From NCBI RefSeq assembly GCF_018860745.1, contig NZ_JAHKPY010000012.1, forward strand, positions 558,001 to 622,000: a stretch of 64,000 nt of DNA, read 5' to 3'. The notes under the pieces were generated by a model that did no database searches, was not told the origin of the DNA, and worked only from the letters and a program-made list of their open reading frames with translations. The position numbers were made by a program, and so were the translations under genes. Shown here one piece after another: positions 1 to 64,000 of the stretch; the stretch's first letter is position 1, and each line of letters begins with the position of its first letter. This stretch comes from Zobellia uliginosa (lineage in GTDB: Bacteria; Bacteroidota; Bacteroidia; Flavobacteriales; Flavobacteriaceae).

Positions 1-1926
1 TTGCCGGATGGTCATCCTGTATGGCTTTCATTTTATATAAAAGATGGTGTTCTTGATGGCGAAGCATGGTCCGTAGGCCTTGGCAATGCTATTTCTGAAT
101 TAAAAATCAATTCCGATACCCTTTATTTCAAAAGACTATATAAAGTTGGCGCACCCAATTTTCCTGGTGGCCCTCCAACAGGAAAAAAAGTTCCTGTTCA
201 AACCAGGGCAGTTGTTAAAGACGATAAGATATTTCTGTCTATGGACTGGCCCTTGTCTAATGGAACTACTAAAAAATTAGATTTTAAAGGTAAACGTTTA
301 CCTTCATTGCCTTCTAAACCAGATTTGGACAAAGTGAAATTTGGAGAACCGATTACTCTTTTCAACGGGAAGGATTTATCAGGATGGCGACTCACCAATC
401 CAAATCAAATTAATGGATGGAAAGCAGAAAATGGCATTTTAATAAACACCACTCCCAAACTTAATTTTGACCCTTTTTCAAAATATGGCAACCTTCGTAC
501 AAATGGTGAGTTTAAAGACTTTAATCTCCAACTAGAATTTAATGTGCCAACAGGTGGAAATAGCGGTATATATCTATGTGGAAGATACGAAACACAAGTA
601 GTAGACAGAGATAGTAGAATGCAAGGTTTGCAAGGTGTAGGTGCATTATTTGCTCGGATACCTCCTAGTGAAAATGCAGGTAAAGTTGGTGGTGAATGGC
701 AAAAATATGATATCACCTTAGTAGACCAACATGTGACCGTCATTCTCAACGGAAAAAAAGTAATAGATAACGAACTTATCCTAGGTGCTACAAAGGGCGC
801 ACTAAACGCAGATGATACCAAACCCGGACCAATTTACTTTCAGGGGGATCATACCGCGGTTAAGTATAAAAACATAGAACTTCGGCCACGTATCAATCCC
901 AATTATAAAAAACAAGGCACCGATACATTAGAATTTCTAAAGTTTGATGTTAATGGAAATGGGGCATTAGAACCAACGGAGATTCCTTTATTCGATCAAG
1001 ATGTTTTTGATCAAGCTGATTCGGATATTGACTGGCAATTAAGCGAAAAAGAATACAAAAGCTACCTGGCTTATGAAAAACGCATACAATCTGACCGTAC
1101 TTTGATTCCCGAAAATACTCAAATTTTTAGCGATGTACCGTATATTCTTGACGGTCACAATAGACATACCTTAGATATTTATCTACCGGATACTACAAAA
1201 TTCAAAAAACCCTATCCTCTTGTTGTATGGATTCATGGCGGAGGTTGGCAAAAAGGCACAAAAGACCTTTTTGGAAAGCAGGCGTTTCTATTAAAACATG
1301 GGTTTTCCATGGCTTCAATAAATTATCGCCTTACTAGAGAATCAGAATTTCCAGAACAAGTTTATGATTGTAAGGCAGCCATTAGATATCTTAGAAAATA
1401 CGCAGACCAGTATGGATTAGATGCTAATCATTTTGGATTATGGGGCTCTTCAGCTGGCGGGCATTTAGCCTCCTTGACAGGTACCACCAACAACTCAAAA
1501 GAATTAGAGGGAAGCCTTGGTGTAATCGATGCTTCTAGTGAGGTACAAGCCGTTTGTGTTTGGTTTGGCCCATCAGATTTAAATTTGATGAATACCTCTT
1601 CAACCGACAAATCAAAAGGCGAAAAACAAAACACAAAACCCATTATAAAATTCCTTGGAGGACCTTTCACAGAAAAACAAGAAGCTGCAAGAAAAGCGAG
1701 TGCCATAAACTATATTTCAAAAGACGACCCACCATTTTTAATTATGCACGGAGAAAAAGACCCTCTGGTACCCATAGAACAGAGTGCGCTGTTTTACAAA
1801 GCGCTTCAAAAACAAAATATTGATTCCGAATATATTTTGGTAAAAGATGGTATACACTCTTTTTTCATGGGTGTCAACAACCATAAAAAAGTGACAGAAT
1901 TCTTCAAAAATAAGTTAATGGACTAA
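1..1926 (+). CDS. DUF1080 / EF-hand / alpha-beta hydrolase fusion, 5' end cut by window
   Basis: The reading frame is open at the left edge, so the apparent TTG start is an artefact and the N-terminus is missing. Residues about 113-296 form a DUF1080 (3-keto-disaccharide hydrolase-like) jelly roll with the usual LFNGKDLSGW opening and GGNSGIYLCGRYE core. Residues 316-327 and 340-351 are two 12-residue EF-hand loops (D-x-N-x-N...E and D-x-D-x-D...E). Residues about 375-641 are a BD-FAE-type alpha/beta hydrolase with an HGGGW oxyanion loop, nucleophile Ser484 in GSSAG, likely Asp587 (GEKDPLVP) and His619. Family knowledge makes the C-terminal part a carbohydrate esterase candidate. It sits 23 bp before the first sulfatase and probably shares its transcript. 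The domain calls are firm; the substrate is inferred only from the neighbours. Confidence 0.85.
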   Translation: MPDGHPVWLSFYIKDGVLDGEAWSVGLGNAISELKINSDTLYFKRLYKVGAPNFPGGPPTGKKVPVQTRAVVKDDKIFLSMDWPLSNGTTKKLDFKGKRLPSLPSKPDLDKVKFGEPITLFNGKDLSGWRLTNPNQINGWKAENGILINTTPKLNFDPFSKYGNLRTNGEFKDFNLQLEFNVPTGGNSGIYLCGRYETQVVDRDSRMQGLQGVGALFARIPPSENAGKVGGEWQKYDITLVDQHVTVILNGKKVIDNELILGATKGALNADDTKPGPIYFQGDHTAVKYKNIELRPRINPNYKKQGTDTLEFLKFDVNGNGALEPTEIPLFDQDVFDQADSDIDWQLSEKEYKSYLAYEKRIQSDRTLIPENTQIFSDVPYILDGHNRHTLDIYLPDTTKFKKPYPLVVWIHGGGWQKGTKDLFGKQAFLLKHGFSMASINYRLTRESEFPEQVYDCKAAIRYLRKYADQYGLDANHFGLWGSSAGGHLASLTGTTNNSKELEGSLGVIDASSEVQAVCVWFGPSDLNLMNTSSTDKSKGEKQNTKPIIKFLGGPFTEKQEAARKASAINYISKDDPPFLIMHGEKDPLVPIEQSALFYKALQKQNIDSEYILVKDGIHSFFMGVNNHKKVTEFFKNKLMD

Positions 1927-1949
1927 GGTCAAACTAAGAAACAACAAAG

Positions 1950-3479
1950 ATGAACAAGCACATATTAAATATTATTTTGGGATTACTATGCGTAGGATTT
2001 GCTTCTGCACAAAAAAATGAACGCCCTAATGTGGTTATTATTTATGGGGATGATGTAGGGTATGGCGATGTTGGTGCCTATGGCTCAGAAATGATTCCTA
2101 CACCAAATATTGACAAACTTGCTGACGAAGGAATACGCTTTACCGATGGTCATTGCTCTGCAGCCACGTGCTCTCCTTCAAGATATTCTTTGCTTACCGG
2201 AATTCATGGCTTTAGAGATGGTATTAATGTACTTCCACCCAACGCACCGTTAACTATTTCTACCGATGCTCTTACTTTACCCAAACTCTTTAAAAAAGCG
2301 GGGTATGCCACAGCCGTAATTGGAAAATGGCACTTGGGTATTGGCGCAAAAGACACACCTACGGACTGGAATGGTGTCGTTAAACCGGGTCCTCTGGAAG
2401 TTGGTTTTGACAGTAGTTTTTTACTTCCCTCTACCAATGATAGAGTGCCTTGTGTTTATTTAGATGGACACCAAGTAGTTGATCTTGACCAGAAAGACCC
2501 TTTGTATGTGGGTAGAAAACTTACGGATGTTCAAAATAAAAAGAACACTTCCTATCCGGATGGAATAACTAATCCAGAGGCCATGACGTACTACCAAAGT
2601 TCGTCAGGTCATAACAACAGCGTAATTAATGGTATTGGAAGAATAGGATATATGTCCGGTGGAAAATCCACACTTTGGAATGACGAAAACATGTCGGACG
2701 AATTTGTAAAACAGACTAGAAAATATATAAGTGATAATAAAGATAAACCCTTTTTTCTGTACTACGCAGCACAGGACGTTCACGTTCCCAGAACGCCGCA
2801 CCCTAGATTTAAGGGCACTACAGAATTAGGTTATCGCGGAGATGCTATGGTCCAATTTGATTGGGCTACTGGAGAAATATTAAAAGCCTTGGAAGAAGCG
2901 GGAATAGCAGATAACACCATCGTGATATTTTCAAGTGACAACGGCCCTACCTATGATGACGGCTATGATGATGGAACCACTATTGACCGTTCAAACGGAG
3001 AAAACGACCGTGGTCATGATGCTTCCGGAATTTATCGCGGTGGGAAATACCAAATTTATGAGGGCGGTACACGAGTACCTCTTATTATCCGTTGGCCAAT
3101 AAAAATCAAACCAATGATATCTAACGCAATGGTCAGTCAAATCGATTTTCTTGCTTCTTTTGCTGAATTTTTGGAACAAGATATTCCAAAGGGCGAAGGG
3201 CGAGATAGCCGAAATACACTAGCTGCTTTCATGGGCGAAGACCTAAAAGGATTACCTTTTATGATTGAAGAAACACGCACGCAACATGCCCTTCGTTCAG
3301 GAAATTGGAAATATGTTATTGGCCCAAAGAAAAAACAAAAAGACACCGGTCCGGAACTCTACAATTTAAAAACGGATCCGGGAGAACAAAACAACTTAGC
3401 ACATTTACACAAAGATATTGCTGAAAGAATGGATAAGCAGTTACACGAACTGATTTCAGGTGATGGTTTAAGGAGATAA
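1950..3479 (+). CDS. secreted S1-family sulfatase (sulfatase 1)
   Basis: Formylglycine-dependent sulfatase of 509 residues with a short signal peptide ending near FASAQ. The metal-binding GDDVGYGDVG segment follows, and the maturation motif is CSPSR with Cys74 as the residue expected to become formylglycine. The GKWHLG lysine/histidine block and the SSDNGP metal site are present. It should act in the periplasm or on the surface, removing a sulfate ester from a galactan fragment. It is the last gene before the susC promoter region, so it belongs to the upstream transcription unit with the DUF1080 fusion. The exact S1 subfamily and regiospecificity cannot be read from the sequence. Confidence 0.93.
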   Translation: MNKHILNIILGLLCVGFASAQKNERPNVVIIYGDDVGYGDVGAYGSEMIPTPNIDKLADEGIRFTDGHCSAATCSPSRYSLLTGIHGFRDGINVLPPNAPLTISTDALTLPKLFKKAGYATAVIGKWHLGIGAKDTPTDWNGVVKPGPLEVGFDSSFLLPSTNDRVPCVYLDGHQVVDLDQKDPLYVGRKLTDVQNKKNTSYPDGITNPEAMTYYQSSSGHNNSVINGIGRIGYMSGGKSTLWNDENMSDEFVKQTRKYISDNKDKPFFLYYAAQDVHVPRTPHPRFKGTTELGYRGDAMVQFDWATGEILKALEEAGIADNTIVIFSSDNGPTYDDGYDDGTTIDRSNGENDRGHDASGIYRGGKYQIYEGGTRVPLIIRWPIKIKPMISNAMVSQIDFLASFAEFLEQDIPKGEGRDSRNTLAAFMGEDLKGLPFMIEETRTQHALRSGNWKYVIGPKKKQKDTGPELYNLKTDPGEQNNLAHLHKDIAERMDKQLHELISGDGLRR

Positions 3480-3761
3480 AACGATTATAGGAATCGAATA
3501 GGACTTAAACCCAATAATTTACAAAGTCTTCACTTACACCGAGACTGATTTTGTCTTACTATAGCCACATTTTCATACATGTTAATTAACATGTTCGTTA
3601 TATGATATGCTATGATAAAAAATACCTAAACCCTAATAAAAAACAGGGTTGGACTCATATTTAAGTGATCATTTGTTATACATTTGAAACCAATTGTTGT
3701 ACACCTTAAATATCTCTAAAACTATATTCGCTTTATTAACTCAAAACTCTCAAATGAACTT
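3480..3761 (+). promoter_or_regulatory. susC upstream regulatory region
   Basis: This 282-bp gap separates the upstream unit from susC. It holds a perfect 18-bp palindrome at 3577-3594, listed separately. Two -7 candidates of the Bacteroidota TAnnTTTG type are visible. TACATTTG at 3679-3686 has no TTG at the usual distance. TATATTCG at 3723-3730, one mismatch, has a TTG at 3697-3699 and a 23-bp spacer, which would leave a leader of about 25 nt. The choice between them is open. Confidence 0.4.
3577..3594. promoter_or_regulatory. perfect 18-bp palindrome, putative operator for susC
   Basis: ACATGTTAATTAACATGT is perfectly self-complementary and lies about 100-150 bp upstream of the candidate susC -7 elements. 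It has no loop and no T-run, so it is not a terminator. Symmetry and position suggest a dimeric repressor or activator site. I found no second copy in the other PUL gaps, and no matching HTH regulator is encoded in the window. Confidence 0.45.
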
Positions 3762-6700
3762 ATGAAACACAAAAAACAATCAATCAAAAAACCCTTATTA
3801 CTGCGGCTGGGATTATCCTTTTTAGGGCTCTTTCTAGCAACAATGCAAATACATGCCCAAGACGGTACCATTACCGGTACTGTTTCGGATGATACTGGAA
3901 TGCCTTTGCCAGGTGCAAACGTTTTAGTAAAAGGAACAACAACAGGTACGCAGACAGATTTTGATGGAAACTATTCCATCTCGGCTTCTAGCGATGCCAC
4001 TTTAGTATTTAGTTACATCGGTTTTTCAACACAAGAAATACCGGTAAACGGTCAAGCTACTATTGATGTTGCCCTTGCAGAAGACGCAAGTAAACTAGAA
4101 GAAGTAGTCGTTGTAGGTTACGGTCAACAAAAAAGAGTAAACCTTACCGGTTCGGTAGCCGCAGTAGATGAAGAAGCTCTAGAAGACAGAAACGTACAGA
4201 ATGCGTTTCAAGCACTTCAGGGTCAAGCGGCAGGTCTACAGATTTCTCAAAACAGTGGTGCCCCAGGTAATGAAGGTTTGAACATTAACATTCGTGGACT
4301 CAACTCTTTTGGTAGTAATAACTCACCCTTAGTACTAATTGATGGGGTTGAAGGTAACCTACAGGATTTAGACCCATCGGTCATTAGTTCTATTTCTGTT
4401 TTAAAAGATGCTTCTTCTGCAGCTATTTATGGTTCCAGAGCAGCAAATGGTGTTATTCTAGTAACGACTAAAAGCGGAGGAAACAACGTTTTTAAAATTG
4501 AATATAATGGTAGCGTATCCACAGAAACGTTTACCAAGGTTCCTCAAATGATTTCGAATTCTGCCGATTACATGACATTGATGAACCAAGCGTTGATAAA
4601 CACGCCTGGTGCCTCGGCAAATCCGTATCCGCAAGAAGTAATCGATGCTTATAGAAATAACCAGGGCAACCCTGCTTATCCAAATACAGATTGGTTTGAT
4701 GAAGCGTCTAGAACCCCAATTGTTCAACGCCATGTGGTTACAGCTAGTGGTGCCATAGAAGGTACTAGCTACAATATTTCCGTAGGTAACTGGGATCAAC
4801 CTGGTATCATCCGTTCTTCAGGATTTAAGAAAAACAACTTCTTTATGAGCGTGAAGTCGGATATAGGAGAAAAGCTTACTGTAGGTGGTACAGTATCTGG
4901 CGTAGCTTCTAAAACAAGTGGACCTCAACAAGCAGGCACAGAATCTGGCTTATTCAATTTATTTAGAGTTAGACCAACTTGGGGTGTATATACCTTAGAT
5001 GGTACAGGAAATTATTCCGGAAAAGCGTTCTCTGGCACAGACACAGAATTCCCAGGTTTTGATGAAGGTTTTACCAGAAACAACCCTATTGCAGAACTTG
5101 AGGTTCAGGACGGTGAAGTTTTAAACCAATATAACTTTAACGGGAACCTGTTTTTTGACGTTAAGCTTTCAGATGATTTGGTTTGGAGTACAAAAGGAGC
5201 TTATAAGTTTGATTACGATTATTACAAAAACCAACGTATTCAATATGATGAATACAACTATAGAACCGGTGAATACCTTAGAACTACGCGTGACCAGTCT
5301 CAATTGACCGTAGATAACGTATGGAGTAAGCAAACTACGCTCTTCTCTACCCTTACTTACTCAAAATTAGTTGGCGATCATGACTTTAAAGTATTGGGTG
5401 GGTATAGTCAAGAAGGTTTTGACCGAAGTTTTACGCGATCGCAGAGAACCGGTATCCCAAACCGCAACATTACAGATTTAGAAGGTGTAAATTCAGAAAA
5501 TCAGTTTACAACAGGCTTTTCCGAAAGCTGGGCTATTCAGAGTTTCTTCGGTAGAGCCAATTACAACTATAAAGAAAAATACCTCATTGAAGCGAATATA
5601 AGGGGAGATATCAGCTCTCGTTTTGCAAAAGGAAACAGACTTGGGGTTTTTCCTTCGGTCTCTGCCGGTTGGAGATTGGACAAGGAGAGTTTCTTTGAAA
5701 ATATAGAAGCCGTAAGCGAACTTAAACTTAGAGGTTCATGGGGACAACTAGGTAACCAGAATATTGGTTTGAACGTTGCGGATGATGAGTTAAACTCAGG
5801 TATCTACCCTTATCAATCAACACTATCGTTTGACCAATTTGGATATCCTTTTGGCACCAGTGTTCTTGCCGGTGTAGGTCTTAGAAGCCTAGTAGATTCA
5901 GATATCACTTGGGAAACTACTACGGTAACGGATTTTGGTGCAGATTTCAGCCTCTTCAACCGAAAACTTTATGGCTCCGTGGATTACTATATAAAGGAAA
6001 CGGTAGACATCTTAAGACAATTACAAGTTGATGAAAGTAGTGGACTGGATGCTCCTGTCGTTAATCAGGGCGCAATGACCAACAAAGGTTGGGATATCGT
6101 TATAGGCCACGACAATAACATAAATGAAGATTTGCGTTATAGCATAAACGGAAACGTATCTTGGTTTAAAAACCGTCTAAAAACTTTTGGAGATCAGGAA
6201 ATACAGGCCCGAAATATAAACGAAGAGGGTTATGCCTTTGAGGATTGGTATATGTGGGAATCCGATGGTTATTTCCAAGATGAAAATGAAATAGCAAATT
6301 CTGCGGTTCAGCCACAACCTGGAAAAGTAGGTTTTATTAAATTAAAAGATCAAAACAATGATGGTGTTATTGATGGAGATGACCGTATTCACATAGATGG
6401 CAGGTACCCTGCTTTTGTATACGGACTTAACCTTTCCGTAAATTACAAGAATCTCGATTTTAGAATGTTCTGGGAAGGCGTTGAAGGAACCAAAAACTAC
6501 ATTGCCCGTGACCCCTTTAGACAAGATGGAGGTACCGATGTTGCTTGGTTAACGGAAGCATGGACTCCTGATAATAGAAACTCTAGATTACCTGCCGTAT
6601 ATTACGAAACTGCCGAAACACGTAGATCTACCGTATATAACAACTCTTTCTGGTTATGGGATACCTCCTATTTAAGGCTTAGGAATGTTACTTTGGGGTA

Positions 6701-6881
6701 TTCGTTATCTACAGAAGTATTGGACAAAACACCGTTCAACAAGTTAAGATTCTATTTCGCTGCGGAAAACTACCTTACTTTTCAAAAAGATTATCCAATT
6801 GATGTAGATCCAGAAGCAAATGGTGTAGATGCCTACCCATTTAGAAAGACATTAACACTAGGTGTAAACATGACATTTTAG
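3762..6881 (+). CDS. SusC-like TonB-dependent outer-membrane transporter
   Basis: Outer-membrane importer of oligosaccharides, 1039 residues. A signal peptide ending near HAQ is followed by a carboxypeptidase-regulatory-like domain at about 34-110. The SusC-type signature LEEVVVVGYGQQK comes next, then the plug domain with the NIRG and LIDGVEG motifs typical of SusC. The remainder is a 22-strand-type barrel ending in an aromatic residue (NMTF). The susD partner starts 21 bp downstream. Length and architecture are normal for the family. By co-occurrence it should import the oligosaccharides that the surrounding sulfatases and galactosidases process. Confidence 0.95.
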   Translation: MKHKKQSIKKPLLLRLGLSFLGLFLATMQIHAQDGTITGTVSDDTGMPLPGANVLVKGTTTGTQTDFDGNYSISASSDATLVFSYIGFSTQEIPVNGQATIDVALAEDASKLEEVVVVGYGQQKRVNLTGSVAAVDEEALEDRNVQNAFQALQGQAAGLQISQNSGAPGNEGLNINIRGLNSFGSNNSPLVLIDGVEGNLQDLDPSVISSISVLKDASSAAIYGSRAANGVILVTTKSGGNNVFKIEYNGSVSTETFTKVPQMISNSADYMTLMNQALINTPGASANPYPQEVIDAYRNNQGNPAYPNTDWFDEASRTPIVQRHVVTASGAIEGTSYNISVGNWDQPGIIRSSGFKKNNFFMSVKSDIGEKLTVGGTVSGVASKTSGPQQAGTESGLFNLFRVRPTWGVYTLDGTGNYSGKAFSGTDTEFPGFDEGFTRNNPIAELEVQDGEVLNQYNFNGNLFFDVKLSDDLVWSTKGAYKFDYDYYKNQRIQYDEYNYRTGEYLRTTRDQSQLTVDNVWSKQTTLFSTLTYSKLVGDHDFKVLGGYSQEGFDRSFTRSQRTGIPNRNITDLEGVNSENQFTTGFSESWAIQSFFGRANYNYKEKYLIEANIRGDISSRFAKGNRLGVFPSVSAGWRLDKESFFENIEAVSELKLRGSWGQLGNQNIGLNVADDELNSGIYPYQSTLSFDQFGYPFGTSVLAGVGLRSLVDSDITWETTTVTDFGADFSLFNRKLYGSVDYYIKETVDILRQLQVDESSGLDAPVVNQGAMTNKGWDIVIGHDNNINEDLRYSINGNVSWFKNRLKTFGDQEIQARNINEEGYAFEDWYMWESDGYFQDENEIANSAVQPQPGKVGFIKLKDQNNDGVIDGDDRIHIDGRYPAFVYGLNLSVNYKNLDFRMFWEGVEGTKNYIARDPFRQDGGTDVAWLTEAWTPDNRNSRLPAVYYETAETRRSTVYNNSFWLWDTSYLRLRNVTLGYSLSTEVLDKTPFNKLRFYFAAENYLTFQKDYPIDVDPEANGVDAYPFRKTLTLGVNMTF

Positions 6882-6902
6882 TCAATCAAAAAATAATATA
6901 TA

Positions 6903-8441
6903 ATGAAAAAGACAATCATATTATTCGCACTATCCTTTCTGGGGATTTCGATAAGTTCGTGCGAGGACGACTTTTTAGACAAGCAGCCTACTTCTCAACT
7001 CTCTTCCGATTCTTTTTGGCAGACCGAAGCAGATGCGGAACTAGCATTAACCGGTGTATACAGTAATTTACAACAGAACATGTTGGCTATTCGCGCCGAT
7101 GGTGGATGGCCTCCAACCATTAAACCAAACTGGGATGCCCTAACCGACGATTCTTACCAGACATTTAACTATGGCTTTAGAGAACTTATTGATGGTACGG
7201 CCACTCCAACATCAGGTGGTACAAATGGTGCAATAGCCCAATTGTATAGTGTATGTTATAAAGGAATACAGACCTGTAATTTCTTTTTGGCCAATATAGA
7301 ACAAGTGGAAAATATTGAGGCTGATAAGCTAAATGATTGGAAAGGTCAGGTTAGAACTCTGCGTGCTTTTTTCTATTATAATCTAGTGACTACATACGGA
7401 GAAGTTCCTCTTAGGATAGAACCCACTACCTTAGAAAATCAGGATTTAGCTAAAAGCCCTGAAGCAGATATTTTCGCTCAAATTGAAGAAGATTTACAGT
7501 TTGGAGTTGCAAATCTTTCAGAAGCTCCATATGGCGATGGTTATGTTGTAAAAGGATCTGCCAATGCATTATTGGCACGGACCTACCTTTACCAAGGTAA
7601 ATATACAGAAGCGGCAGAAGCGGCTAAAGCAGTTATAGATGGAGGAAGCTTTGCGTTGTCACCAAACTATGAAGACCTTTTTATTGATGGAGGACAAGTA
7701 GATAATCCAGAAATCATTTTCTCTACAAAATATTCAAGTGCTCCGGGAGAGTTTCAAGATAGAGGTAGTGAAATCATGATCGGTTTTTGGGGGACCCTTA
7801 AACCAACAGAAGATTTTGTGAATTCTTTTGAAGCCACCGATGGTTTACCAATAGACGAATCTCCTCTATACGATGAAACCAATCCATTAGAAAATCGAGA
7901 CCCAAGGCTTAGTAAAATTGTACTTGAGGGCGAGTGGAACCCAGAAATTGAGCAAAAAACACTATCAGGTTTTGGATTATTAAAATGGATCAGCCCAGCC
8001 ACAAGAGCCTCTTTCGTACAGAACTTTACCGAAGGTACCGATTATATTCACATCCGTTATGCAGATGTACTTTTAATGTATGCAGAAGGCAAGATAGAAT
8101 CCGGAAGTATTGATACGTCGGTATTAGATGCTATAAATCAAGTAAGAGCCAGGGCTTACGGTGTGGCTGTAGGTGACACCGGTTCGTACCCAGCAATTAC
8201 AACTACAGACCAAGGCGAACTTCGTGAAGCTGTTCGTAACGAACGTAGATACGAATTTGGTTTTGAAGGCTTACGATACTTTGACCTGAAACGTTGGGGT
8301 ATAGCAGAAGAAGTGTTAAATGGTTTTTATGATGCGCATGTAGATGCCAATAGAGTGTTTTTACCTAAGCATTACAAATGGCCATTACCACAAAGCGCTA
8401 TAGATAAGAATACTGCTTTAGAACAAAATCCCGATTACTAA
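6903..8441 (+). CDS. SusD-like surface glycan-binding lipoprotein
   Basis: RagB/SusD family lid lipoprotein, 512 residues. The N-terminus has a lipobox ending SISSC followed by EDDFLDKQPTSQLSSDSFW, the classic SusD opening. Tetratricopeptide-like segments (KGSANALLARTYLYQGKYTEAAEAAKAV) and the C-terminal RNERRYEFGFEGLRYFDLKRWG motif are present. It forms the extracellular lid of the SusC transporter encoded just upstream. A strong hairpin follows its stop codon and may separate susCD from the enzyme genes. Confidence 0.95.
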   Translation: MKKTIILFALSFLGISISSCEDDFLDKQPTSQLSSDSFWQTEADAELALTGVYSNLQQNMLAIRADGGWPPTIKPNWDALTDDSYQTFNYGFRELIDGTATPTSGGTNGAIAQLYSVCYKGIQTCNFFLANIEQVENIEADKLNDWKGQVRTLRAFFYYNLVTTYGEVPLRIEPTTLENQDLAKSPEADIFAQIEEDLQFGVANLSEAPYGDGYVVKGSANALLARTYLYQGKYTEAAEAAKAVIDGGSFALSPNYEDLFIDGGQVDNPEIIFSTKYSSAPGEFQDRGSEIMIGFWGTLKPTEDFVNSFEATDGLPIDESPLYDETNPLENRDPRLSKIVLEGEWNPEIEQKTLSGFGLLKWISPATRASFVQNFTEGTDYIHIRYADVLLMYAEGKIESGSIDTSVLDAINQVRARAYGVAVGDTGSYPAITTTDQGELREAVRNERRYEFGFEGLRYFDLKRWGIAEEVLNGFYDAHVDANRVFLPKHYKWPLPQSAIDKNTALEQNPDY

Positions 8442-8507
8442 TTACATTAAAAACATGAGAACATTAACACATCTGTTTTTGTTGAAAATGTTGAGTTAGT
8501 TTTTTTT

Positions 8508-8541
8508 AGCCAGAAGACCATATGGTCTTCTGGCTTTTTTA
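8508..8541 (+). terminator. intrinsic terminator after susD
   Basis: A perfect 28-nt inverted repeat (8508-8535, centre CATATG) runs into a T-tract and is preceded by seven T on its left side. It lies 66 bp after susD and 53 bp before the next sulfatase. It is likely to reduce read-through and so keep SusCD more abundant than the downstream enzymes. Confidence 0.8.
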
Positions 8542-8593
8542 TGTCTTTACAATTAATAAATAGTATTTTCAATTTCCCTTTGATAGTCAAAAT

Positions 8594-10123
8594 ATGAGAA
8601 TTTTCAATAAAAAGCTAAGAATGCTTACCGCACTCTTCGTGCTTACCGTTATTACGCAATCGTATGCACAAAAGCCAAATATTGTCATTATTTACGCCGA
8701 TGACATGGGATACGGCGATTTACAGTGTCAAAATGAAAATTCTAAAATCCCTACTCCTCACCTTAACCAATTAGCTTCCGAGGGCATGCGCTTTACAGAT
8801 GCCCATAGTTCTTCGGGAATCTGTTCACCTAGTAGATATGCCCTACTTACTGGTACTTATCATTGGCGTAGACAGCAAGGTATTGTAAATTCTTTTGGGG
8901 CTCCATTCTTTAATGAATCGGATATCACACTTCCAGAAATTTTAAAAGATAACGGTTATACAACAGCAGCTATAGGAAAATGGCACTTAGGGTGGAACTG
9001 GAGTTTTATAAACGATGAACCTTCCGGAGAAAGAACATATTGGAATAAAACGCATAAAGTCTATTTAGTTGAAGACATTGATTGGAAAGCACCATTAACA
9101 GGAGGACCGCTAGACAGAGGTTTCGATTATTATTTTGGGGATGGAACCATTAATTTTCCACCCTATGCTTGGGTAGAGAATGATAAATTTGTTACGGCAC
9201 CAAATGATTTTTTTGAATTCAACGAATTTGAAAGAGACGTAAAAGAAGCAGACTGGGATTCACGTCCAGGACCAAAAGTAGAAGGCTGGGACCCGTATAC
9301 TGTATTACCAACATTGACTAAAAAAACAACAGCATGGATTGGCAAACAAAATAAAGAGAAGCCTTTTTTTCTGTATTTGGCACTTCCTTCGCCGCACGCA
9401 CCGATTATACCTAATGATGAGTTTGATGGAACTTCACAAGCTGGAGGTTATGGTGATTTTATGGTACAAACAGATTGGGTAGCCGGACAGGTATTAGAAG
9501 CTTTAAAAACAAATGGATTTGAAGAGAATACTATAGTAATCTTTACCTCGGACAATGGTCCTGAAAGATATGCTTTTGAACGTGCTGAAAAGTATGACCA
9601 TTTTAGCATGGGAAATTTCAGAGGCCTAAAACGTGATGTTTGGGAAGGCGGTCATCATGTACCGTTCATTATCAAATGGCCTGGCAATATTAAAGCGGGT
9701 GCGGTTTCGGAAGAAGTTATTTCCCAAGTAGATATTATGGCTACCCTAGCAGAAATAACAAAAACTTCTATTCCAGAAAATGCGGCTCCTGACAGTTACA
9801 ACCTGCTACCGTTGATAAAGGGTGAAAAATACAGAAAACCATTACGCGAAGCTACAGTCCATAACACATATGAAGGTATTTGGGGTCTACGAAAAGGAAA
9901 ATGGCTATACATTAACAAACCCTCTGGCGAACACTCCAAAATGCCAAACTCTTTTAAGAAGTTAAAAGGATACGAAGATTTCAACACGTCTGCTCTACTT
10001 TTTAATATGAACAAAGATGCCGAGCAAAAAAATAATATTTTTGATGAGCATCCGGATGTAATATCCGAAATGTCCAAAATTCTAGAAACCTATCGCGAAC
10101 AAGGGTATTCCGTAAAACGATAA
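8594..10123 (+). CDS. secreted S1-family sulfatase (sulfatase 2)
   Basis: Sulfatase of 509 residues with a signal peptide ending QSYAQ. The metal-site Asp pair lies in YADDMGYGD, and the maturation motif is CSPSR with Cys77 as the expected formylglycine. GKWHLGW and TSDNGPE complete the active site. It opens the enzyme part of the operon after the susD terminator, and the VCBS lipoprotein gene starts 26 bp downstream. No promoter is obvious in the 53 bp between the terminator and the start. Sulfate position is not predictable by eye. Confidence 0.93.
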
Positions 10124-10149
10124 ATATAGCTTCCCTATAAACCCAACAT

Positions 10150-13100
10150 ATGCCAAAACTTTCTTTTGAACGTAGTTTTTCATTTTTATCGATGACATCA
10201 AAGGCGTTGATCTTGTTCATGTTATTCGCTACATCTTGTCAAGAAAAGAAAGATGCTAAGGAGCAATCAGCTCAAAAAACACTTTTTAAAGAACTATCAA
10301 ATAAAACAACAGGGGTAAGCTTTGCCAATACTATTGAGGAAACAAAGAGGTTCAACCTATTTTCGTACATGTACTTTTACAATGGTGGTGGCGTTTCGGC
10401 GGGAGACTTAAATGGTGATGGGCTAGACGACCTTTACTTTACGGGTAACCAAGTTTCGAATAAACTCTACCTCAACCAAGGCAATTTTAAGTTTATAGAT
10501 GTTACGGAACAAACTAAAACAGCCGGCAATACCAATTCATGGTATACTGGTGTTACTTTTGCTGATGTAAATGGTGATGGAAAGTTAGACATATATGTCA
10601 GTCAGATTGGTGATATGCTAGGAAACAATGGCCACAATTTACTTTTTATCAACCTAGGAAATGATAAGAACGGTTCTCCAAAATTCAAGGAGAGTGCAAA
10701 TGAAATGGGGCTAACGGTCAAAGGCGCAACCACCCAGACTGCATTTTTTGATTATGATTTAGATGGTGATCTTGACGCTTACATTATGACACATTCCAAT
10801 TTTAACGATGGTGTACTTCCACGTTCGGAAAAGCGTTTGATTTCTAGTCCCTATGGCGATAAGTTATTTAGAAATGATGGCAAAAAATTCACCGACGTAA
10901 CCAAAGAATCGGGAATTTACAGCAGTACGCTCGGTTTTGGTCTGGGCATTAACACTGCCGATGTCAACAAAGATGGTTATCCTGACATTTATATTGGTAA
11001 TGACTTCTACGAGGACGATTACCTCTACATCAATAACGGGGATGGCACATTTACAGAAGATTTAGAATCTCGTATAAAACACACAAGTCGGTTTTCTATG
11101 GGCAATGATATTGCCGATATAAACAATGATGGCCTGCCGGATATCTTGTCTTTGGATATGCAGGCCTATGAACCTGAAATTTTGAAAGCCTCTCATGGGG
11201 AAGACTCGTATGCTATTTTTAACTACAAACTGTCTTTTGGGTACCAACACCAATATGCACACAATACTTTTCAGCTCAATAGAGATGGGAAGCATTTTAG
11301 TGAAATTGCACGATTAGCAGGCATTGAGGCAACCGATTGGAGCTGGTCCGTATTAGCAAATGATTTTGATATGGATGGCCAAAAAGATTTGTTCATCACA
11401 AATGGAATCTACAGGCGAAGTAATGATATGGACTATATGCAGTTCCTTTCGGGAGAAGAAGTTCAAAATCAACTACGTTCGGGCAATTATGATTTTAGCG
11501 AAGCCTTAACAGATAAGATGCCTAGCTACCCATTACAGAATTTCTTTTTTAAAAATAACAATGACCTCAGCTTTACCAATACATCTACAGCATGGGGCGG
11601 TTCTAAAAAAGGTTTCTCCAACGGTGCAGCATATACAGATTTAGATAATGATGGTGATTTAGACCTTGTTGTTAATAATCTTAATGCAGAAGCATCCATT
11701 CTTAAAAATACAAGCCTTGAAAGCGACTCGCTGAACAGTTATTTACGGATTAAGTTGAAGGGTAAGTCTAGTAACAAATATGGTTTGGGATCGAAAGTTA
11801 CGGTTACCCGAAAGGGCAATAAAAAATACCAAGAATTATTGAACGTCCGTGGATATCTATCCTCATCTGCACCTTATCTCAATTACGGAGTTCCAAAAAA
11901 TGAAATAATAGATACGATTCAAGTAAAATGGCCAAATGGCGAAGAAACAATTTTAACTGAGGTAAGTGCTGGTCAAGAATTAACCATTTTACAAAAGAAT
12001 TCATCACTTCAAAAATCTGAAAGCACCAGTACAAAAACTTTATTCACAGCTTTGGAAAGTAACGAGTTGGGTATTGATTACAAACACAATGAGAATCGTT
12101 TTTACGAATTCAACAGAGAACATCTAACACCCCATATGAACTCCACTTGGGGACCACCCATTGCTATTGGAGACCTCAACAATGACGGTTTAGATGATTT
12201 CTTCGTTGGTGGAGCTCAAAACCAAGCTGCTGAGATATACTTCCAACAATCCAATGGTAAATTCACCAAATCAACCGCACTTCAAACTGATGCGCCTTCA
12301 GAAGATACCGCTTCAGAACTAGTGGACTTTAACGGTGATGGGTATTTGGACATTCTTGTTGGTAGCGGTAGTAACCAAGAAATTAAGCCAGACCCTAAAA
12401 GCCTCACTCGCCTTTACATAAACAACGGAAGAGGCAACTTTACAAAACAGGGCAATTTCCCAAAAATCTATACCACCGTCTCTGATTTAGCAATTGCTGA
12501 TTTTGATAAAGACGGCGATAAGGATATTTTTATTTCATCACGCTCCGTTCCCGGAAAATATGGCTCATCACCTAACTCTTATTTGCTTAAAAATGATGGG
12601 AAAGGAAATTTTTCGGTAGATGTTGAGTCGAAAAAGTATTTTGATAAATGCGGAATGGTCACTTCTGCCAAATGGGTGGATTTGGATGGAGATGATTGGC
12701 AAGACCTTGTTTTGGTAGGCGAATGGATGCCTATTAAGGTATTTTACAATTCAAACGGAAGCCTTAGCGAAGCCAATCCGGAGGGAAATAAATTACAATT
12801 CTCAAACGGCTGGTGGAACACAATAGAATATGGAGATTTTGATAATGATGGAGACATTGATTTGGTTGCAGGGAATCTTGGGTTGAACTCAAAATTAAGG
12901 GCAACACAGAAAGAGCCCGTACAAATGTATTATGCCGATTTTGATAAAAACGGATGGCCAGAAGGGGTTACCACTCATTTTGTAAATGGGAAAGAACATG
13001 TTTTCTCTTCAAAAAGCCTTTTAGAAAAACAAATGGTATACCTGCGTAAAAAATTCACCACCTACAGTGCTTTTGCCCAAGCGGACTTCAAGGATATTTT

Positions 13101-13512
13101 TACAGCAGAGGAATTACAAAACGCAAAAACCCTAAAAGCGTATGAATTTAGAAGCTGTTTCATAGAAAATCTTGGAAACAAGACATTCAAACTTATACCC
13201 CTACCTACAGAAGCACAATTCTCTACTGTAAATTCAATTTACAAACAAGATTTTGACGAAGACGGAAAATTAGACCTGTTACTAGGAGAAAATTTTTATG
13301 ACACTAATACGGAATTAGGAAGATATGATGCCGGACATGGTACACTTTTAAAAAATAAGGGGAGAGATCGTTTTGAAGAAACACCCATTTCCAAATCTGG
13401 TTTACTATTGGATAAACAGGTAAGGCATATCAAGACCCTTATGAGCAAGAAGTATGGGCAGCTTTTGATTATTAGCAACAATAATGATAGTCTTCAATTC
13501 TATAGACGCTGA
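10150..13512 (+). CDS. giant VCBS/FG-GAP repeat lipoprotein with ASPIC/UnbV domain
   Basis: Protein of 1120 residues built on beta-propeller FG-GAP/VCBS repeats. At least a dozen calcium-type motifs of the form D-x-N/D-x-D-G-x-x-D are visible (for example DLNGDGLDD, DVNGDGKLD, DFDNDGDID), in two blocks. Between them, at about residues 525-615, is an ASPIC/UnbV segment with the VKWPNGEET signature. A lipobox ends FATSC. The start could be ATG 10150 or ATG 10192; the second gives the more usual short n-region. Such proteins are common beside SusCD in marine Bacteroidota, and a surface glycan-binding role is likely but unproven. No catalytic motif is evident. Confidence 0.85.
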   Translation: MPKLSFERSFSFLSMTSKALILFMLFATSCQEKKDAKEQSAQKTLFKELSNKTTGVSFANTIEETKRFNLFSYMYFYNGGGVSAGDLNGDGLDDLYFTGNQVSNKLYLNQGNFKFIDVTEQTKTAGNTNSWYTGVTFADVNGDGKLDIYVSQIGDMLGNNGHNLLFINLGNDKNGSPKFKESANEMGLTVKGATTQTAFFDYDLDGDLDAYIMTHSNFNDGVLPRSEKRLISSPYGDKLFRNDGKKFTDVTKESGIYSSTLGFGLGINTADVNKDGYPDIYIGNDFYEDDYLYINNGDGTFTEDLESRIKHTSRFSMGNDIADINNDGLPDILSLDMQAYEPEILKASHGEDSYAIFNYKLSFGYQHQYAHNTFQLNRDGKHFSEIARLAGIEATDWSWSVLANDFDMDGQKDLFITNGIYRRSNDMDYMQFLSGEEVQNQLRSGNYDFSEALTDKMPSYPLQNFFFKNNNDLSFTNTSTAWGGSKKGFSNGAAYTDLDNDGDLDLVVNNLNAEASILKNTSLESDSLNSYLRIKLKGKSSNKYGLGSKVTVTRKGNKKYQELLNVRGYLSSSAPYLNYGVPKNEIIDTIQVKWPNGEETILTEVSAGQELTILQKNSSLQKSESTSTKTLFTALESNELGIDYKHNENRFYEFNREHLTPHMNSTWGPPIAIGDLNNDGLDDFFVGGAQNQAAEIYFQQSNGKFTKSTALQTDAPSEDTASELVDFNGDGYLDILVGSGSNQEIKPDPKSLTRLYINNGRGNFTKQGNFPKIYTTVSDLAIADFDKDGDKDIFISSRSVPGKYGSSPNSYLLKNDGKGNFSVDVESKKYFDKCGMVTSAKWVDLDGDDWQDLVLVGEWMPIKVFYNSNGSLSEANPEGNKLQFSNGWWNTIEYGDFDNDGDIDLVAGNLGLNSKLRATQKEPVQMYYADFDKNGWPEGVTTHFVNGKEHVFSSKSLLEKQMVYLRKKFTTYSAFAQADFKDIFTAEELQNAKTLKAYEFRSCFIENLGNKTFKLIPLPTEAQFSTVNSIYKQDFDEDGKLDLLLGENFYDTNTELGRYDAGHGTLLKNKGRDRFEETPISKSGLLLDKQVRHIKTLMSKKYGQLLIISNNNDSLQFYRR

Positions 13513-13635
13513 GGTTTATAGAATGTCTTCCTAAGTTGCATTTATTTGCAACGACATTTCTTGTACTGACAGAAACAAAAGTTCTTGCAATTTTGGCTTT
13601 CTTTGAATTGTATAAACAAAATCATTTTTAAATAG

Positions 13636-15117
13636 ATGAAAACATACATTAGCAAATTACCTATACTAACACTGACCTTATCCGCTCTATTATTTTTTAA
13701 TTGCGGAACGAAAGAACAGCCTACGGAATCAATTGATAAACCTAACAACTCCCCAAACATCATTCTTTTTGTTTCTGATGACCATGGCACCGATGCCATT
13801 GGAGCCTATGGCAACAAAGTAATCAAAACCCCTAACCTAGATCAATTGGCTGCCGAAGGCGTTCGTTTTAATAATGCCTATTGTACCAGTGCTAGTTGTG
13901 CCGCAAGTAGGTCCGTTATACTCACTGGACTTTATGGTCATGCTACGGGTTCTTATGGGCATGTTCACGACTACCATCATTTTAGCAGTTACGACAATAT
14001 AAAATCTTTACCCGTCCTTCTTGAAAATTCAGGTTATGAAACCGCTCGAATAGGTAAATACCACGTAGCACCGGAATCGGTATATCATTTTCAAAAGGTT
14101 TTGGAAGCTGATCCACGAAATACCGTAGAAATGGCGGAGCAGTGTGAAGATGTTCTCAATTCTGACAAACCTTTCTTTCTCTATTTCTGTACGGATGATC
14201 CACACCGTGGTGCTCCTTTTGAATCTGACCCATGGAATACCCCAAACAGTTTCGGTAACAAAGAAGAAGGATATGAAGATGTAGAAACTATTACATACGA
14301 CCCAAAAGATGTGGTTGTACCTAGTTTCCTTCCTGACAGTCAAGAGAGCCGCGAAGAAATTGCTCAATACTACCAGAGCGTCTCAAGAATAGATCAAGGT
14401 TTTGGCAAACTCATGAAGATGCTCAAGGAAACAGGAAAAGACAAAAACACTGTAGTTATCTATATTTCGGACAACGGAATGGCTTTCCCAGGTGCTAAAA
14501 CTACTGTTTATGAACCAGGCATTAAATTACCCTGTATTATAAAAGACCCCTTGGCCAACATCAAAGGTGGCTCGGTAAACAATGCCCTAATATCATGGAC
14601 AGACCTTACGCCAACGATTTTGGATATGGCAGACGTTACCTACGATTCCAACGATTTTCATGGGAAATCGTTCAAAAACATACTCTCCAAAGAAAACCCC
14701 AAGGGTTGGGATGAGATGTATGCTTCTCATACCTTTCATGAAATTACAATGTACTATCCTATGCGAGTTGTAAGGGATAAAAATTATAAACTGATCAGAA
14801 ACATTGCATGGCGCCAAGAATATCCTTTTGCATCAGATCTTTGGGCTGCATCTACTTGGCAGGAGGTATACCGAAGTGATAAAGAATTCTTTGGCAAACG
14901 TAAGGTTAAAGACTATCTCTTTAGACCTGAATTTGAGTTATTCGACCTATCTAATGACCCGGACGAGAGTGAAAATTTAGCAAATGATAAAAACTATGCA
15001 GAGGTTTTAGAAGCTCTAAAAAACAAAATGAAAGATTTTCAATTAAAAACCAAAGACCCTTGGCTCATTACTTGGGACCACGATAACTCTTTACAAGGCA
15101 CTGGCGTAAACCTCTAA
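13636..15117 (+). CDS. lipoprotein S1-family sulfatase with CAASR motif (sulfatase 3)
   Basis: Sulfatase of 493 residues with a lipobox ending LFFNC, so it is probably membrane anchored. The metal-site pair is SDDHG. The maturation segment reads CAASR, with Cys88 and Ala in place of the usual proline; CxAxR is known to be accepted by some anaerobic-type maturases, so activity is still plausible. SDNGMAFPGAKTT and a DLSNDPDE C-terminal block match the arylsulfatase fold. The gene follows a 123-bp gap that holds a small hairpin (GTTGCA/TGCAAC) and precedes the first GH110 gene by 9 bp. Confidence 0.9.
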   Translation: MKTYISKLPILTLTLSALLFFNCGTKEQPTESIDKPNNSPNIILFVSDDHGTDAIGAYGNKVIKTPNLDQLAAEGVRFNNAYCTSASCAASRSVILTGLYGHATGSYGHVHDYHHFSSYDNIKSLPVLLENSGYETARIGKYHVAPESVYHFQKVLEADPRNTVEMAEQCEDVLNSDKPFFLYFCTDDPHRGAPFESDPWNTPNSFGNKEEGYEDVETITYDPKDVVVPSFLPDSQESREEIAQYYQSVSRIDQGFGKLMKMLKETGKDKNTVVIYISDNGMAFPGAKTTVYEPGIKLPCIIKDPLANIKGGSVNNALISWTDLTPTILDMADVTYDSNDFHGKSFKNILSKENPKGWDEMYASHTFHEITMYYPMRVVRDKNYKLIRNIAWRQEYPFASDLWAASTWQEVYRSDKEFFGKRKVKDYLFRPEFELFDLSNDPDESENLANDKNYAEVLEALKNKMKDFQLKTKDPWLITWDHDNSLQGTGVNL

Positions 15118-15126
15118 AAACTAAAA

Positions 15127-16956
15127 ATGGATTATTTTAAATCTTTTAAAGCACTTTACCTGTGTGCGATTTTCTGTTTTGGAGCTCAATTTCTTTCGGC
15201 ACAGCAGACCATTCATTTCAAACCGGAAGCCGAGGATATGACGCCTCTAGTCCGTGAAGCTTTGAAAAACAGCACTGATAAGAATCTAACTCTAGTTTTT
15301 GAAAAAGGTACCTATAAATTTTTACCCGACTATGCTACGCAACGATACTCCTTTATCACGAACCATGGTAACGGATTAAAAAATATCATTTTTTTACTGG
15401 AAAATTTTGATTCTGTAACCATAGAAGGTAATGGCTCCGTATTCATTTTTCACGGACAAGTAGCTCCTTTTCAGATTCGAAACTGCAATCAACTTACAGT
15501 CAAAAACCTGAAAATGGACTGGGACATTCCTTTTCTTTTTCAAGGCGAAGTGCTTGCCGTAGATAAAAATGAAGGATGGAGAGACGTCAAACCCTTTACT
15601 GATGGATTTTCTTGGGAGCTTAAAAAAGACCGTATTTTCTTCCCTAATGTAGATGGCTTCTCGTTTCCGGAGTTGGGTAGTACGCTGGCATTTAACGCTG
15701 AGCACAAACGTGTTGCCCATGGTGCCTGGGATATGGGCAGCAGACCGCGTTGGGTGGAAGAAAGACCTGATGGCGTACTTCGTTTTCATGAACATTTAAA
15801 ACAGTATCCGCCAGTGGGTTCTATTTTAAACTCCAAAGGAGACCATGACCATAACCGTTATGCTCCCGCTTTTCAAATTACCTCTTCCAAAAACATCCAT
15901 TTAGAAGATATCACCATTCACCATGCTTTGGGAATGGGCTTTTTATTTGAACGAACCGATAATATTACCATTCACAATTGCGGTATTTACGTACGTAAAG
16001 GTTCAGACCGCGTAGTTTCTACTATTGCAGATGCTACCCATTTTGCGAATTGTAAAGGTGATATCTTAATAGAAGATTCTACTTTTAAGCATATGCTGGA
16101 TGATGGCACCAACGTACATGGAACCTATGTGGTGGTCAATAAAGTTTTGGATGAACGCACGGTACGTGTAGCTTTGCAGCATTTTGAACAAATGGGGTTT
16201 GAGTTTGCAGCCTCTGGTGATGAAGTATGGTTCATTCAACAGCCAAGCCCAAAAAGAGCTTCTGAAAACGTGGTAGACCATGTTTCTATTGTTAACGACA
16301 AATACTCTGATATCACTTTTAAAAATGAACTTCCTGATAATCTAGCTCGTGGTGATATTTTAGAAAACAAAACCTGGAACCCTACCTTCACTATGCGTGG
16401 TTGCAGTATAAAAGACCATAGGGCACGAAATATTGTGCTAAAAACACCATTGAAGACCATCATAGAGAACAACGAGTTTTCATCTATGATGTCTTCTATT
16501 TTCTTTAGGGGAGAAACTTATTTTTGGTTTGAATCCGGAGCGGTTGAAGATGTATTGATACAGAATAATAATTTTGAATATTGCGCTTACAGCGGAATGG
16601 AACATGCCATTTTAAACATCACACCTCGTCTCGGTAAAGATTTTGACCAAACTGAAATTTACGACGGTAACATCAGGTTTATCAATAACAACATTAAAAC
16701 TTTTGACAACCGTATTGTTTGGGCAGACCGTGTTGACGGACTTACCATTTCCGGTAACGTAATTGAACAGACCACCACGGCTTCTTCATTACATCCTGAT
16801 GGATATCAATTCGATTTTAAAAATTGTATCAACGTAGAGGTTTCAAATAACACCTATAAAGGGAATGCAGATAAAGTTCTTAAATTAGAAGGAATATCTA
16901 CTGAAAAGGTAAAATACAAACGTAATAAAGGGTTTGCCAAAATTAAAAAACAGTAA
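15127..16956 (+). CDS. GH110-type alpha-1,3-galactosidase (copy 1)
   Basis: Secreted right-handed beta-helix enzyme, 609 residues, signal peptide ending LSAQQ. The GH110 pattern is clear: an EKGTYKFLPD opening, VTIEGNGSVFIFHG, then ADATHF with Asp302 and a DDGTNVHGTY block with Asp325/Asp326, which are likely active-site carboxylates. GH110 enzymes remove terminal alpha-1,3-linked galactose, and a marine member has been reported to act on desulfated lambda-carrageenan-type linkages. It lies between sulfatase 3 and a second GH110, so it probably acts once sulfates have been removed. The family call is strong; the substrate is inferred. Confidence 0.88.
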   Translation: MDYFKSFKALYLCAIFCFGAQFLSAQQTIHFKPEAEDMTPLVREALKNSTDKNLTLVFEKGTYKFLPDYATQRYSFITNHGNGLKNIIFLLENFDSVTIEGNGSVFIFHGQVAPFQIRNCNQLTVKNLKMDWDIPFLFQGEVLAVDKNEGWRDVKPFTDGFSWELKKDRIFFPNVDGFSFPELGSTLAFNAEHKRVAHGAWDMGSRPRWVEERPDGVLRFHEHLKQYPPVGSILNSKGDHDHNRYAPAFQITSSKNIHLEDITIHHALGMGFLFERTDNITIHNCGIYVRKGSDRVVSTIADATHFANCKGDILIEDSTFKHMLDDGTNVHGTYVVVNKVLDERTVRVALQHFEQMGFEFAASGDEVWFIQQPSPKRASENVVDHVSIVNDKYSDITFKNELPDNLARGDILENKTWNPTFTMRGCSIKDHRARNIVLKTPLKTIIENNEFSSMMSSIFFRGETYFWFESGAVEDVLIQNNNFEYCAYSGMEHAILNITPRLGKDFDQTEIYDGNIRFINNNIKTFDNRIVWADRVDGLTISGNVIEQTTTASSLHPDGYQFDFKNCINVEVSNNTYKGNADKVLKLEGISTEKVKYKRNKGFAKIKKQ

Positions 16957-17116
16957 ATCCTTTATTCTCTATTAGTTAACTGTTTTGGGCTTTAAGCCCC
17001 ACAAATGCGTGGTTTGAATAGCCGCAGACATAATATTTACCCTTGACGACAAAAAAACTTCAATGAACCTATAAATTGGCTCTTATAAAATGACCTCGTC
17101 AAACTATTAGAAAACT

Positions 17117-19000
17117 ATGCGAAAAATTATAGCCAATTGGTCCGTTCTTATTTTAGCCATTATTTCAACAACTAGTTACGCCCAGCAAAACAATGGCGAG
17201 CAAGTGCTTTTTACAACTTCTATTTCAGAAGATGCTACTCCTGCAGTTCTAGCGCGAATAATGACAGCCGATAAAAATCCTATTTCTGAAATAAAGTTTG
17301 AGAAAGGCACCTATCACTTTTATCCGGATAAGGCATACGAACGTTTCACTCGTATTTCTAACCATGATGATGTTATGGCAAAAACGGCACTGCCCCTTAT
17401 TGGCTTTAAAAACCTGGTTATAGACGGCCAAGGTTCTACCTTTATTTACCATGGCAGAATGATTCCTTTCTTAATAGAAGGTTCTGAAAACATTACAATC
17501 CAGAATGTTACTGTAGATTGGGCTATGTCTTTTCATAGCGAGGGCACTATCGTAGCCAACGATGAAAAAAACAACACTTTTGACATCCATTTTTCGGACG
17601 AGTATCCGTATGAGATCAGGAATGAACAACTCATCTTTCTAAAAGAATACTATGAGCACGACCTTGGGCAATCCATTCTTTACGACCCTGAACGAAAAGC
17701 AATTGCTTTTAATACCGAAGCTTATACTTCCATTACCACTATTAGGAACTCCAAAGTACAGCACAACTTTGATAAAATAGAATACAAATACAAAGTAGAC
17801 CCACGCTCCAAAGTAGAAAAAGTTAGAGGTAAAGAAAACAATTTAAGAGTTGAGGAACTAAAACCCGGCACCCTTCGCATATACAATCACAAGAAAAAAC
17901 TACCTCCAGTAGGCATGATTATGGTTTGTAAAGGAGACCAAAGCCTAAATAGGCTGGCACCTGCATTCCGTGTTACGGGGACTGATAGTTTCAATATTAA
18001 TAATGTAACAGTACACCATGCGGGTGGTATGGGCCTGATTGCAGAGAACTCCTCTGATCTTATCTTAGATGGTTTTCACGTAAAACCTTCAAATGGCAGA
18101 ATGGTATCTACCTCTGCGGATGCTACCCATTTTGTAGGTTGCCGTGGTAAAGTGGTATTAAAAAACTGTACGTTTAACAATCAATTGGATGATGCCACCA
18201 ACGTACATGGCACTTACCAAGAGATAATTGACATTCTAGGTGAAAATAGTATTGGGGTGCGCATTGGCCACGCGCAGCAACAGGGTTTTACTATTGGAAA
18301 AGTGAATGACACTATTGGCTTGGTTCGTTTGGCAGACTCATTTTTTGCATACGACCATCTGACCCTTAAGAATATAAAAGAAATAAATGGTAGATATCAA
18401 ATCATCACTTTTAATGAACCGCTTCCCGAGAATTTAAAAGTGGGTGATTTAATAGAAAATTTACAGGCCCATCCAGATTTATTAGTCCAGAATTGTAATA
18501 TAAGTCGCAATAGAGCACGCGGACTGTTGATTTCCAACCCCAAGAAAACCTTGATAGAAAACAATTTTTTCAGTACTGAAATGGAGGCTATCTTAGTACC
18601 GGTTGAGAGCAGCCATTGGTTTGAGTCTGGTAATGCCGCCAATTTAACCATTAGAAACAATACGTTTCAAGACAATCAACATAGTGGGCACAACAGAGGG
18701 GTAATTCGTTTTGTTACGGATGATGACAACAACAACATCGCCTTTAAAAATATTCAAATAATTGATAATGTATTCAATCAGTTTGACAACATGATATTGG
18801 AAATTTCTAATGTTGATGGATTAGTGTTTGAAGAAAACAAGATTACCAACTCAGGCACCTTTCCAATGTTATATCCTGAAAACCCCGCTATACGAGTGAA
18901 GGCTTCTAAAAATGTTGTTTTCAAGAAAAATGAATACAAAGGAAAAGCTGAAAACATTCTGGAGAAAGATGACTCCATACCCAAACTAAAGTTTAGATAA
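17117..19000 (+). CDS. GH110-type alpha-1,3-galactosidase (copy 2)
   Basis: Second GH110-like beta-helix protein, 627 residues, signal peptide ending TSYAQ. It keeps the landmarks of copy 1: EKGTYHFYPD, LVIDGQGSTFIYHG, ADATHF with Asp335, and DDATNVHGTY with Asp358/Asp359. The middle region (about residues 140-290) and C-terminus differ clearly from copy 1, so this looks like an old duplication with changed specificity and not a recent copy. A 160-bp gap before it holds a weak GGGCTT/AAGCCC hairpin. Sulfatase 4 starts 31 bp downstream. Confidence 0.87.
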   Translation: MRKIIANWSVLILAIISTTSYAQQNNGEQVLFTTSISEDATPAVLARIMTADKNPISEIKFEKGTYHFYPDKAYERFTRISNHDDVMAKTALPLIGFKNLVIDGQGSTFIYHGRMIPFLIEGSENITIQNVTVDWAMSFHSEGTIVANDEKNNTFDIHFSDEYPYEIRNEQLIFLKEYYEHDLGQSILYDPERKAIAFNTEAYTSITTIRNSKVQHNFDKIEYKYKVDPRSKVEKVRGKENNLRVEELKPGTLRIYNHKKKLPPVGMIMVCKGDQSLNRLAPAFRVTGTDSFNINNVTVHHAGGMGLIAENSSDLILDGFHVKPSNGRMVSTSADATHFVGCRGKVVLKNCTFNNQLDDATNVHGTYQEIIDILGENSIGVRIGHAQQQGFTIGKVNDTIGLVRLADSFFAYDHLTLKNIKEINGRYQIITFNEPLPENLKVGDLIENLQAHPDLLVQNCNISRNRARGLLISNPKKTLIENNFFSTEMEAILVPVESSHWFESGNAANLTIRNNTFQDNQHSGHNRGVIRFVTDDDNNNIAFKNIQIIDNVFNQFDNMILEISNVDGLVFEENKITNSGTFPMLYPENPAIRVKASKNVVFKKNEYKGKAENILEKDDSIPKLKFR

Positions 19001-19031
19001 TACAACATTCCAGTAAACCTAAATTAATAGC

Positions 19032-21113
19032 ATGTCACATTTAAAAGCTGCATCACGATTATTAACAGCAATTCTATTTGTAACCGGATTTTCTTCTTTT
19101 GCCCAAGAAAAACCGAATATCATCTATATCCTTACAGATGATTTAGGCTATGGAGATGTTGGTGCGTTTTTTCAAAATCAAAGACAAAAAACAGACGATC
19201 GTAGTGAACCTTATGCCTTAACCCCGCAGTTAGACAAAATGGCCTCAGAAGGTGTTATGCTTACCAATCATTACACAGCTGCACCTGTTTGTGCTCCTTC
19301 GCGTTCATCAGTTCTTTTAGGAGTTAGCCAAGGACATGCCAATGTACGAGATGGTCAGTTTGACAAGGCTCTAGCCGACAATAACACCCTTGGAAATGTA
19401 ATGCAGCGCGCAGGATACAAGACGGCAGCAATTGGTAAATGGGGCTTACAAGGGTCTAATAAATGGTCAGAAAATGGAGATTCTTGGCCCGCACACCCAA
19501 ATAATAGAGGTTTTGATTACTACTACGGTTACATGCGCCACCGTGACGGTCATGAACACTACCCAGTTGAAGGCATTTACAGAGGCAAAAAAGAAGTGTA
19601 CGAAAATAAGAACGAGGTAAGTGCGGGTCTAGATAAATGTTATACAGGTGATCTTTGGACGGCCGCTGCCAAAAAATGGATTGTAGAACAGGTTCACGAC
19701 AATGAAAAGAAAGAACCTTTCTTTATGTATTTGGCTTTTGACACGCCACATGCCGTTTTAGAGCTGGCCACACAGGCTTACCCCGAAGGAGGAGGTTTAA
19801 ATGGCGGATTGCAATGGGTTGGAAAACCAGGAAATATGATTAACACAGCTTCAGGTGAAGTTGATTCTTACATTCACCCTGATTATGCCAATGCTACTTA
19901 TGACCATGATGAAGACTCAAGTACGCCAGAAGTTGCTTGGCCGGATGTTTACAAACGTTACGCCAGCAGTACAAGGCGAATTGACAATGAAGTGGGCGAC
20001 GTTCTTCAATTATTGAAAGACTTGAATATTGACGAAAACACGCTTGTCATATTTAATTCCGATAATGGTCCTTCCATGGAGTCCTATTTAAAAGAAGAAT
20101 ATGCAGCCGACTTTTTCAATAGTTTTGGTCCGTTTGACGGAATTAAAAGAGATGTTTTAGAAGGTGGCGAACGCACACCACTTATAGCACGTTGGCCAAC
20201 AAAAATACCCGCAGGCAAAGTCATTGAGTCGCCAAGCATAGCTTATGATTGGCTACCTACATTTACTGAAGCAGCTGGCTATCCTGCTCCTGTTAACAGT
20301 GATGGTGTTTCACTTCTACCTAGCCTAACTGGCAAAGGCAAACAACAGGAAAGCCTTATTTACGTAGAATACAATCAAAGCGGTAATACTCCCGAATACG
20401 AAGAATTTGCCATCAATAATCGTGGAAGACTAAGAAAACAAATGCAAATGATTCGTGAAGGGGATATTGTGGGATTGCGTTACAATATCCAAGGAGCAGA
20501 TGATGACTTTGAATTTTACAATGTAATAGAAGACACGCATCAAACGGCAAACCTTGCTACTTTACCGCATATGGAGGCACTACAAGCACAAATGAAAGAA
20601 CACGTGCTTAAAGTTCGTATGCCAAATAGTACAGCAGCAAGACCTTATGACAATGCTTCTGTTTCGGCAGTTTCAATACAAGACTTATCTAACGGCTTAA
20701 AATGGACTGCTTTTAAAAATAGTGCTCCCTGGGTACCAAAAGCAGAAAACTTAACTCCCATCGCAAACGGAAAATCAAATACACTAACATTAAAAAAAAT
20801 AGAAAGTCAGGGTGATGTTTTTCTATTTGAAGGTTTTATTAAGATTCCTACGGAGGGTAGTTATACTTTTTCTTTAGCCACTTCTGGCAATGCTTTTGTA
20901 CGTATTCATGAAGCTAGTGTAATAGATGCTGACTATGGTTATGAATCTGGCACGGTTAGAGAAGGCAAAATGATTTTAAAAGCAGGTTATCATCCTGTTA
21001 GGATATACTACATGAAGAAAGCAGGAACAGAAAATACTCTTGATTTACAGTGGAGTGGACCTTCAATTGAAAAAGACCAAATACCTGAATCCGCATTTTT
21101 CGCGATCAATTAA
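19032..21113 (+). CDS. S1-family sulfatase with C-terminal PA14-like domain (sulfatase 4)
   Basis: At 693 residues this is about 180 residues longer than a plain sulfatase. The signal peptide ends SSFAQ. TDDLGYGDVG, CAPSR with Cys87, GKWGLQG and NSDNGPS give the active site. From about residue 575 onward a PA14-like module is recognisable (EGFIKIPTEGSYTF, then GYHPVRIYYMKKAG and LDLQWSGP), a fold that often binds carbohydrate. The add-on probably holds the enzyme on its polymer. The next sulfatase follows after 16 bp. Confidence 0.9.
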   Translation: MSHLKAASRLLTAILFVTGFSSFAQEKPNIIYILTDDLGYGDVGAFFQNQRQKTDDRSEPYALTPQLDKMASEGVMLTNHYTAAPVCAPSRSSVLLGVSQGHANVRDGQFDKALADNNTLGNVMQRAGYKTAAIGKWGLQGSNKWSENGDSWPAHPNNRGFDYYYGYMRHRDGHEHYPVEGIYRGKKEVYENKNEVSAGLDKCYTGDLWTAAAKKWIVEQVHDNEKKEPFFMYLAFDTPHAVLELATQAYPEGGGLNGGLQWVGKPGNMINTASGEVDSYIHPDYANATYDHDEDSSTPEVAWPDVYKRYASSTRRIDNEVGDVLQLLKDLNIDENTLVIFNSDNGPSMESYLKEEYAADFFNSFGPFDGIKRDVLEGGERTPLIARWPTKIPAGKVIESPSIAYDWLPTFTEAAGYPAPVNSDGVSLLPSLTGKGKQQESLIYVEYNQSGNTPEYEEFAINNRGRLRKQMQMIREGDIVGLRYNIQGADDDFEFYNVIEDTHQTANLATLPHMEALQAQMKEHVLKVRMPNSTAARPYDNASVSAVSIQDLSNGLKWTAFKNSAPWVPKAENLTPIANGKSNTLTLKKIESQGDVFLFEGFIKIPTEGSYTFSLATSGNAFVRIHEASVIDADYGYESGTVREGKMILKAGYHPVRIYYMKKAGTENTLDLQWSGPSIEKDQIPESAFFAIN

Positions 21114-21129
21114 AAAGGACTATAATCAA

Positions 21130-22470
21130 ATGAAAAACACCTTTATATTAGCAGCGCTCATAATTAGTATTTTTAGAGGCATAGCACAAGAACAACCCAA
21201 TATTGTACTGCTTTTTGTAGATGATTACGGTTGGGCCGATGTTGGTTTTAGGAATCCTAAATTCCATACCCCCAATATTGATCAACTTAAAAAAGACGGG
21301 GTTAATTTCAACAGAGCCTATATTGCCACTCCTACATGTAGCCCTAGTAGAGCTTCGCTTCTAACGGGTAAAGAACCCGTTCGTTTTCAGATGCCCCGCC
21401 ATATCATAGACAGTAAAGAAAAGGCTGCTAAAAATAATATAGAAGGAGGGGAATTCAATCTTTGGCCTACGGACCCGGTTCAAATGCCTTCTAGAAACTG
21501 GCTACCTTTAGAGGAAGTCACCTATGCCGAACGCTTAAAGGAATTTGGATATTACAATATGTTCATCGGAAAATGGCACTTGGGCAGTGAAAAATACCAT
21601 CCGGTACATCAAGGTTTTGATGCGCAATATGGAACCGGTGACCACGGTCATCCTGGAAACTATTATGCTCCTTTTTTCAAAACAGGAAATCCACTACCTG
21701 ATTCGCCAGAAGGCACTTATCTAACCGATGTTCTAACTGATGGCGCAGAGAAATTCATAGGCGAATATGACAAAGACCAACCTTTTATGCTATCCCTTTG
21801 GTACTACAATGTTCACGGACCGCATGTAGGTAGAAAAGACTGGGTAGAGCGTTATAAAAAAGAAGGCCTAACCGGTAAAGATGCCGAGTATGCAGCCATG
21901 GTAAGTGCTATGGATGAGTCTGTAGGCAGAGTAAGAAAGGCACTTGACGAAAAGGGAATTGCGGACAATACCGTAGTTATTCTGTTATCCGACCAGGGAG
22001 GTTATTTCAGTAATGCACCATTATCCGGTGGAAAAACAGGTGGTAACACTTTAGGTGAAGGTGGTGCTAGAGTTCCTTTTATCATCAAGTATCCTGGAGT
22101 TACAATGCCCGGCATTTCATGTGACGTTCCCGTACAATCAATTGACGTCTTCCCTACTTTGGTAGAAATTGCATCAGGTAAAAAATCAAAGTCAAAAGAT
22201 ATTCAAGGCAAAAGTTTGATGCCCCTACTACAAGGCAAGAAATTCAAAGAACGTAATCTATTTTTCTTCCGCAGTTATGAAGATCAATATACCGCCATTA
22301 TGAACGGCGATTGGAAAATGGTTAAATATCACAGTGGTCGTCACGATTTGTTCAATATAAAAAACGATAGAAGCGAATCTAAAAACCTCATTGATATAGA
22401 AGTTGATCAAGCCAAGAAAATGAAGAAACAGCTTGAAAAGTGGGAGAAAGAAGCCGTCCCAGAGTTTTAG
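21130..22470 (+). CDS. secreted S1-family sulfatase (sulfatase 5)
   Basis: Sulfatase of 446 residues from ATG 21130. The frame is open further upstream, but that part overlaps the end of the previous gene, while 21130 gives a clean signal peptide (MKNTFILAALIISIFRGIAQ). VDDYGWADVGF, CSPSR with Cys70, GKWHLG and LSDQGGYF are present. The last motif has Gln where many sulfatases have Asn (DNG), a variant known in some subfamilies. It is part of the tight run sulfatase 4-5-6. The substrate position is unknown. Confidence 0.92.
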   Translation: MKNTFILAALIISIFRGIAQEQPNIVLLFVDDYGWADVGFRNPKFHTPNIDQLKKDGVNFNRAYIATPTCSPSRASLLTGKEPVRFQMPRHIIDSKEKAAKNNIEGGEFNLWPTDPVQMPSRNWLPLEEVTYAERLKEFGYYNMFIGKWHLGSEKYHPVHQGFDAQYGTGDHGHPGNYYAPFFKTGNPLPDSPEGTYLTDVLTDGAEKFIGEYDKDQPFMLSLWYYNVHGPHVGRKDWVERYKKEGLTGKDAEYAAMVSAMDESVGRVRKALDEKGIADNTVVILLSDQGGYFSNAPLSGGKTGGNTLGEGGARVPFIIKYPGVTMPGISCDVPVQSIDVFPTLVEIASGKKSKSKDIQGKSLMPLLQGKKFKERNLFFFRSYEDQYTAIMNGDWKMVKYHSGRHDLFNIKNDRSESKNLIDIEVDQAKKMKKQLEKWEKEAVPEF

Positions 22471-22509
22471 ACCAAATACACAGAGATATAATACATGAAA
22501 TTGGAAGCA

Positions 22510-23982
22510 ATGAAAAAAATAATAACGACTGGTATTTTTATAATCTTTACCTGTTTGACCTTCGCTCAAGAGAAGCCAAATATTATCTGGCTCATGGCAG
22601 AGGACATGAGTATTGATCTTGAGTGTTACGGCATGAAAGGTGTAAAAACTCCCAATCTGAATAAAATGGCAAAGGAAGGCGTTAAATTCGAAAACTGCTT
22701 TGTAACCAATCCTATTTGCTCACCTAGTCGTTCTGCTATGTTAACAGGTACACATCAGGTAAAAATCAATGCACATCATCATAGGAGCAATAGAGATGTT
22801 CCTCTAGACCCGCAGTTCAAACCTTTTACTTATTGGCTACGAGAGGCAGGTTACACCACTATTCTAGGACACCATGGCGTAATGGGAAAAGGTCGTAAAA
22901 TAGATGCTAATTTTAAACATGAACCTATAGGTCCGTGGGATGGAAAAACACAGTTCGGGATTTTCGACAAGTACGATACGTTTGAGAAAGAAGACCAACC
23001 ATTTTTTGCCCAAATTCAACTTGTGGCAAGTCACAGAGGTGATTGGTGGGACGAGGTTCGAGAAAATTCAAAGCACCCTGTTAACCCTGCAGATATAGAA
23101 TTACCTAAATTTATGGCCGATGACCCAGTAATTCGTTTGGACTGGGCGAAATATCTAGACCAAATAGAATTTTTGGACAATGAGGTAGGAATGATTTTTC
23201 AAGAATTGGAAGATAAGGAAATGGCCGACAATACTGTTGTTATCTTTATTGGGGATAACGGCCGGTGCAATATTCGTGGAAAAGGATATCTTCAAGACCC
23301 AGGATTGCACATTCCACTTATCGTTTATTACCCAAAAGATTTAAAAGCAGGCCAAATTAGGAAAGATGTAGTTTCTGCCACGGATATTACGGCAACGGTA
23401 TTAGATTATGCCGATATAAAAGTTCCCGAATACATGACCGGAAAACCGATTTTCGATAAGGATTTTAAACGCGATTATGTGTACGGAGCCCGTGATCTTT
23501 GGGACGAGATAGAAGAAAAATCCCGCGCTATTACCTCTGGTGATTGGAAATACATCCGTAATGATATGCCAGAAGTTCCGTATGATGCGCGTCAGGCCTA
23601 TTTAGAGTTCTACCGCCCTGCAGTTCATAGAATGCGTACGCTAAAAGCAGAAGGAAAACTTAATGAAAGTCAAGAATTATTCTTTGCCCCTAACAAGGAT
23701 AAAGAAGAATTATATGACCTTAAGAACGACCCACAAGAATTACACAACTTAGCAGAAAACCCTAAGTATGTAGATGTATTGCAAAAAATGCGCGATAAGA
23801 CCTTGGCGTATGATGAAGAAATGAAGCCGGTAAGTTCTGAGTACCACCCTGATCATGCTATTTCTGTTGATGCTTTAAAATGGCTAAAAGAAGAAAGACC
23901 GGAAGAATACCAAAAAATGCTAGAAGGTGAAGAAATAGGTTTTAAAAAGGCCGTTAAAGGATATAAAGAAAGCCTGAAATAA
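22510..23982 (+). CDS. secreted S1-family sulfatase, N-sulfatase-like type (sulfatase 6)
   Basis: Sulfatase of 490 residues from ATG 22510, chosen over ATG 22495 because it gives a standard signal peptide (MKKIITTGIFIIFTCLTFAQ) and has GGAAG-like purines just upstream. The first metal segment reads MAEDMS, with Glu in place of the first Asp. CSPSR carries Cys70. The histidine-rich NAHHHRS segment and GDNGRCNIRGKGYLQDPG are typical of sulfamidase/heparan-type subfamilies, though in marine PULs such enzymes also act on O-sulfates. It is the last gene of this run before a terminator and a convergent gene. Confidence 0.9.
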   Translation: MKKIITTGIFIIFTCLTFAQEKPNIIWLMAEDMSIDLECYGMKGVKTPNLNKMAKEGVKFENCFVTNPICSPSRSAMLTGTHQVKINAHHHRSNRDVPLDPQFKPFTYWLREAGYTTILGHHGVMGKGRKIDANFKHEPIGPWDGKTQFGIFDKYDTFEKEDQPFFAQIQLVASHRGDWWDEVRENSKHPVNPADIELPKFMADDPVIRLDWAKYLDQIEFLDNEVGMIFQELEDKEMADNTVVIFIGDNGRCNIRGKGYLQDPGLHIPLIVYYPKDLKAGQIRKDVVSATDITATVLDYADIKVPEYMTGKPIFDKDFKRDYVYGARDLWDEIEEKSRAITSGDWKYIRNDMPEVPYDARQAYLEFYRPAVHRMRTLKAEGKLNESQELFFAPNKDKEELYDLKNDPQELHNLAENPKYVDVLQKMRDKTLAYDEEMKPVSSEYHPDHAISVDALKWLKEERPEEYQKMLEGEEIGFKKAVKGYKESLK

Positions 23983-24023
23983 GAAGTTTAATCTAGTCAT
24001 GTTAGTTAGTTAGTTTGTTTAGA

Positions 24024-24057
24024 AGTCCTTGGCACTTATAGTGTTGGGGACTTTTTT
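24024..24057 (+). terminator. intrinsic terminator after sulfatase 6
   Basis: AGTCCTTGGCAC pairs, with several G-U wobbles, with GTGTTGGGGACT around a short loop and runs into six T. It ends the long plus-strand operon just before the convergent barrel gene. A short GTTA tandem tract precedes it. Confidence 0.7.
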
Positions 24058-24072
24058 CGTTAATATACCTAG

Positions 24073-26802
24073 CTATCCTTTTCTTGGTCTGCTGTTTAGT
24101 TTATGCATATAACTAACAATAAAGTAACGACCCAGACTTTCGGAAGTAGTTTCTTCAAAATAGTTAGTGGTACTACGTCTGTAGATGTCAATATTTTTAT
24201 CCAATAAATCAATAAACAATAACTTTAAAACATGGCTTTTTTGCTTTGAAAAAGAATAGGAAACCGTTGCGTTCCAAAGCGGAATATTCTCATTAGACGC
24301 AAAAGCATCATCCGTGTAAATAAAATAATCGAACTGCGTATTAAAGTTCACTTTCTTTCCTAAATCACAATCCAACATTGAGAAATATTGTTGTTTGGTA
24401 TATTTTCTATCTAAATCGCGTTCAATAGAAAATGAGGTGTTATTCACACTATACATAGCGCCAGCTTTTAAATCTACAAGACTTTTATTGTTATTCTCTA
24501 ACGTTGCACTGAACAAAAAATCCTTGGAAGTAACCTCATTCAGCTGAAAATTAATAATAGCATTGTTCGTATTAAAAAAGTTTCGGTTTTTGAACGAGTA
24601 GCGCACACCTAACCTTTTTATTTTCTGGCTAAAACCTAGAGAAGCGTTCAACCTACGCTTGTAGCCATTATTCTCATAGCTCAGCGTTCTAACATAATCA
24701 TCATCTACATCAACACTTTTAATAATCGCATCCTTTGAATATTGATACTGTAACCGGGTATTAAAGCTAAACGAGGATTTGAAATCATGAATTACGGCAG
24801 ATAGGGTAAGTGCGTCCATCTTTTCAGCTACAAGGTCCTGATTCCCTTTTCGGATAGAAAAAGGATTTAAATCGTTAACCACCGTAGAACTCTCAATAGG
24901 GCGTGGTCTTCGGATGTTCTTTTTATAATTAAACCTATATTTCTGACCTCTTTTAGGAATATACTGCACGGTTGCCATGGGGTTAACGAACAACCGATCC
25001 GTAACTGCTGCCGTCTCATTCACCACACCAAATGAACGTATCACATCTTGCAACTCCATTGCTGCGTAGGTATTGATTTTTCCTGCAGTATAACTATGTG
25101 CTAAACGGGTCTGATAATTATTTTCATTATGATCGTAGTCGTATTCTAAAATCTCTTCTTTGTTATTGGCACTTATAGTGGTCTTATTCTGATAGACATT
25201 TTCCCTATCTACCTTATTGCTCATGTAAGACTCTATCTTCATGTAATGATTGCCCCCAAGAGGTTCGGTATATTTGAAGTTGAAATTTACAATAGAAGTA
25301 TTCAGTTTCTGATCACGAATAGTATTGAGTTCTTTTATTGATTCCTTAGGCGTATTTACACGTCTGGTTATTAACGTATTCTGGTCGTTTTTCATGGCAG
25401 AACTATTAAAAGAAGTTTTGAGTCCCGTAGCTAGGCTCCTGCCCTTCTTTCTTAGTTTTTGATAAAAATTGATACCCAAATTGGCGCGTTTTCTATCCCT
25501 ATCAACATTAGAGAGGTTATCATTTTTAGTACTGAGTTCTTCCTCTTTAAAATAGCGCCCCATACGATTAGAGTAGCTTTTTATATCATCGGATATCAAC
25601 TGCCCTTTAAGAATAAGGCTGTTGTTTGGGTTAGATTTATTCTTGTAATCCAGATTTACATTGTGATTATCTTTTGTATTTATATATTCATTTTCGGCCA
25701 CATAGTCAAAGTTATTGGCATTTGAAAAAGTGATTCGTTTGGATACTGAAGTACCATCATTCTTAGAATGGTTATAGAAATAATCTCCGTTTAACGATTT
25801 TTTCTCCTTAAACTCATGACCCACATTTATTCCCGCCACTCCTGTATTTAAGAATCCGCTTAAGCTTTTTGTTTTTTGGGCCGAGTTCTGTTCTTCTTCT
25901 TCATCACCATCGCCATCAACACCATCTGCATTCTTTAAAAAATCTTGGATATTAGACCCTGTTATATTGATATTATTGGTTTTACCGATTATGGCAAACT
26001 GTGTTTTTGAAGTGAATTTATTATAGTTGAGATTCCAAAAATATCTATTATCAAGTCCAGCTCCTGCAGACACCTTTCCGAAACCATTATTCTTTTTGGA
26101 TTCTTTTAAAGTAAAATTTATAACCACTTCTTTGTTTCCATCAGCAACGCCTGTTAGTTCAGATTCATCGCTTTTCTTATCTATAATTTCCACGTTGGAT
26201 ATGGCATCTGCAGATAAATTTTTAAGGACAATAGATGGATCACCTCCAAAGAATTCCTTACCATCGATCATAATTTTGGTGACCTCGTTGCCTTGTGCAT
26301 TTACCTTGCCATCAGAATCAATTTCCAATCCCGGAATTTTATTCAATAATTCTTCCAGGTTATCATCTGGGTCTACCTTAAAAGAGTTGGTATTGAATGC
26401 TATGGTATCCTGTTTTATCTGCACTGGCACAACTGCAGTTAAGGTAACCCCTTCCAATTCATATGTATCTTCTACAAGAGTTAAGTTTCCAAAATCCAGC
26501 TTTTCTCCCGTGTACGAAATGTTCTTGTATAATGAGATATAACCCAATGAAGAAATATTCAATATGTAATCTCCCTTCTGCGCATCTGTAATTTTGAAAT
26601 CTCCATGTACATCTGTAACGGTATAATCTACATAAGTAGAATCCTTCACACTCAACAACACTACCGCCACTGCTTCCAGAGGCTCCGTTTCTTCTGAAAC
26701 CACTCTTCCCAAAATACCTTCCCCAGATTGGCCCTGTGTTGAGAAGAAACATAAAAAGAATAGCAAGAGCATAAAAACATTCTTCCGCAGACAATTCATC
26801 AT
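24073..26802 (-). CDS. outer-membrane beta-barrel protein with carboxypeptidase-regulatory-like domain
   Basis: Protein of 909 residues with a signal peptide ending STQGQ and a CarboxypepD-regulatory-like beta-sandwich at about 30-105. A plug-like segment (LLNKIPGLEIDSDGKVNAQGNEVTKIMIDGKEFFGGDPS) and a long barrel of the OMP_b-brl_3 type follow. It is TonB-receptor-like but lacks the SusC signature and has no SusD partner. An acidic run (DGDEEEEQN) lies near residue 295. It is transcribed opposite to all flanking enzyme genes and shares a 297-bp divergent gap with sulfatase 7. It may be an accessory porin or an older resident split off by PUL assembly. Confidence 0.82.
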   Translation of the reverse strand: MMNCLRKNVFMLLLFFLCFFSTQGQSGEGILGRVVSEETEPLEAVAVVLLSVKDSTYVDYTVTDVHGDFKITDAQKGDYILNISSLGYISLYKNISYTGEKLDFGNLTLVEDTYELEGVTLTAVVPVQIKQDTIAFNTNSFKVDPDDNLEELLNKIPGLEIDSDGKVNAQGNEVTKIMIDGKEFFGGDPSIVLKNLSADAISNVEIIDKKSDESELTGVADGNKEVVINFTLKESKKNNGFGKVSAGAGLDNRYFWNLNYNKFTSKTQFAIIGKTNNINITGSNIQDFLKNADGVDGDGDEEEEQNSAQKTKSLSGFLNTGVAGINVGHEFKEKKSLNGDYFYNHSKNDGTSVSKRITFSNANNFDYVAENEYINTKDNHNVNLDYKNKSNPNNSLILKGQLISDDIKSYSNRMGRYFKEEELSTKNDNLSNVDRDRKRANLGINFYQKLRKKGRSLATGLKTSFNSSAMKNDQNTLITRRVNTPKESIKELNTIRDQKLNTSIVNFNFKYTEPLGGNHYMKIESYMSNKVDRENVYQNKTTISANNKEEILEYDYDHNENNYQTRLAHSYTAGKINTYAAMELQDVIRSFGVVNETAAVTDRLFVNPMATVQYIPKRGQKYRFNYKKNIRRPRPIESSTVVNDLNPFSIRKGNQDLVAEKMDALTLSAVIHDFKSSFSFNTRLQYQYSKDAIIKSVDVDDDYVRTLSYENNGYKRRLNASLGFSQKIKRLGVRYSFKNRNFFNTNNAIINFQLNEVTSKDFLFSATLENNNKSLVDLKAGAMYSVNNTSFSIERDLDRKYTKQQYFSMLDCDLGKKVNFNTQFDYFIYTDDAFASNENIPLWNATVSYSFSKQKSHVLKLLFIDLLDKNIDIYRRSTTNYFEETTSESLGRYFIVSYMHKLNSRPRKG

Positions 26803-27099
26803 GAAACCAGTATTGAATTATAGCTCATACGAGCAAAGCATAAATATAATTTGAAGTAAATGAACAGGTGTACATAAGAATACAAGAAATGTATTGTGGA
26901 GTACAAATTCTGCCTAACTTATGATCAATTTGCTTTAACTATGCAACATATGGTCAAGGGCATAAACTATACGAGGTAAAATAACTACATTGCCTAGTGC
27001 TTTACTTTGTAGGATATTGGACTAACAATACAACTTATTTTAAGTAGTTGTAAAACCCAAAAATTGATCATATCGATTTTAAAATTAAAGAACACCACT
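26803..27099. other. divergent intergenic region between barrel protein and sulfatase 7
   Basis: A 297-bp AT-rich gap that must hold both promoters. I see no exact TAnnTTTG element with a well-spaced TTG. A CTTTAAC heptamer at 26933-26939 matches the reverse complement of the GTTAAAG repeats found upstream of the GH2 gene, which may be a shared regulator site or chance. No small gene is supported. Confidence 0.4.
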
Positions 27100-28575
27100 A
27101 TGAAATTACGCTTTACATCTATCTTTTCATTTCTATTTGTCATTACCCTATTCTTATCTTTAGGCTCTTGCAAAGAAGAATCAAAAACGGTAAACAAAAA
27201 CGACGCAAAAAAAGAACAGAAGCCCAATATCATCTATATTTTAGCCGACGACCTTGGTTATGGCGACCTAAGCTCCTATGGACAGGAAAAGTTTCAAACG
27301 CCCCGTATTGATGAATTGGCAAAAAGAGGTATAACCTTTACCCAACACTACAGTGGTGCACCAGTTTGTGCGCCAGCAAGATCATCTCTCATGACGGGAC
27401 AGCATACCGGTCACACACCAATTAGAGGAAATAAAGAGCTTGAAGGCGAAGGGCAAACGCCTTTACCCGGCAATTCCGTTACCATAGCGGAAATGATGAA
27501 AAAAGCAGGCTATACCACAGGAGCTTTTGGGAAATGGGGATTAGGTTTTATTGGTTCCGAAGGAGACCCCGTAGCACAAGGTTTTGATGAGTTTTATGGG
27601 TACAACTGCCAGCGTATGGCCCACAGGTATTACCCAACTCATTTATGGCACAATGAAGATAAGATTCTATTGGAAGGCAACGATTGGACAAAAACAGAAA
27701 CGTATGCACCAGACAAAATCCAAGAAGCCACATTAGAATTTATTGAAAAAAATAAAGAGAAGCCATTTTTTGCTTACGTACCTTTTGTACTACCTCATGC
27801 AGAGTTAATTTCACCCAATGATTCTATCTTCAACAAGTTTAAAGATTCATTCGATGAAACTCCCTTTACCGCAGAAAACGATTTCACATCAGATTACGGT
27901 CCTGATATTGTTCACATGGAATACGCGCCACAACTTAAGCCACACGCCGCATTTGCTTCTATGGTATATCGTATGGATGTATATGTTGGCCAAATTTTAG
28001 ACAAACTAGAGGAACTTGGTATTGCAGATAACACCATTGTTATGTTCGCAAGCGATAATGGACCACATGCAGAAGGCGGTGCCGATCCAGCATTTTTTAA
28101 TAGTTCCGGTGGTTTAAGAGGAATTAAAAGAGACCTGTACGAAGGCGGTATACGCTCTCCGTTCATAGTAACATGGCCTAATAAAATTAAGGCCGGAACA
28201 ACATCTGATCACGTTTCCGCTTTTTGGGATGTTATGCCTACGCTTGGTGAAATCACTAAGGTAGATGTTCCCGCCAGTAGTGATGGTATCTCATTTTTAC
28301 CTACTCTTTTGGACAAAGACAATCAAAAAGAACATGACCACCTGTATTGGGAATTTCCAATTCAGCAAGGTCGAAAAGCCGTACGTAAAGGAGATTGGAA
28401 AGGAGTTATTTATAACTTCAATAAAAAACCACAAGGTATATTTATGCTTTACAACTTAGCTGATGATGAATCGGAAACTAAAAACGTAGCCAACCAACAC
28501 CCAGAAATAGTTGATGAAATGAAGCAAATCATGGAAAGTGAGAGTGAGGCATCAGAGCTGTTCCCATTTAAATAA
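27100..28575 (+). CDS. lipoprotein S1-family sulfatase (sulfatase 7)
   Basis: Sulfatase of 491 residues from ATG 27100. An upstream in-frame start would add a polar N-terminus before the lipoprotein signal, so it was rejected. The lipobox ends LSLGSC. ADDLGYGDLS, CAPAR with Cys90, GKWGLGF and ASDNGPH are present. It starts the second plus-strand cluster (sulfatase 7, PhoD-like, sulfatase-SGL fusion, sulfatase 9), whose genes are separated by at most 29 bp and are surely co-transcribed. Confidence 0.92.
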   Translation: MKLRFTSIFSFLFVITLFLSLGSCKEESKTVNKNDAKKEQKPNIIYILADDLGYGDLSSYGQEKFQTPRIDELAKRGITFTQHYSGAPVCAPARSSLMTGQHTGHTPIRGNKELEGEGQTPLPGNSVTIAEMMKKAGYTTGAFGKWGLGFIGSEGDPVAQGFDEFYGYNCQRMAHRYYPTHLWHNEDKILLEGNDWTKTETYAPDKIQEATLEFIEKNKEKPFFAYVPFVLPHAELISPNDSIFNKFKDSFDETPFTAENDFTSDYGPDIVHMEYAPQLKPHAAFASMVYRMDVYVGQILDKLEELGIADNTIVMFASDNGPHAEGGADPAFFNSSGGLRGIKRDLYEGGIRSPFIVTWPNKIKAGTTSDHVSAFWDVMPTLGEITKVDVPASSDGISFLPTLLDKDNQKEHDHLYWEFPIQQGRKAVRKGDWKGVIYNFNKKPQGIFMLYNLADDESETKNVANQHPEIVDEMKQIMESESEASELFPFK

Positions 28576-28604
28576 TTCTGAATCTCATAATAAACCAACC
28601 AGCC

Positions 28605-30446
28605 ATGACCTCTTATAAATTTACTTTACTTTTTATACTTTTCTCGTTTTGCCTTACTGCTCAGGAGATAAACCATATTACTCATGGACCAATTCTTGGG
28701 CATGTTACCCAAAATTCGGTTCGGGTTTGGGGCAGAACAGCTTCACCAGGAACGTTTGAAGTGCAATACAAGAAACAAGAAGGTTCAGATAGCTTCAAAA
28801 ACATTCCGGTCAAAACCCTCTTAGCAGATGATAATACAGGTTGGGTAACCTTAACCAATTTATCTCCTGATACCAAGTACACCTATCATCTTTCTATCAA
28901 CGGAAAGCAGAGCAAAGAAGGTAGTTTTAGAACATTACCTGCTGCAGCTGACTACGCCAATAAAAAATATAATCCTGAAGGTCTCTTTAATTTTAAATTT
29001 GAGTTTGGTTCTTGTGCAAGTCAGAATCCGGCCAATGGCATTGGTCCTAGTCTACCCACCTACACTACCATGTTGGACGAGGTCAAAAACGATATCAACT
29101 TTGCGGTTATGAATGGCGATTGGCTGTACGAGGAAAAAAGAGACTACCCTGCTTCCGAGTGGCGCAAAACTCAAAATATTAAAGAAAAAGAACAGCCAGA
29201 CCTTGTTACCAATGCGCCCACGGTAGTTGGGGTTTGGGAAAATTATAAATCGTATTTAGACAAAGCCGATAATCTAGCGGAATGGCACCGAAATGTCCCT
29301 TCTTATTTCACTTTTGATGACCACGAACTTATTAATGACATTTGGGGTGCCGGTACTGCCGGTAGACGAGACAGAAGAACCGTTTTTAGGGATATTGCCA
29401 CAGCCGCTTGGTATGATTATTTAGGATGGGCAGACCCTGTTCCTTTTAAACAAGATATCCATTTTGGAAAGGCAAAATTCAAAAAAGATTCTGATATTTT
29501 AGTAGATTCAAAGGCGGATTTCACTAAACTAGACTTTTCAGAAATGGACAATCTACATGTGCATTGGGGAACACCAACAGCAGGCGTAGATGATATTGTT
29601 TTGGACTCCCTTCATTTTGGAAACCCGAATTCAAAAGTATATGACATTGTAGAAGTCATCAACAAAAATAAAATCCGCATTGACCCACCTGCGGTTGCCA
29701 ATGGCACAGGTAATTATTCCATCGCAAGAAAATCATACTCTAAATTTACGGTAGGAAACAGTGACTTTTTTCTTCTAGACACAAAGACCAACCGCCAATG
29801 GCACGATACTCAGAACAGAGATAAACCTGGACTTAGTTTGCTAGGCAAAGACCAATTGGCATGGTTAAAAGAGGAAATGAAAAATAGTAAGGCTGATTTC
29901 TTATTCCTATTTTCATCAGTACCTTTTATGATTCCCCATGTAGGTGCCAGTGGGTATGCTATGGCCAGTAACAAAGATGAATCATGGACCGTTTTTCTTG
30001 ATGAACGCGAGAAACTTATAGATTTCTGGGGAACTTTAGACCAACCGGTATTTGTTCTTACAGGCGATCTTCACAATAGTTTTGCAGTGAAAATTACCGA
30101 CCAAATTTGGGAGTTCTGCTCAGGGCCTCACAATTCGGTCAACCACAGGTTATCTGATGAAGGAGACCGTCCAAGATCGGGTCTATATCAATTTGATAAA
30201 AGAGAAATGGACATTCGCTGGTCCAGCTTTGTGCTAGATGACATTCCTAGACCAGAGCGTCTATACCCACACTATTGCGTGGTACAGCTTAACAATGTAT
30301 TCAATAACCCTCAAAAATTAGGTGACAAACGTTGGGTTGCCTATGAACATCCGCAGGTAATTTTTCAGTTTTTCGATGGAAGAACCGGAGAACTACGCTA
30401 TTCAGAAACCGTATCAACCAAAAGAACCAAAAGCTTAAAAAAATGA
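28605..30446 (+). CDS. PhoD-like metallophosphoesterase
   Basis: Secreted protein of 613 residues (signal peptide ending LTAQ). An N-terminal fibronectin-like domain opens with HGPILGHVTQNSVRVWGR. The PhoD metal-binding series follows: FGSCASQN, NGDWLYEE, FDDHELIND and LTGDLHNSF. Known relatives are alkaline phosphatase D/phosphodiesterases that bind Fe/Ca. Its stop overlaps the start of the sulfatase-SGL fusion (ATGA at 30443-30446), so the two are translationally coupled. A phosphatase inside a sulfatase operon is notable; it may act on phosphate or possibly sulfate esters of the substrate. Only the fold is certain. Confidence 0.85.
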   Translation: MTSYKFTLLFILFSFCLTAQEINHITHGPILGHVTQNSVRVWGRTASPGTFEVQYKKQEGSDSFKNIPVKTLLADDNTGWVTLTNLSPDTKYTYHLSINGKQSKEGSFRTLPAAADYANKKYNPEGLFNFKFEFGSCASQNPANGIGPSLPTYTTMLDEVKNDINFAVMNGDWLYEEKRDYPASEWRKTQNIKEKEQPDLVTNAPTVVGVWENYKSYLDKADNLAEWHRNVPSYFTFDDHELINDIWGAGTAGRRDRRTVFRDIATAAWYDYLGWADPVPFKQDIHFGKAKFKKDSDILVDSKADFTKLDFSEMDNLHVHWGTPTAGVDDIVLDSLHFGNPNSKVYDIVEVINKNKIRIDPPAVANGTGNYSIARKSYSKFTVGNSDFFLLDTKTNRQWHDTQNRDKPGLSLLGKDQLAWLKEEMKNSKADFLFLFSSVPFMIPHVGASGYAMASNKDESWTVFLDEREKLIDFWGTLDQPVFVLTGDLHNSFAVKITDQIWEFCSGPHNSVNHRLSDEGDRPRSGLYQFDKREMDIRWSSFVLDDIPRPERLYPHYCVVQLNNVFNNPQKLGDKRWVAYEHPQVIFQFFDGRTGELRYSETVSTKRTKSLKK

Positions 30447-32722
30447 AAAACCGATTTCAGTATGTATTCTTCTTTTCCTTACTAACATTAGCGTGTTACG
30501 CCCAAAAAGCCAACAAAAATGACGGGGACAAACGCCCCAACGTAATTCTAATTATGGTAGATGACTTAGGGTATGAAGGAATTGGCAGTTACGGCGGAAC
30601 TTCTTACCATACACCAAATATTGACAAGCTTGCCGCAACCGGTATGCAGTTCAACCAAGCGTATGCCCAACCGCTTTGTACGCCTACCAGAGTAAAACTT
30701 ATGACGGGACAGTACAATTTTAGGAATTGGGAAGCCTTTGGAATTTTGAATCCACAGCAAAAAACATTTGGCCATATCATGCAAGACGCTGGTTATGCTA
30801 CCTGTATGGTAGGAAAATGGCAACTACAAAGTTATGACCCACCCGGTTATCCCGGAGGTGAACACAGAAGAGGAATAGGTATGAAAGTAGAAGATGCTGG
30901 TTTTGATGAATACAGTATGTTCCATGCTTTTCATACGGAAGATAAAGGCTCTCGTTTTGCCAACCCTACCATTTATCAGAATGGGGAATTTCTAACCGAA
31001 ACGGACGGTAAATACGGTCCTGATATTTTTTCGGAATATTTAAACGATTTTGTTGCCCGCCAGGCGGATAAACCATTTTTTGTGTATTACCCTATGGCTT
31101 TGACACACGGTCCTTTCAACCCTACGCCCGAAAGCAAAGACTGGAAATATCCTGAAAAAAGATTGGACGAGGATACTACCTATTTTAAAGATATGGTGGA
31201 GTATCTAGATAAAATTATTGGTGACATTGTTTATAATCTTGAGAAGAAAGGGCTTCGTGAAGACACCCTTCTCATGTTATATTCCGATAATGGCACGCAC
31301 CAAACCATCTTTTCCAAGATGGGAGATCGCACGGTTCAAGGAGGTAAAGGATTAACCACAGAAGCTGGCATTAAAGTTCCGTTTATTGCCAACTGGCCCA
31401 ATCATATAAAAGCCGGTACTACATCAAACGAATTTATTGATGCTATAGATTTTATGCCAACCATTTTGGAAGCTACAAACACCCCTTCTCCAACTAGTTT
31501 TCAACCAGATGGCGAAAGCTTTTTACCGGTCTTAAAAGGAGAACCTGTTGAACGCAGGGATTGGGTATTTATGAGCTATGACCCTAAACCAGGTTGGGAC
31601 AAAAAGCAATTTGCGCCAGCGGAGTTCGTTCTAAACGAAAACTATAAGTTATATGGTGACGGCAGGTTTTATGATACTAAAAATGATGTTTTAGAAAAGG
31701 ACTCTCTACCAGAAACTAAGCTAAGCCCAGAGCTCAAGCAATTGAAATCAAAATTTAAAGTCGTATTGGATTCTCTAAGGAAATATCCAACATATGGATG
31801 GGTTGAGCGTTTGGCTCCTGAATTTGATTCTCTAGTTTCAAAACATGCCCGTATAGAATTGGTTGCCGAAGGATTTAATTGGTCCGAAGGTCCTGTATGG
31901 CTACCAAAAGAGCAGAAACTTATCTTTTCCGATGTTCCGGAAAACAAAATCTATGAATGGGACAATTTAGACGGATTAAGTCTATATATGGCTCCTTCCG
32001 GAGATACCGGCATCGAAAAGGGAAGTAACGGCAAAGGTTCAAACGGACTTATTCTTAACCCAGAAGGGGAATTAGTACTATGCCAAGTAGGCGACCGCAG
32101 AATTAGTAAACTTACAAGCTTAAAAGATTCGCATCACCCTAAATTTGAACCTGTAATTACTAATTTTAATGGCAAAAAGTTCAATTCACCTAATGATATG
32201 GATTATGACAAAAACGGTAATTTATATTTCACGGACCCATCTTTCGGTTTAGGTGATGCCAAAAGTGATATTGGTTTCAATGGTGTTTATTTCTATGGGA
32301 AAAATAAAGAATTGGTTCTTTTAGATGACTCCATAAAGGCCCCTAACGGTATTGCCGTATCCAATGACAATAAGACTTTATATGTTGCCGATTCTTTTAA
32401 GGAACAACCTAAAATCTTAGCATACGACATTGTTGGGAATGGGAAGGTATCCAACAAAAGACTATTTTTTGATGCCACTAAGCTGCATAAAGCAAGCATC
32501 AGCAAGCAATCTCCTGATGGAATGAAGATTGATGAGAAGGGAAACATTTTCTTAGCTGGTCCTGATGGCGTTTTAGTTATTTCTCCAGCAGGCAAACATC
32601 TAGGAACCATAAGAACCGATAAAAATACCGGTAATTGTGAATTCAGCGATAATGGAAGATACTTATTCATTACTGCAGATGATTACCTTTTGAGAGTTAA
32701 CCTAAGACCCTATTCCAAATAA
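30443..32722 (+). CDS. sulfatase fused to SMP-30/gluconolactonase-like domain (sulfatase 8)
   Basis: Two-domain protein of 759 residues. Residues 1 to about 450 are a sulfatase: signal peptide ending ACYAQ, VDDLGYEGIGSYGG, CTPTR with Cys79, GKWQLQ, and YSDNGTH. From about residue 468 an SMP-30/Gluconolactonase/LRE beta-propeller begins (LVAEGFNWSEGPVW, LIFSDVPENKIYEW, SPNDMDYDKNGNLYFTDPSFG), with the usual Glu and Asn/Asp metal-ligand positions. The open frame is continuous across the junction and has no second signal peptide. Lactonase activity would suggest that an oxidised sugar is opened after desulfation, but that is inference. It is coupled to the PhoD-like gene. Confidence 0.88.
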   Translation: MKNRFQYVFFFSLLTLACYAQKANKNDGDKRPNVILIMVDDLGYEGIGSYGGTSYHTPNIDKLAATGMQFNQAYAQPLCTPTRVKLMTGQYNFRNWEAFGILNPQQKTFGHIMQDAGYATCMVGKWQLQSYDPPGYPGGEHRRGIGMKVEDAGFDEYSMFHAFHTEDKGSRFANPTIYQNGEFLTETDGKYGPDIFSEYLNDFVARQADKPFFVYYPMALTHGPFNPTPESKDWKYPEKRLDEDTTYFKDMVEYLDKIIGDIVYNLEKKGLREDTLLMLYSDNGTHQTIFSKMGDRTVQGGKGLTTEAGIKVPFIANWPNHIKAGTTSNEFIDAIDFMPTILEATNTPSPTSFQPDGESFLPVLKGEPVERRDWVFMSYDPKPGWDKKQFAPAEFVLNENYKLYGDGRFYDTKNDVLEKDSLPETKLSPELKQLKSKFKVVLDSLRKYPTYGWVERLAPEFDSLVSKHARIELVAEGFNWSEGPVWLPKEQKLIFSDVPENKIYEWDNLDGLSLYMAPSGDTGIEKGSNGKGSNGLILNPEGELVLCQVGDRRISKLTSLKDSHHPKFEPVITNFNGKKFNSPNDMDYDKNGNLYFTDPSFGLGDAKSDIGFNGVYFYGKNKELVLLDDSIKAPNGIAVSNDNKTLYVADSFKEQPKILAYDIVGNGKVSNKRLFFDATKLHKASISKQSPDGMKIDEKGNIFLAGPDGVLVISPAGKHLGTIRTDKNTGNCEFSDNGRYLFITADDYLLRVNLRPYSK

Positions 32723-32728
32723 ACTGCC

Positions 32729-34234
32729 ATGTTCAAAAACCACACGTTACATTTAGTCCTAATATCCCTTCTATTTGTTTGCTCTTGTGCAGAGAAGAAA
32801 AAAGAAGAAACAAAAGTTACCGAAGAACGCCCTAACATAGTTTTTATAATTGCCGATGATATGGCCTGGGACGATAGCGGCGCCTATGGGCATCCAAACA
32901 TCAAAACTCCTAATATAGACCAATTGGCTGCAGACGGTATGCGTTTTGACAATGCATTCTTAACGGCAAGCTCATGCAGCCCAAGTAGGACGAGCATTAT
33001 AACCGGCCTATATCCTCATAATACGGATGCAGAGCAGTTGCATTGGCCTTTACCGGCAAGCAAGATAACTTTTGTTGAGGAATTGAAAAAGTCTGGCTAC
33101 TGGACGGCACAAGCAGGAAAATGGCATTTAGGAGATTCCATTAAAACCCGTTTTGACCTTGTAAAAGATGTGGGAACACATGGTTTTCAATTATCGCCTA
33201 CAGGCGAAAAAACAAAACAAATGGGTGATGGTAGTGGTTGCGAAGAATGGATACCTGTACTCAAACAAAGACCAGAGAACAAACCTTTCTTTTTATGGTT
33301 GGCAGCAGTTGATCCGCACAGACCTTACACAGAAGATATTATAGAAAACCCTCATGCTTTAGAAGATGTAATACTTCCTCCTTATTTTCCTGATACCAAA
33401 GAAGTGCGTGAGGATTTCACACATTATTACAATGAAATTACCCGTCTTGACAATTATGTTGGCAAAGTAGTAGCTGAATTGGACAAACAAGGGGTTTCTG
33501 AAAATACTATGATACTTTTCATTAGCGATAACGGTAGGCCTTTTCCGCGAGATAAGACTACTCTCTATGATGGAGGTATTAAAACACCTTGGATAGTAAA
33601 ATGGCCAAAAAAAGTTGCTGCAAATTCGGTTAACACAAACTTGGTAAGTTCCATAGATATTGCAACTACTTTCTTAAAACTAGCAGGCTTAGAGGCCTTA
33701 TCCAGTTTTGAAGGCGAAGACTTTTCTCCCTTGTTAGCCGATACAAAATCAAAAACAAGAGATTACATATATGCAGAAGACCATTGGCATGATTATGAAG
33801 ATTACACCAGAGCCGTTCGTACCGAAGAATTCAAATACATTCGCAATTTTTATACGGATTTGCCAAATACACCTTCGGCGGATGCGTTTATTGGCGGCAC
33901 CTTTAAGTCTATGCAGGAGTTAAAGAAAAAAGGGGAACTGAACGAAGCCCAAATGGCTTGTTTTATCACGCCTAGACAAGAAGAAGAATTGTATGATATT
34001 GTCAATGACCCTTACGAGCTTAAAAACCTTGCAAGCGACCCTTCACATGAGCAAACGCTGAAGGAACTACGTGCTGCACTGAATACCATTCGCAAAACAT
34101 CAAAAGATAGTATACCTAATTTTAGAACACCAGATGAGTTTGACCGTGAAACGGGAAAATCAAATTCGTTCAGAAAGCGGCCTCGACCTTCCAAGGTTGA
34201 AATGGAGAAAATCATACGTGCAATGGGTAAATAA
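32729..34234 (+). CDS. lipoprotein S1-family sulfatase (sulfatase 9)
   Basis: Sulfatase of 501 residues with a lipobox ending FVCSC, starting 6 bp after the fusion gene. ADDMAWDDSGAYGHPNIKTPN, CSPSR with Cys83, GKWHLGD and SDNGRPFPRDKTTLYDGG mark it as the heparan-sulfamidase-like branch, similar in layout to sulfatase 6. The C-terminus is basic (RKRPRPSKVEMEKIIRAMGK). It ends 10 bp before the convergent regulator gene. Confidence 0.92.
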   Translation: MFKNHTLHLVLISLLFVCSCAEKKKEETKVTEERPNIVFIIADDMAWDDSGAYGHPNIKTPNIDQLAADGMRFDNAFLTASSCSPSRTSIITGLYPHNTDAEQLHWPLPASKITFVEELKKSGYWTAQAGKWHLGDSIKTRFDLVKDVGTHGFQLSPTGEKTKQMGDGSGCEEWIPVLKQRPENKPFFLWLAAVDPHRPYTEDIIENPHALEDVILPPYFPDTKEVREDFTHYYNEITRLDNYVGKVVAELDKQGVSENTMILFISDNGRPFPRDKTTLYDGGIKTPWIVKWPKKVAANSVNTNLVSSIDIATTFLKLAGLEALSSFEGEDFSPLLADTKSKTRDYIYAEDHWHDYEDYTRAVRTEEFKYIRNFYTDLPNTPSADAFIGGTFKSMQELKKKGELNEAQMACFITPRQEEELYDIVNDPYELKNLASDPSHEQTLKELRAALNTIRKTSKDSIPNFRTPDEFDRETGKSNSFRKRPRPSKVEMEKIIRAMGK

Positions 34235-34244
34235 TGGAAAGCTT

Positions 34245-35396
34245 CTAAAAGCCGACTACCATTTCAAGGTTTAAATCAGTGTTGACCCTATGCTGTCCTT
34301 TTACTTTAAATAGTGCGGTGAAATACTTTTTACCCTTTAGATGTTCGTTTTCAAACTTCTGAAGGCTATCCTTGTTCGTGAAATATTCAACCGTTGCACT
34401 TACACCAATATCGTGCTGCGAAAAGAATACAAAATGATCCGAATTACCAATACTTGGATACTTGGATACGATGGCATATTCTTGATCTACCCTCGAACCT
34501 CCAAAAGTAAGTAGCGTGTCCTTTAAGATAGGGTGATTTGAAAGTTTCAAAGTTCTTGCGGTTAAGTTAAAATGAGGATTTGCCTCATTAAAAAAGCGGA
34601 TAAATTGATTCTCATTTTTCACTGGCCCCGCATAGATAGCATTGCCTTCCTTAATTTCTGGCAAAGTGGTTTGTGTAGAAAACCGAATTGAAAACTTACT
34701 ATTGTGTTCTTGAAAGAACTGTTGCAGTCTTTGGGTGGCCATTGCGGCCATCCGGGTAGTGTAACTATATTTTGAAGGTTGTAACACTCCTTTTAATTCG
34801 GGTTTTGCATCCAACCAATCATAAAATTCGTTTACCGTGTTTATCTCAAAGTCCCTAGTCCACCCTTTGCCTCCGGATATCGTTTGGCCCATAGCTCCAA
34901 AATGGTCCCCAAGAATTAGGTTTGTAGATTTTCCTGAATTCAAAAAGGAACTCCATAAAGGAGGTGTACTTGAAGGAAGATTAGTAATCACCAATGTTAC
35001 TATTGCTATAAATAAAAGTATGTACGGTATAATTCGTGACCAGTTTATAGTTTTTTGCTTTACAACAGGGGCTTTCTTTTCTACAAAGCGGACTTTATAT
35101 TGTCCCTTATCTATTTTTAGATGCCATCCATCCGCACTACCCTCCGTTTCGTAATACGTTGTCAATTTTTTTCTAAGGTTGTAAATATTTACTCTAACTC
35201 TGGGATTGTTCTTGTCATCGGTCTGATTGCTTTTAAAGAATTCCAGCTCAATAACTGCTTCTTTTAAGTGCGCACCCTTTCTTGTTGCATCGTAGAGGTA
35301 TTGCAGCAGACCTCTACTTGTAGGTGCATTCTTAAAGGTGTCACTCTCCTTTATTTTAGAAACGATTTCTTGTTCAATGCTTTCTGTCAATTCCAT
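34245..35396 (-). CDS. membrane-anchored winged-helix one-component regulator
   Basis: Protein of 383 residues with the DNA-binding domain at the N-terminus. Residues about 20-104 match the OmpR/ToxR-like winged helix seen in CadC-like and adenylate-cyclase-linked regulators (LKEAVIELEFF, then NPRVRVNIYNLRKKLTTYY, then IDKGQYKVRF). One membrane helix lies at about 121-140, followed by a periplasmic or sensor domain of about 240 residues with no family I recognise. This layout suggests direct signalling from the periplasm to DNA without phosphorelay. It is divergent from the GH2 gene across 206 bp and is the only regulator in the PUL part; no hybrid two-component system or sigma/anti-sigma pair is present. 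Confidence 0.8.
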   Translation of the reverse strand: MELTESIEQEIVSKIKESDTFKNAPTSRGLLQYLYDATRKGAHLKEAVIELEFFKSNQTDDKNNPRVRVNIYNLRKKLTTYYETEGSADGWHLKIDKGQYKVRFVEKKAPVVKQKTINWSRIIPYILLFIAIVTLVITNLPSSTPPLWSSFLNSGKSTNLILGDHFGAMGQTISGGKGWTRDFEINTVNEFYDWLDAKPELKGVLQPSKYSYTTRMAAMATQRLQQFFQEHNSKFSIRFSTQTTLPEIKEGNAIYAGPVKNENQFIRFFNEANPHFNLTARTLKLSNHPILKDTLLTFGGSRVDQEYAIVSKYPSIGNSDHFVFFSQHDIGVSATVEYFTNKDSLQKFENEHLKGKKYFTALFKVKGQHRVNTDLNLEMVVGF

Positions 35397-35430
35397 GTAA
35401 AATAGAGTTGGATAATTGATTCTAAGACTA

Positions 35431-35468
35431 CTTTAACCGTTATAGCTACCGTTAAAGAAGGGTTAAAG
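35431..35468. promoter_or_regulatory. GTTAAAG repeats, putative regulator site
   Basis: Between the divergent regulator and GH2 genes, GTTAAAG occurs at 35451-35457 and again at 35462-35468, exactly 11 bp apart start to start. An inverted copy CTTTAAC lies at 35431-35437. Direct repeats with an 11-bp period are the usual target of OmpR/PhoB-type winged helices, which is the family of the adjacent regulator. Confidence 0.45.
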
Positions 35469-35491
35469 TACTAAGAATAAAGCGTATATTA

Positions 35492-35499
35492 TACATTTG
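35492..35499 (+). promoter_or_regulatory. candidate -7 element for GH2 gene
   Basis: TACATTTG fits the Bacteroidota TAnnTTTG -7 box and sits in the string TTATACATTTG, also found upstream of susC at 3676-3686. No TTG lies at the standard distance; the GTTAAAG repeats occupy the place of the -33 box, as expected of an activator-dependent promoter. Confidence 0.4.
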
Positions 35500-35602
35500 T
35501 TTTGATGATTTAATACCTATTGCTTTTCCAAATTATCCATTTGTATAAAACGTACACAATAAACCAAAAGGTATTAAACTATAACCACTAAACTATCTAC
35601 CC

Positions 35603-38443
35603 ATGAGTATCCGTAAAATAAGTATTGCCCTAATCCTATGTCTACTTTGTGTATTTGGAGCAAATGCTATGCAGCAGGAAACAACGTTTACTGCAACTGA
35701 AAAAGTATATCTCTCCGGCACCGGGAAAGATGACATGGTAGACTGGGATTTCTTTTGTTCCGATGGAATGAACAGTGGTAAATGGACGACAATTGGCGTT
35801 CCTTCCTGTTGGGAATTACAAGGCTTTGGAAATTATAATTATGGCAAAGATGATTTTGCAATTCGGAAGAACGAATACGGACTCTATAAATATGAGTTTA
35901 ATGTTTCAAAAGAATGGAATAACAAAGAAGTGAAAATTGTATTTGAAGGGGTCATGACTGATGCCGAAGTGAAAATAAACGGAAAACTAGCGGGAGAAAT
36001 TCACCAAGGCGCTTTCTATGAATTCAAATATGACATAAGCAAACTACTGAAGTATGGCGAAAAGAACCTACTGGAAGTTAAAGTTAACAAAGCTTCGGCC
36101 AACACCTCTATTAACCATGCAGAACGTCAAGCAGATTTCTGGATTTTCGGAGGAATATTCCGACCAGTATATTTACAGGCCTATCCTAAGGACAATATTG
36201 AACGTGTAGCAATCAATGCCAAAGCCAGCGGTGAGTTGGAAGCTGATATTTATACTACATCCAAAAAAGCAGCATCGCTACAGTTATCATTATCAGATAT
36301 CAACCAAAAGAAAATACAGGATTTACCCGTTGTTAATATATCTAAAGAAAAGGGAAAGTGGCATATTTCTACAAAGGCGGATGATATAAAATCATGGAAT
36401 CCAGAATCACCTGAACTGTATTTTCTAAATGTAGCACTTCTGAATAAAAAGAGAGAGATTATTCATCAAATTTCTGAACGTATTGGTTTTAGAACAGTAG
36501 AAGTTTTAGAAGGAGATGGTATTTTTGTTAATGGGCAACGCATCAAATTTAAAGGTGTAAACAGGCATTCATTTTACCCTAGTTCCGGTCGTACTACATC
36601 AAAAGAACTCAGTATAGAACATATTAAAATGATGAAGGATATGAACATGAATGCTGTTCGTATGTCTCACTATCCGCCAGACGCTCATTTCTTAAATGCT
36701 GCAGATTCTTTAGGTCTTTTTGTAATAGACGAAGTATGCACCTGGCACTCTCCGCATTTAGATACTAAAGTAGGCCGTAAAATAGTGGAAGAAACCGTGG
36801 TTCGTGATGTAAACCATCCTTCTATTCTTCTTTGGGCCAACGGTAATGAAACAGGATGGAACAGAGAGCTAGATGATGATTATGCAAAGTGGGACATTCA
36901 GAAACGCGAGGTGATTCACCCTTGGAACATTTTCAGGAAAACCAATACTATGCACTACCCCAGCTATCATATTTTTGCATATGATACCTATGCCAAGGAC
37001 AAAATTTATTTTCCAACAGAGTTTCTACATGGCCTTTATGACGGTGGCCATGGCGCTGGTCTAGATGATTATTGGAAACAAATGTGGAATATGCCGTTAG
37101 CCGCAGGCGGATTTTTATGGGATTTTGCAGATGAAGCTGTTGTTCGTACAGATAAAAACAACATCTTAGATACCGATGGAAACCATGCCGCAGATGGTAT
37201 TGTAGGCCCTTATGGAGAAAAAGAAGCTAGTTATTTTACAATTAAAGAGGTATGGTCGCCTATTTACATTGAAGACCGTTACATCAAGTCAGATTTCAAC
37301 GGGATTTTCAGAATTGAAAACAGATTTCACTTTACCAATTTGAATCAGTGTAAAATGACCGCGAAATGGGTTGTCTTTGAAGGTCCTAACGGAAGTAACA
37401 AAGCAAAAACTATTTCAGAACAAAATATTGAATTACCGGATTTAGAACCAAGCAAAAAAGGAGAGTTCTTAGTTACTAGACCAGAAAACTGGATAGTAGC
37501 CGACGTATTATACATTACAGCAACCGATCCGCTAAACCAGGAAATTTTTACTTGGAGCTATCCTATAAACACTCCTAAAGAAGTAAATAAAAAAAATATA
37601 TCAACCACTAAAAAAAGTGGTATAACCACGGAAGCTATAAATGGTTCTATAGTGGTCAACGCGAATGGATTTCACTATAAATTTTCAGAAAAAACCGCCC
37701 TACTGAACGAAGTTAAGAAAGACGGAAAAATTATTCCTTTAAACAACGGCCCAATAATATTTGACCATAAAGACAAAATCGAATCACAAAACATATATAC
37801 TTTAAAAGATAGGATTGAAATTGTAACCGTATTTGAGGCTTCGGACAAATCACCTAACTGGGCAAGTCATAAGGAATACAGTTCAGATATTATAAAATGG
37901 ACTATTTATTCAGATGGATTACTGAACCTCAACGTAGAAATCAAAGGAAAAAAAATAGTGAAAGGTATAAAAGGGATTACTTTCTCTTTTCCTGAATCTG
38001 AAGTTTCCGGAATGAAATGGTTAGGTGATGGTCCATACCGTGTCTGGCGCAATAGAATGAAAGGCACCAAATTAAAGGTCTGGGAAAACGATTACAATAA
38101 TACAGTTACTGGAGAATCCGGCTTTGTGTATCCTGAGTTCAAAGGTTTCTATTCAAGTTTATATTGGGTGAAAGTAAAAGGGAAAAACAATAACGGATTC
38201 AATGTGTATTGCAATTCAGAAAACACCTTCTTGCGTATGTTGACACCTCAGCAACCAAAAGAAGACCCTAACCATAGAGTTTCGGTAGACTTTCCCAAGG
38301 GGGACATCTCATTTGTAAAAAACATTCCGGCTATTGGCACAAAATTCCAAGAAGGAGATAAAATGGGCCCACAAGGCAATTCAGAAAATTACTTCGGTAA
38401 TGACGATGAACCAATTAGTATAGACCTGACTTTTGAGTTCTAG
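35603..38443 (+). CDS. GH2 beta-galactosidase-like enzyme
   Basis: Secreted glycoside hydrolase of 946 residues with a signal peptide ending ANAM. It has an N-terminal GH2 sugar-binding jelly roll (PSCWELQGFGNYNYG), an immunoglobulin-like domain at about 200-300 and a TIM barrel (GVNRHSFYP, then NAVRMSHYPPD). The acid/base is Glu416 in NGNE and the likely nucleophile is Glu473 in PTEFLHG. A C-terminal bGal small-chain-like domain follows (LGDGPYRVWRNR). It would remove beta-linked galactose, complementing the GH110 enzymes on an alternating alpha-1,3/beta-1,4 galactan. It has its own promoter region shared with the divergent regulator and a terminator downstream. Confidence 0.9.
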   Translation: MSIRKISIALILCLLCVFGANAMQQETTFTATEKVYLSGTGKDDMVDWDFFCSDGMNSGKWTTIGVPSCWELQGFGNYNYGKDDFAIRKNEYGLYKYEFNVSKEWNNKEVKIVFEGVMTDAEVKINGKLAGEIHQGAFYEFKYDISKLLKYGEKNLLEVKVNKASANTSINHAERQADFWIFGGIFRPVYLQAYPKDNIERVAINAKASGELEADIYTTSKKAASLQLSLSDINQKKIQDLPVVNISKEKGKWHISTKADDIKSWNPESPELYFLNVALLNKKREIIHQISERIGFRTVEVLEGDGIFVNGQRIKFKGVNRHSFYPSSGRTTSKELSIEHIKMMKDMNMNAVRMSHYPPDAHFLNAADSLGLFVIDEVCTWHSPHLDTKVGRKIVEETVVRDVNHPSILLWANGNETGWNRELDDDYAKWDIQKREVIHPWNIFRKTNTMHYPSYHIFAYDTYAKDKIYFPTEFLHGLYDGGHGAGLDDYWKQMWNMPLAAGGFLWDFADEAVVRTDKNNILDTDGNHAADGIVGPYGEKEASYFTIKEVWSPIYIEDRYIKSDFNGIFRIENRFHFTNLNQCKMTAKWVVFEGPNGSNKAKTISEQNIELPDLEPSKKGEFLVTRPENWIVADVLYITATDPLNQEIFTWSYPINTPKEVNKKNISTTKKSGITTEAINGSIVVNANGFHYKFSEKTALLNEVKKDGKIIPLNNGPIIFDHKDKIESQNIYTLKDRIEIVTVFEASDKSPNWASHKEYSSDIIKWTIYSDGLLNLNVEIKGKKIVKGIKGITFSFPESEVSGMKWLGDGPYRVWRNRMKGTKLKVWENDYNNTVTGESGFVYPEFKGFYSSLYWVKVKGKNNNGFNVYCNSENTFLRMLTPQQPKEDPNHRVSVDFPKGDISFVKNIPAIGTKFQEGDKMGPQGNSENYFGNDDEPISIDLTFEF

Positions 38444-38476
38444 GAATAGCAGCTAAAGAGGATCTGGTATAAACTA

Positions 38477-38510
38477 AAAAGAGTCTTATCGGTTTCGACA
38501 AGACTCTTTT
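38477..38510 (+). terminator. intrinsic terminator after GH2 gene
   Basis: AAAAGAGTCTT and AAGACTCTTTT pair around a short loop (a stem of at least 11 bp ending in T). It marks the end of the PUL as seen in this window. Confidence 0.75.
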
Positions 38511-38782
38511 ACGAGAACACTATATGAAAATGAAAAATTTTATTTCTGTTTGATTAACACTGTAAACTTACGGCAGCAATGTTCATTTTAAAAAAAAATG
38601 ATGTGAACTAGCCAATTTCTGTTGTGAAAACGCATTTTATCGATTTTTGGGCTAAAAAATTGAAGTGTAACACTTAAAGATAGATGATTAGCCGTTGTAA
38701 AAAAGTAGTGCTTTAAATATTGAAGGGAATAAGAATTTATGCTTGTTGAGCAATAAGCATTAATGGTACATACCTGTATGAC
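38511..38782. other. intergenic, no gene seen
   Basis: AT-rich spacer between the GH2 terminator and the convergent trehalase gene. An imperfect inverted repeat (ATGCTTGTT/AATAAGCAT) lies at about 38739-38760 but has no T-tract on either strand. Nothing else is supported. Confidence 0.5.
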
Positions 38783-40384
38783 CTATTTGTTCTTGTTGGT
38801 TCTCGCTTTTAATGCCAGATAAACCCCATTACTCCATCCAAATCCATCTTGCACCGGGTATTCACCACCACCTGCATTTAATGTCATATCCTCCACATTG
38901 TATTTTTCAACGAATTTTCCTGTATTGGCATATACTTTTTCATTGAGTTTCACCCAACGTTGAGCTATGATATTTGCGAGTTCTTCGTGACCATAATTCT
39001 CCAGGCCAATAATAGTCATCCATTGCAATGGTGCCCAACCGTTAGGAGCATCCCACTGCTCACCTGTATTTTTTAAAGTAGTAACAACACCACCGGGTTT
39101 CAAAAAGTGATTTTCTATGTATTCCGCAATATTATCTGCTTGTTGTTGAGATGCCATATTGAAAAACAAAGGAAAGGTCATTGCCAGAGAAGGCTCTCCT
39201 GTTTGCTTTTGCTTCAGCCAATTGAAATCTTCATAAATTCCATCGGAAGCATTCCAGCAAACTTCATTTAGAAATTTCTTTCGGCCAATCATACTATTTT
39301 CTAAGGTTTTCCTAAACATTTTATCTTCGGGGTAGCATCTAAGCAAAACCGCTTCCAAACCGTAAAGTAATGAATTGAGGTCAACAGGAATGATATCTGT
39401 AGTTATAATGGTTTCAATTGATCTACCATCTGCAAACCACCGGGAAGAATAATCCCAACCAGATTCCGCTCCGGAACGCAGATCACTATACATTTTTTCG
39501 CCACCGCTTACTTTTTGAACCTGGTTGTAGTCTTCACGATAAGACTCTTCACGAGGTGAAACACCACGATCAAAATACCGGTTCATTATTCCGTAGGAAG
39601 TAGCAACGCAATGAAAAACAGGGGTATTGACAGCATGCTTGCCATCCATCCAAAAATCATACTCTTTTCTTAGCGCTTCTCTGTACTTTGTATATACAGA
39701 ATCTCCCTGCTTTTCCGCTAATAACGCAACCATCTGAGAGAAGAAAGGTGGTTGTGATCTTGTAATATAATAAGTTCTATTTCCATTAGGAATATGACCT
39801 ACTGTTTCAATAAGATGCGCGAAATTTTCAAGCATATCATCAATTAGCTCAAACTCTCCACTTTCTGCTAGTCCCAACATCGTGAAATAACTATCCCAGT
39901 AGTAAATTTCTCTGAAACGCCCACCCGGTACAATATAAGGTTGAGGCAAAGGAATAAGTGTGCTGCCCTCATTTTTAGCGTCTAAAACCCTTTTTAATAC
40001 TGGCCATAAGGATATAACATGCTCTTCTGCAGATTTACTCGTATCTGTCTTAAAATCTGAGCTTATCATATCTGGCAACTCAAAATTATCAAGTACAAAG
40101 GTTTTCAAATCAAAATTTGTTTGATTTTTCTTTTGTTCATAGGCCAGTTTAATTTCGCTATATGGCCTTTTGGCCATACAATCAACAAAAGTTTTACTGT
40201 CGGGGAAAATATGTGCAAGTTGAACATCAGCAAATAGTGGGCCAAGTAAATCTCCAAGAGTTTCAAAATCTTCACTTTCCTCTACGGTTTCTTGAGCCGA
40301 ACTTACTGAGTTAACCGTCTTTTTATCCTGTTCAGTCTTACAAGAAAAAATTAGAAGGACAAATAACAAAAAATAATATCGCAT
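38783..40384 (-). CDS. treA: GH37 trehalase, lipoprotein
   Basis: Periplasmic alpha,alpha-trehalase of 533 residues. The lipobox ends LIFSC (Cys15). Trehalase signature 1, PGGRFREIYYWDSY, is at 153-166, and signature 2 (QWDAPNGWAPLQ) lies near the C-terminus, so the GH37 call is firm. The linker after the lipid anchor is Ser/Glu-rich. The gene starts 42 bp after the acyl-CoA dehydrogenase stop on the same strand and may be co-transcribed with it. Its job, hydrolysing trehalose to glucose, is not tied to the sulfated-galactan locus. Confidence 0.92.
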   Translation of the reverse strand: MRYYFLLFVLLIFSCKTEQDKKTVNSVSSAQETVEESEDFETLGDLLGPLFADVQLAHIFPDSKTFVDCMAKRPYSEIKLAYEQKKNQTNFDLKTFVLDNFELPDMISSDFKTDTSKSAEEHVISLWPVLKRVLDAKNEGSTLIPLPQPYIVPGGRFREIYYWDSYFTMLGLAESGEFELIDDMLENFAHLIETVGHIPNGNRTYYITRSQPPFFSQMVALLAEKQGDSVYTKYREALRKEYDFWMDGKHAVNTPVFHCVATSYGIMNRYFDRGVSPREESYREDYNQVQKVSGGEKMYSDLRSGAESGWDYSSRWFADGRSIETIITTDIIPVDLNSLLYGLEAVLLRCYPEDKMFRKTLENSMIGRKKFLNEVCWNASDGIYEDFNWLKQKQTGEPSLAMTFPLFFNMASQQQADNIAEYIENHFLKPGGVVTTLKNTGEQWDAPNGWAPLQWMTIIGLENYGHEELANIIAQRWVKLNEKVYANTGKFVEKYNVEDMTLNAGGGEYPVQDGFGWSNGVYLALKARTNKNK

Positions 40385-40426
40385 AACAACGTGTAATATT
40401 GATTACGATTTAAAAGTAAGGCTTTA

Positions 40427-41605
40427 CTATTTAAATGCGGAATGCCCGGTAATATCCATTCCGGTAATCAACAAGTGGATATCATGGGTACCCTCATAAG
40501 TTATTACACTCTCAAGATTCATCATATGGCGCATTATACTATATTCACCGGTAATACCCATACCACCTAAAACCTGTCTGGCCTCTCTGGCTATTTTAAT
40601 GGCCATATCCACATTATTTCGTTTTGCCATAGAAATCTGAGCCGTTGTTGCCCTACCCTCGTTTTTCAATTGTCCTAGACGAAAAGCCAATAGTTGAGCC
40701 TTCGTGATTTCCGTAATCATCTCAGCAAGTTTCTTCTGCTGTAATTGGGTCGCTGCAATGGGTTTGCCAAATTGCACGCGCTCTTTTGCATATCTTAGCG
40801 CGGTATCATAACAATCCATAGCTGCGCCAATAGCACCCCATGCAATTCCATAACGAGCAGAATCCAGACAACCAAGCGGCGCACCTAGCCCAGACTTGTT
40901 TGGTAGTAGATTCTCTTTGGGCACTTTTACATTATCGAATATCAATTCACCCGTAGCGGATGCACGTAAAGACCACTTATTATGAGTTTCTGGCGTAGTA
41001 AATCCTTCCATTCCCCTTTCCACAATAAGACCATGAATACGACCTTCTTCATTTTTTGCCCACACCACAGCAATATCAGCAAATGGCGAATTAGAAATCC
41101 ACAGTTTAGCGCCGTTTAAAAGATAATGATTTCCCATATCCTTAAACTTAGTCTCCATTCCACTAGGGTTTGAACCATGGTTAGGTTCCGTAAGTCCGAA
41201 ACAGCCCATCATTTCACCTGAAGCCAATTTGGGTAAATATTTCTTTCTTTGTTCTTCGCTACCGTAGGTATAGATAGGATACATCACCAAAGATGATTGA
41301 ACGGAAGCCGTTGAACGCACACCACTGTCACCACGTTCAATTTCTTGCATTATAAGACCGTAGCTTATTTGATCTAACCCTGCACCACCGTATTCTTCAG
41401 GAATATAAGGACCAAAGGCTCCAATTTCTGCTAACCCTTCTAAAATTTGCTTTGGAAATTCAGCTTTTTGGGCGTACTCCTCAATTATGGGAGAGACATC
41501 CCTTTTGACCCATTGGCGTGCAGCATCGCGTACCAGTTTATGCTCTTCGGAAAGAAGATCATCAAGATTGTAATAGTCTGGTGCTTCGAACAAATCAGGT
41601 TTCAT
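40427..41605 (-). CDS. gcdH: acyl-CoA dehydrogenase, glutaryl-CoA dehydrogenase type
   Basis: FAD-dependent dehydrogenase of 392 residues from ATG 41605. A longer frame with an alternative TTG start at 41623 exists, but that codon lies inside the TATATTTG promoter box, so the downstream ATG is preferred. The EEYGGAG, CFGLTEPNHGSNPSGMET and ARYGIAWGA motifs are present. The C-terminal VITYEGTHDIHLLITGMDITG carries the catalytic Glu and is characteristic of glutaryl-CoA dehydrogenases, which form crotonyl-CoA from glutaryl-CoA in Lys/Trp degradation. The activity assignment is by family resemblance. Confidence 0.9.
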   Translation of the reverse strand: MKPDLFEAPDYYNLDDLLSEEHKLVRDAARQWVKRDVSPIIEEYAQKAEFPKQILEGLAEIGAFGPYIPEEYGGAGLDQISYGLIMQEIERGDSGVRSTASVQSSLVMYPIYTYGSEEQRKKYLPKLASGEMMGCFGLTEPNHGSNPSGMETKFKDMGNHYLLNGAKLWISNSPFADIAVVWAKNEEGRIHGLIVERGMEGFTTPETHNKWSLRASATGELIFDNVKVPKENLLPNKSGLGAPLGCLDSARYGIAWGAIGAAMDCYDTALRYAKERVQFGKPIAATQLQQKKLAEMITEITKAQLLAFRLGQLKNEGRATTAQISMAKRNNVDMAIKIAREARQVLGGMGITGEYSIMRHMMNLESVITYEGTHDIHLLITGMDITGHSAFK

Positions 41606-41620
41606 AAAGTCAATTTTAAT

Positions 41621-41628
41621 CAAATATA
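41621..41628 (-). promoter_or_regulatory. -7 element for gcdH
   Basis: On the minus strand this reads TATATTTG, a perfect TAnnTTTG box, 15 bp before ATG 41605. No clear TTG lies at the expected -33 distance. It argues against the longer open frame being translated. Confidence 0.5.
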
Positions 41629-41660
41629 CAGATGAAACGTAACATTATGCGAACTAATTG

Positions 41661-42371
41661 TTACATTTTTAAATAAAAATCCTTCGTCAATGCAACATAG
41701 GCATCCGTGTATTCGTGTCTCGTTATTTCAATGGTAAGTACATTAGTTTTAATCTCAACTTCTACAAAACCAAACTCCAATAAACTACGCTTAACTTCTG
41801 AATTTAAATTGCCCTTTACACGGGTAATCCGCTTGGGATATAACTTAAAAAAAGCTGCATATTCTATAAACCTTACTTCTTCTTTAAAAGGAATAATGGT
41901 TGCAAAAGAACCTTTTGGAGCCATTAGCTTTGAAACACCTTCCAGCAACTCATTAAAGGGCAGTGATTGATTTTGCCTGGCTTTATCCCGTGATAAATCT
42001 CCACTAGAAACTTCTTCAGAATAAAAAGGGGGGTTAGAAACTATTAAATCATAAGGGTCTTCCCATTCTTCAACAAACTCATCAAGACCGGCATGATAGC
42101 AAAAAAGCCGGTCTCCCCAATCCGAAGCTTCAAAATTGGAAACACATTGTTCATAAGCATCATCATCAATTTCCAAGGCATCTATAGTATCTGCCATACT
42201 ACGTTGTGCCATCATCAAGGCAATTAAACCAGTTCCAGCCCCAATATCCAAAATAGATTCAGGATTGTCATCTACAGATGCCCAAGCACCCAACAACACC
42301 CCATCTGTACCAACTTTCATGGCACAACGGTCTTGATTTATCTGGAATTGTTTGAATTGGAATGGTTTCAT
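41661..42371 (-). CDS. trmN6: tRNA1(Val) (adenine(37)-N6)-methyltransferase
   Basis: SAM-dependent methyltransferase of 236 residues, the YfiC/TrmN6 type. It has the family opening (FQFKQFQINQDRCAMKVGTDG, a SAM-site region), motif I ILDIGAGTGLIAL, and NPPFYSEEV as the catalytic NPPF motif of amino-methyltransferases. ATG 42371 is used; the upstream TTG is an artefact of frame extension. It methylates A37 of tRNA-Val in the cytoplasm. It is a common Bacteroidota core gene with no link to the PUL. Confidence 0.9.
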   Translation of the reverse strand: MKPFQFKQFQINQDRCAMKVGTDGVLLGAWASVDDNPESILDIGAGTGLIALMMAQRSMADTIDALEIDDDAYEQCVSNFEASDWGDRLFCYHAGLDEFVEEWEDPYDLIVSNPPFYSEEVSSGDLSRDKARQNQSLPFNELLEGVSKLMAPKGSFATIIPFKEEVRFIEYAAFFKLYPKRITRVKGNLNSEVKRSLLEFGFVEVEIKTNVLTIEITRHEYTDAYVALTKDFYLKM

Positions 42372-42726
42372 CAAACTTAACTTATTTTTATTTTTTTTGA
42401 ATTTGCGTTTCTATATTGAATTCAGAAAATAGCTTTTGATTAAAAATCGGAATATGCTGAATAAATAGAAAATACACTGTGTAAAGTTAAGATATGGAAA
42501 GCATTTAATGGACTGCACTCTTCAACATTATTTTCTTCTTATCCTAAATAAAAACAAGGTTACCTTCGCAGTAATCTCAACACCTAAATCTAAGAAATTA
42601 CACACTATGCAATATTTTGTATTTATTTGTACAAAACTTGTCCTGAATATTTAGAATAGTTAATTTTCTAGAGATTTGGGTAACTCCTTAAAATACACTT
42701 ACAACTTAAACCAAAGACTCATTCAA
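42372..42726. other. divergent intergenic region
   Basis: This gap of about 355 bp lies between trmN6 (minus) and the isomerase-like gene (plus). It is AT-rich and must hold the isomerase promoter, but no TAnnTTTG box with a spaced TTG is convincing. No RNA gene, repeat or small frame is supported. Confidence 0.4.
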
Positions 42727-43770
42727 ATGCAAAATAACTCAAAATCCGGAAGGCGTAAATTCTTAAGGAATACCCTTACCCTAGCAGCAGGCTCAACCCT
42801 AATAACTCCATCTCTTTTTGGTGCTCCTTCCATCCTAAAACATTATAACAAACCTAACTCCAAATTTAACGGCGTACAAATAGGTGTTATTACCTATTCG
42901 TTTAGAAGTATGGAAGATCAAAGTGCTGAAGCCACTCTTCAATACATTCTAGATTGCGGGGTAAATGCCATTGAGCTAATTGGAGACCCAGCTGAAACTT
43001 TTGCAGGAAGACCTGAAAACAAATTGGATAGAACCGTATTTTTTGGATTGATGAAAAAGAAACGTAGTGGAAGCATTACCGATGACGAAGCCAAAGAACT
43101 TGCAGAAATACAAACCGAACAATCAGCATATAAAAAACAAGTTACAAAGTGGCGGAAGACGGCAGACATGAAAAAGTTTGAGAAATTCCGCAAAATGTAT
43201 AATGATGCGGGTGTTGACATTTATGCCTTCAAACCAAGAGATACCTTCGGTAAAAAGAATTCAGATGCGGATATAGAATGGGGAATGAAAACAGCAAAAG
43301 TACTTGGTGCTAGCCATGTTACCGTAGAACATCCTAGTAATGATGCTACCACGCTTAGGTTAGGGAAATTTGCCAAAAAACATGGAATTTATGTGGCTTA
43401 CCACGGTCACGAACAACAAACTCCCACCCTATGGGATACGGCTTTAGAGCAATCTAATTATAACGCTTTAAACTTAGACTTAGGTCATTTTGTAGCTGCG
43501 GGCAATTCTGCTCCTTTAGACATTATTAAAAACAAGCATGAGCACATCAAAAGCATGCATCTAAAAGACAGACAAACGCCTGCAAATGGCAAAGGCAATT
43601 TGGTTTGGGGAAATGGAGACACTCCACTTGCCGGAGCTTTACAACTTATGAGAGATAACAAATATAACTTTCCCGGAACTGTTGAACTAGAATATGATGT
43701 TCCTGCTGGATCTAATGCAATAGCAGAAGTTCAAAAATGTATTTCTTTCTGTGAGAAAGCCTTAAAATAG
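42727..43770 (+). CDS. Tat-exported sugar isomerase/epimerase-like TIM barrel protein
   Basis: Protein of 347 residues from ATG 42727; the frame is open to a TTG at 42676, but the ATG gives a standard N-terminus. The opening NNSKSGRRKFLRNTLTLAAG is a twin-arginine signal (RRKFL) that ends near a hydrophobic stretch. The body is an AP-endonuclease-2/xylose-isomerase-like TIM barrel (IGVITYSFRSM, CGVNAIELIGD, YHGHEQQ, LDLGHF, SMHLKDRQ), with His and Glu metal-ligand positions typical of sugar epimerases. Related exported proteins take part in 3-keto-sugar metabolism. The substrate is unknown, and it stands alone among core genes. Confidence 0.85.
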   Translation: MQNNSKSGRRKFLRNTLTLAAGSTLITPSLFGAPSILKHYNKPNSKFNGVQIGVITYSFRSMEDQSAEATLQYILDCGVNAIELIGDPAETFAGRPENKLDRTVFFGLMKKKRSGSITDDEAKELAEIQTEQSAYKKQVTKWRKTADMKKFEKFRKMYNDAGVDIYAFKPRDTFGKKNSDADIEWGMKTAKVLGASHVTVEHPSNDATTLRLGKFAKKHGIYVAYHGHEQQTPTLWDTALEQSNYNALNLDLGHFVAAGNSAPLDIIKNKHEHIKSMHLKDRQTPANGKGNLVWGNGDTPLAGALQLMRDNKYNFPGTVELEYDVPAGSNAIAEVQKCISFCEKALK

Positions 43771-43815
43771 TCTGAATTAAATATACTGGGGTAGACTTGA
43801 CCAGTAAAGTTTGGT

Positions 43816-44346
43816 TTACCCTAAATACAGGTCCACAAGACCCTCTGGAGTTCTTACGTGAATCGCTTTGTTTTCGCGATCAACTTTTTTCAGGATTTCA
43901 TCAATGATAGGCACTAAAATCTCTTTTCCATCTTTTTCTATTTCAAAAATTGCTTGAGACGTAGTATCATTTACTCCAGTAATTTTTCCAATATTACCGT
44001 GAACATCATCCAACACATCAAAACCAATGACTTCATGAAAATAGAACTTATCACCTTCCAATTTAGGCAAGGCCGATAAAGGTAAATAAAGCTGATGGCC
44101 CATAATACGATTAGCAGCGGCTTCATCCTTCACCTCTTCAAAATCGATTCTTAATAGCGCGGATTTATGCAGACGACATCTATCAATAAAAAATGGAACC
44201 AGTATATCGCCTTTCATCAAGACAAACACTGATTCCATATTTTCGTAAATTTCGGGTTCATCGGCATCTAGTTTAACTAGCACCTCACCCTTAAAGCTAT
44301 ATTTAGAAACGATTTTACCGAGGTAGAAACAATCTTCCTTACGCAT
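43816..44346 (-). CDS. rimM: ribosome maturation factor RimM
   Basis: 16S rRNA processing protein of 176 residues. The YLGKIVSKYSFKGEVLVKLDAD opening and the C-terminal PRC-barrel (FYFHEVIGFDVLD, GKITGVNDTTSQAIFEIEKDGKEILVPIIDEI) are typical. It binds S19 and helps assemble the 30S head. It lies 15 bp after rpsP on the same strand, the usual rpsP-rimM pairing, and is read from the promoter upstream of rpsP. Confidence 0.95.
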   Translation of the reverse strand: MRKEDCFYLGKIVSKYSFKGEVLVKLDADEPEIYENMESVFVLMKGDILVPFFIDRCRLHKSALLRIDFEEVKDEAAANRIMGHQLYLPLSALPKLEGDKFYFHEVIGFDVLDDVHGNIGKITGVNDTTSQAIFEIEKDGKEILVPIIDEILKKVDRENKAIHVRTPEGLVDLYLG

Positions 44347-44361
44347 TCGTTCCTAATTTAT

Positions 44362-44913
44362 TTATTCTTCTTCTTTAGATGCTTCCGCCTCTACAGATGG
44401 AGCTTCTTCAACCGCTTCAACCTCAGCAGTTGCATCCTCACCTTCAGGAGCTTCTGGCAATGCAGCAGCGGCAGCTTCAGCAGCACGCTTCTCATTTACT
44501 TCTTTCTCTGCTTTTAAAGCAGCAGCTTTAGCATCAGCTTTCTCTTTATCTAAACCACCAACCTTAGCTGCAATCTTACCTTCTTTTTCTTCCAACCAAG
44601 CCGTAAATTTTTCTTCTGCTTGCTCTTCGGTTAAGGCACCTTTACGTACACCACCTAATAAGTGATGCTTTAAAAGAACACCTCTGTAAGAAAGAATTGC
44701 TTTAGCGGTATCTGTTGGCTGTGCACCATTCTGTAACCACTGCACTGAACTATCAACATTTAATTCAATAGTAGCAGGATTGGTATTAGGATTGTAGATT
44801 CCTAATTTTTCCAAGAATTTCCCATCTCTCTTTGAACGTACATCTGCTGCAACGATCCAATAAAATGGTTTTCCTTTTTTACCGTGTCTCTGTAATCTAA
44901 TTTTAACTGGCAT
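44362..44913 (-). CDS. rpsP: 30S ribosomal protein S16, long C-terminal tail
   Basis: S16 core in residues 1-80 (MPVKIRLQRHGKKGKPFYWIVAAD, KFLEKLGIYNPNTNP). At 183 residues it is about twice the E. coli length; the extra C-terminus is an Ala/Glu/Lys-rich low-complexity tail of the type seen in Bacteroidota S16. It is the first gene of the rpsP-rimM operon. The tail is probably disordered. Confidence 0.96.
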   Translation of the reverse strand: MPVKIRLQRHGKKGKPFYWIVAADVRSKRDGKFLEKLGIYNPNTNPATIELNVDSSVQWLQNGAQPTDTAKAILSYRGVLLKHHLLGGVRKGALTEEQAEEKFTAWLEEKEGKIAAKVGGLDKEKADAKAAALKAEKEVNEKRAAEAAAAALPEAPEGEDATAEVEAVEEAPSVEAEASKEEE

Positions 44914-45219
44914 ATCACATTAATTTGTAGGGTGCCCGACCCTTGTTATTAATTCATTTTAAATCTTCCCTATTAAGGGGCTGCAAATATAGAATTTCTT
45001 TTTGAGGTAATACCACTTGTTTTAAAGAAAAAACAACCTCAATATTGCTTTTTTCAAAGACACATTCAATCCTACCTAACTAACACACTATTAATTTCTT
45101 GTTCAAGGCCTACGCTACACCTTTCAATCCGTTAATAACTCTTAACAACTCATTAAGCTATTAAGCGTTCTTTTTACGTAATTTTATAGTCACTTTTTTA
45201 AGCTCAAACACGCACTTTT
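44914..45219. other. divergent intergenic region rpsP / dnaE
   Basis: A 306-bp gap holding the rpsP promoter on the minus strand (listed separately). For dnaE on the plus strand I cannot point to a convincing -7 box. Nothing else is evident. Confidence 0.45.
44984..44991 (-). promoter_or_regulatory. -7 element of the rpsP-rimM operon
   Basis: The minus strand reads TATATTTG followed by GC, a perfect TAnnTTTG box of the Bacteroidota housekeeping sigma factor, about 70 bp upstream of the S16 start. The -33 TTG is not exact. Confidence 0.55.
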
Positions 45220-48200
45220 ATGTACCTCATTTTCGATACGGAAACCACTGGACTTCCCAAGCGTTGGGATGCCCCTATTACCGACACAGACAACTGGCCT
45301 CGTTGTATACAGATAGCTTGGCAGTTGCATGACGATATGGGTAAATGCATTGAGCATGAAGATTATCTAGTTCGCCCAGAGGGGTTTAACATTCCTTATG
45401 ATGCCGAGCAGATTCATGGTATTTCTACTGAGCTTGCAGAACAAAAAGGTATTTCCCTTGCAGAGGTTTTGGAGAAATTCAACATTGCCATGTCTAAAAC
45501 AAAATTCATTGTTGGGCAGAATGTAGGGTTCGATTTAAATATTATGGGCGCGGAATTCCACCGTTTGGGTGTTGAAAATCCGTTACAAGAACTTCCTGTT
45601 TTAGATACCTGTACAGAGCATACGGCACAATTATGCCAGATCCCTGGCGGTAGAGGTGGTAAATTCAAGTTACCTACATTAACAGAATTGCACCAATATT
45701 TATTCGGAGAGCCTTTTGGCGAAGCGCATAATGCAACGGCCGATGTTGAGGCAACTACACGTTGTTTTCTAGAACTTATCCGTAAGCAACAGTATACAAA
45801 AGAACAGTTAGATGTTCAACCCGATTATTTCAAGAATTTCTCTGAGGCTAATCCGCAGGAAATTGAACTTATCGGTCTTAAACACATCAACCTTAAAAAA
45901 GCATCGAAAAAAATTGCCGATGCACTTTGGGCAAAAGATACGGGCGGCGTTTCTCAAGAAGAGATAGAAGAAAACCTAGCTACCTTAGAGAACGCAAGTT
46001 TCTCACATTTACATAATCACACACAATTCTCCATATTACAATCTACCATAAGCGTTCCTGATTTGGTAAAAGCTGCTGCAAAAGCCAAAATGCCTGCGGT
46101 GGCCATGACGGATCATGCGAATATGATGGGTGCATTTCATTTCGTAAACGGAGTGTTAAATCATAACAAAGGTGTTGTTTCTAGAAATGAAGCAAATCAG
46201 AAAAGATTTGAAGCCACACAAAATGGCACTTTAGAAGAAGGTCAAGAGCCCTTAACCGAACTACCGGAACCTGAACAAGAAATAACTCCTATAATAGGCT
46301 GCGAGTTTCAGGTCTGTGAAGATCATACCAACAAATCACAAAAAGACAACGGCTACCAAATAGTAATGCTCGCCAAGAGCAAGAAGGGTTATTTGAACTT
46401 AGCCAAGATGTCATCTATTGCCTTCGTTTCGGGTAAATACTATGTACCTCGTATCGATAAAAAAGTAATTGAGCAGTACAAGGAAGATGTCATGGTGCTG
46501 ACAGGAAACCTATATGGCGAGGTTCCTAGTAAAGTATTGAACGTTGGTGAAAAACAAGCCGAGGAAGCATTAATTTGGTGGAAAGAGACTTTTGGCGATG
46601 ATTTTTATATAGAAATCATGCGCCACGGTCAAGAAGATGAAGATCGTGTTAATCAAGTCTTGATTCAGTTTGCCAAAAAACACAATGTAAAGCTGGTAGC
46701 CACAAATAACACCTACTACGTAGAAAAGGAAAATGCACACGCGCATGACATTCTTTTATGTGTAAAAGATGGTGAAAAACAAGCCACACCAATTGGTCGT
46801 GGTCGCGGCTATCGTTACGGATTACCAAACCAAGAATACTACTTTAAGTCATCTGATGAGATGAAAGAGCTTTTTAAGGATATACCTGAAGCTATCATCA
46901 ATATTCAAGAAATCGTTGACAAGGTAGAGACCTTTACTTTGGCACGTGACGTACTGTTGCCTGCTTTCGATATTCCTGAAGAATTTCAGTTCGAGGAAGA
47001 CAAGCTGGATGGTGGCAAACGTGGTGAAAATAAATTTCTACGCCACATTACCTATGAAGGCGCAAAGAAAAGATATGGTGAAATTACACCCGCCATTGAC
47101 GAGCGATTAGATTTTGAGCTTAAAGTAATTGAAAAAACGGGCTATCCTGGTTACTTCTTGATTGTGGAAGATTTTATTAGGGCAGCAAGAACTATGGATG
47201 TATCCGTAGGTCCTGGTCGTGGATCTGCCGCAGGATCTGCCGTTGCTTATTGTTTATGGATTACGAATCTAGACCCTATTAAGTACGACCTACTTTTTGA
47301 GCGTTTCCTAAATCCGGATCGTGTAAGTATGCCCGATATTGATATTGATTTTGATGATGAAGGGCGTGGTCGTGTAATGGACTATGTAATTGATAAATAC
47401 GGGGCTAACCAAGTGGCACAGATTATCACTTATGGTACCATGGCTGCTAAATCTGCTATTAGAGATACGGCACGTGCCCTGGATTTGCCTCTGCAAGATT
47501 CAGACCGCATGGCAAAGTTGATACCCGATATGTCTAAACTAAAAAAGATTATTGGGGTCGATGAAAAAGTCTTGAGATCAAAATTTAGATCAGAAGATTT
47601 AGAAAAGATAAATGAGCTTTTAGCGATTTCCGAGGGTGATGGTCCTGAATCGGAAACTTTAAACCAGGCGTACATTTTAGAAGGTTCGGTTCGTAACACC
47701 GGTATTCATGCCTGTGGGGTTATTATTACCCCAGATGACATTACCAAGTTCGTACCCGTGGCACTTGCCAAAGATTCCGAAATGTACTGTACTCAGTTTG
47801 ACAACTCCGTTGTGGAGGATGCCGGATTGTTAAAGATGGATTTTTTGGGATTGAAAACGCTGACCTTGATTAAGGACACCGTTAAAATCGTAAAAGCAAA
47901 ACACGGTGTTGAGCTAGACCCAGAGAATTTTCCGTTAGATGATGTAAAAACATACGAGCTCTTCCAAAGAGGAGAAACAGTTGGTGTATTCCAATATGAA
48001 TCTCCCGGAATGCAGAAACACATGAGATCGCTAAAACCTACCGTTTTTGCGGATCTTATTGCCATGAACGCCTTGTACCGTCCTGGTCCAATGGAATACA
48101 TACCAAGTTTCATTGCCCGTAAACACGGTACCGAAGAAATTGTATATGACCTTGATGCCTGTGAAGAATACTTAGCGGAGACCTACGGTATTACGGTTTA

Positions 48201-49656
48201 CCAAGAGCAAGTGATGCTCCTTTCACAGAAGTTGGCGGACTTTACAAAAGGTGAAGCCGATGTCTTGCGTAAGGCAATGGGTAAGAAGCAGAAGCACGTA
48301 CTAGATAAAATGAAGCCAAAGTTCATTGAACAAGCTTCAGCCAAAGGACATGCAGTTGATAAATTGGAGAAAATCTGGAAGGATTGGGAAGCATTCGCAG
48401 CCTACGCCTTTAACAAATCTCACTCCACCTGCTATGCATGGATCGCATACCAAACCGCATATTGCAAAGCCCACTACCCTGCTGAATATATGGCGGCGGT
48501 ATTGAGTAATAACATGAACGATATTAAACAGGTTACCTTCTTCATGGAAGAATGTAAACGTATGGGCTTGGATGTTTTGGGACCAGATGTAAATGAATCT
48601 TACTACAAGTTTGCCGTAAACGATGCCGGTGCTGTCCGTTTTGGAATGGGTGCCGTAAAAGGTGTTGGTCGGGGCGCGGTAGAAACCATCGTAGAAAACA
48701 GAAAAGAAGAAGGACCCTACAAATCCGTATTCGATTTTGCGAAACGAATAGATCTTCGTGCAGCAAATAAAAAAGCATTTGAAAGTTTAGCCGTTGCAGG
48801 AGGATTTGATTCTTTTGGTGATACACACAGAGCACAGTATTTTCATAATGAAGGAGACGGAGTCACCTTTTTAGAAAAGACCATAAAATACGGAGCTAAA
48901 TTTCAAGAAAGCGAGAACTCTAGCCAAGTAAGCCTATTTGGCGAAGCCAGTGATGTACAAATACCTGAACCCGTTGTTCCTCCTTGCGAGGAGTGGGGAA
49001 CCATGGAAAAACTGCGCCGCGAGAAAGAAGTTGTAGGTATTTATATATCGGGACACCCGTTAGATGATTTCAAAACAGAGGTAAAAGCATTTTGTAACGC
49101 CTCGCTTTCCAACTTAAGCGACCTTCAAACTGTCGTAAATAGAGAACTGGCCTTTGCAGGAGTTATTACAGACGTACAGCATAGGGTATCCAAAAACGGA
49201 AAAGGATGGGCATCGTTCTTAGTGGAAGACTATACGGAATCTTATGACTTTCGGATTTTTGGTGAAGAATACCTTAGATTCAGACATTTCTTAATGATCA
49301 ATTCATTTGCTTACATCAAGATATTTGTAAAAGATGGATGGATGAACCGCGATACTGGCAAGAAAGGTGACCCCCGGATACAATTCAACAGTTTTATGTT
49401 ACTGCAAGAAGTGATGGAAATGTATGCCAAGAAATTGACCATTAAGTTAAATATTGACGATCTTAAAGAAGAAGATATTCACCAATTACAGGATACCCTT
49501 ATTTCGTACCCAGGAAATCATCCACTTAACTTTATAGTTTATGAGATGGAAGAAGAGATAAAAGTAAGCCTATCCAGTAGAAAACAAAAAGTACAGATTA
49601 GCAGTGAACTTTTGGCAACTCTTACCGAAAATGAAGTCCATTATAAACTGAACTAG
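45220..49656 (+). CDS. dnaE: DNA polymerase III alpha subunit with fused N-terminal 3'-5' exonuclease
   Basis: Replicative polymerase of 1478 residues. Residues 1-195 are a DnaQ-like proofreading domain (FDTETTG with Asp/Glu ligands, GQNVGFDLNIMG, HNATADVEATTR). From about 262 the PHP domain begins (FSHLHNHTQFS). The polymerase catalytic aspartates are in PDIDIDFDDEGR at about 704-715, and the fingers carry GPGRGSAAGS. HhH and OB-fold regions follow (VKDGWMNRDTGKKGDP near the end). This alpha-epsilon fusion is the known form in many Flavobacteriia, so no separate DnaQ is needed. It is the longest core gene in the window. Confidence 0.96.
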   Translation: MYLIFDTETTGLPKRWDAPITDTDNWPRCIQIAWQLHDDMGKCIEHEDYLVRPEGFNIPYDAEQIHGISTELAEQKGISLAEVLEKFNIAMSKTKFIVGQNVGFDLNIMGAEFHRLGVENPLQELPVLDTCTEHTAQLCQIPGGRGGKFKLPTLTELHQYLFGEPFGEAHNATADVEATTRCFLELIRKQQYTKEQLDVQPDYFKNFSEANPQEIELIGLKHINLKKASKKIADALWAKDTGGVSQEEIEENLATLENASFSHLHNHTQFSILQSTISVPDLVKAAAKAKMPAVAMTDHANMMGAFHFVNGVLNHNKGVVSRNEANQKRFEATQNGTLEEGQEPLTELPEPEQEITPIIGCEFQVCEDHTNKSQKDNGYQIVMLAKSKKGYLNLAKMSSIAFVSGKYYVPRIDKKVIEQYKEDVMVLTGNLYGEVPSKVLNVGEKQAEEALIWWKETFGDDFYIEIMRHGQEDEDRVNQVLIQFAKKHNVKLVATNNTYYVEKENAHAHDILLCVKDGEKQATPIGRGRGYRYGLPNQEYYFKSSDEMKELFKDIPEAIINIQEIVDKVETFTLARDVLLPAFDIPEEFQFEEDKLDGGKRGENKFLRHITYEGAKKRYGEITPAIDERLDFELKVIEKTGYPGYFLIVEDFIRAARTMDVSVGPGRGSAAGSAVAYCLWITNLDPIKYDLLFERFLNPDRVSMPDIDIDFDDEGRGRVMDYVIDKYGANQVAQIITYGTMAAKSAIRDTARALDLPLQDSDRMAKLIPDMSKLKKIIGVDEKVLRSKFRSEDLEKINELLAISEGDGPESETLNQAYILEGSVRNTGIHACGVIITPDDITKFVPVALAKDSEMYCTQFDNSVVEDAGLLKMDFLGLKTLTLIKDTVKIVKAKHGVELDPENFPLDDVKTYELFQRGETVGVFQYESPGMQKHMRSLKPTVFADLIAMNALYRPGPMEYIPSFIARKHGTEEIVYDLDACEEYLAETYGITVYQEQVMLLSQKLADFTKGEADVLRKAMGKKQKHVLDKMKPKFIEQASAKGHAVDKLEKIWKDWEAFAAYAFNKSHSTCYAWIAYQTAYCKAHYPAEYMAAVLSNNMNDIKQVTFFMEECKRMGLDVLGPDVNESYYKFAVNDAGAVRFGMGAVKGVGRGAVETIVENRKEEGPYKSVFDFAKRIDLRAANKKAFESLAVAGGFDSFGDTHRAQYFHNEGDGVTFLEKTIKYGAKFQESENSSQVSLFGEASDVQIPEPVVPPCEEWGTMEKLRREKEVVGIYISGHPLDDFKTEVKAFCNASLSNLSDLQTVVNRELAFAGVITDVQHRVSKNGKGWASFLVEDYTESYDFRIFGEEYLRFRHFLMINSFAYIKIFVKDGWMNRDTGKKGDPRIQFNSFMLLQEVMEMYAKKLTIKLNIDDLKEEDIHQLQDTLISYPGNHPLNFIVYEMEEEIKVSLSSRKQKVQISSELLATLTENEVHYKLN

Positions 49657-49763
49657 GAAAGCAACTTATATACTCATATAAAATTTGAACCCTATAAATA
49701 ACATTGATAACACAATAGCTAAAACCAATGTGTCGTTAGTAAGGAAACAGTTAGATATTTGAC

Positions 49764-49771
49764 TAACTTTG
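49764..49771 (+). promoter_or_regulatory. -7 element for trxA
   Basis: TAACTTTG, a perfect TAnnTTTG box, lies 24 bp upstream of the thioredoxin ATG. The -33 region has no exact TTG at 17-23 bp. Confidence 0.5.
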
Positions 49772-49795
49772 CATAATATATAAAAACAGAAAATC

Positions 49796-50113
49796 ATGGC
49801 ATTAGAAATAACAGACGCTACTTTTGACGAAGTAGTTTTAAAAAGTGACAAACCAGTAGTAGTTGATTTCTGGGCAGCATGGTGTGGACCATGTAGAATG
49901 GTAGGCCCAATCATTGAAGAAGTTAGCTCTGAATACGAAGGCAAAGCGGTTGTTGGTAAAGTAGATGTTGATGCTAATCAAGAATTTGCGGCTAAATATG
50001 GTGTGCGTAACATCCCAACTGTATTGGTATTCAAAAATGGTGAAATCATTAACCGTCAGGTTGGCGTTTCTCCAAAGAAAGTTTACACAGACGCGATTGA
50101 CGCAGCTTTATAA
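49796..50113 (+). CDS. trxA: thioredoxin
   Basis: Thioredoxin of 105 residues, the standard length. WCGPC with Cys30 and Cys33 is the redox site, and VVDFWAAWCGPC, VDVDANQEFAAKYGVRNIPT (cis-Pro loop) and FKNGEIINRQVG are all conserved. It is a cytoplasmic disulfide reductant. It has its own promoter and a strong terminator. Confidence 0.97.
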   Translation: MALEITDATFDEVVLKSDKPVVVDFWAAWCGPCRMVGPIIEEVSSEYEGKAVVGKVDVDANQEFAAKYGVRNIPTVLVFKNGEIINRQVGVSPKKVYTDAIDAAL

Positions 50114-50140
50114 TTTTAATTTCTCCCGAATGGGATATAA

Positions 50141-50172
50141 AAAAAAATCTCGCTTTTAGCGGGATTTTTTTT
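50141..50172 (+). terminator. intrinsic terminator after trxA
   Basis: AAAAAATCTCGC pairs with GCGGGATTTTTT around TTTTA, with a long T-run. A flanking A-run makes it likely to work in both directions. Confidence 0.85.
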
Positions 50173-50232
50173 ATACCCAAAACTGATGCTTCCCCCAATT
50201 TTAGTTTTAGGTTTAATGCCTATCTTAGTAAT

Positions 50233-51162
50233 ATGAACCTGCAATCCGAATTAAATAAAACTTCACTTTTTTCAAATCTAGAGCTTTTGGCCAACCAAGT
50301 AGTGGAAGGTTTCATAAGTGGTATACATAAGAGTCCGTTTCATGGCTTTTCCGCAGAATTTGCAGAGCATAAGATTTATAATGATGGGGAAAGTACAAAG
50401 CACATAGACTGGAAGCTTTTTGCGAAGACCGATAAACTGTACACCAAAAGGTATGAAGAAGAGACCAATTTAAGGTGTCATATGATATTGGATAGTTCAG
50501 CCTCTATGTATTATCCTGAAGCAAAGGATTTATCAGCTACCAATTTGAATAAAATCGGTTTTGGAGTCTTAGCCATCGCAGCTTTAATGAACATCCTTAA
50601 AAGACAGCGAGATGCCGTTGGGTTAAGTGTATATTCGGACAACTACAACTTTTATTCCCCAGAAAAGGGAAGTGAAAGGCACCACCAAATGCTTTTAGCA
50701 AAGTTGAGTGAGATCAGTTTGGACACCAAACCGGCCCAGCAAACGGAAACCTATACCTATTTGCATCAAATAGCGGAAAATATAAAAAGAAGAAGTCTCA
50801 TTTTTCTTTTTACGGATATGTTTCAAAATTCTGAAAATGATGAAAAAATATTTGATGCTCTCAGACATTTAAAATACAACAAGCACGAAGTAGTATTGTT
50901 TCACCTTTTAGATAGATCTACAGAGTACCATTTCGATTTTGACAATACCCCCAAACGTTTTCTAGATGTGGAGACCGGTGAACATATAGATTTATATTCC
51001 AACAATATAAAAGAAGCTTACGAGCGTAGTGTAACCGCTTATTTTGACGATTTAAAACTAAAGTGTGCCCAGTATAAGATTAAATATGTGGAAGTTGATG
51101 TAAAGGGAGACTTCTCCAAAATACTTAATACCTATTTGGTAGAAAGAAAGAAATTTATCTAA
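50233..51162 (+). CDS. DUF58 (vWA-like) protein
   Basis: Cytoplasmic protein of 309 residues with the DUF58 signature GFSAEFAEHKIYNDGESTKHIDWKLFAKTDKLYTKRYEEE. A MIDAS-like LDSSASM segment (residues about 87-93) gives a von Willebrand A fold. DUF58 proteins usually pair with MoxR AAA+ ATPases as chaperones or metal-insertion factors; no moxR is in the window. It is the last protein gene before tRNA-Asp. The exact role is unknown. Confidence 0.88.
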   Translation: MNLQSELNKTSLFSNLELLANQVVEGFISGIHKSPFHGFSAEFAEHKIYNDGESTKHIDWKLFAKTDKLYTKRYEEETNLRCHMILDSSASMYYPEAKDLSATNLNKIGFGVLAIAALMNILKRQRDAVGLSVYSDNYNFYSPEKGSERHHQMLLAKLSEISLDTKPAQQTETYTYLHQIAENIKRRSLIFLFTDMFQNSENDEKIFDALRHLKYNKHEVVLFHLLDRSTEYHFDFDNTPKRFLDVETGEHIDLYSNNIKEAYERSVTAYFDDLKLKCAQYKIKYVEVDVKGDFSKILNTYLVERKKFI

Positions 51163-51187
51163 TGATGAAATATTTTATTGAAAATTG

Positions 51188-51218
51188 TTTGTGCAATTGA
51201 AAATGCGGTGTATATTTG
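51188..51218 (+). promoter_or_regulatory. tRNA-Asp promoter
   Basis: TTTG at 51188-51191, a 19-bp spacer, then TATATTTG at 51211-51218. This is a full match to the Bacteroidota consensus TTG / TAnnTTTG, with transcription predicted to start roughly 10 bp before the tRNA. Confidence 0.75.
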
Positions 51219-51235
51219 CACTCGCTAAACGCCAC

Positions 51236-51309
51236 GGTCTGGTAGTTCAGTTGGTTAGAATACCTGCCTGTCACGCAGGGGGTCGCGGGTTCGAGTCCCG
51301 TCCAGACCG
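51236..51309 (+). tRNA. tRNA-Asp (anticodon GTC)
   Basis: Cloverleaf of 74 nt. The acceptor stem GGTCTGG pairs with CCAGACC, the D loop contains AGTTGGTTAGA, the anticodon stem CCTGC/GCAGG encloses CTGTCAC with GTC at 51270-51272, and the T arm GCGGG..TTCGAGT..CCCGT is standard. CCA is not encoded. A terminator follows at once. Its 3' end is duplicated downstream (see the direct repeat). Confidence 0.97.
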
Positions 51310-51348
51310 CGAAAAGCCTTCAACGCAAGTTGGAGGCTTTTTTAGTTT
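51297..51348 (+). repeat. direct repeat copy 1 (tRNA-Asp 3' end plus terminator)
   Basis: The last 13 nt of the tRNA-Asp gene together with its terminator match 54827-54878 at 49 of 52 positions. tRNA 3' ends are common attachment sites for integrases, so this may be the left end (att-like) of an inserted segment. Confidence 0.75.
51312..51343 (+). terminator. tRNA-Asp terminator
   Basis: AAAAGCCTTCAAC pairs with GTTGGAGGCTTTT (one G-T wobble) around GCAA, with a T-run. Confidence 0.85.
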
Positions 51349-51389
51349 GCGCAAATTTAGTTGAAAACTAAAAAATAGGGACGAGAAGC

Positions 51390-51566
51390 CTGCCTATAGG
51401 CAGACAAGTTTATCCGCCTTAGCAGGAAGTCTTGTCCAGACCGCAACAAAGCCTCTCATGAAAATGGGAGGCTTTTTGAGTTTTGAAAGGTTCTCGTCTA
51501 AAAAATTTAGGGATAAGAAGTCTCATGCAGACGGTAGAAAGCCTCAAAATATGTTAGGGCTTTTTT
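51390..51566 (+). repeat. degenerate tRNA-end/terminator remnants
   Basis: After the tRNA a second copy of GTCCAGACCGC stands at 51434-51444, followed by a new terminator hairpin (51448-51477, AAAGCCTCTCAT/ATGGGAGGCTTT). A third, weaker AAAGCC..GGGCTTT hairpin is at about 51538-51566. A 14-bp palindrome CTGCCTATAGGCAG (51390-51403) and an inverted GACAAG/CTTGTC pair flank the second copy. The pattern fits repeated insertion or excision at the tRNA end; the cloverleaf itself is not present a second time. Confidence 0.55.
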
Positions 51567-52071
51567 CATTTGTGAAGATTTTTTCATAGGCTAAAGGAAA
51601 CAGACGATAGCAGAGAGAACACTCATGGGTATTTTGACCGCGCATAATATAGACACTTAAATAAGTGTATGCAACATAGATTTTAGATGCTAATTAAAAA
51701 TTAAGGAAGAATGAATTGCTGTTTTTTAGCGTGTTTCAACAAAACCGTCAGAGAAAACGCATTAGATGTCTATATTTTTTGGAACATCCAAGCGAAGAGG
51801 TGGCACACCAGGTCGAAGGGCTTAGGGAGGATTATAACAAATATCAGCCCATAAATCGTTGGTGACAAAGATTACCAACCAAATAGTCAAATCATTTTCA
51901 TTGAGGCTAGCCCCAATGGAAAAAAAGATCTTTTGATTTAGGGCTGTATGAAATTGGGTAAGTCTTCAGGTATATCGAAATGATGGGATGAAGATTATTA
52001 TTTTTCCCTCAAAAATCTTATGTGCTTAATTTTAAACTCTGTAAATCTATTTTAAGTAGGACTTATAATTT
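51567..52071. other. non-coding spacer
   Basis: About 500 bp between tRNA remnants and the beta-helix gene, which reads toward it from the right. It holds an imperfect GCTAGCCCC palindrome (listed) and a short plus-strand frame ending at 51865 (..HPSEEVAHQVEGLREDYNKY..) that may be the tail of a lost gene. I could not identify it. Confidence 0.4.
51895..51922. repeat. palindrome A with GCTAGCCCC core
   Basis: Imperfect 28-nt palindrome centred at 51908/51909 with 12 of 14 pairs and one G-T. The core reads GGCTAGCCCC. It is one of three such elements in 51.9-60.1 kb. Confidence 0.5.
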
Positions 52072-54576
52072 TTACTCTTCCTTCATTAGTTTTAGATAAG
52101 AAGTATTACCCTTATTATCTGAAAGGTGAACAATGTAGATTCCTGTATTCACATTTTCAACCAAAATGGAAAGATCACTTTGATTGGGTTCAATTTTTCC
52201 TTTTTTAATCAAAGCACCATTTACACTAAATAAAGAATAGGTGTTGTATTCAGTACCTGCTAATAATTTAATGTGTAATACATTACGTGTTGGATTTGGA
52301 TAAACAGATATGACGGCATCAGAATTGCTATTGACCTCATTCGGATCATAATTTCCCTTGGCCGATTGGCTGGGCATATTGTTGTTAACTATTCTGACCT
52401 CGGTGATACTATTCCAATTATTGCTACCTGAATTTCCTTTTCCAATATATTTTAGGTATTTGGCATTTTGGGATCCTAGATTTATATTTTGTAGCTTATC
52501 GGTTCTTTCACTAATTCCATTTGAGACGATATCAGTCCAAAAAGATCCGTCATCAGAAATTTGTATGGCGTAAAAAAACTCTTTTGTGTTTCCGTAGCTA
52601 TAAGCTATTTGAAATTGGTCAAACTCTTGATTCTCATTTAATTCAAATATAATATCTTCCGCTGTTCCCTCGACGCTCCATTGTGTAGCAAAATCGTTGT
52701 CCATAAGGTTGCATGGTGAATCAGTATAGGAATCCCACCCAACGAATATTTGGTTAGGCCGTATACCCGTATTGGGCAGAGGAGAATTACAAACATCTTC
52801 ATGAGGAATAACGTCTAAAGTTGCTAAATTTTCAAAAGCACCGATATCAATAGTAATACCCTGTGGTCTAACAGTATCATAGTAATCATTAGTTACAAGG
52901 TCGATTACAGCGCCATCATCTCTGCCTGCATCAATTGCCGGACTTAAGCTACTTTTAATGATTTTTTCACCTGGAATGTACTTTGGGTCAGAAATTAATC
53001 CATTAATATCATGACCAAAGTTTCTCCATGCTGTCAAATCGTTAACCGAAATATCTTCCGCTCTCCATTTGTACTCGCCATTGGCATTATAATAAAGATT
53101 ATTATCAAAAATATTAATTTCTATGCCGTTGGTAGGATTGTTCTTAAAAACATCTACATCAAACCAACAAGCACTATTATCGAAAAAAACATTATTAAAT
53201 ATGTAATTATTACTTAATGTAGTTGGAAAATTTGAAGGATCTCTTATAATTCTTAGGCCTGCAACTGCTTCAATTTGGGTTCCTAAGTCGAGGTCTTGAC
53301 CACCTGTGGTATTCATTATTTCATTATTAAATACATTGATATGATCCGATGCTGCAATTTCAATACCTAAACGGCTGTTATGATCAATAATATTGTTATA
53401 AATATCAATGTTTCTACTTACCTCTATAAAAATACCTGCATGTTTCGGGCCATTGTCATGAATGTAGTTGTTTCTTATAATTGATTTTCTTCCTATATCG
53501 CAATGGTCGAACCACACCCCGGAACCATAGTTGTTGGCTATTTCACTATTTTCCAAAATACCCCACGAATCGCCTCCCGCTTTGATGCCACCTGCATGCC
53601 AAAGGAAATTGAAATGGCGATAATTATTATTATTAATTTGACAATTTTTAATTAAAAAATTTGATGTTCTAGTTGCTGAAACACCAACACTTCCATTATT
53701 CTTAATAACACAATTAATTAATTGCGAGCCAGTTTTTTCAAAACCAATATCAACACCTGAAATGTCACCATACTGAATATTACAATTTTCAACTTTACAA
53801 TAATCACCTAATTCAATCATTGCTCCTCCACCACTTTTAAAAGTTGAGGAGTTACTATGTCTGAAATTAATATCTTTAATGTGAACATATGCGGAGGCCC
53901 CGGCCATAATAATCCTAGTGATCGTTGAGGCTTCAATGAGATGCCCTTCAGGATCTGCATCATCTCTCAATCGTACGTATAGTGTTTCACTATTCTTATC
54001 ATAAAAGAATCTACCATCATTCCCATCATCATCAAGGTCGCTAAGATTCATATTATATGGGCTGTTTGGAAGGTCAGGATTTTCAATTCTCCAAAAGCCA
54101 TCTGCGGCTACTCCTCCAATCGAATTAGCTACCGCACCCGTTTGAATTAATGGTACCCCATCTACAAAAACTTGTTGAGACTCATAAGACCATCCTGCTT
54201 TTCGATAAACATTGTTTGAACCTGGAAGTGGTGTCCAATCTCTAATAATTTGAGAACCTTTAATGGTAACATCCTCATTAGGATATGCCATAATGGTAAT
54301 GGGGTTGCTTTCTGTTCCTTTACGGCTAATTACAGCTCCATCATTGGCTGAGAATTCATCTAGACCCTCAAGTCGATATGTTCCACCCATTATATATAGG
54401 GTGTCACCAGCATGCAACATAGCTATCCCTTTTTCTAAGGTTAGGAAAGGACTCCCTATTGTTGTACCCGTACTATTATCATCCCCATTGGTTGCAACAT
54501 AATAATCAGTTGCTTTGCAAATTTGAATTCCTATTAAAAGGAATACAATAATAGATAAATGTGTTTTTAGATTCAT
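52072..54576 (-). CDS. secreted parallel beta-helix protein with discoidin-like and T9SS domains
   Basis: Protein of 834 residues. A signal peptide ending QICKA leads to a DUF1565/NosD-like right-handed beta-helix (YYVATNGDDNSTGTTIGSP opening, then many N-N-Y-I-x-N type coils to about 530). Residues about 610-745 resemble an F5/8 type C (discoidin) module, and residues about 757-834 are a type A T9SS sorting domain (VYPNPTRNVLHIKL ... GIYIVHL). It is therefore exported through the outer membrane and anchored or released. The fold fits a polysaccharide lyase or hydrolase, but I cannot assign a CAZy family. It stands alone between two copies of the tRNA-Asp end. Confidence 0.82.
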   Translation of the reverse strand: MNLKTHLSIIVFLLIGIQICKATDYYVATNGDDNSTGTTIGSPFLTLEKGIAMLHAGDTLYIMGGTYRLEGLDEFSANDGAVISRKGTESNPITIMAYPNEDVTIKGSQIIRDWTPLPGSNNVYRKAGWSYESQQVFVDGVPLIQTGAVANSIGGVAADGFWRIENPDLPNSPYNMNLSDLDDDGNDGRFFYDKNSETLYVRLRDDADPEGHLIEASTITRIIMAGASAYVHIKDINFRHSNSSTFKSGGGAMIELGDYCKVENCNIQYGDISGVDIGFEKTGSQLINCVIKNNGSVGVSATRTSNFLIKNCQINNNNYRHFNFLWHAGGIKAGGDSWGILENSEIANNYGSGVWFDHCDIGRKSIIRNNYIHDNGPKHAGIFIEVSRNIDIYNNIIDHNSRLGIEIAASDHINVFNNEIMNTTGGQDLDLGTQIEAVAGLRIIRDPSNFPTTLSNNYIFNNVFFDNSACWFDVDVFKNNPTNGIEINIFDNNLYYNANGEYKWRAEDISVNDLTAWRNFGHDINGLISDPKYIPGEKIIKSSLSPAIDAGRDDGAVIDLVTNDYYDTVRPQGITIDIGAFENLATLDVIPHEDVCNSPLPNTGIRPNQIFVGWDSYTDSPCNLMDNDFATQWSVEGTAEDIIFELNENQEFDQFQIAYSYGNTKEFFYAIQISDDGSFWTDIVSNGISERTDKLQNINLGSQNAKYLKYIGKGNSGSNNWNSITEVRIVNNNMPSQSAKGNYDPNEVNSNSDAVISVYPNPTRNVLHIKLLAGTEYNTYSLFSVNGALIKKGKIEPNQSDLSILVENVNTGIYIVHLSDNKGNTSYLKLMKEE

Positions 54577-54826
54577 AAGAGTATAGTATCCAAATACCTA
54601 GAGCCCTGGTATTCAATATTAAAGTAGGTGTTTCAAATAGTTAGTGTATGCAGGTAACGCAATTACAGAAAAGGATATATACTAGACTTTAAAAAAGAAA
54701 GAGAAGTATAATATCGTGAATTTTTATAGCTGGGGATATAGAGAATCATCATAAGGATTTTCACAAATATAAGAAAATGCCTATTACTATGTAATTATAT
54801 ATTTTGGATGTAATACCACCTATAGG

Positions 54827-54878
54827 CCCGGCCAGACCGCGAAAAGCCTTCAACGCAAGTTGAAGGCTTTTTTGGTTT
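54827..54878 (+). repeat. direct repeat copy 2 (tRNA-Asp 3' end plus terminator)
   Basis: Matches 51297-51348 at 49 of 52 positions. The terminator stem here is perfectly paired (AAAAGCCTTCAAC/GTTGAAGGCTTTT, 54842-54873). No rest of a tRNA lies upstream of it, as expected for the far att site of an inserted segment. Confidence 0.75.
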
Positions 54879-55085
54879 TAGAAACTGTGGCGCATTCTTT
54901 CACTAGTAACTGAATCATTATAAGCTTATGTACTTTCAAAAATTACTTTAGCTACAGCTTTCCAAAACCATTACTGCAATTATAGAATAATCCACCTCCA
55001 ACTAAAAACCTATGTATCTTGCCATAAATATGTAAAAGCGCAAAGTTCATCGGTTTTATTTGGCAAAAAAACCAAAACCATCTAC

Positions 55086-55106
55086 TTTTCAATTTGAAAT
55101 TGAAAA
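55086..55106. promoter_or_regulatory. inverted repeat upstream of wza-like gene
   Basis: TTTTCAATTT and AAATTGAAAA pair perfectly around a central G, 36 bp before the start at 55142. It could be an operator. The region is AT-rich, so chance is possible. Confidence 0.35.
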
Positions 55107-55141
55107 CACTAACACTAGAATTAATCATTAAAAAGAACATT

Positions 55142-55981
55142 ATGAAATTTCATTTAGGAATAAAACATTTTTTTAAAATGTATGTCATATTAAAGCCAGA
55201 AAGAAGGTTTTTACTGTTCTCTTTAAACACAATATTTGTCCTATTTTTTTTAGTATCCTGTGGTAGTGCAAAAAACGCAACTTATTTTAATAAGGACACC
55301 AATATTGCTTTTACAAATCGTTCCGAGAATCTAGAACCAATAATTCAAAAAAATGATTTACTTAGCATTATAGTAAGTAGTATAAATCCTGAGGCTGCGG
55401 AAATGTTTAACGTATCTAATAATGTTGCCGCCCAATCATCAACCAATGCCGGTAACACTACTAGAGTTTCCGGATATTTAGTAGGCCAAGATGGATCTAT
55501 ACGTTTACCTATATTAGGTAAAGTTGAAGCCGTTGGTAAATCAAAAAGCGTACTAAGTGAGGAAATAACAGCACTATTAGTAGACAGAAAATTATTGCTT
55601 GATCCAATTGTTGATATTCGCTACTTAAACTACAAGGTTTCTATTCTGGGAGAAGTGAAAAATCCGTCTGTACTCACAATACCTAGTGAAAAAATTTCCT
55701 TATTGGAAGCTTTAGGTGCAGCTGGAGACATTACAATATTTGGTAGACGAGATAATATTACACTTATTAGAGAGGAAAACGGGGTTAAAAGAATGCGAAT
55801 ATTAGATTTGACTTCTAATGAAATTTTTAGTTCACCATATTATTACCTTAAGTCAAACGATATTATATATGTTCAACCAAATAGCGCTAAAGTATCTAGT
55901 TCCACCGGTTTCAAAGACTGGATTCCTGTTGTTTTAAGTGGTATTTCATTAGCCATCATAGCTATCGTAAATTTAAAATAA
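55142..55981 (+). CDS. polysaccharide export lipoprotein, Wza/BexD-like
   Basis: Protein of 279 residues from ATG 55142; the frame continues upstream to a TTG at 55094, which would give an implausible N-terminus. The lipobox ends LFFLVSC. Poly_export and SLBB-type segments are clear: NDLLSIIVSSINPEAAEMF, GYLVGQDGSIRLPILGKVEAVG, VSILGEVKNPSVLTIPSEKISLLEALGAAGD and YYLKSNDIIYVQPN. A C-terminal membrane helix follows (WIPVVLSGISLAIIAIV). It forms the outer-membrane exit pore for capsule or exopolysaccharide. The usual partner wzc is 1.4 kb away on the opposite strand, with an IS between them. Confidence 0.92.
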   Translation: MKFHLGIKHFFKMYVILKPERRFLLFSLNTIFVLFFLVSCGSAKNATYFNKDTNIAFTNRSENLEPIIQKNDLLSIIVSSINPEAAEMFNVSNNVAAQSSTNAGNTTRVSGYLVGQDGSIRLPILGKVEAVGKSKSVLSEEITALLVDRKLLLDPIVDIRYLNYKVSILGEVKNPSVLTIPSEKISLLEALGAAGDITIFGRRDNITLIREENGVKRMRILDLTSNEIFSSPYYYLKSNDIIYVQPNSAKVSSSTGFKDWIPVVLSGISLAIIAIVNLK

Positions 55982-56113
55982 AAACACCACACCAATTTAA
56001 GAGGCAGCCGCAACCTTAAGTATAAAGGTTGAAAACAAAGGATTCAATTGTAAGCTTCCCTTAAAACCGAACTGTTTAAAAGTAGAATAATAATCTTAAT
56101 TTTAAACGGTATT

Positions 56114-56380
56114 ATGAGGAAGAGTAGATTTTCACCCACGCAGATCGCAAAGATTTTAAAAGAGTTCGATAATGGCAAGACCGTTGCGGATATAACCCGT
56201 GAACACGGTGTGAGTTCGGCCGCTTTCTACAAGTGGCGTTCGAAGTACGCCGGAATGAGCGGTCAGGAGCTCGGGCGCTTAAAGGAACTGGAAGAAGAGA
56301 ACCGAAAGCTCAAGCAGATGTACGCCAACTTGGCTTTGGACCATCAAATGGCGAAGGAGATCATCGAAAAAAAGCTCTGA
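56114..56380 (+). CDS. IS3-family OrfA
   Basis: Transposase N-terminal subunit of 88 residues with a HTH_Tnp_1 domain ([46 protein letters not shown]), followed by a leucine-zipper-like coil ([33 protein letters not shown]). Just before its stop there is a slippery A-AAA-AAG at 56368-56374, which permits the -1 frameshift that makes the OrfAB transposase. OrfA itself looks intact. Confidence 0.9.
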
Positions 56381-57244
56381 AGCCTTGCCGTAAGCGCAGT
56401 ATCGCCAAAGAACTTGTTCATTACGGTATCAGCAGGGCGTGCCGTGTCCTAAATATGAGCAAGAGCGTCTATTATTATAAACCTTTGCCGAAGGACGACA
56501 CCGAAATAGAGGATGCCTTGAGGCAAAAGGCAAAAGAACATTCGGAGGAAGGCTTCTGGAAGGCCTACGACCATTTGCGCAATGAAGGGAAGCCATGGAA
56601 CCATAAACCGGGTCCACCGTGTGTACAAGGTCCTTGGACTGCCTTTGAGAAGAAAAGTAAAGAAACGTTTGCCCGCAAGGGTGAAAGAGCCCTTAGAGGT
56701 GCCTGATAGACTTAACCACACATGGAGTATGGACTTTGTGACCGATATCCTGGAAAACAAGAGACGCTTCAGGTCGTTCAACGTCATCGATGATTTTAAT
56801 CGAGAAGCACTTCATATAGAAGTCGACTTTTCCTTGACCAGCAATCGCGTTGTCTGGGTACTCAACCATCTCATCAATAGGAAAGGGAAGCCTAAGAAGA
56901 TAAGAATGGACAACGGCCCTGAGTTCATTGCCCACATAACCAATGATTGGAGCCAGATGCACGGGATAGAGTTCAAATATATCCAACCGGGCAAGCCGAC
57001 CCAAAATGCTTTTGTGGAAAGGTTCAACGGAAGCTACAGACGTGGGGTGCTGAACAAATATATCTTTGAAAACCTAGACCAAGTAAGGGAACGGACACAG
57101 ATCTGGATCAACGATTATAACCATCATAGGCCCCACGATGCCTTAGGTAGAATACCGCCCGTAAAATACGCGGAACTTAATTCTTTTGGGGCTAGCCCCA
57201 AAAGAATTAAAAACAATAACTTTAATGAAGTTTTAGAAAACTAA
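56368..57244 (+). pseudogene. IS3-family OrfB transposase, frameshifted
   Basis: The -1 frame after the slippery site reads [37 protein letters not shown] and continues to ..[10 protein letters not shown] at about 56609. There the frame changes by one base (an extra C in AAACCGG) and resumes as [16 protein letters not shown]. The DDE core is otherwise complete: [17 protein letters not shown] and [12 protein letters not shown]. One frameshift therefore inactivates the enzyme unless it is a sequencing error. The C-terminus contains the 34-bp palindrome at 57177-57210, which adds residues after the usual PPVKYAE end. Confidence 0.85.
57177..57210. repeat. palindrome B, perfect 34 bp, GGGGCTAGCCCC core
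   Basis: All 17 base pairs match; the arm is TTAATTCTTTTGGGGCT and the centre T/A. It lies within the transposase reading frame (codons for [12 protein letters not shown]), near the right IR of the IS. Its core matches palindromes A and C, while the arms differ. Confidence 0.75.
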
Positions 57245-57429
57245 GCAGTTCTATCTAGGGGGGCTTACAGTACATCAAATCATTCCTGTAAACAAGGATT
57301 AAATCATAAAAATAGACTTTGTTATTTATTTTGATTTCCAAATAGACCTAAGTAATAGGCGCTCTAAATGGCATACTACTACTTTAAGAAAATTACTCCA
57401 ATAGAAACATCTAACCTTTCAATAAAATA

Positions 57430-59892
57430 TTAGTCTCTTCTTTTTAATATTTTTGATAAAATTTCCGAAACTTTTATTTTAATATAATCAACTGTAGACC
57501 TTCCTATAATCATAAGGTTTTCAAAACTCTTATTAAACCCATTTTTCACAGGACCTTGGTCATAACCATAACCATACTCATAGCCATAATTATAATTGTT
57601 TTTATCTCCCAACCCTGCACTATTTAACACGTAACACATTTGATTTAATCTACCAGTATCAAATAAATCTTTAGAATACTCTATTAACTTTTTATTAGTA
57701 AAACCTGCTCTAACAACAAATAAAGTCATGTCGGCATATTTAGATATTAATGCGGTATCAGATACTAGAATACTAGGTGCCGTGTCTACTATTACATAAT
57801 CAAACTCATTTTTGGCACTCGAGATAAATTGCTCAAAACGAACACTTGATAATAATTCTGTAGGATTAGATACTATAGTTCCCGCTAAGCAAACTTTAAA
57901 TAATGAATTGTTCTTCTCCACATTAATAAGGTTACCCTCCCAATCAGTAACAGTACCGTTCAAATAATCAGATAATCCTAAGGCTTTATTCGTGTTTTTA
58001 AAATATCGGTGTAATTGGGGGTTTCGTAAATCTCCTCCAACAAGTAAAACTTTCTTATTTAAATTAGAATATGCTATAGCCAAATTCATAGCAACTAGTG
58101 TTTTCCCTTCTCCTTTCACTGCGGAAGTGACGTAAATTATTTGTGACTTCTCTTTTGTTTTATTAGCAGAATAATAATTAACATTCGCGCATAATAATCT
58201 AAAGGATTCTGCAAGAATAGAGCGATTTCTCGATGACAGTAAATTTTCTGTTTCTGTAAAAAAAGGTATCTCTCCTAGTATAGGAGTTTTAGAGTTTAAT
58301 TTTGTTATCTCTAGTCTATTATAAATTTTATCATCTAAAAAGAACTTAATAAATAGAAATATAAACGGAATTAATACTCCTAAAAGAATAGAAAAAGGAT
58401 AAACCAAAGATGTTTTAGGAAAAATTGCACCGTTACCGGTTAATGCATAATCAACTATTTTTAATGATGAGGATGTTACTGCATGGTTTATTGCAGCTTC
58501 TTCTCTTTTTTGTAATAATAATAAAAAAAGATTTTCCTTAATACTCTGTTGTCTTTCTATAGACCTCAAAACTTTTTCCTTTTCCGGTAATGTAGAATAT
58601 TTATTACCGGCTCTGTTCTTTTCTTGGTTTAATTGATATAAAGAAGTTCTTAATTGTTTTTGATAAACATCTACGGTTTTTAAAATATTACCCTTACCTC
58701 TTTCTAATTGTCCATTTAATAATTGAAGTGAGGGGTGACTTTCTCCTACACTGTTTAATAATTTTGCTCTTTTTAACGATTTATCATTATAATCTGAAAC
58801 TAAAGCATTTAAACTGCTATTTTCTAAACCTACATCTGCAGGAAGTAAACTATATTGATCCTCTTTTTTAACTGTTTTTTTTAAAAGATTAGACAACGAT
58901 ATTTGAGTTTCCAAATCAAATAATTCTTCTTCAATGTTAGACTTCGCACTTAAAGCACTCGTTGCATCATTTTCAATATAAGACAAGTCATTTTGCTGCT
59001 TGTAATTTTGTTTTCCAATCTCTATAGAATCTAATTCTGTAGTTAAGTATAAAAAACGTTCATCAATAAAATCAAGAGTTCTTTTAGACACTAATTGACG
59101 ATCTAATATAACATCCTGATTATATTTCTCGATCAAAGTATTTATTATGACTTCGGATTGTTTCGCGTTCTCACCATTAAGCCAAATCGCAATAATGTCC
59201 CCTTTCTTCTTAATTGGTTCAATCCTAAGCATATTAGATAGCTGCATTGCTACAGCCTTTTTAGGAAATAGCATCACTTTATAAGAAATGTTTTCAAATT
59301 CCTTGACATCAATATTATCTAAAAGTTGAATACTGAATGGCAAACCTGAAACTAATGTGTTTTGAAGATTTAGAGGTGCCGTAAATACTTCTCCTACTAT
59401 ATTTTTTATAACAAAACCATCTTTCTCTAATTCTATATCATATATTAATGGAGAAATTATACTATCCTCTGAAATATGTTTTTTTATTTTAAAAGGAGCG
59501 TCCCATATTTCATTTGTCTTTATCGTTCCTTTATAAAAATAATTGACATCTAATTGCAACTCACTAACCACCTGACTAGTGATCCTATAAGATTTTAATA
59601 CCTCGATTTCATTATCTAAATTTATGCTGGATAACCCCCACATGTTAGAAACGGCCTCCGAGGCAATATCTGTCTGAGCAGAATCATCAATTATTCTAAT
59701 TTTAGCTACAGAAGCATATATCTTAGTAGTATATCTTAAATATATAAAACCAAAAAATAAGCCTACAATAGCCATGACTAAAAACCATTTCCAGTATTTT
59801 AAATATTTTAGAAATATTTCCTTTATAAGAAAGGAATCTTCATCATCATTAGGCTCTAACATATAAGAAGCTTCTTTCATTTTTGCATTCAA
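57430..59892 (-). CDS. Wzc-like capsule chain-length tyrosine autokinase
   Basis: Inner-membrane protein of 820 residues. A Wzz domain lies between two membrane helices (about 35-55 and 490-515), with a long coiled-coil-rich periplasmic region. The C-terminal BY-kinase has Walker A SAVKGEGKT at about 590, Walker A' VLLVGGDLR and Walker B YVIVDTAPS. A tyrosine cluster (NYNYGYEYGYGYDQG) near residue 770 is the autophosphorylation tail. It controls polymer length and export with the Wza pore. It ends the minus-strand capsule operon and faces the IS and wza. Confidence 0.93.
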   Translation of the reverse strand: MNAKMKEASYMLEPNDDEDSFLIKEIFLKYLKYWKWFLVMAIVGLFFGFIYLRYTTKIYASVAKIRIIDDSAQTDIASEAVSNMWGLSSINLDNEIEVLKSYRITSQVVSELQLDVNYFYKGTIKTNEIWDAPFKIKKHISEDSIISPLIYDIELEKDGFVIKNIVGEVFTAPLNLQNTLVSGLPFSIQLLDNIDVKEFENISYKVMLFPKKAVAMQLSNMLRIEPIKKKGDIIAIWLNGENAKQSEVIINTLIEKYNQDVILDRQLVSKRTLDFIDERFLYLTTELDSIEIGKQNYKQQNDLSYIENDATSALSAKSNIEEELFDLETQISLSNLLKKTVKKEDQYSLLPADVGLENSSLNALVSDYNDKSLKRAKLLNSVGESHPSLQLLNGQLERGKGNILKTVDVYQKQLRTSLYQLNQEKNRAGNKYSTLPEKEKVLRSIERQQSIKENLFLLLLQKREEAAINHAVTSSSLKIVDYALTGNGAIFPKTSLVYPFSILLGVLIPFIFLFIKFFLDDKIYNRLEITKLNSKTPILGEIPFFTETENLLSSRNRSILAESFRLLCANVNYYSANKTKEKSQIIYVTSAVKGEGKTLVAMNLAIAYSNLNKKVLLVGGDLRNPQLHRYFKNTNKALGLSDYLNGTVTDWEGNLINVEKNNSLFKVCLAGTIVSNPTELLSSVRFEQFISSAKNEFDYVIVDTAPSILVSDTALISKYADMTLFVVRAGFTNKKLIEYSKDLFDTGRLNQMCYVLNSAGLGDKNNYNYGYEYGYGYDQGPVKNGFNKSFENLMIIGRSTVDYIKIKVSEILSKILKRRD

Positions 59893-60110
59893 TTAAAAAA
59901 TTGAGAAATAATAATTAATAAAATTACTTAATATATCTTAATTATTATATTAACCTTATTCCTTTACGTTAAAACACCTATTATAAAGGGTTAAAGAGTA
60001 TAATTCTTTATTAATTATTTGTAAGTTCAAGTAATAAGTGCGAAATAAATATTTAAAACTCATGGAGCTAGCCCCATGAGTTTTAGGGTCAATTATCATA
60101 TTAGTCTTGC
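59893..60110. other. AT-rich spacer
   Basis: Spacer between wzc and the decayed IS30 element, very AT-rich. It includes palindrome C. No promoter for wzc is clear. Confidence 0.4.
60054..60085. repeat. palindrome C with GCTAGCCCC core
   Basis: Nearly perfect 32-nt palindrome with one mismatched pair. The arms AAAACTCATGG and CCATGAGTTTT flank AGCTAGCC. It starts 26 bp before the IS30-like remnant. Confidence 0.65.
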
Positions 60111-60842
60111 ATGAATAAATACAAACAGTTAACTTCTGAACAAAGGTATTAAATACAAGCTTTATTAAAAGCAGAAATCGGTAAAACTGAAATTGCCGGT
60201 ATTACAGGAGTCCATCCCGCTACTATTTACAAAGAGCTCAACAGGAACACGGCCAAGCGTGGGAGGATATTGGTAATTATGTTGCAAAATGCACAGAGGC
60301 ATGCAGTCTCACGTCATAAATGCAAGTTTAAGCGTGTTTTAATGACCGAAGTGATGAAAGAGCGAATTGCAGGATTACTCCGTTTTGAGAAGTGGAATCC
60401 AGAACTCATTATCAAACGTTTAGAACTTGAGGTTGAGAGTTTTATTAGCCATGAAACAATTTACCAATGGATATGGAATGTTAAGAAAAGTAAGAAAAAG
60501 ATTGACGCTAAATATTCTAATATATTCAAGAGCCTCAGGCACGGAAGTAGAAGGTGGAAAAGGAGTAATATAAAAGATGTAAGATGAGTAATTAAACTAC
60601 GTATTAATATAGATGAGCACCCAAATATTGTAAATCATGGCGAACGCATCGGACATATCAAAGTCGATTTAATTATGGGAAGTGAGCATAAATTAGCCCT
60701 ATTTGGTAATGACGCATAGAGCTACTTTAACACCAATGATAGAGAAGTTGAAAGATTATTCAATTACAGACTAATCAGAAAATTTAATTACCATAATCCA
60801 ATTGAAAGCCTAAAGGATAAATGTGTTGCACTTATGGGTTGA
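60111..60842 (+). pseudogene. decayed IS30-family transposase
   Basis: A start MNKYKQLTSEQRY is followed by a TAA at 60150 where a Gln codon is expected, then IQALLKAEIGKTEIAGITGVHPATIYKELNRNTAKRG, the IS30 HTH. After small frameshifts an open stretch (60270-60587) holds NAQRHAVSRHK and FISHETIYQWIW. RINIDEHPNIVNHGERIGHIKVDLIMG carries one catalytic Asp. The middle of the DDE core is missing, and the end FNYHNPIESLKDKCVALMG is recognisable. It cannot be active. It interrupts the minus-strand capsule operon between wzc and the glycosyltransferase. Confidence 0.8.
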
Positions 60843-60861
60843 ACTCAGCATTTATATAAAC

Positions 60862-61956
60862 CTATAGCATTTTTATAAATATTTCTTTTAATTGTAGTTC
60901 AAATTGCTTTAAGGTAAAATTTTCTTTATAACGCATGCGTCCTTTTTCTCCCATAGCAATCCTTTTTACTGGGTTTACTATTAATTCTTCCAATTTTATT
61001 GCTAGCTCTTCTGCATTTAAAGGTGATACAATACAGCCCGTACTACTATCGTCTACAATCTCTCTTATTCCTCCTTCAGTTGTCGTTACTACAGGCAAAG
61101 AAAACTGCATAGCCTCTAGTAAAACTAAAGGAAAACACTCATTATCATAATAGGTCGGTAAAACGAAAATATCCGAATTAAAATAAATCTCTTCCTTCTC
61201 TTTTCCGTATTTTTTACCTACATATTGTACATGATTTTGCAAATTTAATACACTCCTTTTTTCATTAAACTCCACTGCATTGATATCCCCTTCTCCCCCA
61301 ACAAATGTGCAATTAAAACGAATACTTTTATCCACTAAAATTTTACAAGCATCTAAAAGCACAAATACGCCCTTAGACTCTATTAAATTAGATAAAAAAA
61401 GAAGTTCTACTTTATTATTATTTCTAACTTCTCTTTTTTCTAAATTTTTTATTTGAGGTATCCCATTTGGGCAATAACTTACATTATTTGGTGTAACATA
61501 TTTTTCTATATCATAATACAAATAATCGGATAACAATATTACTTTAGCATTCTTAAAAACTATCTTATTCACAAAGTGTTTAATAGGGCTATTTTTTTTT
61601 GACACACCTTTATTATGAAAGTGATACACCACTTTTTTCCCCATGAGTTTTGCCAAAACAGCAATGGTTGCATCTTTATAAAAGCCAAGACCCGAAGATG
61701 TTAGTGTTAAATATACTAGGTTTGGTTTAAAATTGTAAATAGCACGTAAAGAAGTCCAAAGTATTTTAAAATATCTGCTCCATTTCTGAAATCCATTTTT
61801 ACCTATTTCTTCTACAGAAATAGAAAGACTTAAATTAACATATTTAGCATCAAAAGTTTCATTAATAATATCGCTTTCACGAATATATTGCCCTACCATA
61901 GCCGCACCATGAACAGGGGGCGGGTAATGTAAAATAAACAGTATTCTTTTCTTCAT
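60862..61956 (-). CDS. family 4 glycosyltransferase
   Basis: GT-B glycosyltransferase of 364 residues. It has an N-terminal HYPPPVHGAAMVGQYIRES loop, and the GT4 donor site is in FVLPTYYDNECFPLVLLEAMQFSLPVVTTTEGGIREIVDD (E-x7-E). No membrane helix is obvious, so it should act at the cytoplasmic face of the membrane, adding a sugar to a lipid-linked capsule unit. It starts 10 bp after the phosphotransferase-like gene. Donor and acceptor cannot be predicted. Confidence 0.92.
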   Translation of the reverse strand: MKKRILFILHYPPPVHGAAMVGQYIRESDIINETFDAKYVNLSLSISVEEIGKNGFQKWSRYFKILWTSLRAIYNFKPNLVYLTLTSSGLGFYKDATIAVLAKLMGKKVVYHFHNKGVSKKNSPIKHFVNKIVFKNAKVILLSDYLYYDIEKYVTPNNVSYCPNGIPQIKNLEKREVRNNNKVELLFLSNLIESKGVFVLLDACKILVDKSIRFNCTFVGGEGDINAVEFNEKRSVLNLQNHVQYVGKKYGKEKEEIYFNSDIFVLPTYYDNECFPLVLLEAMQFSLPVVTTTEGGIREIVDDSSTGCIVSPLNAEELAIKLEELIVNPVKRIAMGEKGRMRYKENFTLKQFELQLKEIFIKML

Positions 61957-61966
61957 TTATATTTAT

Positions 61967-62995
61967 CTATACAGAGGCGCTAGTGCTTTTTGACTTCTCT
62001 TTTAAAAATTGCAACAATTCCGTTTCTAATTTAAAAGATTCGTTATAGGTGAATTTATTAAGTATTTCCTTCATTAAAAAAACTTGAAAAATTAAGTTAA
62101 ATTCTTCAAGTTTTATTTTTTCAGACAAAGCTTTTATTAAAACCAATCCTTCCTTTTTATTCAGCAAATTTTCGATTTGAAAATGATACTTAATTTTGTC
62201 TAAATACTCTAAGCCTTTCTCTTCAAAGTACTCAAAATCAAAGGGAGTTAATCCCTCTTTCGTCTGTATTAAATTCCATGGAGCAAAATCACCATGTTCA
62301 TAAACCTCCAAATAATTTAAAGTAGACCTTGCTATTATTTTCTCTAAGTTCTTACTTAAATCTTTAAAATCATTCTTAGCCAAGCTTTCCTTTAAAGTAA
62401 TAATTCTAGGATGGTTAGATAATTTATAACTAGTATCCTTTTTAAAACTATTCAGAATTTTCTGGTATTCATCAGTATCAAAAAGCTGCACATTTCCTTC
62501 GAGCTTCTTAAGAATAATATAATTACTATCTTCAAAAACCCCCTCTAACATTAATTTTGGAACTATATTATTTCTTGATAAAATAGTTATTCCTTTTTTT
62601 TCATTTAAAAGTTTTTTTTCCCCTCTAGCATTAATAGCATATTTAACATAGCCAACAACACCTGAAGCATCTTGTAATTGCAATACCACTTTATCCTTAT
62701 CGGTCGCAATATATACGGAACAAGTTAAATCTTTATGAAACTGCTGTTCTAAAAAACTAATAAAACTAGATTTCACTAATTTCTTGGATACTATTTTTCT
62801 TGCAAAAAAGTTGAAATTTATAAAAGCAATTTTAGCAATTGCCTTCAAGAATCTAGTTTTAAAAGAAAATGGGGTATATAACTCAAATGCCACCTTGGCT
62901 TTTCTAGAATTTGTTACGGCTAAAAAAACTTTCGGATTCGCTTTTGTTGGCAAAACCAAATACTTGTCTAATGAAAAAAAACTATCTGTATTCAT
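61967..62995 (-). CDS. phosphotransferase (APH/choline-kinase-like) protein
   Basis: Protein of 342 residues. The key motif is EHGDFAPWN, the catalytic HGDxxxxN of aminoglycoside/choline-kinase-like folds, followed by FDFEYFEEKG in the place of the metal-binding Asp. The N-terminal half is weakly conserved and may be unrelated to standard APH. It overlaps the thymidylate-kinase-like gene upstream by 14 bp, so the two are translationally linked. The role is probably phosphorylation of a sugar or lipid in capsule assembly; the substrate is unknown. Confidence 0.75.
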   Translation of the reverse strand: MNTDSFFSLDKYLVLPTKANPKVFLAVTNSRKAKVAFELYTPFSFKTRFLKAIAKIAFINFNFFARKIVSKKLVKSSFISFLEQQFHKDLTCSVYIATDKDKVVLQLQDASGVVGYVKYAINARGEKKLLNEKKGITILSRNNIVPKLMLEGVFEDSNYIILKKLEGNVQLFDTDEYQKILNSFKKDTSYKLSNHPRIITLKESLAKNDFKDLSKNLEKIIARSTLNYLEVYEHGDFAPWNLIQTKEGLTPFDFEYFEEKGLEYLDKIKYHFQIENLLNKKEGLVLIKALSEKIKLEEFNLIFQVFLMKEILNKFTYNESFKLETELLQFLKEKSKSTSASV

Positions 62996-63623
62996 TAGTG
63001 TGTTCTATTATGATTTTAACAATATCTTTTACAATATCTTTTGGTTCCCTATTAACATCCATAGAGAAATAACGTTTCCCATCGGCCAAAGCCCTATAGC
63101 CTTTTACTTGCCTTTCTAGCTCCGTAAAGGGAACTTCCTGTTTACGGGAATAAATAACACTTGGTGCAGCCGTTAAGATAAAGTATAGTTCTGGCCTAGG
63201 TATTAAAACTCTAAAAAACTTAGCAAGCTTTATACTAGCACCATATCTGTATCTTTTATTATCGACTAATAAATCGTCATAATATCTATCAAAAATAATA
63301 AGAGATTTCTTTTTCTTTAACTCTTTTATATTCTTAACCCAACCACTATTGTATTGGTACATAAAAAAGAATAATTTAAGAATCGATTTAATCGTAGAAT
63401 ACTCTTTTTCCTCATGAGGATTGGTTACGACATTTTCGCTATTACCTTTAGAAACAATAGGCTTTAAGTGAAAATAATCATGTTGCTTAAATGGTAGCTT
63501 CTCTTTTATTAATTGATCTATAATAGTAGATTTACCAGAGCCATCCGGCCCCAGAAAAGCAATAGTAATGCCTTTACTTATAACAACTTTGGAAGGTAAT
63601 ATTGGCTCATTTTTTTCAATCAT
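62982..63623 (-). CDS. thymidylate-kinase-like P-loop protein
   Basis: Protein of 213 residues with FLGPDGSGKST (Walker A, about 31-39) and a DRYYDDLLVD motif like the DR(Y/F) of thymidylate kinases. Sequence outside these is divergent, and the genomic setting argues against the housekeeping Tmk. It is the first gene of the visible minus-strand operon (tmk-like, APH-like, GT4, IS30 remnant, wzc). Linked pairs of this sort occur in surface polysaccharide loci, but their reaction is not established here. Confidence 0.8.
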   Translation of the reverse strand: MIEKNEPILPSKVVISKGITIAFLGPDGSGKSTIIDQLIKEKLPFKQHDYFHLKPIVSKGNSENVVTNPHEEKEYSTIKSILKLFFFMYQYNSGWVKNIKELKKKKSLIIFDRYYDDLLVDNKRYRYGASIKLAKFFRVLIPRPELYFILTAAPSVIYSRKQEVPFTELERQVKGYRALADGKRYFSMDVNREPKDIVKDIVKIIIEHTNEYR

Positions 63624-64000
63624 TAAATTCTAATATTTGAAATAAAATATAACTACTAATCTTTTGTAAACGTAAATATCTATAATTCGTATACAATTGT
63701 TACTCTTTTATTCTTCAATTTTTGATTTAACTCAAAGTTAAAGCATATTAATAATTGTTTTCTATTAAATTTCAATGAAAAAAATCATTATCTTTAAACC
63801 AGACACTTTACTTTAATTATGGAAAACAACTGTAAACCTTTTTATGTTTCTTTCTAAGAGAAAATAAGAACACAGATGTTTTTATTAAATCGGGAAACAT
63901 ACGCTTTAAGTTTTTTTATTACCATAATTAACAGCATTTTGTAAAATAGGTTTTCGTAAAAATTCTGCTTTCTATTTAAGGACATATTTTTACAAGTTTG
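63624..64000. other. AT-rich end of window, no firm gene
   Basis: 377 bp, very AT-rich. On the minus strand an open frame of about 48 codons runs in from the right edge and ends at 63854; it could be the tail of a further capsule gene but has no recognisable motif. No promoter for the tmk-like gene is convincing. Confidence 0.35.

Follow-up and report, generated by a model that had tools for sequence, protein, structure and literature searches.

The window analysed here is a stretch of 64,000 nucleotides from Zobellia uliginosa, located on a contig referred to below as C1; C12 is another contig of the same genome. Its genes of interest are as follows, in window coordinates.

1..1926, +, 3-keto-disaccharide-hydrolase domain fused to a BD-FAE esterase (PF06439 + PF20434); 5' end cut, whole gene C1:557872-559926; accessory
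1950..3479, +, sulfatase, S1_15 type, predicted galactose-6-sulfatase; best solved relative S1_15B 9bau; accessory in Zobellia
3762..6881, +, SusC-like TonB-dependent transporter (Pfam)
6903..8441, +, SusD-like protein with lipobox-like pattern (Pfam)
8594..10123, +, sulfatase, S1_15-like; nearest solved structure N-acetylgalactosamine-6-O-sulfatase 6s20; kept in three Zobellia
10150..13512, +, FG-GAP/UnbV-ASPIC (CRTAC-like) protein with lipobox-like pattern (Pfam); accessory, in one of three Zobellia loci
13636..15117, +, sulfatase, SGSH/S1_8 type, predicted 2-position sulfatase, lipobox-like pattern; best solved relative SGSH 4mhx, then S1_8A; core gene
15127..16956, +, GH110-1, GH110A type by identity, 9beh, and pocket residues; predicted exo-6-sulfo-alpha-1,3-galactosidase; core gene
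17117..19000, +, GH110-2, third GH110 branch on its sequence; Pro at the Arg460/Glu480 switch position
19032..21113, +, sulfatase with C-terminal PA14 domain (Pfam)
21088..22470, +, sulfatase; nearest solved structure kappa-carrageenan sulfatase S1_16; core gene
22495..23982, +, sulfatase, S1_8 type (nearest solved structure S1_8A), predicted galactose-2-sulfatase; core gene
24073..26802, -, outer-membrane beta-barrel protein with carboxypeptidase-regulatory domain (Pfam); kept in three Zobellia
27064..28575, +, sulfatase, nearest solved structures 7ana/7an1, lipobox-like pattern
28605..30446, +, PhoD-like phosphatase (Pfam); accessory
30443..32722, +, sulfatase fused to SMP-30/gluconolactonase domain (Pfam)
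32729..34234, +, sulfatase, S1_8-like, lipobox-like pattern; last gene kept in all three Zobellia
34245..35396, -, unannotated 383-aa protein; in one of three Zobellia loci
35603..38443, +, GH2, LacZ type (Pfam), adjacent to the locus; absent from other Zobellia loci

The first-pass annotation had counted nine sulfatases, two GH110 proteins, one GH2, and one SusC/SusD pair, and Pfam bears this out. It places sulfatases at 1950, 8594, 13636, 19032, 21088 (where the longest ORF begins at 21040), 22495, 27064, 30443, and 32729, the GLAA-B domains of GH110 in two window proteins (15127 and 17117), a single GH2 at 35603, and the SusC/SusD pair at 3762/6903. Adjacent SusC and SusD genes with CAZymes alongside mark a SusCD-type PUL. 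Where does it begin? Window position 1 lies inside the locus, and the look to the left that had been proposed earlier finds it continuing for 20.6 kb, to C1:537389. This part encodes four further sulfatases, an HTCS regulator, a GH29 protein, a GMC oxidoreductase, and two unclassified proteins. With a conserved right edge near window position 34234, the whole locus (C1:537389-592234) spans about 55 kb and carries 13 sulfatases. All nine window sulfatases, and 12 of the 13 in the whole locus, have the formylglycine-type motif C-x-[PA]-[SATG]-R; the sulfatase at C1:550512, left of the window, has no match to it.

Much of this locus is conserved in the genus. For 22 of the 33 genes in C1:537389-598384, the stretches retrieved from three other Zobellia genomes (G236, G001, and G388, which we take to be Z. 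galactanivorans) each hold an ortholog at 70% or more, in the same order. None of these three loci has an ortholog of the GH2 (35603), the 1950 sulfatase, the PhoD protein (28605), or the esterase fusion (1-1926). The window GH2 had been counted among the members of the system; being absent from the conserved Zobellia locus, it is of doubtful membership. The 383-aa protein at 34245, with no Pfam or NCBIfam match, is probably not part of the system either.

The GH110 proteins bear on the substrate. GH110-1 shares 58 to 60% identity with the GH110A enzyme from the solved lambda cascade (60% by BLAST to P. carrageenovora GH110A), and its best PDB relative is GH110A 9beh, with 800 bits versus 269 for the next kind. 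In an alignment, the columns of GH110A Asp324, Arg460, and Thr498 hold D, R, and T in GH110-1, and the pocket Arg is retained in all 24 GH110A-type rows. This Arg and Thr build the 6-sulfate pocket of GH110A (PMC12549532, in excerpt). Having the GLAA-B domain, the identity, and the three residues, GH110-1 is predicted to be an exo-6-sulfo-alpha-1,3-galactosidase of GH110A type. The branch containing GH110-2, in all 64 of its rows, has Pro at the 6-sulfate switch position. With neither the Arg460 of GH110A nor the Glu480 of GH110B at the switch, GH110-2 belongs to neither type and is, judging by sequence, a third GH110 branch. The analysis thereby brings to attention an uncharacterised branch present in many marine Bacteroidota.

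What do the sulfatases indicate? Six of the nine in the window were classed by nearest solved structure, which gives SulfAtlas-style names, not formal SulfAtlas assignments. Sulfatase subfamilies dedicated to polymers of fucose or uronic acids had been named in the first-pass annotation as evidence against a galactan. Five of the six are nearest to S1_15, S1_8, S1_16, or 7ana/7an1, that is, to galactose, galactosamine, or otherwise named sulfatases; the sixth, 13636, is instead nearest to SGSH, scoring 307 bits to N-sulfoglucosamine sulfohydrolase and 151 bits to S1_8A among solved structures. The combination expected of a lambda-CarPUL, GH110A with S1_8- and S1_15-type sulfatases, is found in the locus. 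Compared with the P. carrageenovora plasmid sulfatases tested, sulfatase 1950 is 45% identical to both S1_15-type enzymes and sulfatase 32729 is 34% identical to the S1_8-type RS20500, while for 10 of the 13 locus sulfatases the best identity is only 26 to 36%. Six of these ten (C1:543344, 544845, 577032, 579040, 585064, and 588443) are nearest to two enzymes that we presume to be iota-type 4-sulfatases, not lambda-type. Here the plasmid genes are taken to correspond to the enzymes of PMC6262041 by order and PDB names, not by locus tag.

These kappa/iota-like sulfatases, together with the S1_16-type sulfatase in the core and a GH29 gene (C1:552107) that is 90% conserved in the three Zobellia loci, would fit another main target: a sulfated galactan or fucogalactan that is not lambda-carrageenan but has alpha-1,3-Gal or Gal6S ends in common with it, GH110A-type genes having been recruited to both. 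Its specific part would be the GH29, the S1_16-type and kappa/iota-like sulfatases, and GH110-2. Sulfatases with fucosidases are also the signature of loci for fucose-containing sulfated polysaccharides of brown algae in Z. galactanivorans (PMC9296495, in excerpt). Such a polysaccharide is a highly improbable target, as the identity of GH110-1, the S1_8/S1_15 types, and the co-occurrence with GH150 described below point to a galactan.

An exo-acting system raises the question of which enzyme attacks the polymer. The first-pass annotation saw no endo-enzyme, and this stands for the window, where none of the 20 proteins scanned with Pfam has a GH16, GH82, GH127, GH129, or lambda-carrageenase (CGLA) domain; the scans of locus proteins, which extended left of the window, likewise show no recognised endo-galactanase. 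It does not stand for the genome as a whole. Two GH150 enzymes, both matching lambda-carrageenase Pfam domains, are encoded on contig C12 (locus at C12:118992-139559), together with three sulfatases, one GH2, and SusCD, and no GH110. A genome search placed GH150 on C12 only and none inside the C1 locus, which therefore falls short of a complete lambda-CarPUL. The two loci are at least about 264 kb apart, counted to the nearest contig ends. Because GH150 is found on C12, a stand-alone exo-only system is rejected for this genome.

Further features may connect the two loci. The C12 GH2 (C12:128096-131392) has a 75% identical counterpart in one GH150-containing relative and is a better beta-galactosidase candidate than the window GH2. 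The C1 HTCS is the best match in its own genome (51%; next by score, 30%) to the HTCS heading one GH150-linked locus, and no ORF in C12:98001-148000 matches it.

No GH150 match (E 1e-30) is found in the three other Zobellia genomes; as they carry the same 22 genes, the locus is therefore kept there without that endo-enzyme. Might it simply scavenge oligosaccharides that the C12 enzymes or other bacteria release, without itself attacking the polymer? The lack of a recognised endo-galactanase in the locus and its persistence in these three Zobellia fit such a strictly exo-only role. We judge it distinctly unlikely: the source genome has two GH150 genes, and Z. galactanivorans, without GH150, reportedly grows with lambda-carrageenan polymer as its only source of carbon (PMC6262041 and PMC5698469, in excerpt).

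The association between GH150 and GH110A type extends well beyond Zobellia. Among 397 Flavobacteriaceae genomes (GH150 cut-off, E 1e-30), GH150 occurs in 12, spanning 11 genera. All 12 have the GH110A type, versus 9 of the 385 others (Fisher p 1.1e-17, with shared ancestry ignored); after removal of the four Zobellia, the counts are 11/11 and 6/382. In a second sample of 46 genomes, picked for a GH110-2 relative and searched for GH150 at E 1e-20, GH110A type is found in 31 of 32 genomes with GH150 versus 7 of 14 without (p 0.0004, again ignoring shared ancestry). In those 31 genomes, GH110A lies within 20 kb of GH150 in 24, at about 48 kb in 2, and on another contig in 5. The 14 genomes with a GH110-2 relative but without GH150, Arenibacter among them, give some support to the galactan or fucogalactan target, as does survival of the locus in Zobellia lacking GH150.

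Other parts of the locus also travel with GH150. The comparison drew on six of the 12 GH150 genomes. Its five loci were chosen for being linked, and G036, where the genes are spread over two contigs, is not counted among them. Orthologs of sulfatase 13636 (70-74%) and GH110-1 are found in all five, and four of the five have orthologs of GH110-2, sulfatase 21088 (59-66%), and sulfatase 22495 (69-75%). None has an ortholog of the GH29. The placement of GH110-2 and two sulfatases within GH150-linked loci, the missing GH29 ortholog, and the reported growth of Z. galactanivorans on lambda-carrageenan count against a different galactan or fucogalactan as the main target, which is rather unlikely.

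Overall, the window likely holds the greater part of the exo-acting side of a divided system for lambda-carrageenan, a red-seaweed gum. The lambda-carrageenan-like substrate first proposed for it has gained support from GH110-1 identity, the 6-sulfate pocket, the S1_8/S1_15 types, GH150 co-occurrence, and shared loci; only the stand-alone exo system has been lost, for the source genome. By analogy with the P. distincta cascade, the C12 GH150 enzymes, assigned from sequence, would cut beta-1,4 links to yield oligosaccharides whose non-reducing end is an alpha-linked Gal-2,6-disulfate, and the SusCD proteins would bring these in. As judged by orthology, an S1_8-type sulfatase would take the 2-sulfate, GH110-1 would free the terminal alpha-1,3-linked Gal-6-sulfate, and S1_15-type enzymes would take the 6-sulfate. 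The beta-linked residue would then be cleared by a second 2-sulfatase together with a beta-galactosidase, for which the C12 GH2 is the likeliest candidate, and the cycle would restart. The single HTCS sensor (C1:537389) probably induces both loci. GH110-2, a 570-aa protein, a Tat-signal TIM-barrel-like protein, the GH29, the GMC module, and several sulfatases may act on branches, other sulfation patterns, or capped ends. The substrate may have a fucose or L-galactose branch, because a GH29 fucosidase-family gene lies just left of the window.

How do Zobellia without GH150 break down the polymer? One tentative and rather unlikely answer is a GH150-independent depolymerisation of lambda-carrageenan by the Zobellia locus, with the missing depolymerase or an oxidative helper among its role-less genes, the 570-aa family first. 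If true, an oxidative helper would open chain ends closed to classical exo-enzymes. The role-less genes present in all three GH150-less Zobellia include those for the 570-aa protein (C1:547239), with no Pfam, NCBIfam, or PDB relative across its main part; the Tat-signal protein (C1:548959), weakly alpha-galactosidase-like; the third-branch GH110; and the GMC oxidoreductase with its small subunit. Some candidates have lost ground. (i) The GMC oxidoreductase is weakened as a GH150 substitute, its clade (at least 81%) occurring in 10 of 32 genomes tested, five of which have GH150 (two Maribacter, two Cellulophaga, and Z. barbeyronii). (ii) A strict lambda link is weakened for the 570-aa protein, since relatives turn up in 20 of the 397 genomes and 10 of these 20 lack the GH110A type; the closest outside the Zobellia and G129 loci (61%, in G383) is distant from that genome's GH150 locus. 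(iii) The FG-GAP protein is rejected as a general answer, being absent from two of the three GH150-less Zobellia loci. By their family names, the PF06439, GMC, and TIM-barrel proteins may be tied to an oxidative 3-keto route; a combined literature query found nothing on such a route in sulfated-glycan loci. In the excerpt of a Z. galactanivorans expression paper (PMC5613140), the words GH110 and lambda-carrageenan do not occur.

These results suggest that a lambda-carrageenan system can be divided into distant endo and exo loci, in which case single-locus substrate calls miss half of the pathway. Zobellia with and without GH150 offer a natural within-genus comparison for the published question of the missing lambda-carrageenase.

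Among known systems, the closest is PUL23 of Z. galactanivorans Dsij (ZGAL_2194-2203 in the figure), put forward for lambda-carrageenan in 2018 (PMC6262041, in excerpt). By sequence, the locus is probably its ortholog: both have GH110 and S1_8 genes, and G388 has the 22 locus genes at 73-95%. The source genome differs in its SusCD pair and in adding the two C12 GH150 enzymes, an S1_15-type sulfatase, and the keto-esterase fusion. Next to their HTCS, the other three Zobellia have two genes, one SusC-like and one of about 600 aa, that the source locus lacks. The P. distincta U2A lambda-CarPUL and P. carrageenovora PUL8/PUL9 (PMC12549532 and PMC6262041, in excerpt) share the GH110A type, S1_8 and S1_15 sulfatases, GH2, and two GH150 per genome. 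Unlike these Pseudoalteromonas systems, as far as described in those excerpts, the source genome has 13 locus sulfatases versus five, a two-locus split, SusCD transport, and GH29 and GMC genes; neither of its GH110 proteins has the GH110B Glu switch, and GH110-2 is of the third branch. The characterised cascade, in the same excerpts, includes no S1_16-type sulfatase, GH29, GMC oxidoreductase, or third-branch GH110, all of which the source locus has. A GH150-linked lambda locus is also described in Flavobacteriaceae bacterium S85 (PMC6262041, in excerpt). Loci of the same kind in G084, G323, and G168 run HTCS, GH150A, 13636-type sulfatase, and GH110A, with short ORFs between, and further on have 21088- and 22495-type sulfatases and GH110-2, plus a GH2 (Pfam) in G084. 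In contrast to them, the source genome keeps its GH150 locus, on C12, apart from its GH110 locus.

How could a locus with only exo-acting enzymes open its polymer? The first-pass annotation had proposed an exo-acting sulfatase/GH110/GH2 system, with no endo-enzyme visible. For the present genome (4.86 Mb in 15 contigs, the window being C1:558001-622000), that exo-only reading fails: two genes for GH150 endo lambda-carrageenases are encoded on contig C12. Queried with the P. carrageenovora GH150 pair, the genome gave C12:118992-121835, 47% identical to the CglA-type query, and C12:131418-134063, 51% identical to the second; both carry Pfam lambda-carrageenase domains, and the stop counted within the first match coincides with the end of a 947-aa ORF. 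Their neighbours are a SASA-family esterase, three sulfatases, a LacZ-type GH2, and a SusCD pair. C12:118992-143599 is a second lambda-carrageenan locus, with two GH150 and zero GH110. Genome searches with the GH110 domain and with GH110-1 (window 15127-16956) returned the same three genes, two in the window, one on C10, and none on C12; the domain search gave one further weak match on C9, below the cut-off. Insofar as a GH110 is needed, the alpha-1,3 cleavage in lambda-carrageenan breakdown would therefore fall to the window locus or C10. At least about 264 kb, reckoned to the nearest contig ends, separates the loci on C1 and C12. In Zobellia barbeyronii (genome G437, locus L067), a second GH150-bearing Zobellia, GH150 and the GH110 locus are likewise on separate contigs.

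The gene set claimed for the window (nine sulfatases, two GH110, one GH2, one SusCD pair) is borne out by Pfam, but the interval assigned to it is truncated by the window's left edge. Inspection of the left flank moves the start of the locus back to C1:537389, where an HTCS regulator lies, and adds four further sulfatases, a GDSL esterase, and a GH29. It also adds a 570-aa protein (C1:547239-548951, or L013:1239-2951 in the stretch fetched there), a Tat-signal protein with weak likeness to alpha-galactosidases, a GMC oxidoreductase with its Gluconate_2-dh3 subunit, and two xylose-isomerase-like TIM barrels. The edge splits the leftmost window gene, an esterase fusion. Across L013:7643-11845 and window 1-1926, the GMC oxidoreductase, the small subunit, the two isomerase-like TIM barrels, and this 3-keto-disaccharide-hydrolase/esterase fusion are contiguous amid many sulfatases. 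To the right, a trehalase-family gene (38783-40384) adjoins the GH2, and neither has a 70% ortholog in the fetched loci of three other Zobellia. Beyond the locus are a right-handed beta-helix protein with an F5/8-type-C domain and a type IX secretion tail (52072-54576) and, at 56233-57244, an integrase-core (rve) ORF overlapping an ORF without a Pfam match, likely an insertion element, flanked by polysaccharide-export and chain-length genes.

How general is the pairing of GH110 with GH150? Among 397 Flavobacteriaceae genomes, GH150 (E 1e-30) occurs in 12, from 11 genera, and a GH110A-type gene (at least 56% to GH110-1) in 21. All 12 GH150 genomes carry the GH110A type, versus 9/385 of those without (P = 1.1e-17, kinship ignored); with the four Zobellia excluded, the counts are 11/11 and 6/382. 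In a second set, 46 genomes reached via a relative of GH110-2 (window 17117-19000), GH150 (E 1e-20) is present in 32; the GH110A type accompanies it in 31, G412 being the sole exception, versus 7 of the 14 GH150-less genomes (P = 0.0004). The two genes lie less than 20 kb apart in 24 of these 31, about 48 kb apart in 2, and on separate contigs in 5, including Z. barbeyronii.

Stretches were fetched from six of the 12 GH150 genomes, five picked for GH150-GH110A linkage; the sixth, G036, with its genes on two contigs, is uncounted. Orthologs (at least 55%) of GH110-1 and the sulfatase at window 13636 occur in 5/5 linked loci; for GH110-2 and for the sulfatases at 21088 and 22495, the count is 4/5 each. 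G084, G323, and G168 share one gene order: HTCS first, then GH150A, the 13636-type sulfatase, and GH110A, with short ORFs interspersed. The 21088 and 22495 types occur together in 29 of 54 GH110-2-relative loci (10-kb flanks, counted by eye). Searched against the present genome, the G084 HTCS matched the C1 HTCS best (51%; next by score, 30%), and no ORF in C12:98001-148000 matches the C1 HTCS. We infer that the C1 HTCS is a single sensor serving both loci.

The closest solved structures to GH110-1 are 9beh and 9bev, GH110A of the P. distincta lambda cascade (800 bits versus 269 for the next kind). GH110A is described as an exo-6-sulfo-alpha-galactosidase whose 6-sulfate pocket is built by Arg460 and Thr498, positions held by Glu480 and Asp518 in GH110B (PMC12549532). 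Across 96 aligned GH110 proteins, some rows counting one organism twice (e.g., G001 and L027), Arg460 and Glu480 share one column. It holds Arg in 24/24 GH110A-type rows, GH110-1 among them (second position Thr in 16, Ser in 8), Glu in six, including P. carrageenovora GH110B, Ser in two, and Pro in each of the 64 rows that make up the branch of GH110-2, with GH110-2 itself among them. GH110-2 thus belongs to a third branch. Its identity of 88-89% to proteins of Zobellia amurskyensis, Z. russellii, and Z. barbeyronii marks the source organism as most likely a Zobellia.

By nearest solved structure, the sulfatase at window 1950 is of S1_15 type, 8594 S1_15-like, and 22495 of S1_8A type; 21088 is closest to an S1_16 kappa-carrageenan sulfatase and 27064 to 7ana/7an1. 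For 13636, SGSH (307 bits) precedes S1_8A (151 bits); S1_8 is reported to take in N-sulfoglucosamine sulfohydrolase activity (PMC12549532). Those at 19032, 30443, and 32729 and the four left-flank ones were placed solely by comparison with P. carrageenovora enzymes. Identity to an S1_8-type enzyme of that species is 41% for C1:550512, 37% for 22495, and 34% for 32729. Best identities are just 26-36% for 10 of the 13 locus sulfatases, six of these being closest to two enzymes that we take to be iota-type 4-sulfatases, which argues against a locus dedicated to lambda-carrageenan alone. The several subfamilies are consistent with the proposed sulfation at multiple positions, and the lambda-carrageenan-like reading of the substrate is probably right.

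Is such a locus already known? In three GH150-less Zobellia (G001, G236, and G388), 22 of the 33 region genes, 12 of them sulfatases, are found at 70% or more. If G388 is Z. galactanivorans, as we assume, the locus is the ortholog of its PUL23, a kind already known but uncharacterised. PUL23 is described as holding GH110 and S1_8 genes resembling those of lambda loci, in a genome reported to be without GH150; the species is stated to use lambda-carrageenan as its only source of carbon, and a lambda-carrageenase from a new, as yet unidentified family was put forward (PMC6262041; growth also in PMC5698469). No later paper naming that enzyme was found among titles and abstract openings, most subscription journals lying outside the search. 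The locus offers a usable route into the open question of the missing lambda-carrageenase.

Neither Pfam, NCBIfam, nor the PDB gives a relative of the 570-aa protein, save for a weak C-terminal CARDB match. It is conserved in the three GH150-less Zobellia and in G129, and relatives at 41-43% lie close to GH110-2 and an HTCS in three loci; of the 20 genomes that encode a relative, 10 lack the GH110A type. The clade of the GMC oxidoreductase is tied to loci of this kind, both with and without GH150, and the GH29 may remove fucose or L-galactose. The published lambda cascade accounts for neither the 570-aa protein, the GMC oxidoreductase, the GH29, nor the locus's surplus sulfatases, and the third GH110 branch likewise falls outside its coverage.
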